NCBI GenBank assembly: GCA_020341795.1
Contig: CP070836.1
Location: forward strand, 704,658-765,338
Source of the DNA: Thermoplasmatales archaeon
GTDB taxonomy: Archaea; Thermoplasmatota; E2; DHVEG-1
Direction of reading: 5' to 3'
Length of the DNA: 60,681 bases
The notes below the pieces were generated by a model. That model saw only the letters and a list, made by a program, of their open reading frames with translations, had not been told where the DNA came from and did no database searches. Shown here piece by piece: positions 1 to 60,681 of the stretch (its first letter is position 1; each line of letters begins with the position of its first letter). Position numbers and translations under genes: made by a program.

Positions 1-1082
1 ATTTCAATAGTTATTGTTACATTTGCGGTGTCTATTGAATGTTTTTTATTTTCAACATTTATATTAAGCAGTGCAGGTTTTGATAGATAACTTCCTTTGA
101 TTTTAACTTTTATATCATTTTCATCAAGAATAGGATTTAAACTTGTCATTTTTGCAGTAATTCCAAGTGCAAGTTTTGTGACTTTTGCAAGATATGTGAT
201 GTTGATATAATCTATTATATCTTCTGATGTGTGATATGTTGGATTAAGTGATTCTTCAACAAGGTTGCTTCCTGAAAAACCATATTTTACAAATGCTTTA
301 TGATCACTTGATGAATCAATTGGTAATCTTACAACTTCGAGCCCAATTTGTTTATTATATTTTTTAGATAGTTCTTCACTTATGTCAATCATCCATTCCG
401 ATTTTTTATCTGCATGATGCCGTATTTTTTTTCCATCATCTGCTGTATTTGCATAACCTACTTTATCTATTGAAAGAACGCCGATTATATTAGAATTTTG
501 TTCAGAGGCCCTTCTTGCATAATCCTTGCTACCAAGTAGACCAATTTCTTCCCCTGAAAATATCATGAATTTAACAGTTGCGAAATATGAATATTTACTC
601 ATTATCTCTGCAATCATTAAAATAGATGCAATTCCTGATCCATCATCATCTGCACCAGATGAAATCTCTATTGTATCATAATGAGCTGTTACTATTATTA
701 TTCCATCTGATTTACCTTGTAGAGTTGCTATTATATTTTTACCTGATACATCATTAATTGCCCATGTGTCATACTCAACTTGGATACCTAAAGTTATAAA
801 ATTGTTGAAAATGTAGTTTCCAACATTTTCAATTGTTGATGATTGTGTTGGATGTGGTCCGAAATCTTGTATTGTTTTTACATATTCATATATTTTAGAT
901 TCATTAACTTTAGGTAACATTTCTATTAGTAAATCTTCAGTAAATGGTGTTTTTTGTGTTGAAATTTCAACATCTTTTAAAGTAATAGGATTTATAGATA
1001 TTGCAATAGATTGTGGTATTGTTAGAAGTATAATTGGAATAGCTGCTAAAATTATTCCTTTAAACATTTTTTTATAATACAT
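1..1082 (-). CDS. Secreted M28-family zinc aminopeptidase, cut by the window edge
   Basis: The frame runs off position 1 without a stop, so the C-terminus is missing and about 360 residues are visible. An N-terminal hydrophobic stretch (about residues 8-28) acts as signal peptide or anchor. The M28 zinc site can be read in order: H134 and D136 in TAHYDT, D146 in GADDDGSG, the glutamate pair E178-E179 in SGEEIGLLG, D206 in SIDKVGY, and H284 in PTYHTSED. M28 enzymes remove N-terminal residues from peptides, which suits an outer-surface peptide-trimming role next to the endopeptidases downstream. The C-terminal part begins another beta-rich region, possibly a PKD or CARDB-like domain. The start ATG at 1082 is followed by a second ATG five codons later. 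No strong ribosome site is visible. Confidence 0.88.
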   Translation of the reverse strand, partial: MYYKKMFKGIILAAIPIILLTIPQSIAISINPITLKDVEISTQKTPFTEDLLIEMLPKVNESKIYEYVKTIQDFGPHPTQSSTIENVGNYIFNNFITLGIQVEYDTWAINDVSGKNIIATLQGKSDGIIIVTAHYDTIEISSGADDDGSGIASILMIAEIMSKYSYFATVKFMIFSGEEIGLLGSKDYARRASEQNSNIIGVLSIDKVGYANTADDGKKIRHHADKKSEWMIDISEELSKKYNKQIGLEVVRLPIDSSSDHKAFVKYGFSGSNLVEESLNPTYHTSEDIIDYINITYLAKVTKLALGITAKMTSLNPILDENDIKVKIKGSYLSKPALLNINVENKKHSIDTANVTITIE

Positions 1083-1221
1083 TTTTATCAAATTGTATTA
1101 AAAATTAAATATCTATTTAAATTTATTGTATTCGTCAAATGATTTTATTTAATTCAAAGATAAATAAAATAATTTTTTACAGTTTTATGAACGTCTTTGT
1201 TTAAATTCTCTCTTATTGTTT

Positions 1222-2190
1222 CTATTTTTCTGGCATATATAAAAATTTATAGTATTTTAAAATGTAAATATATTCAAACTTTTTAATTGATTTAGGATAT
1301 TTTGTATTTAAATCATTCATAGATTTAAGGAAATTTGATATATTCTCAAAATGAAATTCTAAATCAAGATCTGCTTCGCCTGCATATATATCGATAAAAA
1401 CTAGATTTGGATTGTTTTTTAGATAATCTACAATTTTTTTCTTTATGCTATAATCAGATAAATAAAGATATGCTTTATATGTGTTATATCCATATGAAGT
1501 AGGATTTATAATTACTCGGAATCCTCTTATTACTCCTGCTTTTTTTAATTTTAAAATTCGGTTTTTAATTGTTGTTGAACTTACTGATAATTTATTAGCA
1601 ATTTTATTTAATGATTCTCTTGCATTTGCTGAAAGTAATTGCAAAATTTTATAATCAAGTTCATCGATCTTATATTCCTTACCACTACCAGTTTTACTTA
1701 TCATACTACGTGGTTCTTTTTTATTTACATCCAATAAATAGTATGGTCCATAGTAATATTCATTTACGAACAGCGCTGTTGATTTTTGTTGTATATAAGA
1801 TCCATATTTTTTTTGAGTTTCTTGCCAGAGCTGATAGAATTTATTAATATCTTTTATGATTATTATGATTTTTAAATTAAATAATCCATGAGTAGTTGCT
1901 ACTAGTACGGTGTTACTGTTATTAGTGAAATTGTTTACTATTTCTTTTTCAATTTCAGGTGAGACATTATGAAATATGTAATGAATTCTTATCATTATAT
2001 ATCCCAATTTATTCATGTCTATGACTGTTGAAAAATTCTTAATTACACCCTCTTTTATAAGCCGATTTAATCTATATGAGACAACATTTTTTGGAAGAGA
2101 AACTTTTTTTCCTATTTGTGTTAATGATTGTCGAGCATCTTTGTGTAAATGATATAAAATTTTTTTATCTTTTATATCTATTTTAATCAT
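1222..2190 (-). CDS. Tandem Lrp/AsnC-type transcriptional regulator (copy 1)
   Basis: This 322-residue protein is a duplicated Lrp unit. The first winged HTH is at about residues 5-52 (DKKILYHLHKDARQSLTQI) with a ligand-binding-like alpha/beta region to about 150. A second HTH is at about 173-222 (LDYKILQLLSANARESL) with a second ligand-binding-like region to the end. Ordinary Lrp proteins are about 150 residues with one HTH, so one chain here could contact two DNA sites. Two paralogs lie at 14758-15768 and 26417-27391, and all three border secreted-protein genes. It is divergent from the C25 peptidase at 2306, and the 115-bp gap carries a paired TTGnnCAA operator. The ligand is unknown; an amino acid is a guess from the family. 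Confidence 0.87.
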   Translation of the reverse strand: MIKIDIKDKKILYHLHKDARQSLTQIGKKVSLPKNVVSYRLNRLIKEGVIKNFSTVIDMNKLGYIMIRIHYIFHNVSPEIEKEIVNNFTNNSNTVLVATTHGLFNLKIIIIIKDINKFYQLWQETQKKYGSYIQQKSTALFVNEYYYGPYYLLDVNKKEPRSMISKTGSGKEYKIDELDYKILQLLSANARESLNKIANKLSVSSTTIKNRILKLKKAGVIRGFRVIINPTSYGYNTYKAYLYLSDYSIKKKIVDYLKNNPNLVFIDIYAGEADLDLEFHFENISNFLKSMNDLNTKYPKSIKKFEYIYILKYYKFLYMPEK

Positions 2191-2193
2191 AAT

Positions 2194-2240
2194 TTGGACA
2201 ACTTAATATTTAGTATAAAAATATTGTGTCGATTGTCCAA
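2194..2240. promoter_or_regulatory. Paired TTGnnCAA palindromes, operator between lrp copy 1 and C25 peptidase
   Basis: TTGGACAA at 2194-2201 and TTGTCCAA at 2233-2240 are inverted copies whose starts are 39 bp apart. An AT-rich TATA-like stretch (GTATAAAAATAT, 2213-2224) lies between them. Facing the plus-strand peptidase gene, the proximal copy reads TTGTCCAATTTTTT and is followed by a TATA-like TCTTTTATTAAT, the same layout as at the other five sites. Binding by a tandem-HTH Lrp protein is an inference. Confidence 0.6.
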
Positions 2241-2305
2241 TTTTTTAGAGAAATCTTTTATTAATTTAACATTATTTTTTTAATTATTCTAAGAGGTAGA
2301 AAATT

Positions 2306-4543
2306 ATGAAAAAATATATTATATTTTTTATTTGTTTAATTTTAATTGTTTGCTATATTGATAGTTATGCTTCTTCAATTTCTTATGCTGAAAAAATAAG
2401 AATAAATAATATTCAAATTACAATTGATATTCCTTCTTTTAATGTTATTGAAAAAGATTCTAACCATCAAGTTATTGTTGAAAACTTTGGACGATTATCT
2501 ATTCTAGGTGGACCTATTCTTCCTTCAAGAATTATATCAATTGCTATACCACCAGGTGCAACTTATTCAGATTTTTCTTATGAGTGTAGTGATAGTATAA
2601 TGCTTTCAGGGGATTATATTATCTCACCTCTACCTATTCCCGATATTGCAGATCCAAATCGTATGGAATCTGAATATGAAAATGTATACATAGAAAACTA
2701 TCAGAGAATATATAATAGTGATAATATTTTTCCAGATGAACCAGTTGAATTTATAGATACTTCTAATTTTAGACAATATAATCTTGTTGATTTCAGAATA
2801 TCTCCTTTTTATTATAAGCCATTATCAAATAGCCTTTATTATTATCCCACAATCAAGATCCTTGTCGAATTTGAAGAATCTGAAAACCACCTTGTTTCTA
2901 ATTCTAATATAAAAGAACAAGGATATGTGGATAAAATTGCTCAAAACTATATTATTAACTATTATCAAATAAGTGAATGGTATCAAGATTCATCAATAAC
3001 TAATAATAATCTTTATGATTTTGTAATAATTACACTTGACTCCCTTCAATCATCTATCAACTCTCTAGTTGAGTGGGAAAATGCAAAGGGAAGATCTGTC
3101 AATGTTGTAACAATTTCCTGGATAGATCAAAATTATCAAGGGATTGATCTAGAAGAAAAAATCAGGAATTTTCTAAGGGAAAAATATCCTGTTGATGTCT
3201 GGGGGATTGAAGATGTTTGTATTATTGGTCATTGGGATGATATACCTATGCGAGTGACTGCTCAGCAAATGGCTCTAAATTACAATAATGTTGAGACAGA
3301 TTATTACTATGCTGAGTTATCTTTACCAGATAGTGAGTCTTGGGATCTTGATAGTGATCAACGTTATGGAGAAACCTCTGATTCTATTGATTTTTATGCA
3401 GAGGTAAATGTTGGAAGGATACCTTGGAGTGATCCTGAAATTGTTGAGCAAATTTGTGAAAAATCTGTAGCATATGAGCAGAATAATGAGGATGCATATA
3501 AGAAAAATATCTTACTTCTTGGAGCAATGGTTGATCAAAATACTGATGGTGCGACATTCATGGAATATAAAGTTGATGAGGAAATTCATTTATGGATGAG
3601 TGATTGGTCAAAGACTAAAATGTATGAAAGTGGATCTACCTATCCAAAGGATTATGTTTTGAATAATTTCAATGTTGTAAATATTTGGTCTAAGAGTAAA
3701 TTTGCATTTGTAAGTTGGCATGCTCATGGGTCACCAACTGGTAGTTATGTTGGTAATCATGCTTTCATTTCAGTTGATGATTGCCAAGAGCTTAATGATG
3801 AATATCCAGCGATTATTAGCTCTGCATCTTGTAGTAATTCTGATACTGATTATCTAAACATTGGTCAAGCTATGATAAAGCAAGGTGCTGTTGGTTTTCT
3901 AGGTGCAAATAAAGCAGCTTATTATCGTTCCCAATGGGATGATCCAAATGATGGAAGTGATCAATCTTTGAAATATTTTTTTACAACAGGAATTACATCT
4001 GGAGAATATACTCAAGGGCAAGCTCATCAATATGCATTACGTGAAATGTACAGTAGAGGTCTATGGGATAGACTATATTATGAAACATTTTGTCATGGCT
4101 CACTTTGGGGAAATCCTGACATTGGAATTCTTACAGTTGAAATTAGTAATCCACCAGAGAAACCACAGAGACCCTCTGGTCCATCAACTGGTAAAATTTC
4201 ACAGGAATTAACATTTTTTTCATCCTCGATTGATCCAGATGATGATGATATTTACTATAGGTTTGATTGGGATGATGGAACAAATAGTGGTTGGCTAGGA
4301 CCTTATGAATCAGGGGAAGTTGTAAGTGCCTCTCATACTTGGAATAAAATTGGAACATACTCAATACGTGTTAAAGCGAAAGATATACATGGCACTCAAA
4401 GTGTTTGGTCCGAGCCTCTATCAACCAATATGCCTATTAGTAGAGAAATAAATAAACCATTTCTAAATTTTTTAGAAAATCACCCTTTTATTTATCATTT
4501 AATTCAATTTTTACAAAATAAAATTATCATAAAATATTTTTAA
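2306..4543 (+). CDS. Secreted C25 (gingipain-like) cysteine peptidase with PKD-type domain and sorting-like tail
   Basis: The 745-residue protein begins with a Sec signal peptide (about residues 1-23) and a propeptide-like beta region to about 235. The C25 caspase-like fold then runs to about residue 610, with the catalytic His in WHAHG (H474) and Cys in SSASCSNSD (C509). A PKD-type domain follows (about 614-710; DWDDGTNSGW, SHTWNKIGTYSIRVKAKD). The last 35 residues, after NMPISR, form the hydrophobic tail shared across this island. C25 enzymes are extracellular endopeptidases, often Arg- or Lys-specific, though specificity cannot be read here. A ribosome site AGAGGT precedes the ATG. The paired operator lies directly upstream. 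Confidence 0.9.
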   Translation: MKKYIIFFICLILIVCYIDSYASSISYAEKIRINNIQITIDIPSFNVIEKDSNHQVIVENFGRLSILGGPILPSRIISIAIPPGATYSDFSYECSDSIMLSGDYIISPLPIPDIADPNRMESEYENVYIENYQRIYNSDNIFPDEPVEFIDTSNFRQYNLVDFRISPFYYKPLSNSLYYYPTIKILVEFEESENHLVSNSNIKEQGYVDKIAQNYIINYYQISEWYQDSSITNNNLYDFVIITLDSLQSSINSLVEWENAKGRSVNVVTISWIDQNYQGIDLEEKIRNFLREKYPVDVWGIEDVCIIGHWDDIPMRVTAQQMALNYNNVETDYYYAELSLPDSESWDLDSDQRYGETSDSIDFYAEVNVGRIPWSDPEIVEQICEKSVAYEQNNEDAYKKNILLLGAMVDQNTDGATFMEYKVDEEIHLWMSDWSKTKMYESGSTYPKDYVLNNFNVVNIWSKSKFAFVSWHAHGSPTGSYVGNHAFISVDDCQELNDEYPAIISSASCSNSDTDYLNIGQAMIKQGAVGFLGANKAAYYRSQWDDPNDGSDQSLKYFFTTGITSGEYTQGQAHQYALREMYSRGLWDRLYYETFCHGSLWGNPDIGILTVEISNPPEKPQRPSGPSTGKISQELTFFSSSIDPDDDDIYYRFDWDDGTNSGWLGPYESGEVVSASHTWNKIGTYSIRVKAKDIHGTQSVWSEPLSTNMPISREINKPFLNFLENHPFIYHLIQFLQNKIIIKYF

Positions 4544-4662
4544 TTATCAAATAAGCAGATTCTTGCTAAAATATTTTTTTTTGTTCTGATTCTTTTTTTA
4601 TATAAAATTTTCATAACTAGGAGATTTGTAATAAAAGAAAAAAGTAGATATTTAATAATTAT

Positions 4663-6408
4663 CTAATTTTTTTGAGAAAATATATTGTTAATAATAGGAA
4701 ATCTTAGGCATATATTTTTAAAAGTTTCTATATAATCAAATATTCTAACTGACTTACTTTTTTTTGTTATACTGACACTTAGCGAATCTGACCAGTCACT
4801 CCATACTCCATGCTCATCTTGGGCTCTAACTTTTATATTAAATTTTCCATGTTCATTCCATTTATATGATATTTTAATAGTTTTTCCTGAGGTATAATAT
4901 TCTGTTATTGTTTTGTTTCCGTCTCCCCAGTCAAATAAGTATCTAATTTGACCACCATCTGGTTCGATACTGGAGGTTGAATAACTGTGTACAATATTAA
5001 TTCTTCCAGAAACCGGTCCATCAGGGATACAAGGCCTTTCTGGTGGATTTGAAATAGGAAACAGACTTAATGATGGATCACCATAAAGTGTAGTACCCAT
5101 AAGTGTACTATAGCATCGGTAGATCCATTCTGGGTTGTATTCATTAAACATAAAATAGTTGGAAAAATAAGCTTTTGAATTTCCTAGCGCATCCCCACAA
5201 CCCTGATCATATGAGATGAGGTAATAAAAGAAATAATAATCTATTGATGCAAATCCTCCATCTGATTCATCATTCCAAACTCGGGTAATATTGTAAAATC
5301 CTAGATCAGTTGTTCCAATGTATGCCACTGCCGCATTTTTTTCTATAAACCGCCGTCCCATGTTATTTGGACCATGAAGTTGACTGCATCCACCTGAAAA
5401 AACAATTGGTGGTTTCTCCATTGATAAGACTTGAGCATCATTTCTTGTTAAAATATCTTTGTAGATAAGTTCACCCTGGTTGACTTCTGGAATGTTATCA
5501 CCATCATCATTAACCCATATCCATCGTGCAGCAAGTTGTTCATTTGAATGTCCTACAATGTTAACAATACCATAGTTTTTTGTATATTCAGATAAAACAT
5601 TTGAGTGTTCAAGTGGATATTCATAATCATAGGTTGATGGCCGAAGACCTTCTGCTTCATACATTCTTACACAATTAAAATCTTCAGGGTCAAAGATATC
5701 AATTCGACATTCTTCCATTAGAGTTGCGCAGTCTGATCGGTCATAAACCCATCCATACGATTCTAAACCCTGATAGTAACTAATTGCACCAAGTAAGAGT
5801 GCGTTTTTCTTCCACGCACTATCTCCAGATCCAAAATTCATGATGTTTTCACATATTTGGGCTACAGTATCTTTGCTATCACTTGGAATCCTACCAATTG
5901 ATATCTCAGGAATAAAATCGACATCATCATCTCCATATTCACCAAATATACCGTCTTGGTCAACATCCCAATTTCCAGTTAAATCAGAGTAATAAAAGTC
6001 ATTATAAACATGATCTCCATAATCCCAATCTATTGGATCGCATCTTCTCATTGGAATATTATTACGTGTTCCAACGATTAAAACATAATTTATTTCCCAT
6101 TCTTCGTATTTATCAATTAAAAAGTTTCTAATTTGTTCTGCTAAATCCCTTCCATTATAGTTATCTGAGATCCATGAGATAGTTACTATTTCAACAGTAA
6201 AACCAGGATATTCTTTCCAGGTTTTAAAATCCTTAACTGCATCTTCAAGCTCGGAGGTTGTAATTATAACATAATTTGCTTTTTCTATAGAGCATAAATA
6301 TACTTTAGATGTATTTTGCTGAATTGAAAAAATGCTGTGATTAAAAGCACTGGCAATACACATCTGAGATAAAAAAATCATAACTACTAATATAGTTATT
6401 TTTTTCAT
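4663..6408 (-). CDS. Secreted C25 (gingipain-like) cysteine peptidase with PKD-type domain (second copy)
   Basis: The 581-residue protein has a signal peptide (about 1-20) and goes almost directly into the C25 domain, lacking the long propeptide of the neighbour at 2306. The catalytic pair is read as H287 in IVGHSNEQ and C341 in FSGGCSQLHG. The PERPCIPDGPVSGR linker opens a PKD-type domain (about 450-550; FDWGDGNKT, SYKWNEHGKFNIKVRAQD), followed by KKSKSVRIFDYI and a hydrophobic tail. It is convergent with the peptidase at 2306, and a T-rich gap of about 120 bp lies between the two stops. It is probably a separate transcription unit; no operator pair was found upstream. Confidence 0.88.
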   Translation of the reverse strand: MKKITILVVMIFLSQMCIASAFNHSIFSIQQNTSKVYLCSIEKANYVIITTSELEDAVKDFKTWKEYPGFTVEIVTISWISDNYNGRDLAEQIRNFLIDKYEEWEINYVLIVGTRNNIPMRRCDPIDWDYGDHVYNDFYYSDLTGNWDVDQDGIFGEYGDDDVDFIPEISIGRIPSDSKDTVAQICENIMNFGSGDSAWKKNALLLGAISYYQGLESYGWVYDRSDCATLMEECRIDIFDPEDFNCVRMYEAEGLRPSTYDYEYPLEHSNVLSEYTKNYGIVNIVGHSNEQLAARWIWVNDDGDNIPEVNQGELIYKDILTRNDAQVLSMEKPPIVFSGGCSQLHGPNNMGRRFIEKNAAVAYIGTTDLGFYNITRVWNDESDGGFASIDYYFFYYLISYDQGCGDALGNSKAYFSNYFMFNEYNPEWIYRCYSTLMGTTLYGDPSLSLFPISNPPERPCIPDGPVSGRINIVHSYSTSSIEPDGGQIRYLFDWGDGNKTITEYYTSGKTIKISYKWNEHGKFNIKVRAQDEHGVWSDWSDSLSVSITKKSKSVRIFDYIETFKNICLRFPIINNIFSQKN

Positions 6409-6604
6409 ATTTTTATATCTCCCTCAGTAAAATAATTTATGATAATAAATAAAATGATAGGATATAAACATATCCATATCTAATTATAATACGTTGATGG
6501 TTTTAATAGGCAAATTTTCTATCATATTCTTTATATAGAAATCACTTTTAAAAATTAGTTTATTATTATTTTTAATTGAAAATATGGGTAACAATTGTTC
6601 AATA

Positions 6605-6672
6605 TCATCAAAATATAATGATAAAAATAAATTCTAAGTCATTAAAATATAATGATAAAAATAAATTCTAAG
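6605..6672. repeat. 34-bp direct tandem duplication in a 359-bp gap
   Basis: Two adjacent 34-bp units (6605-6638 and 6639-6672) differ at one position near their 5' end. The rest of the gap 6409-6767 is AT-rich, with no open frame I can support. It has a TATA-like TTTATATAG near 6530 and a single TTGTTCAA at 6595-6602 without a partner at the usual distance. Confidence 0.75.
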
Positions 6673-6767
6673 AAAAATAGGATAAAAAAATGTTGAAAAA
6701 TAATAAGGATATAAAATTATTTTTGATTTGGCATTCTGAATGATTAATATCATACCTGGTAAAATTA

Positions 6768-7913
6768 TTATCTTACATAAATTTTAGCATTCTTTGTGAA
6801 ACTTGTTAGTATTTCAGATGTTTCATTTGGAAATATTTCAACTTTTAATTTCTGTTGACCTAACATTTGCAGTAAAATTGTTCCCCTTGGACTTTTACCC
6901 TCTTTTATTTTAAGTCCTTGTACAAGACTTTCTCTATCCCAGATAATATCGTTTTTGTAATATTCATAATCAACTAATTCATAAATTACAAGTCTATCAT
7001 CAACAGATATATCTGCGGGATCTGGACTGTTGTTTTTAACAGCAAATTGTTGTGCTGTATCTATAAATCTTCCAATGGATATTATAATTGCGTCAGGATC
7101 GATACTATCATAGACAATGGATAGATGGCCTGCCCAATATCTATTAGGATCAACACCCCCATACCCATTGGTTCCTTCTTCAAACCATGTACCAACGAGC
7201 CTTCCATCAATGTCATAACAAATTTTTCCACCAATTGGTTCTTCTGTTCGAAGGCATTTTCCAATCATCTGATTTTTAATTTCATCATTAAAATAATCAA
7301 ATGGATCAGGGCAGTGAATTTTCCAAGGCTCCCCCATATAACTAGTAGGATTTATAAAAGACAAATTGACATTTTCATCAACAATGTTATAGTCAACACT
7401 TCCACTGTATCTGCCAATGATTTCACCAGCACTAACTTCTACATTGACACTTGCATATTTACCAAGACCTGGGTCAATTGTTGAGAGTTTTTTTGAAAGT
7501 TCATCGACATGAATATAATAACTGTATATAGTAGAAGTATGTTGAATAGTTAGTCTAAAATCATCAACAGGAAAAGGCGAATCACCTGCTGCAATATCCA
7601 TATGTTGGATTGAGGTAACTATTCCATCCGAAGGTGAGTAAACATCAATATTAGATGCTTCTTCTGATCCATAATTATATGATATATAGTATTGATGATC
7701 AATAGGTGTGACATGAGCACCAGTCATACCGCCCATTGGTAGAATATAATAAACTTTTTCTAAGTCAAAGTGAGGATAATTAAAGGCAATGGAGTTATTG
7801 CCATCATTGTTGTTTTCATTTGAATTTTTTTGATTTGTTGAACAACCAGAAAATATCAAGATTAATATTACTAAAATTGAAAAAATTATCAAATATCTTT
7901 TTTTCATTCCCAT
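6768..7913 (-). CDS. Secreted lipoprotein with M23-peptidase-like fold
   Basis: The 381-residue protein has a clear lipoprotein signal: lysine-rich start, hydrophobic run and lipobox FSGC (about residue 23), followed by an Asn-rich linker. The middle resembles the M23 (LytM) beta fold, with DVYSPSDGIVTSI corresponding to the usual APxDGxV strand and YSYYIHVDEL to the HxH strand. The first zinc-ligand motif (HxxxD) is not obvious, so it may be a non-catalytic or divergent member. Archaea lack murein, so a peptidoglycan substrate is unlikely. The disrupted gene at 8717-9532 shares the same general plan (FYAA-EGTIIS, TIYHHILD). The start is ATG (ATGGGAATGAAA); a second ATG lies two codons in. 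Confidence 0.65.
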   Translation of the reverse strand: MGMKKRYLIIFSILVILILIFSGCSTNQKNSNENNNDGNNSIAFNYPHFDLEKVYYILPMGGMTGAHVTPIDHQYYISYNYGSEEASNIDVYSPSDGIVTSIQHMDIAAGDSPFPVDDFRLTIQHTSTIYSYYIHVDELSKKLSTIDPGLGKYASVNVEVSAGEIIGRYSGSVDYNIVDENVNLSFINPTSYMGEPWKIHCPDPFDYFNDEIKNQMIGKCLRTEEPIGGKICYDIDGRLVGTWFEEGTNGYGGVDPNRYWAGHLSIVYDSIDPDAIIISIGRFIDTAQQFAVKNNSPDPADISVDDRLVIYELVDYEYYKNDIIWDRESLVQGLKIKEGKSPRGTILLQMLGQQKLKVEIFPNETSEILTSFTKNAKIYVR

Positions 7914-7990
7914 CGAAAGTAGGTATATTCTTTGTCATATATTAATTTCATATCTGGCAAGTTTTTTATTCATACTACTATTGTAAGGGT

Positions 7991-8317
7991 GTGAGGAACA
8001 TGCCATACAATGTTTATGTCATTGAGCTTGATAAAGAAGTATTGATATCAAAAAAATTCAGAGAAAGAAATCCTCATATGAATACTAAGCTTGCTTGCTA
8101 TTATATTGGACAAACAACTCATGATCCAAATACCAGATTTAAACAACATAAAACTGGTTATAAAGCAAATCGATTTGTTAAAAAATATGGACTTAGACTT
8201 ATATCAAGGAAATTCAAGAAGTATAATCCTATTGAAAAACGTGAAGAAGCTGAGCAAATTGAACAATGGCTCACCGAAAAGTTAAGAAAAAAAGGGCATG
8301 GTGTTTGGTCGAATTAA
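7991..8317 (+). CDS. Stand-alone GIY-YIG-type nuclease-like protein
   Basis: The 108-residue protein resembles the compact GIY-YIG fold: NVYVIEL stands for the GIY strand and ACYYIGQTTHDPNTRF for the YIG strand with its following Arg and helix. RFKQHKTGYKANRFVKKYG matches the helix after it, and E is present in a KREEAEQIEQWL helix near the C-terminus. It has no added domains, unlike UvrC at 44065. GTG at 7991 and ATG at 8000 are both possible starts; the GGTG just upstream favours 8000. It lies in a loose cluster of small genes, and no operon partner is evident. A DNA repair, restriction or mobile-element role cannot be decided from sequence. Confidence 0.6.
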   Translation: MRNMPYNVYVIELDKEVLISKKFRERNPHMNTKLACYYIGQTTHDPNTRFKQHKTGYKANRFVKKYGLRLISRKFKKYNPIEKREEAEQIEQWLTEKLRKKGHGVWSN

Positions 8318-8437
8318 TAGATTTTACCTAGTAGATATTAATCAAGGTTCAGTAATTAGAGGCTAAGGGTCGCATTATATTATATGAGTAAGGTTGAAAA
8401 ATGTTAAAAATACTAATAATATAACTAAGTTATTCTT

Positions 8438-8608
8438 ATGAAAATAAAAACATCCCGATGGACATTACTTGCAGCAATAATATTTACCATTAATACAATC
8501 TATTGGTATTGGAAACATCCAGAAGATACCATTGGAGTTATTATTTATACTGTTGCAGCAATTATATTTTATATCGCAACTTATGGTAATTGGAAAAGTG
8601 GCAATTAG
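8438..8608 (+). CDS. Small two-helix membrane protein
   Basis: A 56-residue frame starts at ATG 8438 and ends at TAG 8608. It encodes two hydrophobic helices separated by WYWKHPEDT, with the basic start MKIKTSRW and the end NWKSGN. Its composition is typical of a real small membrane protein and not of random AT-rich frame. A TATA-like CATTATATTATATG lies about 65 bp upstream. It is not recognised, and function is unknown. Confidence 0.45.
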   Translation: MKIKTSRWTLLAAIIFTINTIYWYWKHPEDTIGVIIYTVAAIIFYIATYGNWKSGN

Positions 8609-8716
8609 CATAAAATAAACCTTGAAAAAATATTAGCTTTATGATTAAAACCTGTATAATATTTCTCCAAATTCTTATATATAAATTTTCGTTTTAAATT
8701 ATTAGGAGGCAGGAAG

Positions 8717-9532
8717 AATAAAAAAATAATCATTTTAATTATTGCAATCATCCTCATAGTAGTTGTCCTTGTTCCTGTTTTTTTCCAACTAATTTCAAAT
8801 AATACTAATGGTCCCAATAATCAAAAGATAATGTATAATGTTTATCCTGAAACAGATCAAGCACCAACACTTGATTTTATATGGAGAACTCCTAATTTAG
8901 AAATGGATGAAATTGCAAGAGTTACACCCTATTGTGTTTTAGAAGAGGAGAAGATACTTGGTCGCCATCAACAGAGATTCAATTTTACACAAAGATCGCA
9001 CTCATATCCTTTTTATGCAGCTTGAGAAGGAACCATAATTTCAGTTGATAGAGACAATTTTGTAATATACATTCGATATGGTAGAAATTATTGCACAATT
9101 TATCATCACATTTTAGATATTCCTGAAAAATTTATAGTTGGATATAAAGTTGAAAGAGAAGAGCTTATTGGATATACTGATGAAAAAAATGGTGAAGGAT
9201 GGTGAGAAATTGAGATAAAAATTAAGAAAGGAAACGTGTATCGCTCATCACCTGCTATAGATTATTACTCTGAAGAATCAAAGCAAAAACTTAACGACAT
9301 TGTTAATGCAAGTGAGATTTGGTATGGTGAATTATGGGGGAATAATAGAACCTGGATCGTTACTGAAGGAGAAGGATTTTGGATAAAATATTTAAATGAG
9401 TCAGAGTGGTGAGAATCTTCATATCACCTTGGTTATGAACAACCTACAAGTGATTCCTTTGAAGATTTTCTTGAAGAAAATGATATGGAATGGTTATTAG
9501 ACCATAATTATTTGGGATGAAGTCACAAATAA
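8717..9532 (+). pseudogene. M23-like secreted protein interrupted only by in-frame TGA codons
   Basis: One frame encodes a hydrophobic N-terminal segment (KKIIILIIAIILIVVVLVP), the strand FYAA-stop-EGTIISVD, TIYHHILD, a Trp-rich middle (EIWYGELWGNNRTW) and a C-terminus ending at TAA 9530-9532. Four TGA codons interrupt it, at 9023, 9203, 9410 and 9518, with no TAA or TAG among about 270 codons. The two middle ones directly follow TGG (GEGW-TGA-EIEIK and SEW-TGA-ESSYH). No in-frame ATG exists before 8831, although a ribosome site AGGAGG (8704-8709) sits where an ATG near 8718 would be expected; the sequence there is ATA. Either a pseudogene formed by G-to-A changes or a gene whose TGA is decoded or edited to Trp. 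The paralog-like lipoprotein at 6768 is intact. Confidence 0.6.
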
Positions 9533-9628
9533 TATGATATATGCTTTTAAAGACCTATTACAAATGAAATTATCATTTAATTTATAAACACTAACAATAT
9601 TCATAATAGCATAAGGGAGTGACACATT

Positions 9629-10201
9629 ATGGATGAGGAAAAAAATGAAAAGATCTGGAAAAAATTCTTAAGAAAACATTGGAAAATGCTTATTGTATTT
9701 ATAGTAGGAGCTATTTTGGCATTTATTGGCGCAATTTATGTTTTTTTATGGTTTGTGGGAGAAGCTCAATTAACTGGGCTTATACCTCTGACTTTAGGTC
9801 TATGGTCAATGGGGAATTTCATAACTTTTTTGTTACATTTGATTTTCTGGGAAATTGTCTTCATTGGAATCCCGGTAATTATAGCTGCAGCTGCTACTTA
9901 TTTCCTATGGTGGAAAAAAATACCTGACAATGAAAGGAGAGAATACAGAACCGCACATCTTTTTGGCAAACGCTCACGTAGAACAGATGGAGAAGGAGCA
10001 ATATCCTTTTTGATCTTTATTGTATTCTGCATCAAGATATACCTTGATGGTAACTGGGATGTTGGAATTGGTTCTTGGAAATTTGAATATCTCGTGTACT
10101 CTTGTCTTTGGGCATTATTCTGGGTTGCTATAATAATTGGAATTCCTATGCTCATAGGAGCCACTTGGTGGATACGCCATGAAATGAAAAAGGAACCATA
10201 A
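9629..10201 (+). CDS. Four-helix membrane protein of unknown function
   Basis: The 190-residue protein has a charged cytoplasmic start (MDEEKNEKIWKKFLRKHWK) and about four hydrophobic helices (residues 20-45, 65-95, 118-140, 150-178). A basic loop (WWKKIPDNERREYRTAHLF) separates the helix pairs, so it looks like two similar halves. A good ribosome site AAGGGAG precedes the ATG. No family is recognised with confidence. The next gene is convergent. Confidence 0.7.
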   Translation: MDEEKNEKIWKKFLRKHWKMLIVFIVGAILAFIGAIYVFLWFVGEAQLTGLIPLTLGLWSMGNFITFLLHLIFWEIVFIGIPVIIAAAATYFLWWKKIPDNERREYRTAHLFGKRSRRTDGEGAISFLIFIVFCIKIYLDGNWDVGIGSWKFEYLVYSCLWALFWVAIIIGIPMLIGATWWIRHEMKKEP

Positions 10202-10289
10202 GAAAGAGAAGGTTAAAATTTGACCCATTAAATATGCGATTCAAACAGCTAGAGTTTATAGAATATAACTAGAAAATATTTTTGGGATA

Positions 10290-10949
10290 CTAAATTATTG
10301 AATAATAAACTAGCCATCCTCCAATGATTACTTCAAATGTTATCGCCATCAGTGCACTGATAATTGGAACGTTAAATTTAGGTTTTAAAAGTTTTGTTCC
10401 ATTACCGAATCCAATAAGAAAGCTGGTAACAATTCCTAACCATCCAATGATTTGAGGCACAACTCCACTTGTAACTAATACGATTGAAAAAGCAAATGTA
10501 CCAATAGCCCATAAGATCATTGCATATTTGAATCTACGGTCTTTTGCTTTGAAAATGGTAATAGCTAATTTGCTCAACGAATTTTTTTCAGTACTACTAA
10601 CTCTAGAATATTGTCTTGATATTTTGATTAGTCTCCAATAGGACGGTTCATTATAGAACTGGATTAAACCTTCTCCGGTTCGACAGATAACCCAAATGAT
10701 TCCAAGTATTATGCTATATGTACTAAAAACAATAAACAAAATTATAGCAAGTGCAACGACGCTACCATGTTCAATCAGCGCTAACACGATGCTTATTTTA
10801 AATTTTTTCGAATCTTTGTTTATCTTTTTCAGATCTGTGTCTGGATTATAATCATCTTTTTCCATTAAATAACCAAGTGCCCCCATTGCAAGATTTAAAA
10901 CCAAAATAAATAAAAAAAGAAAACCAGACAAAAAAATATCGATAATCAA
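10290..10949 (-). CDS. DUF4386-like multi-pass membrane protein
   Basis: The 219-residue protein has about six hydrophobic helices and a long charged cytoplasmic loop (about 105-140, ISRQYSRVSSTEKNSLSKL). The arrangement of short hydrophobic helices with a CRTGEGLIQFYNEP turn is reminiscent of DUF4386 proteins, but the match is from memory. The small gene at 10975-11097 lies immediately upstream on the same strand and is probably co-transcribed. Function is unknown. Confidence 0.6.
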   Translation of the reverse strand: MIIDIFLSGFLFLFILVLNLAMGALGYLMEKDDYNPDTDLKKINKDSKKFKISIVLALIEHGSVVALAIILFIVFSTYSIILGIIWVICRTGEGLIQFYNEPSYWRLIKISRQYSRVSSTEKNSLSKLAITIFKAKDRRFKYAMILWAIGTFAFSIVLVTSGVVPQIIGWLGIVTSFLIGFGNGTKLLKPKFNVPIISALMAITFEVIIGGWLVYYSII

Positions 10950-10974
10950 AGTAAATCCTCTAATTTATTTTTCT

Positions 10975-11097
10975 TTATTTTTGTTTTTCTATTGCTTTTA
11001 CAATTTTTTCAAGTCCACCATATATTATTCCATCTGCTACTATTGCTCCAGCAAAAACCAAAATACCTACAATTAGATATGCGGTTTGAATTTCCAT
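10975..11097 (-). CDS. Single-helix small membrane protein
   Basis: A 40-residue frame runs from ATG 11097 to TAA 10975. It consists of one hydrophobic helix (AYLIVGILVFAGAIVADGII) and a basic amphipathic tail (EKIVKAIEKQK). A ribosome site AGAGAGG precedes the ATG by a suitable distance. It sits 25 bp upstream of the membrane protein gene on the same strand, suggesting co-translation. Function is unknown. Confidence 0.45.
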   Translation of the reverse strand: MEIQTAYLIVGILVFAGAIVADGIIYGGLEKIVKAIEKQK

Positions 11098-11238
11098 TTC
11101 TTTACCTCTCTTTTACTGCAATTCTATAAGTGATAATTATTAATAAAAATAGTTATAATTTTAAATTTTTCCAAATATAATCTCAATTTTATAAACAAGT
11201 GATTCATTACAAGGAATTGATTTTATGAGAGGATTGTT

Positions 11239-11385
11239 ATGAAAGAAGTTGTATGCACAAAATGCGGACTAACTGAGGCAGCTGTTGGAGTAAGAATAGG
11301 TATAGCAGGTTTAGGCTTTTTCTTGGTATGTTTAGGACTAATCCTATTTTATTTGACACATTTAAGTTATATATTAAGAATATAA
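11239..11385 (+). CDS. Small membrane protein with N-terminal CxxC
   Basis: A 48-residue frame runs from ATG 11239 to TAA 11385. It opens with MKEVVCTKCG, half a zinc ribbon, then carries one long hydrophobic helix (GIAGLGFFLVCLGLILFYL). A ribosome-site-like GAGAGGA lies before the ATG. The CxxC plus helix plan fits a small membrane metal- or partner-binding protein; no family is recognised. Confidence 0.4.
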   Translation: MKEVVCTKCGLTEAAVGVRIGIAGLGFFLVCLGLILFYLTHLSYILRI

Positions 11386-11476
11386 GATTTATTCTTTATC
11401 TGAAAAATCTTGCCATACATTGTCTCATAATAATATCATTTGGAAAAAGTTATATTTTACCATTAAGTAAAAGATG

Positions 11477-12691
11477 TTAATGATTAAAAAGACTCATCAT
11501 ATGATTAAATAAATATTCTAAAATTTGTAATAAATAGTTATATTTTTCAATCATGCTCAAAAAAAATCTGTTGATATTTTTAGATTTTGGCATATTTATA
11601 GGTAAAGGTTCTGACCAATCTGTTTCTCCTCCATAAATATCTTTTGCTTTTACTTTGACTTCATAGATTCCTTGTTTGCTCCAATCATGAGATATTCTTA
11701 CAATCTCATCTGAATCATACGGACCTACCCATCCACTATCTGTATTATCACCCCAGTCAAATAAGTATAGTACTCTATCACCATCTGGGTCAGTGGTTTT
11801 AGTAGAATATGTATATTCACTGTTTATCTTACCTGTTGAAGGTCCACTAGGTCGGTTAGGTGTATTCGGAGGATTGTTTTGCTCTTGGGTAAATAAATCC
11901 GGAAGATAATATTCATGCTCTCCTTGTGCTATTTCCTCGTTTACATCAAGTATTACTACATTGTCAAAGTTGTAATAATGATATAGGTACATAATATTAT
12001 TTTGCAGATCAGTTACATAGGAGTATACCGTAGGATAAGTCCCCTCTTGATGAGTAGCATCACATATATCTGTAAAATATTCAACAGTAAGTTCTTGCAT
12101 GTTTTCAAGCATGTTTACTGCAGTTTCATATCTCCAACATGGATACCAACCATGTTCAGGATTTGAGTGAAGGAAATTTGTAACAACCTGAAAGCTACCC
12201 TCTTTATACACTACTTCATCACCTTCAATAATCGCAGAATTACCAAACTGGTCGACAATAAAATACTGAAAATTAGCCATAAAATCAAGGTTATACTGAT
12301 CAAAGATTGCTATAACTTCTTCAACAGTTGAACATCTTTCCATGCAGAATTCCATTAGATCACCATTAAAACGTGGTTTATGACTTGATTCAGTTGGCAC
12401 TAGTTTTGGATGTAGAAAACTATCAAAACAAAGACCTTGATCATTTATCCCCGTAAAAGACACATAATAACTAGGATTCTCAGGAGGCCAACCAAATTCG
12501 ATATAAAGCCTTCCGTACTTATCTTGTTCAGCAGGATGTACTCTAATATAAGGATCTGGATCATACCAATCTTCATTATTTCCAAATAAAACCAAATCTC
12601 CTTCTTGTGCTGTAAAACCTGTACAGGCTATAACAGTTCCTTGAAAAAAAATAACAATTGTAGCTATTAGAAGCATTATTATTTTTTTCAA
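11477..12691 (-). CDS. Secreted Ntn-type amide hydrolase (choloylglycine/acyltransferase-like) with PKD-type domain
   Basis: The 404-residue protein has a signal peptide ending at VIAC, which places Cys23 (ACTGFTA) as the first mature residue. That is the expected N-terminal nucleophile of Ntn hydrolases in the linear-amide C-N hydrolase group. NNEDWYDPDPYIRVHPAE carries the conserved N-x-D and Arg region, and SAIIEGDEVVYKE a core strand pair. A PKD-type domain follows (about 273-365; FDWGDNTDSGW) and then the tail NMPKSKNINRFFLSMIEKY. It likely cleaves C-N amide bonds in peptides or acyl-amides outside the cell. It is the last gene of a three-gene run with the papain-like peptidase and the 149-residue protein. 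A relative with two PKD domains is at 15839. Confidence 0.83.
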   Translation of the reverse strand: MKKIIMLLIATIVIFFQGTVIACTGFTAQEGDLVLFGNNEDWYDPDPYIRVHPAEQDKYGRLYIEFGWPPENPSYYVSFTGINDQGLCFDSFLHPKLVPTESSHKPRFNGDLMEFCMERCSTVEEVIAIFDQYNLDFMANFQYFIVDQFGNSAIIEGDEVVYKEGSFQVVTNFLHSNPEHGWYPCWRYETAVNMLENMQELTVEYFTDICDATHQEGTYPTVYSYVTDLQNNIMYLYHYYNFDNVVILDVNEEIAQGEHEYYLPDLFTQEQNNPPNTPNRPSGPSTGKINSEYTYSTKTTDPDGDRVLYLFDWGDNTDSGWVGPYDSDEIVRISHDWSKQGIYEVKVKAKDIYGGETDWSEPLPINMPKSKNINRFFLSMIEKYNYLLQILEYLFNHMMSLFNH

Positions 12692-12726
12692 ATTTATTGT
12701 CTCCTTTTTTAGATGGAAATAGTATT

Positions 12727-14136
12727 TTACAGATAAATATTATCTGTTAGATGGTTAAATAATCGTTCTAAAACTGGTTGTAGATGATTATATTTTTCAA
12801 TTATTTTTAAAAATGGCGTGTTGATTGTTTTGGTCTTTGGCAAGATAATTGAAATTGTTGTCCAGTCGCTTTGACCTCCCCATACATCATGAGCTTTAAA
12901 TTTGATTTGATAGCGTCCCAATCTACTCCAGGTATGAGTTAACGTAACTTCTTCCCCTGAATTATATGGACCAAGGTATTTCTCATTTGTTCCATCATCC
13001 CAAACAACAGTATAGTACACAGGATCATCGTCTTCATCTATTGAACTTATTGTATAATCATATTCAACATTAACTCCACCATACGTCGGACCATTAACAA
13101 TAGGTGAGCTTGGCCTATTAGCTTCATCAGGCCAATCAAAGCTATCTAAATCATAATCAACCCAGTCTATAAGATAACCTGTAAACAAAGCTCCATATTC
13201 AATATTGTAAAAACCATCATATCCCCAGTTTTGCCCCCAACTGTTTTTACAAATCCAATATCCACCATTTCCAATTGATATATCATCCTTCCATCCTAAT
13301 ATTACAATCTCATGATTTAACACTTCAAAAGTCCTTTCTTCATATGGCCAATAATCAGTAGGATCATGATTTTCAAAACCCCATTGATGGAAAACATTAG
13401 GATTCAAAGGAACATACATATATGCAGCAACTGGTCCTTTATCCATAATTAAAGATTTAATTCTCTCCCTGTTTTGTGGGCTGTCATGTCCAATTGAAAT
13501 CTGACCGCAATCAAGTATTGGTACAAGTCTTTCATCCCAACCTTCTCTAATATGCGAACAATAAACATCATCACTTGCTAGATAAGGAAAAAACGATTCA
13601 AAAACTGCACCATTTACATTATTCCCCTCTGGGGTTGTCTCCATGATTCTTTTAAAAACCATATATGCCATACCACCACTGCAACCTTCACCAGGTATAA
13701 GAGCAGCCTCAGGAAGACAAGAAAGCACATATTGCTCAGAAAAATCAGGATCAATATCATCCCGATCTTCCCTGATTTTAATCAGGCTTTCAAGAGCACC
13801 CATAGCAGAAAAAATACCACAACTACCACAATTCCCTTGACTTTTAGCAGGAGTAGAATAATCCTTACCATCCATATTCATCCAACTAAATTCAGCAGGA
13901 GTATCAACAATAGTAATATCATAAACACTTGAGTCAATATTTATTGAGTCAATAGGAATAGGTTTCATAGTAGGAAAATCAACATCAAAATTATAGTCAA
14001 TATATGTGTTTTCAACTTTTTCACAATCGCAACTGGAAGAAGTGTTGCTATGATTATATCCTGAAGCTATTCCAGATACGATAAAAAGTAAAATAATTGA
14101 AAATACCAAATATTTTTTAAAAATATTATTTGTCAT
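12727..14136 (-). CDS. Secreted papain-like (C1A) cysteine peptidase with PKD-type domain
   Basis: The 469-residue protein has a signal peptide (about 1-25), a very short prosegment, then the C1A domain. The oxyanion Gln and nucleophile are in KSQGNCGSCG (Q100, C106), the catalytic His in LNHEIVILGW, and Asn in CKNSWGQNWGYDGFY. A PKD-type domain (about 345-430; VVWDDGTNEKY, THTWSRLGRYQIKFKAHD) and the shared tail (LPKTKTINTPFLKIIEKY) follow. The lack of an I29-type propeptide is unusual for papains. The gene sits between the 149-residue secreted protein and the Ntn hydrolase with gaps of about 20 and 35 bp, so one operon is likely, controlled by the operator pair at 14680-14726. Confidence 0.9.
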   Translation of the reverse strand: MTNNIFKKYLVFSIILLFIVSGIASGYNHSNTSSSCDCEKVENTYIDYNFDVDFPTMKPIPIDSINIDSSVYDITIVDTPAEFSWMNMDGKDYSTPAKSQGNCGSCGIFSAMGALESLIKIREDRDDIDPDFSEQYVLSCLPEAALIPGEGCSGGMAYMVFKRIMETTPEGNNVNGAVFESFFPYLASDDVYCSHIREGWDERLVPILDCGQISIGHDSPQNRERIKSLIMDKGPVAAYMYVPLNPNVFHQWGFENHDPTDYWPYEERTFEVLNHEIVILGWKDDISIGNGGYWICKNSWGQNWGYDGFYNIEYGALFTGYLIDWVDYDLDSFDWPDEANRPSSPIVNGPTYGGVNVEYDYTISSIDEDDDPVYYTVVWDDGTNEKYLGPYNSGEEVTLTHTWSRLGRYQIKFKAHDVWGGQSDWTTISIILPKTKTINTPFLKIIEKYNHLQPVLERLFNHLTDNIYL

Positions 14137-14156
14137 AATGTTTAACCTTCGACAGA

Positions 14157-14606
14157 TTAGATTAATCTAGGTTTAGCAAATAAAGCATTTCCATTAATTT
14201 GCACATTTAATAATCCATCTACACTTGTTGGAATATATTCTCCCCAAAATCCAACAATTACAAGATGGACCTCTTCACCGCCTTGATGATCCCATAATAT
14301 ATCTCCATTTTCCTCTGAATAAATCGTTACATCAGAGTCAGATTGAAAAACAAGCCTCCAAAAAGACACAAAAGCCTGCATTTCATCTTTAAAAGGTCTA
14401 AACCAGAATGTTTTCCACATGTTAGGCATTCTAATAATTGCAAACCAATCATCAATCGAGATTTTACCATTTGATTCAATATAACATCCGTTATAAAATC
14501 TTGTGGGCATTTCATTTGTTGATTCATATTCTTTAGCCAAAGAAAAAGATGCAAATGCAACTGATAAAAACATCACCACAACCATATATGTCAAAATTTT
14601 TCTCAT
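14157..14606 (-). CDS. Small secreted protein of unknown function
   Basis: The 149-residue protein has a signal peptide cleaved near SFSLAKE (about residue 25). The mature part is rich in aromatic residues (MPNMWKTFWFRPFKDEM, VSFWRLVF) and beta strands, and carries no PKD domain or sorting tail. It is the first gene of the run leading to the papain-like peptidase, about 20 bp upstream of it, so a chaperone, inhibitor or propeptide-in-trans for that peptidase is conceivable but unproven. Confidence 0.65.
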   Translation of the reverse strand: MRKILTYMVVVMFLSVAFASFSLAKEYESTNEMPTRFYNGCYIESNGKISIDDWFAIIRMPNMWKTFWFRPFKDEMQAFVSFWRLVFQSDSDVTIYSEENGDILWDHQGGEEVHLVIVGFWGEYIPTSVDGLLNVQINGNALFAKPRLI

Positions 14607-14679
14607 TTTATTACCTCACTACGATTATACTTTAAGTTAATAAATTAAATTATTAAACATAAAATTATTTTATAAAAAA

Positions 14680-14726
14680 TTGAACAATTTATTAACAAAC
14701 ATAATAAAATAATTGTTTTTGTTCAA
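14680..14726. promoter_or_regulatory. Paired TTGnnCAA palindromes upstream of the papain operon
   Basis: TTGAACAA (14680-14687) and TTGTTCAA (14719-14726) are perfect inverted copies 39 bp apart start to start. Read toward the minus-strand operon, the proximal copy continues TTGTTCAATTTTTTATAAAAT, putting a TATA box immediately downstream and suggesting an activator position. Confidence 0.65.
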
Positions 14727-14757
14727 AACTAACTATCAACAAGTTTTTTTTTAAACT

Positions 14758-15768
14758 TTAATGAAGTGGCATATATTGAACTTTATAAATCTTCTTAATG
14801 TAAAAATAATGATATTTTTTAACTAAATTTGGAAAAGAATCAATTATATCGTTAATAATTTCTAAAATATGCTGTAGATTTTTCACATAAAACTCAAGTT
14901 CAACATCGGCCATTCCTGTGGTTTTATCAATAAAAATTAAATGAGGATTATATTTAATGTATGAAATAAGAGAGTTTTTTTTAGAATAATCATTTAAATC
15001 AATATCTAACTTATAATAAACATAATCAAGCTTTGAATAATCTATCTGAATCCGATAACCAAGAATCACATTCAAATTTTTCAATCTTTTAATTCTTTTT
15101 TGAATAGTTTTACTAGTAATCCCTAGTTTTTTTGCTATTTTTATTGTTTCAATTCTTGAATTATCTGCAAGAAAACGTAAAATCTTCATATCAATATCAT
15201 CATAGTTAACAAACTTTCCTCCACCTGTGATTTCAAATTTGTTTCTATCAACCTTATTTAAATCATCTAATAAAAAAGAATAACGATAATGGTGTAATTG
15301 TGTATAAACTGAAAAAATCTGTTTATCAAAATATTTACGATATTTACTTAATGTTTTTTCCCAAAATGCATAAAAATCATTAATATTTTTTACCCATAAT
15401 ACAATAACAATATCAAATCTACCTTCTGTTTTACCTACCCACCAGGTGTATATATCATCTACAAAATATTGAATGATTTCATTTTGAATTCTTTGATTAA
15501 TATTTTCAAATGTTAAATAAATTCTGAAACTAATATAACCAAGTTTAAAAGAATCAATAACAGTATAAAAATTCTTAATAATCCCCTTTTTTTGGAGTTG
15601 TTTAATCCTATATGAAATCTTTGTTTTTGGTTGACCAAGCTTCCTTGATATCTGTGAAAAAGACTGTCTTGAATTTAAATCTAATTGATATAATATTTTC
15701 CTATCTATTTTATCAATATTTTCCATATTATAAAACGTATAGGTATAATTGTTAATATTTTTTACCAT
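14758..15768 (-). CDS. Tandem Lrp/AsnC-type transcriptional regulator (copy 2)
   Basis: The 336-residue protein repeats the layout of copy 1: first HTH at about residues 19-66 (DRKILYQLDLNSRQSFSQI), ligand-binding-like region, then a second HTH at about 193-240 (DDIDMKILRFLADNSRIET) and a second ligand-binding-like region. An N-terminal extension of 14 residues precedes ENIDKIDRKIL, so the ATG at 15726 is an alternative start. It lies between the papain operon, whose operator pair is just beyond its 3' end, and the Ntn hydrolase at 15839, from which it is divergent. Weak half-sites ATGTACAA (15769) and GTATTCAA (15798) in that gap are 29 bp apart. Confidence 0.86.
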   Translation of the reverse strand: MVKNINNYTYTFYNMENIDKIDRKILYQLDLNSRQSFSQISRKLGQPKTKISYRIKQLQKKGIIKNFYTVIDSFKLGYISFRIYLTFENINQRIQNEIIQYFVDDIYTWWVGKTEGRFDIVIVLWVKNINDFYAFWEKTLSKYRKYFDKQIFSVYTQLHHYRYSFLLDDLNKVDRNKFEITGGGKFVNYDDIDMKILRFLADNSRIETIKIAKKLGITSKTIQKRIKRLKNLNVILGYRIQIDYSKLDYVYYKLDIDLNDYSKKNSLISYIKYNPHLIFIDKTTGMADVELEFYVKNLQHILEIINDIIDSFPNLVKKYHYFYIKKIYKVQYMPLH

Positions 15769-15838
15769 ATGTACAAAATTATAATAATAGATTTTAAGTA
15801 TTCAACCAAATTATTTACTATATTATAGGGAACAAAAA

Positions 15839-17308
15839 ATGAAAAGAGGAGTTAAAACTATTATAGTGATAATATTTATATTGAATTTTACAAGTATTGC
15901 AATGGCTTGTACAGGTTTTACAGCATATGATGATAAAAATGTTCTTGCTGGAATGAATGAGGATAATTATTCAACTAGAAGATATATAGAAATCTATCCT
16001 CCAGAAGATGGTAAATTTGGAAGAATATTTTTTGGTTATGAAGGTTACTATATACAGCAGATGATAAATGATCAAGGATTATTGTGGGATGGTTTTTGGG
16101 CTCCTCATTTAGATATACAAAATGGAGCTGGAAAACCAAGACCAAATACTTGGATTGATGATTGGATGGAGGTTTGTTCTACAGTTGATGAAGTTATTGA
16201 TATTTATAATAGTTATGATTGGAGGAATACTGGAATAGAAGATGCGATGCTCTTTTTTGTAGATAGACAGGGTAATTCAGCAATTATTGAAGGAGATGAT
16301 ATTATATTTAAAGAAGAAAGTCATCAGGCTGTTACAAATTTTTATCAAACTCATCCTGAGTTGGGCGGGTTTGGATTTGATAGATATGAAACAGCAATTG
16401 ATATGCTTGGGAATATTAATGATTTTTCAATGGTATATTTTAAAGATATTTGTAGCGCAACTTCCCAATCATCAACTATATATTCTATTGTGTGTAATCT
16501 TACATCTAATTTGATTCATTATTATTATGCAAGAGATTTCGATAATGTATGGGAAATTGATCTTAATGAGGAATTTGAATTTGGTTTTCAAACTTATGAT
16601 GTTCTTGATGTTTTTAATAATTATAATCCAGATAAACCAAATAATCCTGTTGGTCCTAATAATTCTAATGAGAATTCTATATGTGAATATTCTTGTCAAA
16701 CTACTGATAATAACAATGATCAATTATATTACAAATGGAACTTTGGTGATGGAACAATTAGTAATTGGATTGGACCATTTAACTCCGGTGAAACATGCAC
16801 GATTTCTCATAAATGGATTGATATTGGAGAGTATCAAGTAAAAGTGATTGCTCGAGATGAAAATTGTGGAAAAAGTGAATGGTCAGATCCATTAGATGTT
16901 CAAGTTATAGATTCGGATAACAATAGGCCAGATAAACCATTGACTCCCTCTGGTCCTTCAAATGGAAAAATAGGTGAAGAGCATACTTATACAACTTTAA
17001 CAGTTGATCCTGATGATGATCAATTATATTATATGTGGGATTGGGGAGATGGAACATTAAGTGATTGGATAGGCTCATATAGCTCTTGTGAAGAATGCAG
17101 TATTTCTCATACATGGGAATCTCAGGGTAATTATGAAATCAAGGTAAAAGCAAGAGATAGCTATAATTTTGAAAGTGATTGGTCAGATTCACTTGCAGTT
17201 ACAATGCCAAAATTTAAAAATGTTCATTTCCCAATAATTAACTTCATTTTACAAAAACTATCATTTTTTTATTCTTCAATTAATAAAATTGTACGAGGAA
17301 GGCAATAA
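15839..17308 (+). CDS. Secreted Ntn-type amide hydrolase with two PKD-type domains
   Basis: The 489-residue protein parallels the enzyme at 11477. The signal peptide ends before Cys24 (MACTGFTAYDD), the expected N-terminal nucleophile, followed by GMNEDNYSTRRYIEI. Two tandem PKD-type domains occupy about 260-355 (WNFGDGTISNW) and 360-455 (WDWGDGTLSDW), and the tail begins MPKFKNVHFPI. The two PKD units are similar to each other, suggesting recent duplication. The next gene starts in the stop codon (AATAATG), so translation is coupled. This is the first gene of a three-gene protease operon (15839-20765). Confidence 0.82.
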   Translation: MKRGVKTIIVIIFILNFTSIAMACTGFTAYDDKNVLAGMNEDNYSTRRYIEIYPPEDGKFGRIFFGYEGYYIQQMINDQGLLWDGFWAPHLDIQNGAGKPRPNTWIDDWMEVCSTVDEVIDIYNSYDWRNTGIEDAMLFFVDRQGNSAIIEGDDIIFKEESHQAVTNFYQTHPELGGFGFDRYETAIDMLGNINDFSMVYFKDICSATSQSSTIYSIVCNLTSNLIHYYYARDFDNVWEIDLNEEFEFGFQTYDVLDVFNNYNPDKPNNPVGPNNSNENSICEYSCQTTDNNNDQLYYKWNFGDGTISNWIGPFNSGETCTISHKWIDIGEYQVKVIARDENCGKSEWSDPLDVQVIDSDNNRPDKPLTPSGPSNGKIGEEHTYTTLTVDPDDDQLYYMWDWGDGTLSDWIGSYSSCEECSISHTWESQGNYEIKVKARDSYNFESDWSDSLAVTMPKFKNVHFPIINFILQKLSFFYSSINKIVRGRQ

Positions 17309-18951
17309 TGAAAAAAATAATTTTAATAATTTTTATTGGAATATTATTATGTAACGGATTAAACGTTTTTGCATATCAAGAAAAAACTAATGATAATATC
17401 TGTATTAATTTTGTTGATAAAGAATTTATTATAAATGATGTTTTAATCATGCCAACACCATTTCAAAGTTCATTATCATTACCTAACTACTATGAAACCT
17501 CAGAATATCTTATAGGTAGTGTATCTGTTGGTGTTTTATTATTGGAAAGCAATGGTTTAATTGATGACAGTCTTGAGGATTGGACTTTATCTGAAGAAAA
17601 TCTAGTTACATCAGAGATACAGGATAGTATGATCTGGTGGGAAGAGCAAAATCCTAATGCTGATGTTACATTTCATTTTGATTGGAACTATGATGTAACA
17701 GTTTCTTATGAGCCTATTATTCATCCATCGGCTGTAACAAATGATCACTATCAGCAATTATGGGTAAGTGAAGCCTTGAAAAACATTGGTTATGATAATG
17801 GTGATTGGGCCGAAAGAGCTTATTCATATGTAAATGATCTAAGAAATGATATGGATACAGACTGGTCATATGCAATATTTGTTATAGATAGTAGTGAAGA
17901 TTCAGATGGCGCATTCACAGATGGATATTTCGCTTATTCATATCTTGGAGGGCCTTTTTTGATTATGACTTATGACAATCAAAGATTTGGAATTGATATG
18001 ATGAATCAGGTTTTGGCTCATGAAATGGGTCACACATTTTGGGCAACTGATGAATATAATGGAATGTTGCAATACAGTGGCTATCTAAATGCACCTGATA
18101 ATGATGGTTCAGGATGCGTTATGGATACAGCTGATCTTTGTGTATCATCTGGAACAGCTTTACAAATTGGTTGGAGAGATACTGATTCAGATTCAATTTT
18201 GGATATAGTTGATACATATCCTGATACTACTCTTTATATATCAAATAATCTACCAAATTCATCCATTTTGGATTTCTATGGAGTTGCAAGTATTCAACCT
18301 TATCCAAATCATAATCCATTCCGAGCAGATAATGATATTTCAATTAACATAATAACCAATATACAGTATAGAATAAACAATGGTGATTGGATAAATTTAC
18401 AACCAAAAGATGGTGAATATGATAACCATACAGAAGATTTTAACTTTAAAACAAATCCTCTTCCTAAAGGATTATATAAAATTGAAGCAAGATCAACTAA
18501 CTCAATTGGAAATAGTGATTTGACACCATCAATTATAAACATAACAATTGACATAAACAATTCACAACCAATTAAACCAATAAAACCTTCTGGAGTCATG
18601 CAAGGAAAAACCTCAACAGAATATGAATATTCAACCCATTCAATTGATCCCAACGGTGATGATTTATATTATTTATTTGACTGGGGTGATAATACCAATA
18701 GTGGATGGATTGGTCCGTTTGATTCTGGTCAAGATTGTTTTGCTTCAAAAATATGGATTGAAAAAGGAACCTATAATATAAGAGTCAAAGCAAAAGATAT
18801 ATATGATTTGGAAAGCGAATGGTCAGATTCATTATCTGTTATCATGCCGAAAAGTAAAGAAATCCAGAATTCATTAATCCAATATTTATTACAAAGGATA
18901 GGAACAAATTTACCATTAATTAAAAAGATATTAAATGAAGGTATACAATAA
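17308..18951 (+). CDS. Secreted metzincin-like zinc peptidase with PKD-type domain
   Basis: The 547-residue protein has a signal peptide (about 1-22). The zinc motif is HEMGHTFWATDEYNG, giving H238, E239, H242 and, at the place of the third metzincin ligand, D248. An Asp third ligand is known in snapalysin-type enzymes; the usual Gly is Trp here. A Met-turn candidate is GCVMDTADLC, about 30 residues on. A PKD-type domain follows (about 420-515; FDWGDNTNSGW, KIWIEKGTYNIRVKAKD) with the tail MPKSKEIQNSLIQYL. The start overlaps the previous stop and the stop overlaps the next start (both CAATAATG). An extracellular endopeptidase is likely; substrate unknown. Confidence 0.8.
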   Translation: MKKIILIIFIGILLCNGLNVFAYQEKTNDNICINFVDKEFIINDVLIMPTPFQSSLSLPNYYETSEYLIGSVSVGVLLLESNGLIDDSLEDWTLSEENLVTSEIQDSMIWWEEQNPNADVTFHFDWNYDVTVSYEPIIHPSAVTNDHYQQLWVSEALKNIGYDNGDWAERAYSYVNDLRNDMDTDWSYAIFVIDSSEDSDGAFTDGYFAYSYLGGPFLIMTYDNQRFGIDMMNQVLAHEMGHTFWATDEYNGMLQYSGYLNAPDNDGSGCVMDTADLCVSSGTALQIGWRDTDSDSILDIVDTYPDTTLYISNNLPNSSILDFYGVASIQPYPNHNPFRADNDISINIITNIQYRINNGDWINLQPKDGEYDNHTEDFNFKTNPLPKGLYKIEARSTNSIGNSDLTPSIINITIDINNSQPIKPIKPSGVMQGKTSTEYEYSTHSIDPNGDDLYYLFDWGDNTNSGWIGPFDSGQDCFASKIWIEKGTYNIRVKAKDIYDLESEWSDSLSVIMPKSKEIQNSLIQYLLQRIGTNLPLIKKILNEGIQ

Positions 18952-20765
18952 TGAGGAAAATTATTTCCATAATAATTACCATTACATTTATAATAACAGG
19001 GTTTGGAGCTTTTGCACAACAAGAAAACATCAATAATAAAATTATAATAATATCAGATCAAATTATTGTTTCAAAACCATCTTTCATAGGAAATGATAAT
19101 TATATTTCAATCCATATTGAAGGATCAGAATCATATTTTATGCAACCAGGACAACCACTTTTACCTATAATATCTAAACTTTTTACTTTTCCGTTTGAAT
19201 CAGAGATTATTGATATAAATATTGAAATAGAAACTGAGACTTATAAATTACCAAGAATTATCACTCCCTGTCCATATTTTAGTATATTAAAAAACATTAA
19301 TAATGAAAAAGACCACGAAGATGAATTTATTAATCAAAAAACACATAATTTAAATGTATTATACCCAAAACAACCATATAAAATATTTAAAAGTACTGGA
19401 TTGAAGAATAATGAACAGATTTTATTTTGCAATGTCCAAGTTATTACCCAATATAATCCTTCTAAAAACATAATCAAAGTTCCAAAAAATATAATTATAA
19501 CAATTAAATATATTCCTCCAAAGAAACCATTATTTACAAAAAATAATGAATATGACATGGTAATTATCGCTCCAGAGGTATTCTCAACACAAATTCAACG
19601 ATTAATTGATCATAAAAACAATATTGGAGTATTAACTTTTTCAAAGACAACAGAAGAAATTTATAATCAATATAATGGTGTTGACAAACCTGAACAAATA
19701 AAATATTTTATTAAAGATGCTGTTGAACAATATGGGATAAAATATGTATTTTTAATCGGCGACATATATCATGTTCCTATAAGAAAAACAGCTGTTACCT
19801 GGAATTATTTTGGAGACTTAGTTGTACCGGATGTTATCACAGATCTATATTACTCTGATATTTACGATCAAAGTGGTTCATTTTCTATTTGGGATACAAA
19901 TCAAGATGGTATATACAGCGAAATACGGATGATCATGAATTATCAACCATATAATGAAACACTTGAGATAATTGATGAAATAGATGGAAATCCAGATGTG
20001 ATAATAGGGCGATTACCATGCTCAAATAATAGAGACGTTCGAAACATTGTTAATAAAATAATAACATATGAAACAACAACTTATGGTAGTGATTGGTTTA
20101 ATAAAATGATTTTAATGGGTGGAGATACATTTCCCAATGTCGGGGATATAAGTGAAGGTGAATATGTCACAGAATATATCTCATCTATTATGCCTGATTT
20201 TGAACCAATAAAATTATGGACATCCTTAAACACATATTCTCCGATAAAAATAAATTTTGAAATATCCAAAGGAGCTGGATTTGTAAGTTATTCAGGGCAT
20301 GGATTTGAATATGGATTTGCTACATCTGAATATAATAGTAACTCACCAATATTTTATTATTTACCTTATATACTTGGAATTCAAAATTGGAAAAAATATC
20401 CTATCATGTATTTTGATGCATGTCTAACAGCAGCACTTGACTTTAATTATGAAATTCTTAACATAAATATTCCCCCTATAGCATGGGCAATTATAAAAAA
20501 ACAAAATGGGGGTTCAATAGCATGTATTGGATCAACACGTGTAGGTTTCGGTGGATTTGCGGGAGATCCATTTATTGCTGGAACAAGCTGTTTGCATGCT
20601 TTTTTCTATGAAGCATATGAGCCAGGTATAAAACTTGGAGATATGTTTATTCAAGCTCAACAAAGTTTCATTGAAGAGATAATAAATAATGTAATTTATG
20701 ATCCTTTAACATTACAAGAATTCATCTTATTAGGGGATCCAAGTCTAAAGATTGGTGGCTATTAA
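18951..20765 (+). CDS. Secreted C25 (gingipain-like) cysteine peptidase without PKD domain
   Basis: The 604-residue protein has a signal peptide (about 1-23), a propeptide-like region to about 200 (IEGSESYFMQPGQPLLPII resembles C25 propeptides) and the C25 domain. The catalytic residues read as H450 in YSGHGFEYG and C491 in YFDACLTAAL. It ends at FILLGDPSLKIGGY, the usual C25 C-terminus, without PKD domain or sorting tail, so it may be freely released or rely on its operon partners for location. It is the third gene of a translationally coupled operon with the Ntn hydrolase and the metzincin-like peptidase. Confidence 0.87.
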   Translation: MRKIISIIITITFIITGFGAFAQQENINNKIIIISDQIIVSKPSFIGNDNYISIHIEGSESYFMQPGQPLLPIISKLFTFPFESEIIDINIEIETETYKLPRIITPCPYFSILKNINNEKDHEDEFINQKTHNLNVLYPKQPYKIFKSTGLKNNEQILFCNVQVITQYNPSKNIIKVPKNIIITIKYIPPKKPLFTKNNEYDMVIIAPEVFSTQIQRLIDHKNNIGVLTFSKTTEEIYNQYNGVDKPEQIKYFIKDAVEQYGIKYVFLIGDIYHVPIRKTAVTWNYFGDLVVPDVITDLYYSDIYDQSGSFSIWDTNQDGIYSEIRMIMNYQPYNETLEIIDEIDGNPDVIIGRLPCSNNRDVRNIVNKIITYETTTYGSDWFNKMILMGGDTFPNVGDISEGEYVTEYISSIMPDFEPIKLWTSLNTYSPIKINFEISKGAGFVSYSGHGFEYGFATSEYNSNSPIFYYLPYILGIQNWKKYPIMYFDACLTAALDFNYEILNINIPPIAWAIIKKQNGGSIACIGSTRVGFGGFAGDPFIAGTSCLHAFFYEAYEPGIKLGDMFIQAQQSFIEEIINNVIYDPLTLQEFILLGDPSLKIGGY

Positions 20766-20850
20766 TTAATAGGTGATAAAAATATTTATAATAAAATCAA
20801 ATAAAAATTGTTAAAAGCTCTTTATTAAATTATAGAATGGAGGAAATAAT

Positions 20851-21333
20851 ATGAAAAAAATCGTTAAAATATTGATATCATTAATTTTTATAATAATCTT
20901 GTTATCTGGATGTATTGAAAAAGATATAACAGGTTCGTCATATGGATCATTATATTCAAACGATTGTGGTGTACCGATAGGAGGATTTGAATGGGTTGGA
21001 GATTATTATGCTAATTTAACCATTGATAGTGGAATTGGAAAATTAATAATTCAATTTAAAACAGGTCTTGGAGATCCTATTGAAAAACACGAATATACAA
21101 CATTTATAAAAAAATATACATCTGAGGAAATGATTTTAATAATTGATGGAATAGAAGTAATACTTGAATGGATTGAAAACGATAATGTATGGAATGAATG
21201 GCATAATCATTATATTGGTTCCTATGGGATTTATATGAATAATAATGAAACAATTGGAAAAATAAAAACAGATGTATTTCCAGGATTAAAAGATAATTTT
21301 TATGTGGAATTAAGGTTACCAAAAATCCAATAA
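20851..21333 (+). CDS. Small lipoprotein of unknown function
   Basis: The 160-residue protein has a lipoprotein signal with lipobox LLSGC (Cys21). The mature part is a compact beta-rich domain (GEWVGDYYANL-like strands, MILIIDGIEVILEWIEND). No family is recognised. It lies 85 bp behind the protease operon on the same strand, with its own ribosome site (ATGGAGGA). A surface-anchored binding or accessory role is possible. Confidence 0.7.
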   Translation: MKKIVKILISLIFIIILLSGCIEKDITGSSYGSLYSNDCGVPIGGFEWVGDYYANLTIDSGIGKLIIQFKTGLGDPIEKHEYTTFIKKYTSEEMILIIDGIEVILEWIENDNVWNEWHNHYIGSYGIYMNNNETIGKIKTDVFPGLKDNFYVELRLPKIQ

Positions 21334-21347
21334 ATCAAACAGGATTT

Positions 21348-21497
21348 TTAAACAAATCTCCTCTTAGTTCTATTACTTAAATTGTATGTAAAATTTGCTA
21401 TATCAAAATAAATACCAATATCCTCTGTTTCATATATTGTATCCCAAAAATCCTGTAAGTTTTGGTTTATACCTTTAATTTCAGTATATAATATTTT
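21348..21497 (-). pseudogene. Short coding remnant in the 21334-21562 gap
   Basis: The minus strand holds a 49-codon frame without a start codon (ILYTEIKGINQNLQDFW, then ETEDIGIYFDIANFTYNL, TKRRFV, TAA). Its composition is protein-like and unlike the surrounding AT-rich noise, but no family is recognised. The same gap has a lone TTGTTCAA at 21512-21519. Confidence 0.25.
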
Positions 21498-21562
21498 ATT
21501 ATAATTATTGATTGTTCAATAAAAAATAAAAAGAAAAAAAGAGAGGTTTTATTTTGAATTTT

Positions 21563-23254
21563 TCATAGACCAAAAAGCTGACTTAAAATTGGAAAGATAT
21601 TCACTAATCTTCCAAACAAATGATTAAATAACAATTGCTTGCTTTTTGGCATACTAATAGCAAGTGGATCTGACCATTCGCTTTCAAGACCAGCTGAATC
21701 CTTTGCTTTTACTTTAAGACTGTAATCTCCTCTCTCAGTCCAAGTATGTGAACCACTACCTGTTTCTCCAGAGTTATATGGACCGACTTCACTTGTGTCA
21801 CCATCTCCCCAGTCAAATATATAATATATTTGATCTCCATCTAAATCTGTAGTAGATGTAGTATAGGTATGCTCTCTATTTATTCCACCTGATGTTGGTC
21901 CATTTGGTCTTGCAGGTTTTTCTGGTGGTGTTCCGACTAATGAAAAGAAAATTTCACGATTTTCATTGCTTCCATCAGTCCAAACAACGTAAGAACCTGA
22001 AACATCTAATGAATATTCTTCTTCGACAACAGTTCCACTGTTATCGTTTATAATTGAAAATTCATTCCAAGTTTGACCACCATCATTTGATTTTGCATAG
22101 TAAAGATTACCATCTCTAGTATAAGTACATAGTGCTGATTGTCCAACAGATGAAACTTTTGGATTCTGTCCATTTACTACAACAGTGCTAGTCTCCATTG
22201 TCTCACCATTATCATTTGTGTAATAGCAGACTATATCCCCTTCTAACTCTGCAACAACATAACAGTAGCCAGCGTTGGCTGATAAATCTGGATTATGAGC
22301 ACCTTCAAAAATATAGCCAGGCCAATCATTCTCCCACCAGTCTTCATTTCCAGGTTCAACCCAGCAGTATTCAAAGAAAACACCATCTTCTAACTCAAGA
22401 TCTGGATCATTACTTAACTCCATAGCTTCATAATAGGTCTCAGTTGAAACGTCAATATCCACAGCAATAGTATCACCAAGTTGTCCTGTGAATGCTAAAT
22501 AACATGCACCGATGCTACCATCAGTAGTTTCATAATAATTCTCTATAGTCTCACCATATGAACTATCACCAATAAGAGTTAAAATACCATGAAAATCAAT
22601 AGCAGGAGCATTTTCACCATGTGGATAACCAGCAATATCCATTGCATAGTAATCATTAAAATCTACTGTTATCTGCCAAAAAGTCCAACCCTCAGAATCC
22701 TTATATACAACAGTAGGATCAGTCATACTTGGAAAATGAATGAAATAAACAGTACCAGTTAAATCAGGTAAACAAGTACCATATGCTTCAAATTCATTAT
22801 TTTCACAATAATCAACAACTGGTTTTGTCTCCATAACATCCTCCGTTGCAAAATCAAATATTATATCACTCCAAGAGGTTCCACCATTTGAAGAATATGT
22901 TAACAACAAATCTGATGTAAAAATTCCCTGATATTCTTCTCCTATAGCTAAAATATCATTTCCATTTGATGTAATAGCAGGATTTTGACAATCCATATCT
23001 GTTCCAATAATTGGGATATTTTCACTATATGACATTGTGTAAATATTTTTTATGTCAATTTTCTCTTTCATCAGTGTTCTACTATCTGATCTTTTTTCAT
23101 TAACAACACGTTTAATAATTCCCTCAGATATGCTATTTTCATATGATTGGTTTGTTGTAGACATAGCACCTATCTGAATTGCAGTCATACATAGAGTAGA
23201 TAAAACCGCGAAAACCACTAGCCTCCTAAATAATGCTTTTTTCTTTCTTAACAT
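21563..23254 (-). CDS. Secreted BNR-type beta-propeller protein with PKD-type domain
   Basis: The 563-residue protein has a long signal sequence (basic MLRKKKALFRRL, then a hydrophobic run to about 30). Asp-box motifs typical of BNR/sialidase-like propellers recur: SSNGGTSWSD, TNDNGETMET and SNDGGQTWNEF. No sialidase catalytic set is visible, so binding to extracellular polymers or cells is more likely than hydrolysis. A PKD-type domain (about 445-530; FDWGDGDTSEVG, SHTWTERGDYSLKVKAKD) and the tail MPKSKQLLFNHLF..FPILSQLFGL follow. The stop is TGA, and the tail ends there as in its relatives, so TGA terminates here. A paralog without PKD is at 23506. Confidence 0.8.
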   Translation of the reverse strand: MLRKKKALFRRLVVFAVLSTLCMTAIQIGAMSTTNQSYENSISEGIIKRVVNEKRSDSRTLMKEKIDIKNIYTMSYSENIPIIGTDMDCQNPAITSNGNDILAIGEEYQGIFTSDLLLTYSSNGGTSWSDIIFDFATEDVMETKPVVDYCENNEFEAYGTCLPDLTGTVYFIHFPSMTDPTVVYKDSEGWTFWQITVDFNDYYAMDIAGYPHGENAPAIDFHGILTLIGDSSYGETIENYYETTDGSIGACYLAFTGQLGDTIAVDIDVSTETYYEAMELSNDPDLELEDGVFFEYCWVEPGNEDWWENDWPGYIFEGAHNPDLSANAGYCYVVAELEGDIVCYYTNDNGETMETSTVVVNGQNPKVSSVGQSALCTYTRDGNLYYAKSNDGGQTWNEFSIINDNSGTVVEEEYSLDVSGSYVVWTDGSNENREIFFSLVGTPPEKPARPNGPTSGGINREHTYTTSTTDLDGDQIYYIFDWGDGDTSEVGPYNSGETGSGSHTWTERGDYSLKVKAKDSAGLESEWSDPLAISMPKSKQLLFNHLFGRLVNIFPILSQLFGL

Positions 23255-23422
23255 TTTTTTCCCTCGTTTTTATATTATAATTTGAAAAGTATAGGAATAG
23301 GTATTAAAGAATAAAACGATTTAAAAATAAAATAAATCGCTTCATCAAATTTTCCCTATACCACATTTCAAATTATTAAGTAATAAAATTTAAAAAAATA
23401 TAAAACATTTATTTTCTATTAA

Positions 23423-23468
23423 TTGAACAAAATTAAATTTTTCTTAAGAAAAATTTAATAATGTACAA
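23423..23468. promoter_or_regulatory. Paired TTGnnCAA-type sites and leader of the beta-propeller gene
   Basis: TTGAACAA (23423-23430) and ATGTACAA (23461-23468) start 38 bp apart. Read toward the gene at 23254, TTGTTCAATT is followed about 20 nt later by TTTTATATTTTTTT. The remaining leader of about 130 nt holds a hairpin CGATTTA/TAAATCG (near 23317-23340). The operator, TATA spacing and leader closely resemble those of the paralog at 25155. The second site overlaps no gene but lies just past the 3' end of 23506. Confidence 0.6.
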
Positions 23469-23505
23469 CCCTAAAAAATAAAAAAAAGAAAAATGTTGGA
23501 TTATT

Positions 23506-25155
23506 TTATAATCCACGAACGAAGAATAATAGTATACTTGCGCTTCTTGATTCTGATATTTCATCTACATTTATTGTTATATCTGTGCTACCAAATCCAA
23601 TTAAGAATTTTGATTTTATTTCAACTGATTGACCTACTGCTAGGGTACTTATTGTTCCACTGTTATCTCCACCAAAAAAGACTCCGCCGTCAAAGGAAAT
23701 ACCCCAGTCAACATTGTTTGCATCTGCTGTTCCAATATTTTTCACTACAGCTGTTACACCTAATCCACCTGATATGCTTTCTATATTAATGATTGGCATT
23801 GCTATTCCTGCTGTATCGTAATATACACTGTTTTCACCATCTCTATTATCTGTCCATACTATATTACTACTTGATACATCAACACAATGGTATTGCTCAA
23901 TAGCACTATTGTCTACATCATTAACGGAAACAGGTGATTCAATCCAAGTATTTCCACCGTCTTCAGATATAGAATTGTAAATATTTCCATTTCTTATATA
24001 TACAACAACAATATTTTGACCAATTAATGATACACTTGGATACTTAGCATTTTCTACAATATTGACACTATTAAATGTGTCACCATTATTATTTGAATAA
24101 TGACATCCGATACCACCATCTATTTCATATACTAAATAACATTTGCCATTAGCTGCTTTTATATCTGGATTTTCTGCTCCAGGAATATGTACTAAAGTTT
24201 CCCAAGAATCGACCCATCCATCAGTACCATCAAGTTGAACACCTCTTACGAATACTCCATCAGGGTATGATTCTGGACTTTCATCATTAAATCTATAAAA
24301 TGCCTGATAATACATGCCTGTTGAAAGATCTACATCATTAGTGGCTTGATCTGCATCAAAATCAAACTCTGTATCACCTTCATCAGGATAAACAACAAAT
24401 TCAGTTCCATCAGTTCGTTCCCATCCAAACCAAAGTCCATTTTCAATTTCATCATTTATTGTATTACCAGTCCAAATAGCTAGGCCATAAGAAAATTCAG
24501 TTGGTGCATATTCACTATTTACTCCACATGCATCGGCACTACTCCAATGAGACATCATAACATCAGCAAGCCAACCATTAGCAATCCATTCACCCTCAGC
24601 ATCAGGATCAACAATATCAGGGAAATTAAATGTAACCCAATTATTTTGCTCATAAGGTAGAATAGTTCCAAAAGCATCACCTTCACCTGAAAAATCAATT
24701 GATGGTAAAACTGAAAAATAACCAGCATCAGCTAAATTCCATCCAGTTGCACTGTCTTCAGGTAACCAAGTTGCTCCTCCATCATTTGAATATCTAAAAT
24801 ATGGATCTGCTAACGTAAGCCAATCCGGCCAATATTCAAAACCGACTAATATATTCTGTCCATTATTATCTGTTATACTTGGATTTTGAATTATTGATTC
24901 TTCAAATGCACCATAAATTAAGGTGTCAGTATCTAATATACCGATATTAGTGTGAATTTTAGAATTCAAATTTTTATATATTTTTTTTGGTTGAATATTT
25001 TCTGCTTTTTGAAAAATACATCTAGGTTTTTTTGATTCATTTTCTTTTATTGAACTTGTTGATATTACACTTAGCTGTATTGCTGTTATAAAAAACATCA
25101 ATACAATCGAGAAAACCACCAGCCTCTTATATATTGTTTTTTTCTTCCTTAACAT
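23506..25155 (-). CDS. Secreted BNR-type beta-propeller protein with CARDB-like C-terminus
   Basis: The 549-residue protein is a paralog of the gene downstream, sharing the start MLRKKKxxxxRLVVF and Asp-box repeats ([33 protein letters not shown]). In place of a PKD domain it has a beta-sandwich resembling CARDB (about 450-530; [18 protein letters not shown]). It ends in a short hydrophobic [12 protein letters not shown], different from the MPKSK tail. The two genes are probably transcribed separately, since each has its own operator-like pair and leader. It is likely cell-surface; the ligand is unknown. Confidence 0.78.
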
Positions 25156-25329
25156 GTTTTTTTCTCCACCTCTGTTTTTATAATAATTAGAAAAGCAGAA
25201 AAGATACAGATTATATTTGAAAACGAGTTAAAGATTTTTAATTCGTTTTTTCCTATTCTCAATATACTACTTTCCAAATTATTAATAAATAAAATTTCTA
25301 AAAAATATATAATAGTTGTTTACAAATAA

Positions 25330-25375
25330 TTGAACAAATATAAAAAATATTGTAATAAACCTTATAAATGTACAA
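25330..25375. promoter_or_regulatory. Paired TTGnnCAA-type sites upstream of the second beta-propeller
   Basis: TTGAACAA (25330-25337) and ATGTACAA (25368-25375) start 38 bp apart, identical in sequence and spacing to the pair at 23423. Toward the gene, TTGTTCAATT is followed by TATTATATATTTTTT. The leader has an imperfect hairpin (AAACGA..TTAAA / TTTAA..TCGTTT, near 25222-25250). The whole gap 25156-25575 is noncoding: this promoter, AT-rich sequence, and the hairpin at 25452. Confidence 0.62.
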
Positions 25376-25451
25376 TATATTATTAATAATAAGCATTTAA
25401 TAACAAATTATATATAAAAGATGTAATAATTACTAAGTAAAAAAAATTTGT

Positions 25452-25488
25452 TAGGTATTGCTTCATTTTTTCGATGAAGCAATACCTA
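25452..25488. other. Perfect 15-bp stem-loop, possible terminator, small RNA or element end
   Basis: TAGGTATTGCTTCAT (25452-25466) pairs perfectly with 25474-25488 around the 7-nt loop TTTTTCG. The next 60 nt are unusually G-rich for this region (GTGGGGATGGGA, AAGGCAGGGATG), unlike the AT-rich surroundings. It lies about 90 bp past the end of the 25576 gene on its 3' side. It may be a terminator, a small RNA, or the end of a lost insertion element; no transposase is present. Confidence 0.5.
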
Positions 25489-25575
25489 CGCCCATTTATG
25501 TGGGGATGGGACTTTTTAGTAAGGCAGGGATGAAAAAATCCTGAATTATTAAAAAAGAAAAAGATACTGGAAAAT

Positions 25576-26085
25576 TTAGATTTTAAATATCTTTGTAACT
25601 ATAAATAGTAATCCAGGAAATCTTTCTAGAATTCTATTAATGATTGGTAGTTGTATTATTTTTGCTTTTGTATATGTGACAGTTATTGTTGTTGATGGTC
25701 CTATATTACCGTATGAATCTTTTGCACGTATTGTTAGCTCATATTTACCCTCTTCATGACACATGCGCGATTCATCAATTTCTTCGCCAGATTCAAATGG
25801 ACCGTACCATGGTGTAACAGGATCATCAGGTTCACATGCAATGAGATTTTCATCACCGGCTTTGGTGAAACTTATATCAAAATATATATCATCACCATCA
25901 GGATCTACAGCATAGAAACAAAATTTATATTCTTGTTTCTCCCAAGTACTTTTATCCACAAGGATTACGGGAGCTTTTGGGGCTTGATTTGGGGTAACCG
26001 GATCATCTGGTTCTGCCATTGCAACTGTTGCAAATCCAACCAATACAAACATTCCTATAATCATTAAAGTTATTATCCTCTCCAT
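25576..26085 (-). CDS. Small secreted PKD-type domain protein with sorting-like tail
   Basis: The 169-residue protein is a signal peptide (about 1-24, ending VAMAEPD), one PKD-type domain (CFYAVDPDGDDIYFDISF, MCHEEGKYELTIRAKDSYG) and the tail TYTKAKIIQLPIINRILERF. It therefore consists only of the carrier modules found at the ends of the peptidases. It repeats the motif EPDDPVTP twice. It may be a minimal surface protein. The small gene at 26126 lies upstream on the same strand. Confidence 0.75.
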   Translation of the reverse strand: MERIITLMIIGMFVLVGFATVAMAEPDDPVTPNQAPKAPVILVDKSTWEKQEYKFCFYAVDPDGDDIYFDISFTKAGDENLIACEPDDPVTPWYGPFESGEEIDESRMCHEEGKYELTIRAKDSYGNIGPSTTITVTYTKAKIIQLPIINRILERFPGLLFIVTKIFKI

Positions 26086-26125
26086 TTTTCCACCTCTTTT
26101 TTTTATATTCCTTTCCTCTATATAT

Positions 26126-26311
26126 CTAAATATTGTTTTTTCTATTCAATATTTTATTTCTAAATTTTTTTTTAATACTCTGCCATTTACTTTCCTCTTT
26201 TAAAGGTTCTTGCAGAGAGTTTTCATTAACACTAGCTTCAATATAATTTAAATTATATATTTTTGGTTTTTTAATCACCTCCACATCAATATTTATGGTT
26301 TTTTCTTTCAT
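26126..26311 (-). CDS. Small basic protein of unknown function
   Basis: A 61-residue frame starts at ATG 26311; a TTG at 26335 would add eight residues. The sequence (MKEKTINIDVEVIKKPKIY, ending KKKFRNKILNRKNNI) has a charged basic C-terminal half and no signal or membrane segment. It lies 40 bp upstream of the PKD-type protein on the same strand and downstream of an operator pair. It is not recognised and may be a short leader gene. Confidence 0.4.
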   Translation of the reverse strand: MKEKTINIDVEVIKKPKIYNLNYIEASVNENSLQEPLKEESKWQSIKKKFRNKILNRKNNI

Positions 26312-26358
26312 TATCAAACCAAATTTATTAAACAAAAATAAGACTTCTTACCAAATTT

Positions 26359-26404
26359 TTGAACATAATCAAAATATTTATATGCTGAATTTGAATAAGT
26401 ACAA
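26359..26404. promoter_or_regulatory. Paired TTGnnCAA-type sites between lrp copy 3 and the PKD-protein genes
   Basis: TTGAACAT (26359-26366) and AAGTACAA (26397-26404) start 38 bp apart. A TATA-like ATATTTATATG (26374-26384) lies between them, so for the plus-strand regulator the second site covers the likely transcription start, a repressor position. For the minus-strand genes the first site lies upstream of a TATA-like TCTTATTTTT. Confidence 0.55.
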
Positions 26405-26416
26405 TAAATAAGGGTA

Positions 26417-27391
26417 ATGAAAATGCAGGATTTAGACTCAAAAGACCATAAAATATTATACCATCTTTTCCTTAACTCAAGAGAATCATTATCTGCAATA
26501 GGTAAAAAAGTAGGATTACCTAAAACAGTAGTTAAATATAGAATCGATCGTCTTGTAAATGAACAGATAATTCAAAATTTCAATGCAATGATAGATGTAT
26601 TTAGATTAGGATATTCAGTATATCGACTAAACTTTGTTTTTCAATATGCATCACCTGAAAAAGAAAAGGAAATAATTGACTATTTTGTTAATTATAAAAA
26701 TACATGGAGTGCATCATCAGCAAAAGGCAGATATGATTTTACAGCAACAATTCTTGTAAAAAATCCTAGTGATTTTTACTCTTTTTACGAAGAAACACTA
26801 AAACTATTTAGATATTATCTTAAAGAAATTGACTTCTCACAACTCTACGAAAGATTTGGTTACAAACATGCAACTCTTTTCACAGAGCTCCCACATACTC
26901 AAGAAAAAGCTTATGAATATAGATTTACTGGAAAAATAGTAGATATAGATAATATAGACTATCAAATACTATGTATGCTTGCAGAAAACTCAAGAATACC
27001 CAGCGTTGAAATAGCAAAAAAAATTAATATGACATCCACAACTATAATTAATCGAATTTCAAATCTTATTAAAGAAGGAATAATTCAGAGATATTCAATA
27101 TCAATCGATACAATTAAACTTGGATATAAACCATTTAATGTAAATCTATCCCTTAGAAACTATAATAAAAAAAACTATATTATAAACCATCTTAGCAGTA
27201 TTCCTTTCATATGGGAAATACATAAGGCTGTGGGAGGATATGATTTAGAATTATCAGTTTTCACATTAAACTTTGAACACTTTCATAAATTAATGGAAAA
27301 TATTAGAAATAAATTCCCGGATGATATTACAAACTATGATTATCTTTATGTAACAAAAATACATAAAACTAATTTTCTTCCAGAAAAATAA
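26417..27391 (+). CDS. Tandem Lrp/AsnC-type transcriptional regulator (copy 3)
   Basis: The 324-residue protein has the same double Lrp layout as the copies at 1222 and 14758. The first HTH is at about 6-53 (DHKILYHLFLNSRESLSAI), the second at about 178-225 (DNIDYQILCMLAENSRIPS), each followed by a ligand-binding-like region. All three paralogs end in a motif close to YKxxYMP or HKTNFLPEK, which marks them as one family. It is divergent from the PKD-protein genes and shares an operator pair with them, consistent with autoregulation. It marks the end of the secretome island. Confidence 0.87.
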   Translation: MKMQDLDSKDHKILYHLFLNSRESLSAIGKKVGLPKTVVKYRIDRLVNEQIIQNFNAMIDVFRLGYSVYRLNFVFQYASPEKEKEIIDYFVNYKNTWSASSAKGRYDFTATILVKNPSDFYSFYEETLKLFRYYLKEIDFSQLYERFGYKHATLFTELPHTQEKAYEYRFTGKIVDIDNIDYQILCMLAENSRIPSVEIAKKINMTSTTIINRISNLIKEGIIQRYSISIDTIKLGYKPFNVNLSLRNYNKKNYIINHLSSIPFIWEIHKAVGGYDLELSVFTLNFEHFHKLMENIRNKFPDDITNYDYLYVTKIHKTNFLPEK

Positions 27392-27398
27392 ATTTTTT

Positions 27399-27776
27399 TT
27401 AACTTTTATTTAATACTTTGTCGATTCTAGCTTTTAGCTCATCGATATCAACTGGTTTTTCAATGTAATCATCAGCGATCATAGAACCTGCTTTTGCTGC
27501 AAATCCATCAGATCGAGCAGTTAGAAATATCACTGGTATGTTTTTATATTTTGGATTTGCTCGAAGTTTATCAAAAACTTCCCATCCATCCATTTTAGGC
27601 ATCATAATGTCTAATAAAATAAGATCAGGTTTAATATTTTTCTCTAAAAGTTCAAAACACATCTTACCACTTTCTGCACCTATTATCTCAAATTCTTTAG
27701 GATAAGCGTTTTCAAAACCTATTTTAACAGAGAAAATCTGATCCTTTTCATCATCCACAAGTATTATTTTTTTCAT
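27399..27776 (-). CDS. CheY-like response regulator (receiver domain only)
   Basis: The 125-residue protein is a single receiver domain. It shows the acidic pair D8-D9 (LVDDEKDQ), the phospho-acceptor D56 (LLDIMMPKMDGW), the conserved Thr (FLTARSDG) and Lys (DDYIEKPVD). There is no output domain, so it acts through a protein partner. It lies 32 bp downstream of the histidine kinase on the same strand and is presumably its target. Confidence 0.92.
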   Translation of the reverse strand: MKKIILVDDEKDQIFSVKIGFENAYPKEFEIIGAESGKMCFELLEKNIKPDLILLDIMMPKMDGWEVFDKLRANPKYKNIPVIFLTARSDGFAAKAGSMIADDYIEKPVDIDELKARIDKVLNKS

Positions 27777-27807
27777 ATCTATCAGACCTATACAACTTAT
27801 TTATTTA

Positions 27808-29457
27808 TCAATTTTTCTTACTTTTTCTATCATTATAAATTGGTAATGTGAAAAATACTGTAATTCCTTTATTAAGACCTGGACTTTCAATCCATATTTT
27901 TCCATTATGTCTTTCAACTATTTTCTTTGATATAGTCATTCCAAGTCCACTACTATGAAAATCATGTCGCGATTCATCAGCCTTATAAAACTCATCAAAT
28001 GCATGTTTAATTTGAGTTTTTGTCATACCTATCCCATTATCTTTAATTGATATTTTTACAAAATCACCTTCAATTTCTGTATTAAGAGCTATAACACCTT
28101 TCTCTTTAGAATATTTTATGGAATTTTCAACTAAATTAGTAAAAAGCTCTTCTAATCTAAGCTTATCAGCATCAACTTCAATTTTATTTTTAACATTATG
28201 TGTAATTCGGATTTTTTTACTGTCAAATAATGGTTTTTTATTATTTATGAAATTCTTTATCAATGATTTCAAATCAACTTTCTGATATGAAAATCTGGTT
28301 TTTGGAGAATTTAGTTTAGCTAACTCAAGAGTTTTTATGGCTATATTTTTCATATATTCAACATTTCTTTTTAAAACCTCATAAATCTCCCGTTTTTTAG
28401 GATTTGATTCTTGTTTTTCAAGGATTGGAAGTAGAATTGTAAGAGGCATTAAAGGAGTTTTTAAATCATGACTAAGTTGATTTATAAATTCATCTTTTTG
28501 TTTAAGTAAAACCTCAACTTCTTTTGTTCTTTCTTTAATTCTTTTCTCAAGAGTTTTATTTAATTTATCAAGCTCTTTTCTAGCTTTAATTAAATCTTTA
28601 TTTATTTTTTCAAGATTAGTTGTTTTATCTTCTAGTTCCTCTGTTCTTTTTGTAACAAGAATTTCAAGATTCTCACTATATTGCTTAAGCTCGTCTTGGG
28701 ATTTTTTAAGGTCAATACTTAGTTTATTAAATGTCTCAGCTAACTCACCAATTTCATCATTTGATTTAACTTTACTTTCAAGACCTAATTTTCCCTTACC
28801 CATTGCTCGAACTCCTTTAATTAAAACTCCGATAGGTGATGTAATAAAACGGTTAAATAAAATAAATATTAAAATAAATGAGATAATAATAAAAATACCT
28901 GCATAAATCAATAATGTACTATACATCTCTTGTTGCTGATGATCTAAATTTGAAAGTGAAAAAATAAATCTAACAGAATAATCATGGCGATCCCATTCAT
29001 CAAAATATGGTACAATAATATCTATATTGTTTCCAGTTTTATTAATAACCTTAGAAAGTGTAAAAGCACTAGATCTATCAGTATTTTCTTCATCAAGAAA
29101 CCTTTCACCTTCAAGGACTTCTTTATGTTGACCTTCGATAATTTCATCTGAATCAAAAAATATTTTTCCATTAACGTCAAGTATTTGAATTTGAGTAATA
29201 TCTTTATTTAATTTCATTAAATTATCAATAAATTCACTAAACTTTAGAAAACCAATACCTTTTTCATAATCCTTAAAATAATCTATATAAGTATTAATTG
29301 ATAAACTAGCATAGGATTCAGAGTTATTAATTAATGTATTTTTTGCATCATTATATTCTCTATCAATTATAAGAAATGAACTTGTAAAAAACACAATAAT
29401 TAAGATGAATAAAACGGGTAAAACAATCTTTATATTTAAACTAATAAATTTATTCAC
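27808..29457 (-). CDS. Membrane sensor histidine kinase with HAMP domain
   Basis: The 549-residue protein has two membrane helices (about 8-28 and 178-200) enclosing an extracellular sensor region, a HAMP domain (about 200-252) and a coiled coil (about 255-320). The HisKA box NQLSHDLKTPL carries H330, and the HATPase shows N (NLVENSIKYS), G1 (DNGIGM) and G2 (GLGMTISKKI) boxes. It starts with GTG, preceded by GGAG. The stop TGA is followed immediately by TAA. It lies between the response regulator and a peptide-binding lipoprotein, so it may sense peptide binding outside the cell. Confidence 0.92.
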   Translation of the reverse strand: MNKFISLNIKIVLPVLFILIIVFFTSSFLIIDREYNDAKNTLINNSESYASLSINTYIDYFKDYEKGIGFLKFSEFIDNLMKLNKDITQIQILDVNGKIFFDSDEIIEGQHKEVLEGERFLDEENTDRSSAFTLSKVINKTGNNIDIIVPYFDEWDRHDYSVRFIFSLSNLDHQQQEMYSTLLIYAGIFIIISFILIFILFNRFITSPIGVLIKGVRAMGKGKLGLESKVKSNDEIGELAETFNKLSIDLKKSQDELKQYSENLEILVTKRTEELEDKTTNLEKINKDLIKARKELDKLNKTLEKRIKERTKEVEVLLKQKDEFINQLSHDLKTPLMPLTILLPILEKQESNPKKREIYEVLKRNVEYMKNIAIKTLELAKLNSPKTRFSYQKVDLKSLIKNFINNKKPLFDSKKIRITHNVKNKIEVDADKLRLEELFTNLVENSIKYSKEKGVIALNTEIEGDFVKISIKDNGIGMTKTQIKHAFDEFYKADESRHDFHSSGLGMTISKKIVERHNGKIWIESPGLNKGITVFFTLPIYNDRKSKKN

Positions 29458-29477
29458 CTTATAATCGACTCCAAATC

Positions 29478-31061
29478 CTAATCTAATTTGATATCTTCAA
29501 TTAAAATTAACATATTATTACTTGGTTGCCAGCTTATACCATCTACAACACCATAAACAAGTTTTGATGAAAGCAAAGGAATCCATGCAACATCTTCCAT
29601 GGCTATTTCAAATCCTTCCTGCATTAATTTTAATCTTTCTTGATAATCCATCATATAAGTAATTTCTTCACCGATTCTATCAACTTCAGGATTGGAATAA
29701 TAACCCAAATTAAACGTTCCAATACCTGCTTCAGGATCAACTGATCTAATTATATAATCATATATTTCACCACCATCACCTGTAGCTGCCATCCAACCAA
29801 GAATAAAACATGTAGTATTTCTCATACATATTTTATCATAATACTCACCTATTGGAAGAGGATTCAGTGAAAAATTTATTATTTTTGATATTTGTTCATC
29901 TAAAACTTTGCAAATCCTAGTATGTGTAGAAGTTTCCTGAACACAATCTAAAACTAAATCAAAACCATCACTATAACCTGATTGATTTAAAAGTTCTCTT
30001 GACAAATTTAAATCATAGGGAAGTCTAGTTATATTAGGATTATATCCAAATATTAAAGGTGTTAAGAATTGAGACGCAGGTTCAGCAAATATAGAATTAT
30101 TAAAAACTCTTTTTATTATCTCTTCAATATTTATTGCATGATAAATGGCTTTTCTTACTCTTACATCAGATAATGGATTCTTTTCATCTGGAGCACCTTT
30201 TAAAGAACAATTTTCCCTAAAATCAAAACTAATATATGTAACAGTTGGATGGGTAATAAGATATAAATTTATTCCAGGTATTGTTGAAAGGTTATCATAT
30301 TCAAGTGCTTCTAAATGTTCAACAATATCAACTTCTCCGTTAATAAATGCGTTTCTTCTTACATCACTATTTTCAATAAATTTAAATGTAGCTTGTTTAA
30401 CATCGGGTATTTCTTTCCAATACTCATCAAATCTCTCAAGTATTAAGGAATCATCTTTAAAAATTTCAACAACTTTATAGGCACCTGTCCCTATCGGCCA
30501 TTTCTTTATTGTTTCTTCCTGGTATTTTTTAGATACAATAAAAATATCAGTCAATTTATTTAACAAAATTGGATATGGTTCATGAGTAATTATATCTACT
30601 GTATAATCATCGATAACTTTTGTTTCTTTTACTGATATTAATAAATCCCGTAAGACATTACTTTCATTATTTAAAATTATATCAATGCTATATTTAACAT
30701 CCTCAGCAGTTAAATCATAACCATTATGAAATTTTACATTTTTCCTAATTCTAAATCTCCATGTTGAATTATCAGGATTATTCCATGATTCTGCAAGCTC
30801 AGCTTTTACCCTAAAAAGATCATCAAAACTAACTAATGAGTTAAAGATATTATGATTTATTGAAATTGAACAAACATCATAGCTTGTATGCCAAGGATAA
30901 AAACCATAAGCTGGATTCCCAACTCCAATAACAATATCCTTTTTAATAGGATTATTTTTAGTATTTTCATTTTGGTTTGTAAGACATCCTGATGTGCTTA
31001 ATATAATAACTATGGATATTAGTAGAACAATCAAAATTTTAGTATTGCTATCGTAATTCAT
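29478..31061 (-). CDS. Oligopeptide-type solute-binding lipoprotein, without transporter genes
   Basis: The 527-residue protein is a family 5 extracellular solute-binding protein. It has a lipobox (STSGC, Cys26), and SWNNPDNSTWRFRIRKNVKFHNG followed by LTAEDVKYSI is the family signature. No permease or ATPase gene follows in the window. It is 20 bp upstream of the histidine kinase on the same strand, so it is likely a binding partner feeding a signal to the kinase rather than only a transporter part. The ribosome site AAGGGAG precedes ATG. A role in peptide uptake with permeases encoded elsewhere remains possible. Confidence 0.88.
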   Translation of the reverse strand: MNYDSNTKILIVLLISIVIILSTSGCLTNQNENTKNNPIKKDIVIGVGNPAYGFYPWHTSYDVCSISINHNIFNSLVSFDDLFRVKAELAESWNNPDNSTWRFRIRKNVKFHNGYDLTAEDVKYSIDIILNNESNVLRDLLISVKETKVIDDYTVDIITHEPYPILLNKLTDIFIVSKKYQEETIKKWPIGTGAYKVVEIFKDDSLILERFDEYWKEIPDVKQATFKFIENSDVRRNAFINGEVDIVEHLEALEYDNLSTIPGINLYLITHPTVTYISFDFRENCSLKGAPDEKNPLSDVRVRKAIYHAINIEEIIKRVFNNSIFAEPASQFLTPLIFGYNPNITRLPYDLNLSRELLNQSGYSDGFDLVLDCVQETSTHTRICKVLDEQISKIINFSLNPLPIGEYYDKICMRNTTCFILGWMAATGDGGEIYDYIIRSVDPEAGIGTFNLGYYSNPEVDRIGEEITYMMDYQERLKLMQEGFEIAMEDVAWIPLLSSKLVYGVVDGISWQPSNNMLILIEDIKLD

Positions 31062-31166
31062 AATTTAAACTCCCTTAGTTTAATAGAAGTGAATCTTTCT
31101 ATTAAAATATTAGGTTTTTTATGCATCATATTTAAATGAATAACAATTTTTTTTATTTTTAATCTA

Positions 31167-31508
31167 CTAAGTATTTTTATTTTCAAATATTATTGAAAAT
31201 ATTTTTTTTTCAGCTTTTCTTAATAGCTCCAACGTTTTATCTATATTAATACCTACTTTTTCTGATAGCTCCTGATGTGTTATTTTACGAGGGTAATCGT
31301 AATAACCATGTTTTTTTGCCAAATTTAATATTTTTTTCTGGTTAATTGAAAGATTAGAAAGAATATCACAATCCTTATATTCTAATTTTTGAATTTTTAT
31401 ATCTTTAATAGTTCCAAAAATATCAATTGCTTTAAAAAATTTTTCAATACTCTCATCATCACCTTTTATTATATAGATATTTTTTTTTGACTTAGCCAAT
31501 ATAATCAC
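31167..31508 (-). CDS. Bacterio-opsin-activator-type HTH protein (HTH_10)
   Basis: The 113-residue protein has a short N-terminal domain and a C-terminal HTH (about 60-110: LSINQKKILNLAKKHGYYDYPRKI, then THQELSEKVGI) typical of the bat/HTH_10 group. That group is largely archaeal, usually with a longer sensor domain. It is divergent from the flavin-binding protein at 31773 and shares the operator-like pair at 31641-31686. Lying just upstream of the binding-protein, kinase and regulator run on the same strand, it may regulate either side. Confidence 0.8.
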   Translation of the reverse strand: MIILAKSKKNIYIIKGDDESIEKFFKAIDIFGTIKDIKIQKLEYKDCDILSNLSINQKKILNLAKKHGYYDYPRKITHQELSEKVGINIDKTLELLRKAEKKIFSIIFENKNT

Positions 31509-31640
31509 TCCATTTTAAATCTGATAATGTATTATAATTGAGTAATTGCTCCATCCTAATTATCATTTATAATTTCTCCAAATTTATTTATATACATAAT
31601 GTTTAAAATATATCAAATCATAAAATTTATTTTGTAAGAG

Positions 31641-31686
31641 TTGAACAGAATAGAAAAAATATTGTATAATTCTTGAAATTGTTCAA
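31641..31686. promoter_or_regulatory. Paired TTGnnCAA-type sites between HTH_10 gene and flavoprotein gene
   Basis: TTGAACAG (31641-31648) and TTGTTCAA (31679-31686) start 38 bp apart. Toward the plus-strand gene the second copy runs directly into TTTATATATAATTC, a TATA-like stretch. AATATTGT occurs between the copies here and at the pairs at 2194 and 25330. The remaining gap 31509-31772 holds nothing else I can support. Confidence 0.6.
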
Positions 31687-31772
31687 TTTATATATAATTC
31701 GATAATACATGCAAATATTAATATAGCAAAATAAAATTCAAAAATTGTTTTTATTGAGGGAGGATAAATCAA

Positions 31773-32210
31773 ATGGATGAAATAAAAGAACAAATTATTC
31801 ATTACCTAACAAAAAGAAAGTTCTTAACATTAGCAACATCATCTCATGATGGTGAGCCTTTAACACATCCATTAGCTTATGTTAATATAAATGATATAAT
31901 TTATTTTTCAACAGGTAAACAAACCCGTAAATATAAAAACATATTAAAAAATCCAAATGTTGCTTATTCAGTTTATGATCATACTGAACATCTAGATGAA
32001 GTAAGATCAGTTCAAATGGAAGGAATAGCAACTCCAGTAACAGATAAAAAGGTAACACAAGAAATTAATGAGATGCTGAGGCAAAAATTTCCATTTATGG
32101 CATATTTGACAAAAGATCCAGAGGGTATAATTATTAAGATAAGTCCAAAAACCTGCTATTTTATAGACTATACTAAGGGATATGGATATAAAGACAAAGT
32201 TAAGTATTAA
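31773..32210 (+). CDS. Pyridoxamine-phosphate-oxidase-like flavin-binding protein
   Basis: The 145-residue protein has the split-barrel fold of the PNPOx-like group: KFLTLATSSHDGEPLTHPL is the first strand pair, followed by IIYFSTGKQTRKYKNI and PNVAYSVYD. Such proteins bind FMN or F420 and reduce or sequester small molecules; the specific cofactor cannot be told here. The ribosome site GGGAGGA precedes ATG. It is monocistronic, with an operator-like pair upstream. Confidence 0.8.
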   Translation: MDEIKEQIIHYLTKRKFLTLATSSHDGEPLTHPLAYVNINDIIYFSTGKQTRKYKNILKNPNVAYSVYDHTEHLDEVRSVQMEGIATPVTDKKVTQEINEMLRQKFPFMAYLTKDPEGIIIKISPKTCYFIDYTKGYGYKDKVKY

Positions 32211-32298
32211 CCCAATTAATAATTTAATCTCCAATTAATTTATAATAAATAATTTTTTCCAAGTTGTCAATAGAATGGTAATGAAAATAACAATAAAT

Positions 32299-32531
32299 TT
32301 TTTATTTAAAGTGATAATTATATTAATTTTTTTATTACAGCGATTGGACCTCCTATCTCTTCAATATGGACAATAATACCGGTTTCCTCAGCTAGTAAAG
32401 AAAGCGTGTTAGGATATAAATCATATTGTTCTTTTACATCTTTTAGTACAATAATTCTAATATTTATTGCTATTGTATTTACTTATATCTTATTTAAAAT
32501 TAATTTTTTTAAATTAATATTAATGAGATAA
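32299..32531 (+). pseudogene. C-terminal remnant of a multi-pass transporter
   Basis: A frame without a start codon, opening right after TAA, encodes FFITAIGPPISSIWTIIPVS, a short loop and a helix (FSTIILIFIAIVFTYILF), ending in TAA at 32529. It looks like the last two helices of a transporter whose 5' part has been lost. The family cannot be named safely. The rest of the 32211-32592 gap is AT-rich. Confidence 0.4.
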
Positions 32532-32592
32532 AAATACTTTTTATAATATACTTCCATAAACTTTATTAACATCTGTTAATTATTTATTAATT

Positions 32593-33099
32593 ATGGAAGA
32601 AAACACAATAACTAAAGATGTTAAAAAACAATTTATTCACATCTTTGAAGAAGTAAAAGATTTAGTAAGACAAAAGGAACAACGCTCTAGAGCTGGACTA
32701 ATGCTAGGTCTGCAAGAATTAGGCTCGAATCTAAATGGTTTTATAGGAGCTTATTTTCCTGTTTCATCTAATATAATTGTTATAAACAAAACACCATTAA
32801 GAAGATTAATTGACACGAATCCTAAGTTAATTAAACCATATGGATTTCATTTATTATTACATGAGTATATCCATTCACTTGGATTTTTAGATGAACAAAT
32901 TACAAGACAAAAAACCTATGAAATCACTAGAAGTTATTATGGAGATCAACATGTTGCAACACAGCTATGTACCAATATAAAAAAATTCTTCCCTAATCTA
33001 GTATATCCTGTTTATGGTTGGATGCCTAAAAATAACATACAATCTATAGAAATAATACAAGGATTTGATAAATCAAACACAGAAAGATACATAACCTAA
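32593..33099 (+). CDS. Putative minimal zinc peptidase-like protein (HEYIH)
   Basis: The 168-residue protein has no signal peptide. It carries LLLHEYIHSLGFLDEQ (about residues 93-108), an HExxH zinc motif with an E five residues after the second His as a possible third ligand. IVINKTPLRRLI may form a neighbouring strand. No family is recognised. A short AT-rich leader with TATA-like sequence precedes it, and the end lies 4 bp from the convergent CDF gene. A cytoplasmic protease or processing role is a guess from the motif. Confidence 0.6.
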   Translation: MEENTITKDVKKQFIHIFEEVKDLVRQKEQRSRAGLMLGLQELGSNLNGFIGAYFPVSSNIIVINKTPLRRLIDTNPKLIKPYGFHLLLHEYIHSLGFLDEQITRQKTYEITRSYYGDQHVATQLCTNIKKFFPNLVYPVYGWMPKNNIQSIEIIQGFDKSNTERYIT

Positions 33100-33103
33100 A
33101 GTC

Positions 33104-33982
33104 TTATTTTTTTTCAACTGCACTTATCGTAATTCTTTCAATTTCAGGAAAAATATCTTTGATTTTATTTTCAACATCTTTTTTTATTTTATTGAATTGT
33201 TTTATTGTCATATCTTCAGATACTTCAATTTCCATCTCACCTTGAAAAATCGGCCCAGACTTTCTTAATCTTACTACATGAGCATTTTTTACCTCTTTAT
33301 GATCTTGAGCTATTTGCTTAATACTAGTGCTTCTATCGATACACTCACCATCACATGCATCAACAAGCATATAACTGCTTTCCTTTATTGATGTGAAACC
33401 AATTACTACTATAATTCCTGCAATTATTAAACCCGCAATTCCATCTGCGATGTAAAATCCCTGAGATGTAAGAATTAACGCAAAGACAGTAAGTCCGGAT
33501 GCAAAACCATCCTTGATAGTATTGAATGCTTCAAGTTTTACAGAACTCATTTTTGTTTTCTTGTTTTTTATATACTTATAGAAACCTAGACCAAGTGCAA
33601 TAATTGCTGCGATAAAAGCAGCAACAATACCAACAAGTGGTGTTTCAACAACATGAGGATTAATAAGCTGATTATATGATCTAAAAGCAATATAAATTGC
33701 AAGACCAATCATTATAATTGCTGCTAAACCAGATGCAAGATTTTCCATCTTATAATAACCATAGTTAAAACGTTGATTTGCAGGTTTTTTAAAAAACATC
33801 AAACCAATCCATACTACAGCAGATACAAAACCATCACCAATACAGTCAATACCATTTGCAGTAAGCGCGATACTTTTTGTATAAAATTCACCAAGAATTA
33901 TTTGAATAATCCCTAATACCATTAGAATTAGAGTTGTATATCCTGCAAATCTATCAGCTTTCTGAACAAGTTTCTCCTGCAT
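33104..33982 (-). CDS. Cation diffusion facilitator (CDF) metal exporter
   Basis: About 292 residues form six membrane helices followed by a cytoplasmic domain (EMEIEVSEDMTIKQFNKI). The metal-site Asp pairs lie in NGIDCIGDGF and in IADGIAGLI. The upstream extension to 34042 (MCHFFYSKIKIYIF) looks untranslated; the start chosen is MQEKLVQKADRF at 33982, which leaves a normal promoter gap to the divergent gene. The family exports Zn, Fe, Mn or Co in exchange for protons; specificity cannot be read. Confidence 0.85.
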   Translation of the reverse strand: MQEKLVQKADRFAGYTTLILMVLGIIQIILGEFYTKSIALTANGIDCIGDGFVSAVVWIGLMFFKKPANQRFNYGYYKMENLASGLAAIIMIGLAIYIAFRSYNQLINPHVVETPLVGIVAAFIAAIIALGLGFYKYIKNKKTKMSSVKLEAFNTIKDGFASGLTVFALILTSQGFYIADGIAGLIIAGIIVVIGFTSIKESSYMLVDACDGECIDRSTSIKQIAQDHKEVKNAHVVRLRKSGPIFQGEMEIEVSEDMTIKQFNKIKKDVENKIKDIFPEIERITISAVEKK

Positions 33983-34101
33983 ATTTACAAGCAGGTTATT
34001 GAAAATATATATTTTGATTTTACTGTAAAAAAAATGACACAATATATTTGATAGAATCCTTTTATAAATATATTTATAGGAGTCATCTTATTCAACGCCC
34101 G

Positions 34102-35562
34102 ATGAAAAACTTCCATGTAGCTATAATTGGTGGAGGAGTTATCGGCTCTGCAATTGCATGGGAGCTTTCAAAATATAAACTGGACGTAGTTGTTTTTGAA
34201 AAAGGACTAGATGTATGCAGTGGCACAAGTAAAGCAAACAGCGGAGTTATACATAGCGGTATTAACTCAACACCAGGAACACTAAAAGCTCGTTTTTGTG
34301 TTGAAGGAAACAAAATGTTTACTGACCTTGCAGAAAAACTAGGTTTTTCACTAAAATGGACAGGTAAATATGTAATAGCTAAAAATCCCTTAGAATCACA
34401 AGAAATAGATAGATTAATAAAAGTCGGTAAAAAAAACAATGTACTAGGCCTTGAAATACATACAGGTGCCGTTGTTAAAAAAAGAGAATCAAACCTTAGC
34501 TGTTTTGAAGCGCTGTGGGTACCTACTGCAGGAGTAATCTTGCCTTATGAATTTACAATTGTGCTTGCAGAAAACGCAGTAAAAAACAATGTTAATTTTC
34601 TTTTAGAAACAAAAGTTACTAATATTAAAAAGTATGAAAAAGGTTTTAAAATTGAAACAAACAAAGGTGTTTTTTCTTCAAATATTTTAATTAATTCAGG
34701 AGGTCTTTCATGCAGAGAAATAGTATCAATGGTTGAAAAACCAGATTTTAAAGTATATCCATGTCGAGGAGAATACCTTGTCCTTGATAAAAATTATAGT
34801 AATCTGATTAATTCAATGATATACCCTGTTCCACCAGCTAAACTAGGTGTACTTGGAGTTCATATCACACCAACAATTGAAGGTAACATTTTAATTGGTC
34901 CAAGTGCAGAATTTATTGATGATCCAGATGATAAAAAAACAACATTACATATGATGAAAACATTATTAAAAGAAGCTAAAGAAATAATTCCTTCGATACC
35001 AGAAAATGCAATAATAAGTGCATATTCAGGAATAAGATGTAAACTTTTATCACCCCAGCAAAGCGGAATTGCGGATTATAGAATTGAAGAAAGTAAACGT
35101 ACACCAGGATTGATAAACCTATTGGGAATCGAATCACCTGGTCTTACCTCTGCTCCAGCTATTGCTAAAGAAGTAACAAAACTTATATCTAAATTTTATA
35201 ATCTTGAATTTAAAAAGGACTTTAAAATTATAAAAAAACAACCTCGATTTTCAAATTTAAAAGAGAATCAACAATTTAATTTAATAAAAAAAGACGAAAA
35301 ATATGGTAGAATTATTTGTAGATGTGAACAAATTACAGAAGCTGAGGTAATCAAAGCATTATCAAATCTACTCCATGCACGAAGCATATCATCTGTTCAA
35401 TATAGATGTAGAGCAGGTATGGGTAGATGTCAGGGTGGATTTTGCACACAACATTTATTAAGAATAATGCAAGAAAAATTTGGAATGAAAATTGATGAAA
35501 TCAAGATGAAATCACCAGATTCATATCTTTTTACAGGCTATAACCGGGAGTTGAAAAAATGA
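34102..35562 (+). CDS. GlpA-like FAD-dependent dehydrogenase with [2Fe-2S]-binding C-terminus
   Basis: The product has an N-terminal FAD motif (VAIIGGGVIGSAIAWEL) and DAO-type dehydrogenase domain. The C-terminal BFD-like iron-sulfur domain is read from IICRCEQITEAEVIKAL and RCRAGMGRCQGGFC (about 425-465). This matches the anaerobic glycerol-3-phosphate dehydrogenase large subunit type that oxidises glycerol-3-phosphate to dihydroxyacetone phosphate, though L-2-hydroxyglutarate-type oxidation cannot be excluded. The start is placed at ATG 34102, at MKNFHVAIIGGG, with a TATA box (TTTATAAATATATTTATAGG, 34061-34080) upstream. The stop TGA overlaps the next ATG (ATGA). Confidence 0.85.
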   Translation: MKNFHVAIIGGGVIGSAIAWELSKYKLDVVVFEKGLDVCSGTSKANSGVIHSGINSTPGTLKARFCVEGNKMFTDLAEKLGFSLKWTGKYVIAKNPLESQEIDRLIKVGKKNNVLGLEIHTGAVVKKRESNLSCFEALWVPTAGVILPYEFTIVLAENAVKNNVNFLLETKVTNIKKYEKGFKIETNKGVFSSNILINSGGLSCREIVSMVEKPDFKVYPCRGEYLVLDKNYSNLINSMIYPVPPAKLGVLGVHITPTIEGNILIGPSAEFIDDPDDKKTTLHMMKTLLKEAKEIIPSIPENAIISAYSGIRCKLLSPQQSGIADYRIEESKRTPGLINLLGIESPGLTSAPAIAKEVTKLISKFYNLEFKKDFKIIKKQPRFSNLKENQQFNLIKKDEKYGRIICRCEQITEAEVIKALSNLLHARSISSVQYRCRAGMGRCQGGFCTQHLLRIMQEKFGMKIDEIKMKSPDSYLFTGYNRELKK

Positions 35563-36797
35563 CTAATGAAAACGTTGATGTCGCAGTAATCGGAAGTGGC
35601 CCAGCTGGACTTGCAGCAGCAGTATCTGCAAAAGAAAATGGTGCTAATTATGTTGTAATAATAGATAGAAATAGTTGGAAAGGTGGGATTCTTCCACAAT
35701 GCATACATGATGGTTTTGGGCTAGAAGAAACAGGAAATTCTATGACAGGCCCTGAATATATACAAATGTACATTGATGATGCAAAAAAACATAATATTGA
35801 TTTTCTTACGGAAACAATGGTTATAAATATAGATAAAAACAAAACAATAACCGCAGTTAACAAAAACGGTATTTATAAAATCAATGCAGAATCCATAATA
35901 TTATCAATGGGATGTCGAGAAAAAACACGATGGAATATAATGGTACCAGGTGACCGCCCAAGTGGGATATATACAGCAGGAGTTGCTCAAGCGTTCATTA
36001 ATCTCTATAACATTATTCCTGGTAAAAATATAGTAATTCTTGGCTCTGGGGATGTAGGATTAATTATGGCAAGACGTTTAAAACTAGAAGGATTAAATGT
36101 TTTAGGGGTTTTAGAAATATTACCACATGCAAGTGGTCTTCCTAGAAATGTAGTACAATGTCTAGATGATTATGAAATCCCACTTTATTTAAATCATACT
36201 GTAACACATATCGATGGAAGAGAAAGACTTGAAAGTGTTACAATAGCACAAATAGATAATAAAAAAAATATAGTTAAAGGATCAGAAAAGAAAATCAAAT
36301 GTGACACACTACTTCTCTCATTTGGATTGATACCAGAAAATGAACTCTCAAAAGATGCTGGTATTAAAATCGATAATATCACAGGTGGTCCAGTGGTTGA
36401 TCAAACCTATGAAACAAACATACCTGGAATATATGCCTGTGGAAATTGCTTGCAAGTTTATGACACAGTTGATGTTCTTTCAAAGAGCGCTAAATTAGTA
36501 GGTAAAAATGCAGTTGTTAAATTAATTAAAAATAAAAAAAGTATTTTTGTAAAACCAGGAAAAAACATTAGATATGTAATCCCTCAAATAATCAATAAGA
36601 AAGGATTGATAAATTTCACAATGAGGGTGAATAAACCTGCACAAAATGTTACACTAAAAATTAAAGCAGATGAGAAGGAAATATACAAAAAGAAACAACG
36701 ATGGGTAAATCCAGCAAACATGATAGAATTAACATTGGAAATAACACATGAGATACTCAAAAAAGGTAAAACATTGGTGGTGAATCTTCATGAATGA
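35559..36797 (+). CDS. GlpB-like FAD/NAD-type oxidoreductase
   Basis: The 412-residue protein is a pyridine-nucleotide-disulfide-type flavoprotein with two nucleotide motifs (VAVIGSGPAGLAAAV at the start and IVILGSGDVGLIMAR near 165). PGIYACGNCLQVYDTVD is the C-terminal FAD motif. The pairing with the GlpA-like gene (4-nt ATGA overlap) and with DUF1667 next is a known bacterial and archaeal arrangement. It probably passes electrons from the dehydrogenase to the next acceptor. It ends in TGA overlapping the next gene by 8 nt. Confidence 0.85.
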   Translation: MTNENVDVAVIGSGPAGLAAAVSAKENGANYVVIIDRNSWKGGILPQCIHDGFGLEETGNSMTGPEYIQMYIDDAKKHNIDFLTETMVINIDKNKTITAVNKNGIYKINAESIILSMGCREKTRWNIMVPGDRPSGIYTAGVAQAFINLYNIIPGKNIVILGSGDVGLIMARRLKLEGLNVLGVLEILPHASGLPRNVVQCLDDYEIPLYLNHTVTHIDGRERLESVTIAQIDNKKNIVKGSEKKIKCDTLLLSFGLIPENELSKDAGIKIDNITGGPVVDQTYETNIPGIYACGNCLQVYDTVDVLSKSAKLVGKNAVVKLIKNKKSIFVKPGKNIRYVIPQIINKKGLINFTMRVNKPAQNVTLKIKADEKEIYKKKQRWVNPANMIELTLEITHEILKKGKTLVVNLHE

Positions 36798-37155
36798 AAA
36801 GGAAATCACCTGCATTGTATGTCCAATAGGTTGTAAAATATTAGTAAAAACAGATGGGAAAGAATTTGAACTAGTTGATGGTAATAAATGTAAAAGTGGT
36901 ATTGACTATGCAAGATCAGAGGCACTAGATCCCCGCAGAATGCTTGCATCATCGGTATTAGTAAAAAATGGTTTATGGCCACTTGTTAGTGTAAAAACCA
37001 ATAAACCTGTTCCAAAGGATAAGATTTTTAAAGTTATGAAAGAGATTAAAAAAGCAGAAATTGATGCCCCAGTGAAACTCGGTCAAATAATTATTAAAAA
37101 TGTGTTAAACACAGGAATAGATATTATTGCTACAAAGAACATTGAAAAACTATAA
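36790..37155 (+). CDS. DUF1667 family protein
   Basis: The 121-residue protein has four cysteines (ITCIVCPIGCKILV and GNKCKSGIDYARSE), consistent with an iron-sulfur or zinc site. RRMLASSVLVKNG and LVSVKTNKPVPKDKI are the family core. DUF1667 proteins typically follow GlpA-like and GlpB-like genes and are presumed to be the third subunit of the dehydrogenase. It starts within the previous gene, confirming an operon. Its exact electron-transfer role is not established. Confidence 0.88.
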   Translation: MNEKEITCIVCPIGCKILVKTDGKEFELVDGNKCKSGIDYARSEALDPRRMLASSVLVKNGLWPLVSVKTNKPVPKDKIFKVMKEIKKAEIDAPVKLGQIIIKNVLNTGIDIIATKNIEKL

Positions 37156-37256
37156 GAATTGAACATAACACATTTTTGATCCTCCTCTGTTTTTAGCAGA
37201 TTTTATATAGGTATATAAGATACGAAAACTGCAAAACTTATCAAAAATTATAAATA

Positions 37257-37272
37257 ATTAACAGTTGTTAAT
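37257..37272. promoter_or_regulatory. 16-bp palindrome in the hdrCBA promoter
   Basis: ATTAACA-GT-TGTTAAT is a perfect inverted repeat. It lies between a TATA box (ATTTTATATAG, near 37199-37210) and the hdrC start at 37289, downstream of the expected transcription start. This is a plausible repressor site. The binding protein is unknown, and no matching regulator gene is adjacent. Confidence 0.45.
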
Positions 37273-37288
37273 CGGGGAGTGTGAATTT

Positions 37289-37816
37289 ATGACTATTACA
37301 GATTTGACTTCAATGGGGGAGTCACAAACAGAACTAAAAAAAGAGATAAATGAACGCCTCCAAAGGCTCCAAGATGAAATCTCAGATTATTGCTACCAGT
37401 GTGCAAAATGTACATCAGGATGTGAAGCACATAAGCTCTTAGAACTTGAACCTCACAAAATAGTAGCATTACTAAAAAAAGGACTAATTGATGAAATGGT
37501 TAACTCTGATGTTATATGGACCTGTATGAGCTGCTTTAAATGTAGAGAAAGATGTCCCCAAAATGTAGCACCAGTAGAAGTTTTATTTGCATTAAAAAAC
37601 ATAGCAGTTGCAAGTGGACAGCAAATACCAGGGAACTATACTGCAATGCTTCAATCAGTTTTGTCAATGGGACTTTTACAAGAAGTGAAAAATGTATTAA
37701 CAAGGGATAATAAAACAGTAAGCAGAACCAACCTAGGACTACCTGAAGTATCAAAACCAACAGATCATACAAAATTTCAAATGATGCTATCAAAAATAGC
37801 TGTGGAGAAGGTATAA
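37289..37816 (+). CDS. hdrC: Heterodisulfide reductase-type subunit C
   Basis: About 175 residues contain two [4Fe-4S] motifs: CYQCAKCTSGC and CMSCFKCRERCP. The HdrC-type role is to relay electrons from HdrA to HdrB. The start chosen is ATG 37289 (MTITDLTSMGE), preceded by GGGGAG; a TTG at 37265 would add eight residues. It opens the hdrC-hdrB-hdrA operon and follows the GlpA-like operon with a promoter-containing gap of about 130 bp. Confidence 0.9.
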   Translation: MTITDLTSMGESQTELKKEINERLQRLQDEISDYCYQCAKCTSGCEAHKLLELEPHKIVALLKKGLIDEMVNSDVIWTCMSCFKCRERCPQNVAPVEVLFALKNIAVASGQQIPGNYTAMLQSVLSMGLLQEVKNVLTRDNKTVSRTNLGLPEVSKPTDHTKFQMMLSKIAVEKV

Positions 37817-37830
37817 GGGGCGATACAAAC

Positions 37831-38709
37831 ATGAAAAAATATGCAGTATACCCTGGATGCGTAATGCCAACTGAACAATACGCTTATGAAATGAGCATTA
37901 GAGAGATCATGCCTCACTTAGACATTGAACTTGTTGACCTCAAAGGCTTTTCATGTTGTAGTGAACCAATTAAAAGTGTAAATCAAATGTTAACACTTGC
38001 ACTTTCTGCAAGAAACATAGCTATTGCTGAAAAAGAAGAACTTGATATATTTGCACCATGTCCAATGTGTCATTTAGCATTATCTGACTGTAAACGTGTC
38101 CTTGACACTAATCTTATGATGAACAAGCGGGTAAATTCTTATCTTACAGATGAGGGACTAAAATATACAGGCACTGCTGAAATCGTAAGTATTTTAGATT
38201 TACTCCATGATATAGTTGGAATTGATAAAATCAAAGAAAAAGTAAAAAAACCACTTAAGGACTTAAAAACTGCAACACATTATGGATGTCATCTTATAAG
38301 ACCCTCCGAAATTGGAAGGTCTGATGATGCAGAAAATCCGCAAAAAATGGAAAATATACTAAAGACTATAGGAGCAAAACCAGAATATTATCCAGAAAAA
38401 CTTGACTGTTGTGGAGCCTTACTAACTGCAAATCTTCCTGAATCAGCTCTTACAAAAACAGGTCAAAAGTTACAACGTGTGCAAGAACAAGAATTTGACG
38501 CATTCATAGACACTTGTCCTTGGTGTCATCGACAATATGATTCAAAACAAATCAAAGCAGGTGAAACAGTTGCTGCAAAACTGGAAGTCCCAGTATTATA
38601 TCTAACACAACTTTTAGGAATTTCAATGGGAATACCAAAGGAAAAACTTGGATTAAACCTCAATCTCAGCCCTATTGAAAAATTGAATCTAGGAGGCAAA
38701 AAAACATGA
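37831..38709 (+). CDS. hdrB: Heterodisulfide reductase-type subunit B
   Basis: The 292-residue protein carries both CCG-type cysteine motifs of HdrB: YPGC..FSCC..CPMC in the first half and YGCH..LDCCGA..CPWC in the second. These bind the noncubane [4Fe-4S] clusters that reduce a heterodisulfide or similar disulfide. In an organism without evident methanogenesis genes in view, the physiological disulfide is unknown. The ribosome site AAGGGGCG precedes the ATG. The stop overlaps the hdrA start (ACATGAGC), which shows that TGA terminates here. Confidence 0.92.
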   Translation: MKKYAVYPGCVMPTEQYAYEMSIREIMPHLDIELVDLKGFSCCSEPIKSVNQMLTLALSARNIAIAEKEELDIFAPCPMCHLALSDCKRVLDTNLMMNKRVNSYLTDEGLKYTGTAEIVSILDLLHDIVGIDKIKEKVKKPLKDLKTATHYGCHLIRPSEIGRSDDAENPQKMENILKTIGAKPEYYPEKLDCCGALLTANLPESALTKTGQKLQRVQEQEFDAFIDTCPWCHRQYDSKQIKAGETVAAKLEVPVLYLTQLLGISMGIPKEKLGLNLNLSPIEKLNLGGKKT

Positions 38710-40676
38710 GCAACAAAATAGGAGTTTTCGTCTGTCACTGTGGAATAAACATCGCCTCAACAGTTGATGTAAAAGAGCTAGTTGAATATGCAAAAAAACT
38801 TAAAGGTGTAATAGTCAGTAAAGACTATAAATATATGTGTTCTGACGTTGGAGGAAATCTAATAAAAGATTCAATTAAGAAAAACAAGCTGGACGGAGTC
38901 GTCATAGCATGTTGTTCACCAAGAATGCATGAACATACATTCCGAGGAGTAGTAGAAGCGGGAGGAGTAAACGCATTTAATCTTGAAATTGCAAATATAC
39001 GAGAACAATGCAGCTGGGCTCATGATGATAAAACTAGAGCAACTGAAAAAGCTAAAGCACTAGTTCGAGGTGCAGTATCAAAAGCCATACTCTTAGAACC
39101 TCTTGAAAGATCAAAAATCGAAGTTACACAAAAAGCACTTGTTATAGGAGGAGGAATAGCAGGAATTCAAGCAGCACTTGACCTTGCAGAAGAAGGCCAT
39201 AAGGTTTATCTTGTTGAAAAAACACCAAGCATCGGTGGTCGCATGGCACAGCTTGATAAAACCTTCCCAACACTTGATTGTTCAGGGTGTATACTAACAC
39301 CAAAAATGATGGAGATTAACAACCATCCAAATATCGAACTTTTATCATATTCAGAAATAAAGAGTGTTGAAGGAAGTATAGGAAACTATACTGTAAAAGT
39401 CAATAAGAAAGCAAAATTTGTAGACATGGATAAATGTACTGGTTGTGGAGACTGTGTTGAAGCATGTAGAATGAAAGATCATGTCAACAGTGAATTTGAT
39501 GAAGGAATAGGTAAAAGAAGTTCAATCTACATACCATTCCCACAGGCTGTACCATTAAAAGCTACTATCGATAAAGACAACTGTCTAATGCTTAAACGTG
39601 GAAAATGTGGAACAGGGGCATTATGTGTAGAAGCATGTGAAGCAAAAGCAATAAATTTCAAACAAAAAGATGAAGAAGTTGAAATCAAGGTAGGAGCAAT
39701 TCTAGTAGCAACAGGATATGACTTATTAGATCCAACAAGTCTGTATGAATATGGATATGATCACTCAAAGGATGTTATCACTTCACTTCAAATGGAAAGG
39801 TTAATTAGTACTTCTGGACCAACAAATGGTGAGATAATTCGTCCAAGTAATGGTGATAAACCCAAAAGCATCACATACATTTTATGTGTAGGAAGCCGTG
39901 ATGAAAAGGAATGCACATGGTGCTGTCGAATTGGTTGTATGAGTGCTTTAAAACATGTTTATCTTTTGAAAGAAAAACTTGGAGATGATATCGAGATGAA
40001 TGTATGTTATACAGATATTCGTAGCTTTGGAAAAGGATATGAAGAGTTTTATAGGAAAATTCGTAGTATGAATACCAATTTTTTCCGAGGAAGACCCTCA
40101 GAGGTTAGAAACCTTGGAGATCATTTAACTATTGATATTTTTGACACCACGACAAACAAACTCTTTGAAATTAATACCGATCTAGTAGTACTAGTACCTG
40201 CATTAATACCACGTGTTGACTCAGATGATTTTGCAAGAAAACTTAGGATATCACAGAGTGGAGACGGATTTTTACTGGAAGCACATCCAAAACTGAGGCC
40301 AATGGATACCTTTACTGGTGGAATTTTCATCGCTGGATGCTGCCAAGCACCAAAGGACATTCAAGACAGTGTAGCTCAGGCAAGTGGTGCTGCAGCAAGA
40401 GCTGCAAACATTTTATCAAAAAAAGTATTAGAAGCAGAACCACTTATATCCTATGTAGATGAAGACTACTGTAGCGGATGTAGCACTTGTATCTCTGTGT
40501 GTGCATATAATGCAATTGAGCTTGTAAAAAGAGAAGATGATAAACAGTTAGCAAAAGTAAACGAAGCATTATGCATGGGTTGTGGAGCTTGTGTTGCAAG
40601 CTGTCCATCAGGTGCAATGCAGCAAAAAGGATTTAAAGATTACCAACTCAAACCAATGATCGAAGAAACTGTTTAA
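38706..40676 (+). CDS. hdrA: Heterodisulfide reductase-type subunit A
   Basis: The 656-residue protein has a flavin domain (VIGGGIAGIQAALDLAEE, near 145) and a conserved Cys region (LDCSGCILTP). Ferredoxin-type clusters lie in the insertion (CTGCGDCVEAC and CGTGALCVEAC) and at the C-terminus (CSGCSTCISVC and CMGCGACVASC). HdrA is the flavin bifurcation hub in Hdr complexes. Length matches classical HdrA. No mvhD, hydrogenase or formate dehydrogenase gene follows, so the electron donor may be the GlpAB-like module upstream or ferredoxin. Confidence 0.93.
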   Translation: MSNKIGVFVCHCGINIASTVDVKELVEYAKKLKGVIVSKDYKYMCSDVGGNLIKDSIKKNKLDGVVIACCSPRMHEHTFRGVVEAGGVNAFNLEIANIREQCSWAHDDKTRATEKAKALVRGAVSKAILLEPLERSKIEVTQKALVIGGGIAGIQAALDLAEEGHKVYLVEKTPSIGGRMAQLDKTFPTLDCSGCILTPKMMEINNHPNIELLSYSEIKSVEGSIGNYTVKVNKKAKFVDMDKCTGCGDCVEACRMKDHVNSEFDEGIGKRSSIYIPFPQAVPLKATIDKDNCLMLKRGKCGTGALCVEACEAKAINFKQKDEEVEIKVGAILVATGYDLLDPTSLYEYGYDHSKDVITSLQMERLISTSGPTNGEIIRPSNGDKPKSITYILCVGSRDEKECTWCCRIGCMSALKHVYLLKEKLGDDIEMNVCYTDIRSFGKGYEEFYRKIRSMNTNFFRGRPSEVRNLGDHLTIDIFDTTTNKLFEINTDLVVLVPALIPRVDSDDFARKLRISQSGDGFLLEAHPKLRPMDTFTGGIFIAGCCQAPKDIQDSVAQASGAAARAANILSKKVLEAEPLISYVDEDYCSGCSTCISVCAYNAIELVKREDDKQLAKVNEALCMGCGACVASCPSGAMQQKGFKDYQLKPMIEETV

Positions 40677-40706
40677 AAATAACTTCAAAATATACATTGT
40701 ATTATT

Positions 40707-41699
40707 ATGATTAACGAAAGGAAAATTTTGACATCCTATTTTAATATATTAGAGGAAAATAAATCAGCTAAATATCTAGATTGTAAACAAATATCTGTTT
40801 CTTATAATTCTTCTGATTCAATTGATAAACTTTGGAGTATCCATGATCAAGCACATAAAAATCAACAAATTAGCGATATTAATCCAAAATTTTCTCTTTT
40901 GGATTTAAAAACTGAAATTGCATGCAAAATATACAAAAATTGCTGTTTTTGTGAAAGACGTTGTGGAATTAATAGAAACAATAAAACTGGTAACTGTAAA
41001 GTAGAACAAACACGTATTGCATCTGAATTTTTACATATTGGAGAAGAAAGAGTTCTTATTCCCTCTCATACAATTTTTTTCAGCGGATGCACGTTTCATT
41101 GTGAATTCTGTCAGAATTGGGACATCAGCCAAGAAAACACAGGATTTTATATTGAACCAAAAAAAACATCAGAAATCATTCATAAGGGAATGATGCAGGG
41201 ATCTAAAAATGTTAACTGGGTAGGAGGAGATCCAACACCAAATCTATTATATATTTTACAAGTCTTAAAAGAATTAAATGAAAACATACCACAAATATGG
41301 AACTCAAACATGTATTGTTCAAGAGAGTCTATGAAATTACTGGAAGGTTTAATTGATTTATATCTTACAGATTTTAAATATGGAAATGATATTTGCGCTA
41401 AGAGATTATCAAAAATTGATAATTATTTAGAAATTATTCAAAGAAACCATAAAATAGCATATGAAAATGGCGATATGATTATCCGCCATTTAGTATTGCC
41501 AAATCATGTTGAATGTTGTTCAAAGCCTATAATTAAATGGATTTCTGAAAATTTATCAAATTCTGCATTGAATATAATGGGTCAATATAGACCTGAATTT
41601 CATGCTCGAAATTATGAAGATATATCCAGATATGTTTCATCAGAGGAAGTAGCAGAAGCTAGAAAATATGCATCTGAATTAAACATTTACCAGATATAA
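40707..41699 (+). CDS. Radical SAM protein, pyruvate-formate-lyase-activating-like
   Basis: The 330-residue protein has the radical SAM cysteine motif C-x3-C-x2-C in SGCTFHCEFCQNWDIS (about 130). An N-terminal cysteine set (CCFCERRCGINRN) precedes it, as in the group of PflA-like proteins related to COG1313. Further SAM-binding Gly residues are in NWVGGDPTPN. It follows hdrA after 30 bp on the same strand. The substrate is unknown; an activator of a glycyl radical enzyme or a modification enzyme is possible. Confidence 0.82.
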   Translation: MINERKILTSYFNILEENKSAKYLDCKQISVSYNSSDSIDKLWSIHDQAHKNQQISDINPKFSLLDLKTEIACKIYKNCCFCERRCGINRNNKTGNCKVEQTRIASEFLHIGEERVLIPSHTIFFSGCTFHCEFCQNWDISQENTGFYIEPKKTSEIIHKGMMQGSKNVNWVGGDPTPNLLYILQVLKELNENIPQIWNSNMYCSRESMKLLEGLIDLYLTDFKYGNDICAKRLSKIDNYLEIIQRNHKIAYENGDMIIRHLVLPNHVECCSKPIIKWISENLSNSALNIMGQYRPEFHARNYEDISRYVSSEEVAEARKYASELNIYQI

Positions 41700-41708
41700 A
41701 TTTTTATT

Positions 41709-42015
41709 TTATTTTTTAGCTATAATACGAAATAAAGGTTTACCTTTTTTAGGTAAACCTTCACATTCATATGCGATTACGATAGTATCACCGGGTTTTA
41801 AATTATTTTCATGATAAAATTTGTACAAATCACCTGATATCTGATTTTTTAATAATTAAATTCTATTTTTCAAGGTAAATTATATGATAATTAAGTAGGG
41901 ATTTAGGAAAATTTGTTTTTCTTACTATCTCTTTAAGATGGATTCCAGAATTTTTTAATATGATATTATTTATAATCCGTCTTTTTTCAAGATTTAATAT
42001 TTTTTAAATGCTCAT
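41709..42015 (-). pseudogene. Remnant of a winged-HTH regulator and a short following ORF
   Basis: A ribosome site (AGGAGA) and ATG 42015 lead into MSI, then TAA, then an HTH-like stretch (NNIILKNSGIHLKEIVRKT, SLLNYHIIYLEK) ended by TAG. Further on, a second start-less frame reads NNLKPGDTIVIAYECEG and ends at TAA 41709. Several stops make translation unlikely. The fragment contains an 11-bp inverted repeat (AAGGTTTACCT at 41735, AGGTAAACCTT at 41751) that could end hdr-operon transcripts. Confidence 0.45.
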
Positions 42016-42136
42016 ATTATCTCCTGATTTACATACCAACTTTTAACGATATAATTATTATTTTTTATATTACAAAGGGATTATGATAATATTTTCCTGT
42101 TTTAAAAAAATAAATTCAAAAATTAACCTTAAAAAA

Positions 42137-44068
42137 TTAAAAATTAATTATTCTTTTTAATCTATTTATTTTATCTCTAATCATTATTGCTTTTTCAAAT
42201 TCTAAATTATCTGCAGCCTCTCTCATTTGAATTTCAAGATTAATAAGAAGATATGGTATATCTTTTTTAGGAATATGCTTAGTATCTTTAACTTCAACGA
42301 CTTTTTCCTTAATTGGTTTAACTATTGTCGTTGGAGTAATATCATTTTTTTTGTTAAACTCAATCTGAAGATTTCTACGTCTATTAGTTTCATCAAGAGC
42401 CATTTTAATTGAATCAGTAATATTATCAGCATACAAAACAACTATAGAGTTTACATTTCGAGCAGCACGACCGATAATTTGAATTAGACTTCGATAATCA
42501 CGCAAGAATCCTTCCTTATCTGCATCAAGGATACCGATGAATCCTACCTCTGGAATATCAATACCCTCTCGTAATAGGTTTATACCAACTAACACATCAA
42601 ACTCACCAAGACGAAGTTGACGAATGATCTCTGATCTTTCAAGTGTATCAATCTCAGCATGTAAATATCGAGTTTTGATTTGTTTTTCAGCAAGAAATTC
42701 AGAAAGCTCTTCTGCAAGTCGTTTAGTAAGAGTTGTTACAAGAATCCTATCTCCACGCTTAACTGTTTTATTAATCTCAGATATAAGGTCAGGAATCTGT
42801 CCTCTTATAGGTCTAATTTCGCATGGAGGATCAACAAGACCAGTTGGTCTAATTATCTGCTCAACAACTTGTCCTGAAATTCCAAGCTCGTAATCACCTG
42901 GTGTTGCAGATACAAAAACAACATTTCTCATAAACATATTAAATTCATCAAAACTAAGTGGCCTATTATCGTAAGCACTTGGAAGTCTAAAACCGTAATC
43001 AATGAGTGATTTTTTCCTTGAATAATCACCATGATGCATACTATGAATCTGAGGAATAGTCCTATGGCTTTCATCAATAAACATTAAAAAATCTTCAGGG
43101 AAGAAATCAAGTAAGCAATTTGGTCGTTCTCCGGGGAGTCGTCCATCCATATGACGAGAATAATTTTCAATACCTTTACAAAAACCAGTTTCTTCAATCA
43201 TTTCAAGATCATACAAAGTCCGCTGTTTAAGCCGATGAGCTTCAACCATATCAAGATTGGGAAGATGATCCTCTAACTCTTGTTTTATTGTTTTAATTGC
43301 TTTTTGTTTTTTATCACCAGCAATTACAAAATGTTTAGCAGGATAAATAAAAATATAATCAAGATTTTCGATAATTTCCCCTGTTACTTTATTGATTTCT
43401 TTTATTTTTTCAACCTCATCACCAAACATTTCAATACGTATGATATTGTCATAGTAACCAGGAATGATATCGATTGTGTCGCCTTTTACACGGAAACGAC
43501 CAGGTTGAAGATGCATATCATTTCTGTCATACTGCATTTCAACAAAATGATCAAGAATTTCATTTCTACCGATTTTCATTTTTTTTCTTATTTCGTGTCT
43601 GAGTCCTTTGAAATCTGCTGGATTTCCAACATTATAAATACAAGATACACTTCCTACAACAATTACATCCTCACGGGATAAAAGAGAAGCTGTTGCACTC
43701 AGGCGCATCTGTTCAATTTTTGGATTTACATCTGCATCTTTTTCTATGTATAGGTCACGCTCAGGAATATAACTTTCAGGTTGATAATAATCATAATAAC
43801 TTACAAAATATTCAACACGGTTATCAGGAAAAAACTCTTTGAACTCACTAAACAGTTGAGCAGCTAGTGTCTTATTATGTGCAAGGACAAGTGTAGGTTT
43901 CTGAACTTGTTGTATTACATTTGCCATCGTAAATGTTTTACCGCTACCAGTAACACCTAGCAAAGTCTGATATTGCTGATTGTTTTGAAAACCTTCTACC
44001 AATTTTTTAATAGCATCAGGTTGTGAACCACAGGGTTTCATATCTGTGCTTAGTTTAAACTTGATCAG
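42137..44068 (-). CDS. uvrB: Excinuclease ABC subunit B, apparently starting at CTG
   Basis: UvrB is the helicase-like damage verifier of nucleotide excision repair. Walker A is GVTGSGKT, the DEAD-type box DESH, and the C-terminal UVR helix pair (EIQMREAADNLEFEKAIMIRD) binds UvrC. The first ATG at 44041 gives MKPCGSQPDA, but UvrB proteins normally begin a few residues earlier with FKL. In-frame codons upstream encode LIKFKLSTD, beginning with CTG at 44066-44068. That CTG overlaps the uvrC stop (CTGA) and sits 8 nt after GGAG. No ATG, GTG or TTG is available in frame before a TAA. The protein is then 643 residues. Confidence 0.9.
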   Translation of the reverse strand: MIKFKLSTDMKPCGSQPDAIKKLVEGFQNNQQYQTLLGVTGSGKTFTMANVIQQVQKPTLVLAHNKTLAAQLFSEFKEFFPDNRVEYFVSYYDYYQPESYIPERDLYIEKDADVNPKIEQMRLSATASLLSREDVIVVGSVSCIYNVGNPADFKGLRHEIRKKMKIGRNEILDHFVEMQYDRNDMHLQPGRFRVKGDTIDIIPGYYDNIIRIEMFGDEVEKIKEINKVTGEIIENLDYIFIYPAKHFVIAGDKKQKAIKTIKQELEDHLPNLDMVEAHRLKQRTLYDLEMIEETGFCKGIENYSRHMDGRLPGERPNCLLDFFPEDFLMFIDESHRTIPQIHSMHHGDYSRKKSLIDYGFRLPSAYDNRPLSFDEFNMFMRNVVFVSATPGDYELGISGQVVEQIIRPTGLVDPPCEIRPIRGQIPDLISEINKTVKRGDRILVTTLTKRLAEELSEFLAEKQIKTRYLHAEIDTLERSEIIRQLRLGEFDVLVGINLLREGIDIPEVGFIGILDADKEGFLRDYRSLIQIIGRAARNVNSIVVLYADNITDSIKMALDETNRRRNLQIEFNKKNDITPTTIVKPIKEKVVEVKDTKHIPKKDIPYLLINLEIQMREAADNLEFEKAIMIRDKINRLKRIINF

Positions 44069-45615
44069 CTGATCAACTCCTTTTTACGAAGTAAACGGTT
44101 ATATTTAATTGCAAATCTGTGTGCCTCATTTCGGATTTCCTGAATAAAATGAAGTGCTTTATCTTTTTTTGAAAGACGAATTGGCATCATCTTTCCAGGC
44201 ATGTATATTTCTTCAAATTTTTTTGCAATTGAAATAATTGGAATTTTAATGTTTAGTTTTTCAAGCTCAGACATGGAATAATTAAGCTGTCCTCTTCCAC
44301 CATCAATGATTATAAGATCTGGAAACTCAGCATCCTCTTTTACCAGTCGAGTATAACGCCTTCTAACTACCTCTGCAATCGCTGCTGTATCATCTACTTC
44401 TTCAACGGTTCTAATTCTGAAACGTCTATAATTTACCTTATCAGGTTTACCATTACGATATTGAACCATTGAACCAGCAGTGCTAGTACCTGACAAATGC
44501 GATATATCAAAACACTCTATAACAATTGGATTATCTTGCAAATGCAATCGATTCTTTAAAATTTCAACCTTGTCAATATTTGCAAAGAATGTAATTTCAA
44601 TGTTTTTAAGCACAAGGGCTAGTAATTGTTTTTTGTCACCTTTCTCCGGTTTTACAATTCTTACTTTACTTCCTCGAATGGATTTTAGAAAATCATTAAT
44701 TGATTCTGATATTTCATGTGGAATAATTAGTTCTTTTGGTACTGGATTTTCAGAATAATATTGGACTATGAACTCTTCAAAGAAATCATCATTATAGTCA
44801 AATACAAAATCCATTTTATTTGTTAAAATTCCTTTGTAGATATTAAATAACATAAGATAGACTTTGTCATCTTTTATTTCATAGTTGATAATGTCTTCAT
44901 TGTATTTTTTCTCACGTTCCATTTTTTGATGCTCACTAAGGTGTTTAATCGCTTTTATTTCTTCTCTTATTTTCAAAGCATTTTCAAAATCTGATTTATC
45001 AGAGAATTTTTTCATATCTTGTTTTAATCTTTTTAAAAGCTCCAGTGATTTACCAGTTAGTATCATTTTTGATTTTCCAATATTATTATTGTATTCTTGT
45101 TTTGTAATAAGACCTATACAAGGCGCATCACAAAGGTTAATATGATGTCGAAGACATGCTCTTTTGGGCATTTTATTACATGTCCTGATTTTAAAAGTTC
45201 TCCTTATAAAATGTAAAACGTAATCCCTTTCATGAGCACTGAGGAAAGGTCCATAAAAACTCCCCATTCCAGTTTTCCAACGGTCTATAATTATCCTTGG
45301 ATATTCGTCTTTTGTAATTAGAATGTAAGAATGACTTTTTGCATCCTTCAAGCGAATATTATATCTTGGTTGATATTTTTTAATTAATGTGTTTTCAAGA
45401 ACTAATGATTCAACCTCATTATCAGTTATAATGAAATCAACAGATTTTGTATAATCCAGCATTTTTTGTGTTTTTGAATCTAGGTTTTTTTTCTGAGAAT
45501 AATTTTTAACTCTTTTCTTTAAATTTTTTGCCTTACCAATGTAAATAACATTTCCTTTAATATCTTTGAAAAGATAACAACCTGGATCATTAGGAAAACT
45601 TTTTATGTTAAACAT
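44065..45615 (-). CDS. uvrC: Excinuclease ABC subunit C, lacking C-terminal HhH domains
   Basis: The 516-residue protein makes both incisions in excision repair. The N-terminal GIY-YIG domain is read from [20 protein letters not shown], the UVR motif near 200 ([12 protein letters not shown]), and the RNase H-like 5' nuclease from [17 protein letters not shown] and [12 protein letters not shown]. Typical UvrC is about 600 residues and ends in two helix-hairpin-helix motifs, but this protein stops at [17 protein letters not shown]. Its start overlaps the uvrA end, and its stop overlaps the CTG start of uvrB. The catalytic domains appear complete. Confidence 0.95.
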
Positions 45616-48428
45616 TTTACTTTACCTTTTAAAAGTACAGGTTTTAAAATCTCCCCAGTATAACTCCTTTTAACTTTGGATACCTCCTCGGGTGTTCCTG
45701 CTCCAACTATTTCTCCACCGAGATCTCCCCCATCTGGTCCAAGATCAATTATGTAATCTGCTGATTTTATAACTTCAAGGTTATGTTCAATTACGACAAC
45801 AGTGTTTCCAAGCTCTACAAGACTATTTAAAACATCAATTAATTTTTTCACATCGTGAAAATGCAGACCAGTTGTTGGTTCATCCAATAGATAAACAGTA
45901 CGACCTGTACTTTTCTTTGAAAGCTCACGTGTAAGTTTGATTCTTTGAGCTTCTCCACCACTAAGAGTAGTTGAACTCTGACCAAGTTTTATATAATCAA
46001 GACCCACACGTGATAGTGTCTCAAGTTTCCTTTTAATTAGTGGATGATTCTTAAAATGCTCAAGTGCTTCTTCCACACTCATATTAAGTACTTCAGCAAT
46101 GTTTTTATCTTTATATGTGACCTCAAGAGTTTCATTATTGTATCTTTTACCTTTGCATTCTTCACATTCTATATAAATATCAGGTAAAAAATTCATCTCA
46201 ATTTTTATTAGCCCATCACCTTGACAGTTTTCACATCGACCACCTTTGACGTTAAAAGAAAATCTACCAGGTTTATACCCCCGTCTTTTAGCCTCAGGGG
46301 TAAGAGCAAATAGCTTGCGTATTTCATCAAAAACCTTTGTATAAGTCGCAGGATTACTACGAGGTGTTTTACCTATTGGACTTTGGTCTATAACAATGAC
46401 TTTATCAACTCTTTCATCAAACTCAATACCGTCATGATCTCCTGGATTAGTCCTTGAATCATGAAGTTTTCTCATTAAACTACGATAAAGTATATCATAA
46501 ATTAGAGTAGATTTACCAGAACCTGATACACCAGTAATTAATGTCAAAACACCAAGGGGAATATGAACATTTATATCCTTTAAATTATGTTCACGACACC
46601 CATATATATGTAAAAATTTTTCAGATTTTCTTCTTGATTCAGGAAGGTCAATCTCAAGTACACCAGTTAGATATTTACCTGTTAATGAACTTGGATGTTT
46701 TTCTATTTCTTCAGGTGCCCCTTGTGCAACGATTTTACCACCATGAAGACCTGCACCTGGTCCCATATCCACTACATGGTCAGCATGACGTATTGTTTCT
46801 TCATCATGTTCAACGACTATTAGGGTATTTCCAAGATCTCTAAGTCTATGGAGTGTGTTAATTAATTTTTTATTATCCTTCTGATGTAGACCAATTGAGG
46901 GTTCATCTAGTATATATACAACTCCCATCAAATTTGAACCAATCTGTGTAGCCAACCGTATTCTTTGTGCTTCACCACCAGAAAGTGTACCTGCGCTCCG
47001 TGAAAGAGTAAGATAATTTAGTCCGACCTTGTCAAGAAAATCAAGACGCTGCTTAATTTCTTTTAAAATCTGCCATGCGATTTCTTCTTGTTTTTTTGAA
47101 AGAATTAAGGTTTTAAAATAAATAATGCATTGTTTAATAGACATGTCAGTTACATCAATAATTGACTTATCAGCAATTTTTACTGAGAGGACTTTCTTCT
47201 TTAATCTTTTTCCAGAGCACTCAGGACATGGTGTAATACGCATGAATTTTTCAAGTTCTCTTCTTCTATATTCAGATTCTGTCTGTTTGTAAAGACGTTC
47301 AGATTGAGGTATGAGCCCTTCCCATCTACTATGACCAGTCCATTGTGCATCACCATTTCTTGCAACCATGTTAAACCTTATTTTTTCATGTGAACCATAC
47401 ATTAGAGCATCATATTGCTCCTCAGAAAGATTCTTAATAGGTGTAAATATTGAAAAACTATAATGTTTTGCTAGAGCTCCAAGAAAATGAATTCTCCATC
47501 CATCAAGTGCATTTCGATAAAGTTTTATTGCACCGTCTGCCATTGAAAGATCCAAATTTGGAATTATAAGTTCCGGGTCAAAATCCATCTTTATTCCAAG
47601 CCCATGACATTTTTCACAAGCGCCAAAAGGACTGTTAAATGAAAACATGCGAGGTTGAAGTTCTTCAAAAACTATGCCACAAACTGGACATGCCATCTTT
47701 GATGAATATATCTTTTCATTTTCTTTTTTATCAACAACAATCAACAATCCATCAGATCTTGATAATGCATTTTCACATGCTTCTGCTAGACGTGATTTAT
47801 CAGATTTGTTAAATCTATCAATTACAATATCAATATCATGTTTTTTATATCGATCTAGACTTATCTCTTCATCTGTTCGATAAATTGCTTTGTCCACACG
47901 AACACGGCTGTATCCTTCTTTGTTTAAATCCATAAAAAGTTGTTCATAAGTTCCTTTTTTCTGTCGTACAATTGGTGAAAGAATTGTTATCATTCCATTA
48001 AAATCATCATCTATTTTTTTAGCAATTTTCTGAGGTGATTGAGATTCAATTTTTTTATTATGCTCCGGGCAATAAAGCGTTCCAACACGGGCAAATAAAA
48101 GCCTTAAATAATCATAAATCTCAGTAATAGTACCAACTGTACTTCGAGGATTTTTACTAGTTGTTTTCTGCTCAATAGAAATTGCAGGGGAAAGCCCTTC
48201 TATACTGTCAACATCAGGTTTATGCATAAGTCCTAAAAACTGTCGAGCATAAGCAGATAGCGATTCAACATATCTTCTTTGTCCTTCAGCATAAATAGTA
48301 TCAAATGCAAGTGTTGATTTACCACTACCCGATAAACCCGTAATTACAATGAATTTATCCCTTGGAATTTCAAGGTTAATATTTTTTAAATTATGCTCTC
48401 TAGCACCTTTTATTTTAATATTTTTCAA
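45603..48428 (-). CDS. uvrA: Excinuclease ABC subunit A
   Basis: The 941-residue ATPase scans DNA for damage and loads UvrB. Two ABC modules are visible, with Walker [11 protein letters not shown] near residue 32 and [10 protein letters not shown] near 640 and signatures LSGGEAQRI in both halves. Zinc-finger cysteines lie in [16 protein letters not shown] and [14 protein letters not shown]. It starts with TTG at 48428, preceded by GGGGGGAA. It is the first gene of the uvrA-uvrC-uvrB operon, an order that supports co-regulation. UvrABC in archaea is generally of bacterial origin. Confidence 0.97.
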
Positions 48429-48598
48429 TTATTCCCCCCATTAAAAATATCTCATTTTTAGAGTAAAGGTTTTCTCCCACATGCCTTTTAGGTATTCAAA
48501 TTTTTTGCTTAAAAGTATAATAATTAGATAATTGAAAGTATTATTTTCATTACAAACTATTTAAAATTTAAGAAAAGGAAAAAAATATTTTATTTTTA

Positions 48599-49207
48599 CT
48601 ATAGTGTAGATTCTTCTTTTTTAGGAAATATTGCATATCTAACCATTAAAGCTAATCTAAGTATCCATTCAATTATTATAATTAAAATTAAAAATTGTAT
48701 TATCAGGTTAATATATTCAGGAATTTCATTTAATCTATCTGTGACACTTGAAAATTTAAAATATGTAGAATCAACAAGAAAAATACCAAGAATTGCAAAT
48801 GGTAACATTTTAGCAACATCTTTTGACAGGTCTTCTGTATAATAAGCAGTTATTCTTATAGCTAGAACTATAGCAAAGGCAACGTAGAGAACTGTTTCAA
48901 TATTATATGTTTTAGTTAAAAAAATAAGTATCATTGAAAAACCAATGAAAAATAAAATTGCTATAAATGGATATAAAAATAAATATCTTAAAACACCTAC
49001 TGCTTTTGAATATCTTGTTTTAGTAGGTTTAAAGCAATCCCGTCGTGCAATAAAACGATAAAAATGATAAATTACAATTGAATAAATCGCAATAATTATT
49101 ATTAGATAAAGCAACCAGGTAAAAAGTGATAAATCCCCATCTAAAATTGCTGTTAATGAAATATGTTCTGATAATTCAGCTATGCTTTCATCAAATGAAA
49201 ATACCAT
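48599..49207 (-). CDS. Multi-pass membrane protein of unknown function
   Basis: The 202-residue protein has an N-terminal extracellular-like part and about five hydrophobic helices (about 28-48, 72-92, 98-118, 128-150, 168-190). A charged loop RRDCFKPTKTRYSKA lies between the first two. The ribosome site GAGGAGAAG precedes the ATG. No family is recognised; a small channel or stress-related protein is possible. The gap 48429-48598 to uvrA holds only AT-rich promoter-like sequence. Confidence 0.65.
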   Translation of the reverse strand: MVFSFDESIAELSEHISLTAILDGDLSLFTWLLYLIIIIAIYSIVIYHFYRFIARRDCFKPTKTRYSKAVGVLRYLFLYPFIAILFFIGFSMILIFLTKTYNIETVLYVAFAIVLAIRITAYYTEDLSKDVAKMLPFAILGIFLVDSTYFKFSSVTDRLNEIPEYINLIIQFLILIIIIEWILRLALMVRYAIFPKKEESTL

Positions 49208-49315
49208 AACAACTTCTCCTCACACAATCATATAATGAATACTGTATTAATTTATAAATAGTATCATAAAAAAAATATTTTTAACAATTTTATAAGATTT
49301 ATAATTTAATATAAA

Positions 49316-50513
49316 TTAAAGATAAATGTTAAACAAATAAGATAAAAATAATATCTGCGAAACAATAATTATTGGAGTCCAGAGCGCAGCTTTTCTACAA
49401 ATATTATGCCATATAAGTCCAATCTCAGAGTAATCAGTTGCTACACCTGCCATTAAGAATTTAAAACTATTTCCAAAGGCACCAGTTTGATTAAATATTT
49501 CAAATGCTAATGGTGAACTTCCTTCAGAGCAAACCTTAATTATAGTTGTAAAAAAAGGGTAACTATTAAACCTAATAATGTTTTACCTATATACTGTAGG
49601 AATAAATCATGGCTTACAACTGTTCTTGCAAAAGCTGTCATTAACATTCCAATAATAAGCCACCACATTCCCATTTTTGTCAGAGCCCATGAACCTTTTA
49701 AAGTTCCTACAATTGCATATTTTACATTCCCTCCGGAAAACTTGTAATTTTTAAATCTTCTTTTGATATCTTTTATAATTGAAAAATCCTCTAAGACGGG
49801 TCTATTTACACCCATTTTACAATGTTGGCATTCAACCAATTCTTTTCGCTCAAGTACTTGGAATATTAAACCTGTAGTTGCAGCAATAATTAATGCAGAT
49901 ACAATAATTAATAATGCTTTAATTCCAAAGAATCCAAATAGTAATACCGTGATTGGCAGATTTGATCATGGTGATGCTAATAGAAATGCAACTACAGAAG
50001 AGGTATTTACACCTTTTTTATAAAACTCTATAGCAATCGTAAGGATTCCATGGGAACATGCACTCATAAAAAATCCAAAAAATAGAATATAAAATGGTTC
50101 TTTTTTTATGTCGAGAAAGATATTTTTCAATGTATCTTCTAGGTATGAAATAATCAATTATTCCTCCAATTAAAAATCCAATTAATATTGCCCACCATAT
50201 CAAAGCAACGTAATCTATGAAATTATATACAAAATCCCCAAAATTATTGTGATATTGAATAGTTACAAATTTAAATATTAAATATCCTATATTTAGTAAT
50301 TTAATTGTAAGTATTATAATCATAAATAGTCTTTCTTTATACCAAGAATTACCAGGTTTTGCTGCACAACTCGGGCAATATTTTTCTTCATCAGGAATTT
50401 CTTCTTTTTCTTCGTATTTTTTAGGATAATGTTCACTGCAAAAATATTGATTATGCGCTGGAATTGTACCTTTCATTCCGCAAATTGGACATGTTTTTTA
50501 CATTATTTGCCAT
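49316..50513 (-). pseudogene. COG0701-type permease, broken by three homopolymer shifts and one TGA
   Basis: Across frames one can read the start MANNVK, a zinc-ribbon-like CPICGMKGT..CPSCAAKPG region, helices ending in FIPRRYIEKYLSRHKK, then EPFYILFFGFFMSACSHGI, AFLLASP-TGA-SNLPITVLL, a CQHCKMGV loop and the ending FLMAGVATDYSEIGLIW. This matches the DUF318 permease family. Joining needs changes of one base at A/T runs at 50494-50499, 50101-50107 and 49550-49556. The TGA (49966-49968) lies in a SPxxNLP motif where I expect Trp. Either a decayed gene, or an assembly with several run-length errors. Confidence 0.65.
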
Positions 50514-50780
50514 CGTAAAAGTAAACCAAATTTTAATATTTTCTTTAAAACAAATCATAATATACCTCTAAATGAATATTTAATGATATATCATAATATA
50601 TCTTTTTTAATATATTCAAGGGTTTTTGCATCGTTTTTCTATCTTTAAAAGCATTTTTTTCTTAAGAATATCATCTATTCTACTCATAGCTAATTGTTAA
50701 TAAATAATACTAGTAAAATTCGTCAATCGCCTACATGTTTTAAGACAAATTTTTTATACCAGTGTGATTTTAAATAAATT
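50514..50780. other. AT-rich gap without an intact gene
   Basis: The minus strand has a short frame MSRIDDILKKKMLLKIEK from ATG 50687, soon closed by TGA and TAA, that may be a remnant of a small regulator ahead of the permease. Its helical composition would fit an HTH protein, but evidence is thin. The end of the gap holds a TATA-like TTTTTTATACC (50750-50760) serving the stem-loop RNA at 50781. Confidence 0.3.
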
Positions 50781-50859
50781 GGAGTGTTTAAGCAATCTCT
50801 TTTCTTTGAGTCTCCTCACCGGACCTCTCTATCGAAAAATATTGCTTAAACAAACTCCC
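50781..50859 (+). ncRNA. Candidate structured small RNA (long stem with 44-nt loop)
   Basis: GGAG pairs with CTCC and, after a 2-nt bulge, TGTTTAAGCAAT (50785-50796) pairs with ATTGCTTAAACA (50841-50852), giving 16 base pairs. The 44-nt loop is much richer in C and G than the surroundings (CTCCTCACCGGACCTCTC) and can form a small inner helix. A TATA-like TTTTTTATACC lies about 25 bp upstream, and a T-run (50865-50871) follows, as for a terminated transcript. Its coordinates suit an H/ACA-like guide or other small RNA, but no class is established. The strand is chosen from promoter and T-run positions. Confidence 0.45.
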
Positions 50860-50871
50860 AATTATTTTTTT

Positions 50872-51261
50872 CTAAATCCTCAATTTTTCATTCATTGTCG
50901 ATATCCATGATGGTAAACCTTCAACTGTTTTTATCATAGTATTTTTTGCAAAAATTTCACGATAGCGCGTATTACATACTACACGACCTTCTAAATTTCT
51001 TATGATTGTATGACAAAGAAAACCTCCTTTTCTATCCCAATCTGTTAGAATTATAATTTCTTGATATTCATTTGCAATCTTATCGCAAAAATCAGGAATC
51101 GACAATCCACTATTAATAGTAATAATGGTTCCATTAATATCAAGTTTGTAAAGGGCTTCAACATCTTTTTCACCCTCAACGATAATTGGAATTAATTTGT
51201 TTTCCTCTTTAAGTTCTAATATTGATTTTTTTAAATCCTCAAATGATTTTTCATAATTCAT
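50872..51261 (-). CDS. Stand-alone Toprim-domain protein
   Basis: The 129-residue protein has the Toprim hallmark: an acidic Glu in IPIIVEGEKDVEAL and the DxD-like acidic pair in IIILTDWDRKGG. The glycine-rich turn is NSGLSIP. It resembles the small archaeal Toprim proteins related to RNase M5 and primase cores (COG1658), which may act in RNA or DNA processing. It starts within the end of the DUF167 gene (ATGAATTATG), so the two are translationally coupled. Exact substrate is unknown. Confidence 0.82.
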   Translation of the reverse strand: MNYEKSFEDLKKSILELKEENKLIPIIVEGEKDVEALYKLDINGTIITINSGLSIPDFCDKIANEYQEIIILTDWDRKGGFLCHTIIRNLEGRVVCNTRYREIFAKNTMIKTVEGLPSWISTMNEKLRI

Positions 51262-51574
51262 TGAGTGATTCCCTCAACCTATTTGATACAAAATCAATAG
51301 ATATATCTTTAACAAAAACAGTTTTTTCTCTTTTTTTACTACCCTTTAGAACAAAAACATCTTTAAAGGATTTGTCAAAAAAATCAGCAACTGTTAAAAT
51401 CACATCCTTGTTTGCCTTGTTATCTATATTAGGTGATGGAACATGTATTTCAATGCATTTACGCCAGCTGTTGAATCCTGCAGGAAAGATAGTATTTCTG
51501 GAAGATGGAGTAACAAAGAGATTTAATAATGCCCCATTCTTATGTTTTTTCACTATTTTTTCTATTTTACCCAT
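51251..51574 (-). CDS. DUF167 (UPF0235) family protein
   Basis: About 107 residues match the small DUF167 family: LLNLFVTPSSRNTIFPA near the start, EIHVPSPNIDNKANKDVIL in the middle, and FVLKGSKKREKTVFV near the end. The ATG at 51574 is chosen over a TTG at 51583. It ends with TGA overlapping the Toprim start, so the TGA is a stop. No molecular function is established for this family. An upstream TATA-like TATAACTC gap of about 80 bp separates it from the isocitrate dehydrogenase gene. Confidence 0.85.
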   Translation of the reverse strand: MGKIEKIVKKHKNGALLNLFVTPSSRNTIFPAGFNSWRKCIEIHVPSPNIDNKANKDVILTVADFFDKSFKDVFVLKGSKKREKTVFVKDISIDFVSNRLRESLNEL

Positions 51575-51651
51575 CCTATACAAGAGTTATAAATCGGTTA
51601 ATTATTTAAAAATATTATTATAAGAAAAATAAAAAAGAAAAAAGAGAAGTC

Positions 51652-53925
<2,274 letters not shown>

Positions 53926-55818
53926 TTATTTTATTTTTTCTGGTTTATCAGGCATCATATATTCTATGTCATCCCATGGATGTCTATATAGTCTGGATTT
54001 CAATCTTTTTTGATCCATAATATGACCCATGAAGCCTATGCTTCTCCCAAGTACAAAGAATGCATTTAATATTCCAAGGTCTACAAATTCACGTACTTCA
54101 TCTCGTGTATAACCTATTCCTCTTAGCATGTCACAGCAGAGTACACCTATACAACCATCAACATTTAAAATTAGATTGTTTCTTTTTGCTGTTGTGAGCT
54201 TTTCGACTTGTAATGCGTAATCTAATGTTTCTGTAACTGGGAAATTTTTCTTAGCAAAATCTACCATTATTGTTACACGTACATCTGGATTTGTAACTGA
54301 TTTAATTCGATGTCCTATGCCCTGTATGTTCACGTTCTTACTTTTCATGTCTTTGACCATAAAGGATGGCTCTTCACCGGCATAAAGATATTTTGTAAAA
54401 TGATCTGCACTTCCTTGTACTGCACCACCAAATCTTGGACCAATTGTTAGTAATCCACTAACAAGAGATGAAATTAAGTCTTTACCAGCTCGAGAAGCAA
54501 TTATGCTATTATGGGCACCTGATACAGCTGGTCCATGATCTGCTGTAAGGAGAACAACTCGTTCTATGAATTCTCTAGCCCACATTGGTAAATCTTTTTT
54601 AAACCATAATAGGCCGATTACTCCACCAAGTCCCCATTTGTCTTTAAAGATTCTGCTAATTTTCACACCGCAGTATCGTAATTCTTCACCACGGTCATCT
54701 GATATTGTTGAGATGAAATTTGCAGGTCTTCTAATAACTCCTTGTTTAAGTGCAACATCATAATCAAGTGGTATTATAGGAGGCTCAACATCAGGTATTG
54801 GTTTGTGCTTTCCAGATTTTACTAGTTTTGTATATACTTTTTTAATTTGATCATCAAAGTCATCAAAACTAGTTGGAACATATGCTCCGGCTTCTTTGAG
54901 TGCTTTGTTTTTTGCATCGGCAGTTTCCAAATCTGCACCAGCTCTTGCACCAGCATGACCAAATTGTACCTCTGCTGGAAATACTTTTGAACAAGTTCCA
55001 ATACACCATGCAACTACTGGTTTTTTTATTCGTCTTTTTTTTATTGCTTCGACTACTTCATATTCATCTATTCCACCTACTTCACCTAGTAGTACCATCA
55101 TTTTGATATCAGGATTTGCTTCGTATCTCATCATATGTTGTATAAATGTTGAACCAGGATATCTATCTCCACCTATTGCAACTCCTTCAAACACTCCATC
55201 TGTATTCATAGCAATTATATTGTTTAACTCATTTGATAGTCCACCAGATTTTGAAACATATGCTACACTTCCTTGACGATGTAGTTTTGATGCAACAATG
55301 TTGTCAAGCATACCTGCTGTGTTTCCTATTCTGAATCCACCTGCTGCTATTCCACCTACTGTTGCTGGTCCTATAATCCATTTATTTTTTTCATTTGCAA
55401 TTTTTATTAGCTCTTTGGTTCTTTGCTCAGGGACTCCCTCTGCAATTATTGCAACTGTTCTTATGGTTTTGGTTTCAAGTGCTTCTTTACTCGTTGGATA
55501 TGCAGATCTAAAACTTGCAAAGTTTACCATAAAATCTGCCTCAGGATGCATTTTTGATGCTTCTTTGAGTGTTCTTACCATTGGTATTAATATTTCTTTG
55601 GTTCCCCAGAAACATTTATGCATTCCATCACGTGTTGGATTTACAATTACTACAACTGATGGCTCTTCTCGTCTGCATATGTAATCAAAATCAAGCATTC
55701 GTTGTATTGCTCTTTGTTGAAATCCAAATACAATTGCTTTGGTATTTTTATCCATTATTATGTAGTCTTTTTTACCTGCTTTTTTGGTTGGTTTTGTTTT
55801 TTGTTTAGTTTTTGTCAT
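53926..55818 (-). CDS. aclA: ATP-citrate lyase, large (A) subunit
   Basis: The protein (about 630 residues) has a succinyl-CoA-synthetase-alpha-like part and a citrate-synthase-like C-terminus. The phospho-His motif is FGHAGARAGADLETA, and TADHGPAVSGAHNSI is the citrate-synthase-like catalytic region. It splits citrate to acetyl-CoA and oxaloacetate using ATP and CoA, together with the B subunit upstream. The start is taken at ATG 55818 (MTKTKQKTK), with GGAGG eight bases before it; the ATG at 55833, overlapping the AclB stop, would add five residues. Confidence 0.93.
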   Translation of the reverse strand: MTKTKQKTKPTKKAGKKDYIIMDKNTKAIVFGFQQRAIQRMLDFDYICRREEPSVVVIVNPTRDGMHKCFWGTKEILIPMVRTLKEASKMHPEADFMVNFASFRSAYPTSKEALETKTIRTVAIIAEGVPEQRTKELIKIANEKNKWIIGPATVGGIAAGGFRIGNTAGMLDNIVASKLHRQGSVAYVSKSGGLSNELNNIIAMNTDGVFEGVAIGGDRYPGSTFIQHMMRYEANPDIKMMVLLGEVGGIDEYEVVEAIKKRRIKKPVVAWCIGTCSKVFPAEVQFGHAGARAGADLETADAKNKALKEAGAYVPTSFDDFDDQIKKVYTKLVKSGKHKPIPDVEPPIIPLDYDVALKQGVIRRPANFISTISDDRGEELRYCGVKISRIFKDKWGLGGVIGLLWFKKDLPMWAREFIERVVLLTADHGPAVSGAHNSIIASRAGKDLISSLVSGLLTIGPRFGGAVQGSADHFTKYLYAGEEPSFMVKDMKSKNVNIQGIGHRIKSVTNPDVRVTIMVDFAKKNFPVTETLDYALQVEKLTTAKRNNLILNVDGCIGVLCCDMLRGIGYTRDEVREFVDLGILNAFFVLGRSIGFMGHIMDQKRLKSRLYRHPWDDIEYMMPDKPEKIK

Positions 55819-55832
55819 TGTTATTGCCTCCA

Positions 55833-57107
55833 TTATTTACCCCCTAAAGCCATATTAACAATTCTTGTCATATGTGTTTCAGGTCCATATACATCAATTG
55901 GTATTCCAAGTTCTTTACCAAGATCTTTCATAATTCTAAGTCCTTCCTGATAGTTTGGCCCACCTCGTCGAACATATATTTTTACATTTGCATCTTTAAG
56001 TTTCTTTTTGTAATCCCGGAGAGCCATTGTAATTCCTGTAAATGTTTTTGCAACATCTGTAAAGTTTGCTATTCCTCCGCCAACTAGTAGGTATTTTTCT
56101 CGTCCTTTTGGATCTTTTTCACGTGTCATTAAATCAAGTATGGTTTTTGCATATTCATATGTTAAATCAGTTGTTGGATTTCCACTGTATTCTCCATAAT
56201 TTGCAAGTTCATCTCTATATCCTAAATCAACTATAGTATCTGTATAGATAACACTTCCTCCTCCACCTGCAACCATTGTCCATACTCGTCCTTTTGGATT
56301 TAGTATCGTGAGTTTTAGTGAAGCACCACTTTTTTCATCCATCATTTTTATGTATTCTTCTTCTTTAGAGAGTTTTCGTCCAAATGGTGCTGGAAATGTT
56401 ATTCCTCCCCATTTTTCACTACTTTCAAAATGACCTGTGTCATCAAGTCTTGCTACAAGATCTAGTGGTATGATATCTTTGCCTGTTACAACAAATGGGT
56501 TGATTTCAAGATATGCATAGTTTAGTTCTCTATAAAACTTGTATAAACCTTTTATGAACTCTGAAAACATTTTCTTATTCGCTTTAGGTGTATCCTTTGG
56601 CAGTTTACTTTCAACATTTATTTTATCTATGTCTTGATCCACATTTATTTGAATTTCTGCAACAGTTTTCCAAACAGACTCAATATCTACTCCACCGTGA
56701 TTTGAGAAATAAATTGTGTCACCTTCACGGTTGCTTTTTATTGCAACATAAAACTCTCCTTCATGTGGAACAAATGGTTCAATAATGAAATGAGTCAATG
56801 TACCTGTTACTTTACCAACTTTTGTGTCTTTGTTCATTCGTTCTTTTATCCATTTCTTTGCCTCTGCAAAACTTGCATCGGCTTTTATCAGTCCATGTTT
56901 TCCTCGTTTACCAAATAGCTGATCAGGTTTAACTACTAGCTTTTCTTCTTTTAACCATTTATATTTTTTTGGAAGATCATCAAGCTTTGTCTTGGGATCA
57001 ACCAGAGCAATTTTTCCGGGGTATTTGAAATCTTTACCGAAATACTCTGTCCAGTATTTGGCAAGCATTTTCTTCCCATAATATTCTCTTATTCCTCTTT
57101 GTGCCAT
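55833..57107 (-). CDS. aclB: ATP-citrate lyase, small (B) subunit
   Basis: The 424-residue protein is an ATP-grasp, succinyl-CoA-synthetase-beta-like subunit. GIREYYGKKMLAKYW is the N-terminal start, NYAYLEINPFVV the ATP-grasp metal region, and VAGGGGSVIYTDTIVDLG the CoA-ligase phosphate site. With AclA it forms the two-gene form of ATP-citrate lyase known from Chlorobium and some archaea. It is separated by about 25 bp from aconitase upstream and overlaps AclA. A TATA box is not evident inside the run. Confidence 0.93.
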   Translation of the reverse strand: MAQRGIREYYGKKMLAKYWTEYFGKDFKYPGKIALVDPKTKLDDLPKKYKWLKEEKLVVKPDQLFGKRGKHGLIKADASFAEAKKWIKERMNKDTKVGKVTGTLTHFIIEPFVPHEGEFYVAIKSNREGDTIYFSNHGGVDIESVWKTVAEIQINVDQDIDKINVESKLPKDTPKANKKMFSEFIKGLYKFYRELNYAYLEINPFVVTGKDIIPLDLVARLDDTGHFESSEKWGGITFPAPFGRKLSKEEEYIKMMDEKSGASLKLTILNPKGRVWTMVAGGGGSVIYTDTIVDLGYRDELANYGEYSGNPTTDLTYEYAKTILDLMTREKDPKGREKYLLVGGGIANFTDVAKTFTGITMALRDYKKKLKDANVKIYVRRGGPNYQEGLRIMKDLGKELGIPIDVYGPETHMTRIVNMALGGK

Positions 57108-57132
57108 ATTTTTTCTACCTCGTTTTTAAATT

Positions 57133-59082
57133 TTATTTAGCTTTTTCTTTCATATATGCAAGAGTTCCTCCTGCAAGTATTATCTCTCTTTGTCTATCAG
57201 AGAGATTATATTCTACTTCAAATTCAGTACCTTTAGTCTTATTTTTTACTTTTAAAACTCCACCATTTTTTATTGCAGTTTTTATATCAGGTATTTCGAT
57301 GTCATCTCCTTGATCGACTTTGCTATAGTCTGATTCGTTTTTAAAAGTCAATGGAATTATTCCAAAATTGATCAGATTGGCTGTATGTATTCTTTCAAAT
57401 GATTTTGCAATAACTGCTTTTGTTCCCATATACATTGGACACAATGCAGCGTGTTCTCGGGATGATCCTTGACCATAGCTTAAACCTGCAACAAAGATAT
57501 TGTGTTTTCCACTATCTTTTATTTTTTTTGCTCGATCATAGAAATTAGAGTCAACAACCTCAAATAAAAACTCTGAGTATTTTGGAACATTGGATCGATA
57601 TTTCATTTTTGCACCAGCTGGAATTATATGATCAGTTGTTATTTGATCTTCTACTTTTATTGTAACTTCCCCTTTAATTTCATCTGGCATTGGAAGACTT
57701 GCTGGTGGATCACCAATGTTTGGCCCTCGGTATATTTTTATTTTCTCGGGGTTCTCTGGTGGATAAATGAACATACTATCCTCAATGTAAAATTTTTCAG
57801 GCATCTGTACATCTGGATACTTTATTCCCATTTTTTCTAGATCTCTTGGATCAGTCATTTTTCCAGTTATCACAGCTGCTGCTGCTGTTTCAGGGCTAAC
57901 TAAATAAGCTTGTGCACTTTTCGTACCAGATCGCCCAAGGAAATTTCGGTTACTTGTTCTTAGTGATACAGCATCAGTTTTTGGTGATTGACTATTTCCA
58001 ATACAAAAGCCACATGCTGATTCAGCTATCCTTGCACCAGCTGAAATAAGATTTGTAAGCCCTCCATCACGTGCGATATTTTCAAGTACTTGTTTTGAAC
58101 CTGGGGCAATTACAAAACTCACATTTGGATGTGCAATATGACCTTTTACAATATTTGCAACTGTCATAAGGTCCTTATATGAAGAATTTGTACAACTCCC
58201 AAGACACACCTGATCTACATCCATTCCCTCAAGTTCTTTAACTGTTTTAATATTACCAGGGCTATGTGGATATGCTGCTAAGGGTACAATTTCACTTAGG
58301 TCTAAATCTATTTCTTTGAAATATTGCGCATCAGAGTCTGCTTTCATTTCACTCCAGTCATTTTCACGACCTTGTGCTTTTAAAAATGCTTTTGTTGTTT
58401 CATCACTTGGAAATACACTTGTTGTAACACCACATTCTGCACCCATATTGGTTATTGTTGCACGTTCTGGTACAGAAAGTGTTTTTACTCCCTCTCCACC
58501 ATATTCAAAGACACACCCAACATTTCCCTTGGTTGTAAAAGTTTCAAGCATTTTTAGTACAACATCTTTTGCAGCACACCATGGTTTAAGTTTTCCTTTT
58601 AAATTTACTTTGATAACTTTTGGACATGTAAGATAAAATGGTCCACCTGCCATTGCAACTGCAACATCAAGTCCACCTGCACCAATGGCAACCATGCCTA
58701 TACCTCCACCAGTTGGTGTATGTGAATCACTACCGAGTAATGTTTTACCAGGTTTTCCAAAGCGTTCAAGATGAACTTGATGGCATATTCCATTTCCAGC
58801 TCTTGAATAAATTATACCATATTTTGCAGCTACGCTTTGCAAGTATTTATGATCATCTGCATTTTCAAATCCTATCTGGACTGTATTATGGTCAACATAG
58901 CTAACAGAAAGTTCAGTTTTAACCTTCGATACACCCATTGCTTCAAACTGTAGATAAGCCATAGTACCTGTTGCATCTTGTGTTAGTGTTTGATCCACCT
59001 TTATTGCAATTTCTTTTCCAGGTTCCCATTTACCTTCTACAATATGTTTTTCTAAAATTTTTTGAACAATACCTTTACCCAT
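57133..59082 (-). CDS. Aconitase
   Basis: The 649-residue protein is an aconitate hydratase of the compact type that lacks the longer AcnA linker. The [4Fe-4S] ligands are in CLGSCTNSSYKD and ACGFCIGNSQSP, and the swivelling-domain motif is YGQGSSREHAAL. It interconverts citrate and isocitrate, the step linking ATP-citrate lyase and isocitrate dehydrogenase encoded behind it. The ribosome site GGGAGG precedes ATG. It is first of the run aconitase, aclB, aclA, IDH, and its promoter region carries a 21-bp palindrome at 59118. Confidence 0.94.
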   Translation of the reverse strand: MGKGIVQKILEKHIVEGKWEPGKEIAIKVDQTLTQDATGTMAYLQFEAMGVSKVKTELSVSYVDHNTVQIGFENADDHKYLQSVAAKYGIIYSRAGNGICHQVHLERFGKPGKTLLGSDSHTPTGGGIGMVAIGAGGLDVAVAMAGGPFYLTCPKVIKVNLKGKLKPWCAAKDVVLKMLETFTTKGNVGCVFEYGGEGVKTLSVPERATITNMGAECGVTTSVFPSDETTKAFLKAQGRENDWSEMKADSDAQYFKEIDLDLSEIVPLAAYPHSPGNIKTVKELEGMDVDQVCLGSCTNSSYKDLMTVANIVKGHIAHPNVSFVIAPGSKQVLENIARDGGLTNLISAGARIAESACGFCIGNSQSPKTDAVSLRTSNRNFLGRSGTKSAQAYLVSPETAAAAVITGKMTDPRDLEKMGIKYPDVQMPEKFYIEDSMFIYPPENPEKIKIYRGPNIGDPPASLPMPDEIKGEVTIKVEDQITTDHIIPAGAKMKYRSNVPKYSEFLFEVVDSNFYDRAKKIKDSGKHNIFVAGLSYGQGSSREHAALCPMYMGTKAVIAKSFERIHTANLINFGIIPLTFKNESDYSKVDQGDDIEIPDIKTAIKNGGVLKVKNKTKGTEFEVEYNLSDRQREIILAGGTLAYMKEKAK

Positions 59083-59117
59083 TTATATTAACCTCCCAAT
59101 ACGTACTTTATAAGGGT

Positions 59118-59138
59118 TATATGGTAGTATACCGTATA
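59118..59138. promoter_or_regulatory. Imperfect 21-bp palindrome in the divergent aconitase promoter
   Basis: TATATGGTA and TACCGTATA flank GTA; eight of nine positions pair. It lies 36 bp before the aconitase start and 105 bp before the RAM-like gene start, in a gap rich in repeated TATATAC. It is a plausible operator for the carbon genes. Confidence 0.4.
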
Positions 59139-59242
59139 TAGAAATACTACTTAAATTATTTGTAAAACCTGTAAAAAAATTCTTATAGTAAAAGTATATA
59201 CAGGCAAATCCAAATATATACATTATATGGAGGAAAAATTAT

Positions 59243-59935
59243 ATGATGATGATTGTAAGAATGTATCCAAAAACGGATCTAAATAAAGTATGGCATTATG
59301 TCGAAAACGTTATTGCAAAAGAAAAATCAGATGTTGTAACACCATTATATTCAGCACAGTTGGAAGGTATGATGAGTGTTGGAGTTATTTTTAATGTAAA
59401 AGATCCTGATAATATAGCTCATTTCTTAACGGAAACACTTTCAAAATTTGATGAATGTCATCATACAAGAACAATATCACTTATGAAACCTGTTTTTTTC
59501 CCAATTCCAAAGAAAAAACCTGAAAATATGCAGAGATTTGTTGTTAGAATTTATACGCACCCACGAAATTATAAAAAATTATACAACTATATGATAAACT
59601 TCAATTATCCATTCAACTTGTTTCCAATATATGTTTCATATTCCCTTGGCGATGAAGATTTAGTTATGAATATTGCAGCTGATTCAGCAAAAACAGTAAA
59701 TAACTTTTTAAAAGAATATATTCGAACTTTGGATGGAGTAGACTCTTGTACATATTATCCTGTTGTTAAAGCAAAAAGATTTGCACCACTTGAAAAATTA
59801 ATTGAAACTCAAAAAGAATACCTTGCGGAAAAAGCAAAAAAAATACCTGAGAGTGAGCTTGATGAAAGCTTTGATTGGGTTGAAAACTTTGAAGATTATG
59901 CACTTCTAACAGGCGCTTTCCCAGGAGATATCTAA
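59243..59935 (+). CDS. Tandem RAM-like (Lrp ligand-domain) protein without HTH
   Basis: The 230-residue protein appears to hold two ferredoxin-like alpha/beta repeats (about 1-95 and 98-190) like the ligand-binding halves of Lrp proteins, but no HTH. MMMIVRMYPKT and FVVRIYTHPRNYKKLY begin the two units. The end (ESELDESFDWVENFEDY) is acidic. It directly precedes acetyl-CoA synthetase (35 bp, same strand) and is divergent from aconitase. It might sense a metabolite and act on a partner regulator or enzyme; function is inferred only from the fold-like pattern. Confidence 0.5.
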   Translation: MMMIVRMYPKTDLNKVWHYVENVIAKEKSDVVTPLYSAQLEGMMSVGVIFNVKDPDNIAHFLTETLSKFDECHHTRTISLMKPVFFPIPKKKPENMQRFVVRIYTHPRNYKKLYNYMINFNYPFNLFPIYVSYSLGDEDLVMNIAADSAKTVNNFLKEYIRTLDGVDSCTYYPVVKAKRFAPLEKLIETQKEYLAEKAKKIPESELDESFDWVENFEDYALLTGAFPGDI

Positions 59936-59969
59936 ACCACAAAATAATTATATATTTTTGGTGTGAAAT

Positions 59970-60681
59970 ATGAGTGAAGAAGACATTTCTGTACTTCTGG
60001 ATGAAAAACGTATTTTTAATCCAAAAGAAGAACTTGTAAATCAAACAAATGTTAAACTATGGATGGAGAAATACGATATCAAAAAAGTTGATGAGCTTTA
60101 TAAGAAAGCGGAAAACTGGGAATGGTTCTGGGAAGAAGTATCAAAAGATTTAGTTGAATGGTACGAACCATTTAATAAAATAATAGAATGGAACCCTCCA
60201 TATGCAAAATGGTTCGTAGGAGCAAAATATAATATCGTTCATGACGCTCTAGATAAACATGTAAAAAGTTGGAGAAAAAACAAGGTTGCATTTATTTTTG
60301 AAGGAGAACCTGGAGATGTTCAGAAAATCACATACAATGATTTATATGTCGAGGTAAACAAATTTGCATGTGCATTAAAAAAACTTGGTATTAAAAAAGG
60401 TGATCGAATTGGAATTTATCTCCCTATGATCCTTGAACTACCAATTGCTATGCTTGCTTGTGCAAAAATTGGAGCTATTCATTCAGTTGTTTTTTCAGGT
60501 TTTAGCGCATCTGCTTTTCGTGATCGTGTAAATGATTGTGAAGCAAAAGTTGTCATTACTTGTGATGGTTTCTGGCGGCGTGGTGGAAAAGTATATTTAA
60601 AACAACAAGCTGATGAAGCACTTGAAGATGCACCAAGTGTTAAGCATTGTATTGTTGTTAAACGTACTGGTGATGGAGTTC
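59970..60681 (+). CDS. acs: Acetyl-CoA synthetase (AMP-forming), N-terminal part
   Basis: The gene is cut by the window end after 237 residues. FNPPKEEL-like N-terminal sequence, [15 protein letters not shown], and the adenylate-forming core [17 protein letters not shown] with [17 protein letters not shown] identify acetyl- or acyl-CoA synthetase. It makes acetyl-CoA from acetate, ATP and CoA. Next to ATP-citrate lyase it supplies or drains acetyl-CoA. The ATG follows GTGTGAAAT, with a weak ribosome site. Propionate or other acyl preference cannot be excluded from this part. Confidence 0.9.

Follow-up and report, generated by a model that had tools for sequence, protein, structure and literature searches.

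A fixed-geometry 46/47-bp operator at secreted-protein and tandem Lrp genes of MBG-D archaea, and its predicted regulon

The window, a stretch of 60,681 nucleotides from contig CP070836.1 of a Thermoplasmatales archaeon, contains three genes for tandem Lrp proteins, a set of genes for peptidases and other exported proteins, and six paired repeats which an earlier note had read as paired TTGnnCAA operators in promoter gaps. All six are found at the positions that were given for them, and all six are indeed intergenic, 5' of genes for exported proteins or regulators. The features are as follows.

1222..2190, minus strand: tandem Lrp1, 322 aa, two AsnC-type HTH + RAM units (Pfam, model)
2194..2240: operator 1, 47 bp, TTGGACA...TGTCCAA, between the divergent Lrp1 and C25 genes
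2213..2220, minus strand: probable Lrp1 TATA box TTTTATAC, within operator 1, about 26 bp from the ATG; presumably leaderless
2256..2265, plus strand: probable C25 TATA box, at +16 to +25 counted from the edge of operator 1
2306..4543, plus strand: exported C25 (gingipain-like) peptidase with PKD domain, predicted target of operator 1
11477..12691, minus strand: PKD protein with a weak acyl-transferase (AAT) match, probably third gene of the operator 2 unit
12727..14136, minus strand: papain-family (C1) peptidase, probably under operator 2 too, 20-bp gap to the preceding gene
14157..14606, minus strand: small exported protein, leading the probable three-gene unit
14680..14726: operator 2, 47 bp, TTGAACA...TGTTCAA, 73 bp 5' of the exported gene at 14606
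14758..15768, minus strand: tandem Lrp2, 336 aa (Pfam); no clear operator of its own found
21563..23254, minus strand: exported PKD protein, predicted target of operator 3 at 168 bp, long 5' leader
23423..23468: operator 3, 46 bp, minus-strand TATA at about +17 to +25
23506..25155, minus strand: exported protein, predicted target of operator 4 at 174 bp
25330..25375: operator 4, 46 bp, minus-strand TATA at about +16 to +25
26359..26404: operator 5, 46 bp, one mismatch, 12 bp 5' of Lrp3
26417..27391, plus strand: tandem Lrp3, 324 aa, of a clade present in seven genomes
31167..31508, minus strand: small HTH_10 regulator (bacterio-opsin activator-type HTH), probable target of operator 6
31641..31686: operator 6, 46 bp, canonical TATA spacing towards the HTH_10 gene
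31773..32210, plus strand: PNPOx-family flavoprotein, divergent from operator 6, which may or may not be a target

Operator 1 lies 3 bp from the Lrp1 ATG and 65 bp from the C25 gene at 2306, an arrangement that recurs in G001 (L058). The candidate targets in the window are the C25 gene at 2306, the unit 14606-11477, the genes at 23254 and 25155, Lrp1, Lrp3 and the HTH_10 gene at 31508. Beside Lrp3, at 27399-31061, are genes for a receiver-only response regulator, a HAMP histidine kinase and an oligopeptide-binding SBP_bac_5 protein, in the same order as in G001 (L256); these may convey a peptide signal to the protease regulon. A run of redox genes at 34048-41699 (FAD oxidoreductases, a CCG-domain and HdrA-like ferredoxin protein, a radical SAM protein) is outside the regulon.

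Each half of a pair had been said to deviate at most once or twice from its palindrome: exact TTGNNCAA pairs occur only at 2194 and 14680, the pairs at 23423, 25330 and 31641 have one deviation, and the pair at 26359 (TTGAACAT/AAGTACAA) has three. The reading of each pair as two TTGnnCAA palindromes gives way to that of a single inverted repeat of TTGWACA, 46/47 bp long: of 66 half-sites, 65 have A as base 5, a proportion favoured by the search pattern itself. The operator is best described as TTGWACA-N32/33-TGTWCAA, 46 or 47 bp overall. TTGNNCAA alone is not enriched (41 against 36 expected). Searched in the wording of the earlier note (at most one mismatch, spacings 38 and 39), the window contains six pairs against 1.2 ± 1.1 in shuffles, a modest signal reached by 1 of 500 shuffles, and one of the real pairs (7838) is intragenic. 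TTGNACA-N32/33-TGTNCAA has five exact occurrences against 0.026 expected, a number that none of 500 shuffles equals, and the sixth site, at 26359, differs from it by one mismatch. Pooled half-sites have an A/T-rich centre without a conserved inner element, though the Lrp3 promoters had hinted at one, so that contacts of a second HTH are not visible.

The fixed spacing holds genome-wide and in relatives. With TTGNACA/TGTNCAA pairs collected at gaps of 17-47 (31 lengths) and the reversed pattern as control, 9 of 17 pairs in the genome have a total length of 46 or 47 (p = 2.9e-7); the reversed control gives three, and the off-length pairs are mostly intragenic. One-mismatch sites inside coding sequence were counted as background. 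The same lengths account for 18 of 24 pairs in G006 (p = 3.5e-17) and 8 of 11 in G034 (p = 4e-8). The relatives compared include the Thermoplasmata MAGs M9B1D, SG8-52-3 and SM1-50; most of the 60 scanned have no excess at 46/47 bp, nor does the rest of the class outside the family. Identical 46-bp copies of one imperfect operator are found at G000:C1 513322 and 860774 (L022, L029), of which the latter is clearly 5' of an exported gene and the former has no downstream gene that could be found. At G006:C1:850030-850529 (L127), two operator copies 454 bp apart flank a broken Lrp3 orthologue, which suggests a local duplication.

Eight of the nine exact sites in the genome lie 61-174 bp 5' of genes for exported proteins, and the ninth precedes the small HTH_10 regulator, whose gene carries the operator in G020 and G026 also. 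The exported products comprise C25 gingipain-like, papain, caspase-like and PKD proteins together with small secreted proteins; beyond the window there are four exact sites, one of them 5' of a gene for a C25 peptidase, one 5' of a gene for a caspase-like PKD protein and two 5' of genes for small exported proteins. Intergenic, A/T-rich sites with one mismatch precede further exported proteins at 430591, 503660, 568022, 860774 and 1258667, and one such intergenic site, at 1606885, has no exported protein downstream. The sequence evidence supports the proposal that this is the operator of a secreted-protein regulon, and the predicted regulon reaches beyond the window. Extracellular peptidases have been catalogued for MBG-D / Thermoprofundales and are highly expressed in metatranscriptomes; in M9B1D, one of the bins concerned, the C25 gene of M9B1D_scaffold_577 is among the most highly expressed peptidases (PMC6461988). 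On G001:C247 (L254), a C25 peptidase gene and a tandem Lrp gene share one contig.

The position of the operator relative to the promoter is more tightly fixed than its position relative to the gene. Across 28 promoters of exported genes, the start codon lies between 57 and 85 bp from the operator, and in the same promoters an A-tract (about +10 to +16) and a TATA element (about +16 to +24) are fixed relative to the operator edge. When 23 non-redundant promoters are aligned by this edge, the best eight columns contain 4.6 bits, against 1.8 ± 0.2 for random shifts, of which none in 1000 is as high; alignment by start codon gives only 1.8 bits. Column information was used because a fixed-matrix TATA scan, which places 17 of 38 in the expected 8 positions, is noisy in A/T-rich DNA. 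The locking of TATA to the operator edge holds across genera, and the hallmark of Ptr2-type sites, an operator placed directly before BRE/TATA with little freedom in its distance, is present in the 23 non-redundant promoters. At regulator genes (seven promoters) 3-12 bp separate the operator from the start codon, and the operator has a TATA-like stretch inside it, which is consistent with leaderless or short-leader mRNAs. Hence there are two placements, 5' of the TATA element at target genes and over it at regulator genes, where checked.

Each of the three proteins contains two stretches matching AsnC-type winged HTH domains (PF13404/PF13412, E 1e-20 to 1e-24); the RAM domain (PF01037) is above cut-off in Lrp2 and Lrp3 and is not reported for Lrp1, of which the monomer model (mean pLDDT 79.6) has two alpha/beta repeats and matches Lrp structures. 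Instead of a single HTH-RAM unit of about 150 aa, there are two units per chain of 322-336 aa. Identity as siroheme decarboxylases was considered and rejected, the AhbA/AhbB profile scores of the window proteins being 25-40 bits against cut-offs of 125-140. The genome contains 29 matches to the tandem-Lrp profile, about 15 of them full-length, and in the papers searched no tandem or fused Lrp regulator is described. Full-length tandem Lrps are also found in DPANN archaea (Woese-, Pace-, Nano- and Micrarchaeota; L223-L235, L238, L239).

Within the family, 79 tandem-Lrp promoters were gathered, 13 of which have a TTGNACA-type operator directly 5' of the gene and near its start codon. These 13 include Lrp3 orthologues in four further genomes, and the broken Lrp3 orthologue of G006 is also preceded by an operator; altogether the 46-bp operator is kept at Lrp3 orthologues in G000, G001, G006 (the broken gene), G020, G026 and G027, at 12-51 bp from the start. 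Across all 79 promoters, the inverted-repeat score plotted against length is greatest at 46/47. Swapping left arms among promoters provides a control that preserves position-specific composition, and against this control repeats of 45-48 bp at tandem-Lrp starts are strongly overrepresented (z = 8.3, 54 non-redundant genes), even once the TTGNACA-like genes are removed (z = 6.3). No comparable effect is seen at 33-40 or 57-60 bp by the same control, and that at 53-56 bp is weaker (z about 3). The half-sites of paralogues differ (TCTGCAAAA, TCGACAAAA, TTCTACAAA, TTGTACAAA), with arm pairs such as TCTGCAAAA/TTTTGCAGA, TCGACAAAA/TTTTGTCGA and TTCTACAAA/TTTGTAGGA, and in many of the tandem-Lrp promoters a clear inverted repeat of their own is not seen. 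A genome scan for the generic form KRCAAAA/TTTTGYM gives no excess (32 against 36 in the control), so the operators of the other paralogues look local. A divergent-side ORF is present at 61 of the 79 genes, 36 of these ORFs having a hydrophobic N-terminus, on mechanical calls of which some are spurious.

Several tandem-Lrp clades have characteristic neighbours. One (L089, L091-L094, L100, L150, L153-L155, L159, L161) is divergent from a conserved gene whose product starts ...LLISMPFAG..IPSIQL, which we take to be perhaps a B12-binding radical SAM protein, and others adjoin purF-like (MCGIIGIIG) or zinc-ribbon (CVECGKKLG) genes. The tandem Lrps of DPANN archaea have no length peak at 46/47, and among them only L223 has an obvious similar inverted repeat (TTAACAAAA...TTTTTGTTAA, 45 bp).

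The suggested link between the operator and the tandem Lrps is likewise supported by the sequence, in that several of these proteins carry the operator before their own genes and are its predicted binders. The residue after the lysine of the N-terminal recognition helix is N, T or S in all 13 TTGNACA-type Lrps, compared with 22 of 66 others (Fisher 5.6e-6); this link is confounded with kinship and could be explained by ancestry, since too few phylogenetically independent pairs are informative. Helices of the type SKDVVASRV pair with CGACAAA operators in branches separated in the tree, which is suggestive of a match between helix and operator. As several tandem Lrps per genome bear a TTGNACA operator, the responsible protein is not unique. 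In G034, which has eight sites, a clean TTGNACA operator is not seen at any tandem Lrp gene; the closest one has two mismatches.

The interpretation that we favour is that tandem Lrps bind these operators as two-point clamps, and that one subset of them probably controls the secreted-protease regulon of MBG-D; the binding protein, its stoichiometry and the sign of regulation are what we infer from the sequence. Two HTH-RAM-HTH-RAM chains would clamp an operator, one on each TTGWACA arm, the arms being 39-40 bp apart, in a symmetric complex with four HTHs; the symmetry of the arms and the tandem form of the protein are the grounds for proposing two chains. Because the two placements match two known Lrp modes, activation of secreted-protein genes and autorepression of regulators would be expected. 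At the former, the operator would be an upstream activating site with its edge about 16-17 bp before TATA, from where the bound protein could help to recruit TBP/TFB; at the regulator's own gene it would cover the TATA element of a leaderless or short-leader promoter and shut it down. Where divergent genes share a single operator, as the Lrp1 and C25 genes do, it could do both. The TTGWACA regulon would then comprise extracellular proteases, other exported proteins, Lrp1, Lrp3 and the small HTH_10 regulator, and paralogous tandem Lrps would use the same geometry with other half-sites for local autoregulation and for control of the divergent neighbour.

That the same protein might repress the secreted-protein genes instead of activating them is possible but unlikely. 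Lrp-type proteins do either, depending on the site (PMC2995911), and the sign is not visible in sequence; however, the whole operator of exported genes lies 5' of BRE/TATA, at a distance that does not vary, as described for activation by Ptr2, LysM and Ss-LrpB (PMC2995911), and at Lrp genes it covers TATA. It seems improbable that another regulator of the cluster (the HTH_10 protein, the response regulator with its partner, or a single-unit Lrp) reads the operator and the tandem Lrps are mere members of the regulon. The operator is found at the HTH_10 gene in three genera (G000, G020, G026), and the receiver-only response regulator and histidine kinase adjoin Lrp3 here and in G001, but this reading leaves unexplained the private repeats of the same length and different sequence at the starts of tandem-Lrp paralogues.

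Two further explanations concern the repeats themselves. In a genome of about 70% A/T, where A-tracts are common to promoters, pairs might arise by chance or as a by-product of promoters in which a fixed distance separates a BRE 'CAAAA' from an initiator 'TTTTG', and genome-wide there is no excess of the generic KRCAAAA...TTTTGYM pattern. This is nevertheless very improbable given the shuffles, the gap-length spectrum, left-arm swapping and the retention of operator 5 in six genomes; for the TTGNACA type, a chance origin is refuted by left-arm swapping, the gap-length and TATA statistics and the shuffles. Hardly credible at all is a role of the sites as termini of a small mobile element or as transcribed hairpins, which their fixed-length inverted repeats and the identical copies at 513322 and 860774 might suggest: the sequence between the arms is not conserved, and where the sites occur depends on promoters. 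At target genes the operators would not be transcribed, because they are upstream of TATA, and unconserved interior and TATA position together rule this candidate out.

The proposed regulation concerns a group of archaea that are among the most widespread protein degraders of marine sediment and that are, as far as the literature consulted shows, uncultured. Their peptidases are listed in the literature, in which no regulator was found described for them; the concrete operator, the candidate regulators and the list of targets now make in vitro tests possible that need no culture. The chances seem about even that the tandem-Lrp paralogues of MBG-D are separately addressed regulators sharing a rigid 46/47-bp geometry, each with half-sites and a promoter of its own and, as a rule, a divergent neighbour, and that one such address has spread to the protease programme. 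Since Lrp sites are usually too degenerate for prediction, a natural family of tandem Lrps with matched operators would offer a route to decoding DNA recognition by Lrp helices.

The peptidase inventory of PMC6461988 covers the same organisms and the same families (C25, C1A, C14 and PKD proteins); a term search finds no mention in it of Lrp or transcriptional regulators, and the predicted regulon is new here. The nearest solved tandem-Lrp fold to the Lrp1 model is 4ch7 (E 3e-12, TM 0.45, 12% identity), of the NirDL / AhbAB type, but these are enzymes, siroheme decarboxylases, and not regulators. Among regulators, Lrp activators are reported to bind just upstream of BRE in a highly constrained position (PMC2995911). 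Ptr2, LysM and Ss-LrpB share with the present system the AsnC-type HTH and RAM, the constrained site before BRE and multiple regularly spaced sites (PMC2995911); they are single-unit proteins of about 150 aa, in contrast to the present tandem fusions of about 320 aa, and the operator found here has the form of a single inverted repeat, its arms 39-40 bp apart. Negative autoregulation from beside the TATA box is reported for Pyrococcus furiosus LrpA (PMC2995911), and an Lrp protein at its own promoter near TATA is predicted here too. LrpA, however, borders TATA downstream and blocks RNA polymerase, whereas here the arms flank TATA on both sides. Judged from these patterns in the DNA, the fixed-geometry operator system is real, is wider than the window and is a new variation on Lrp regulation.
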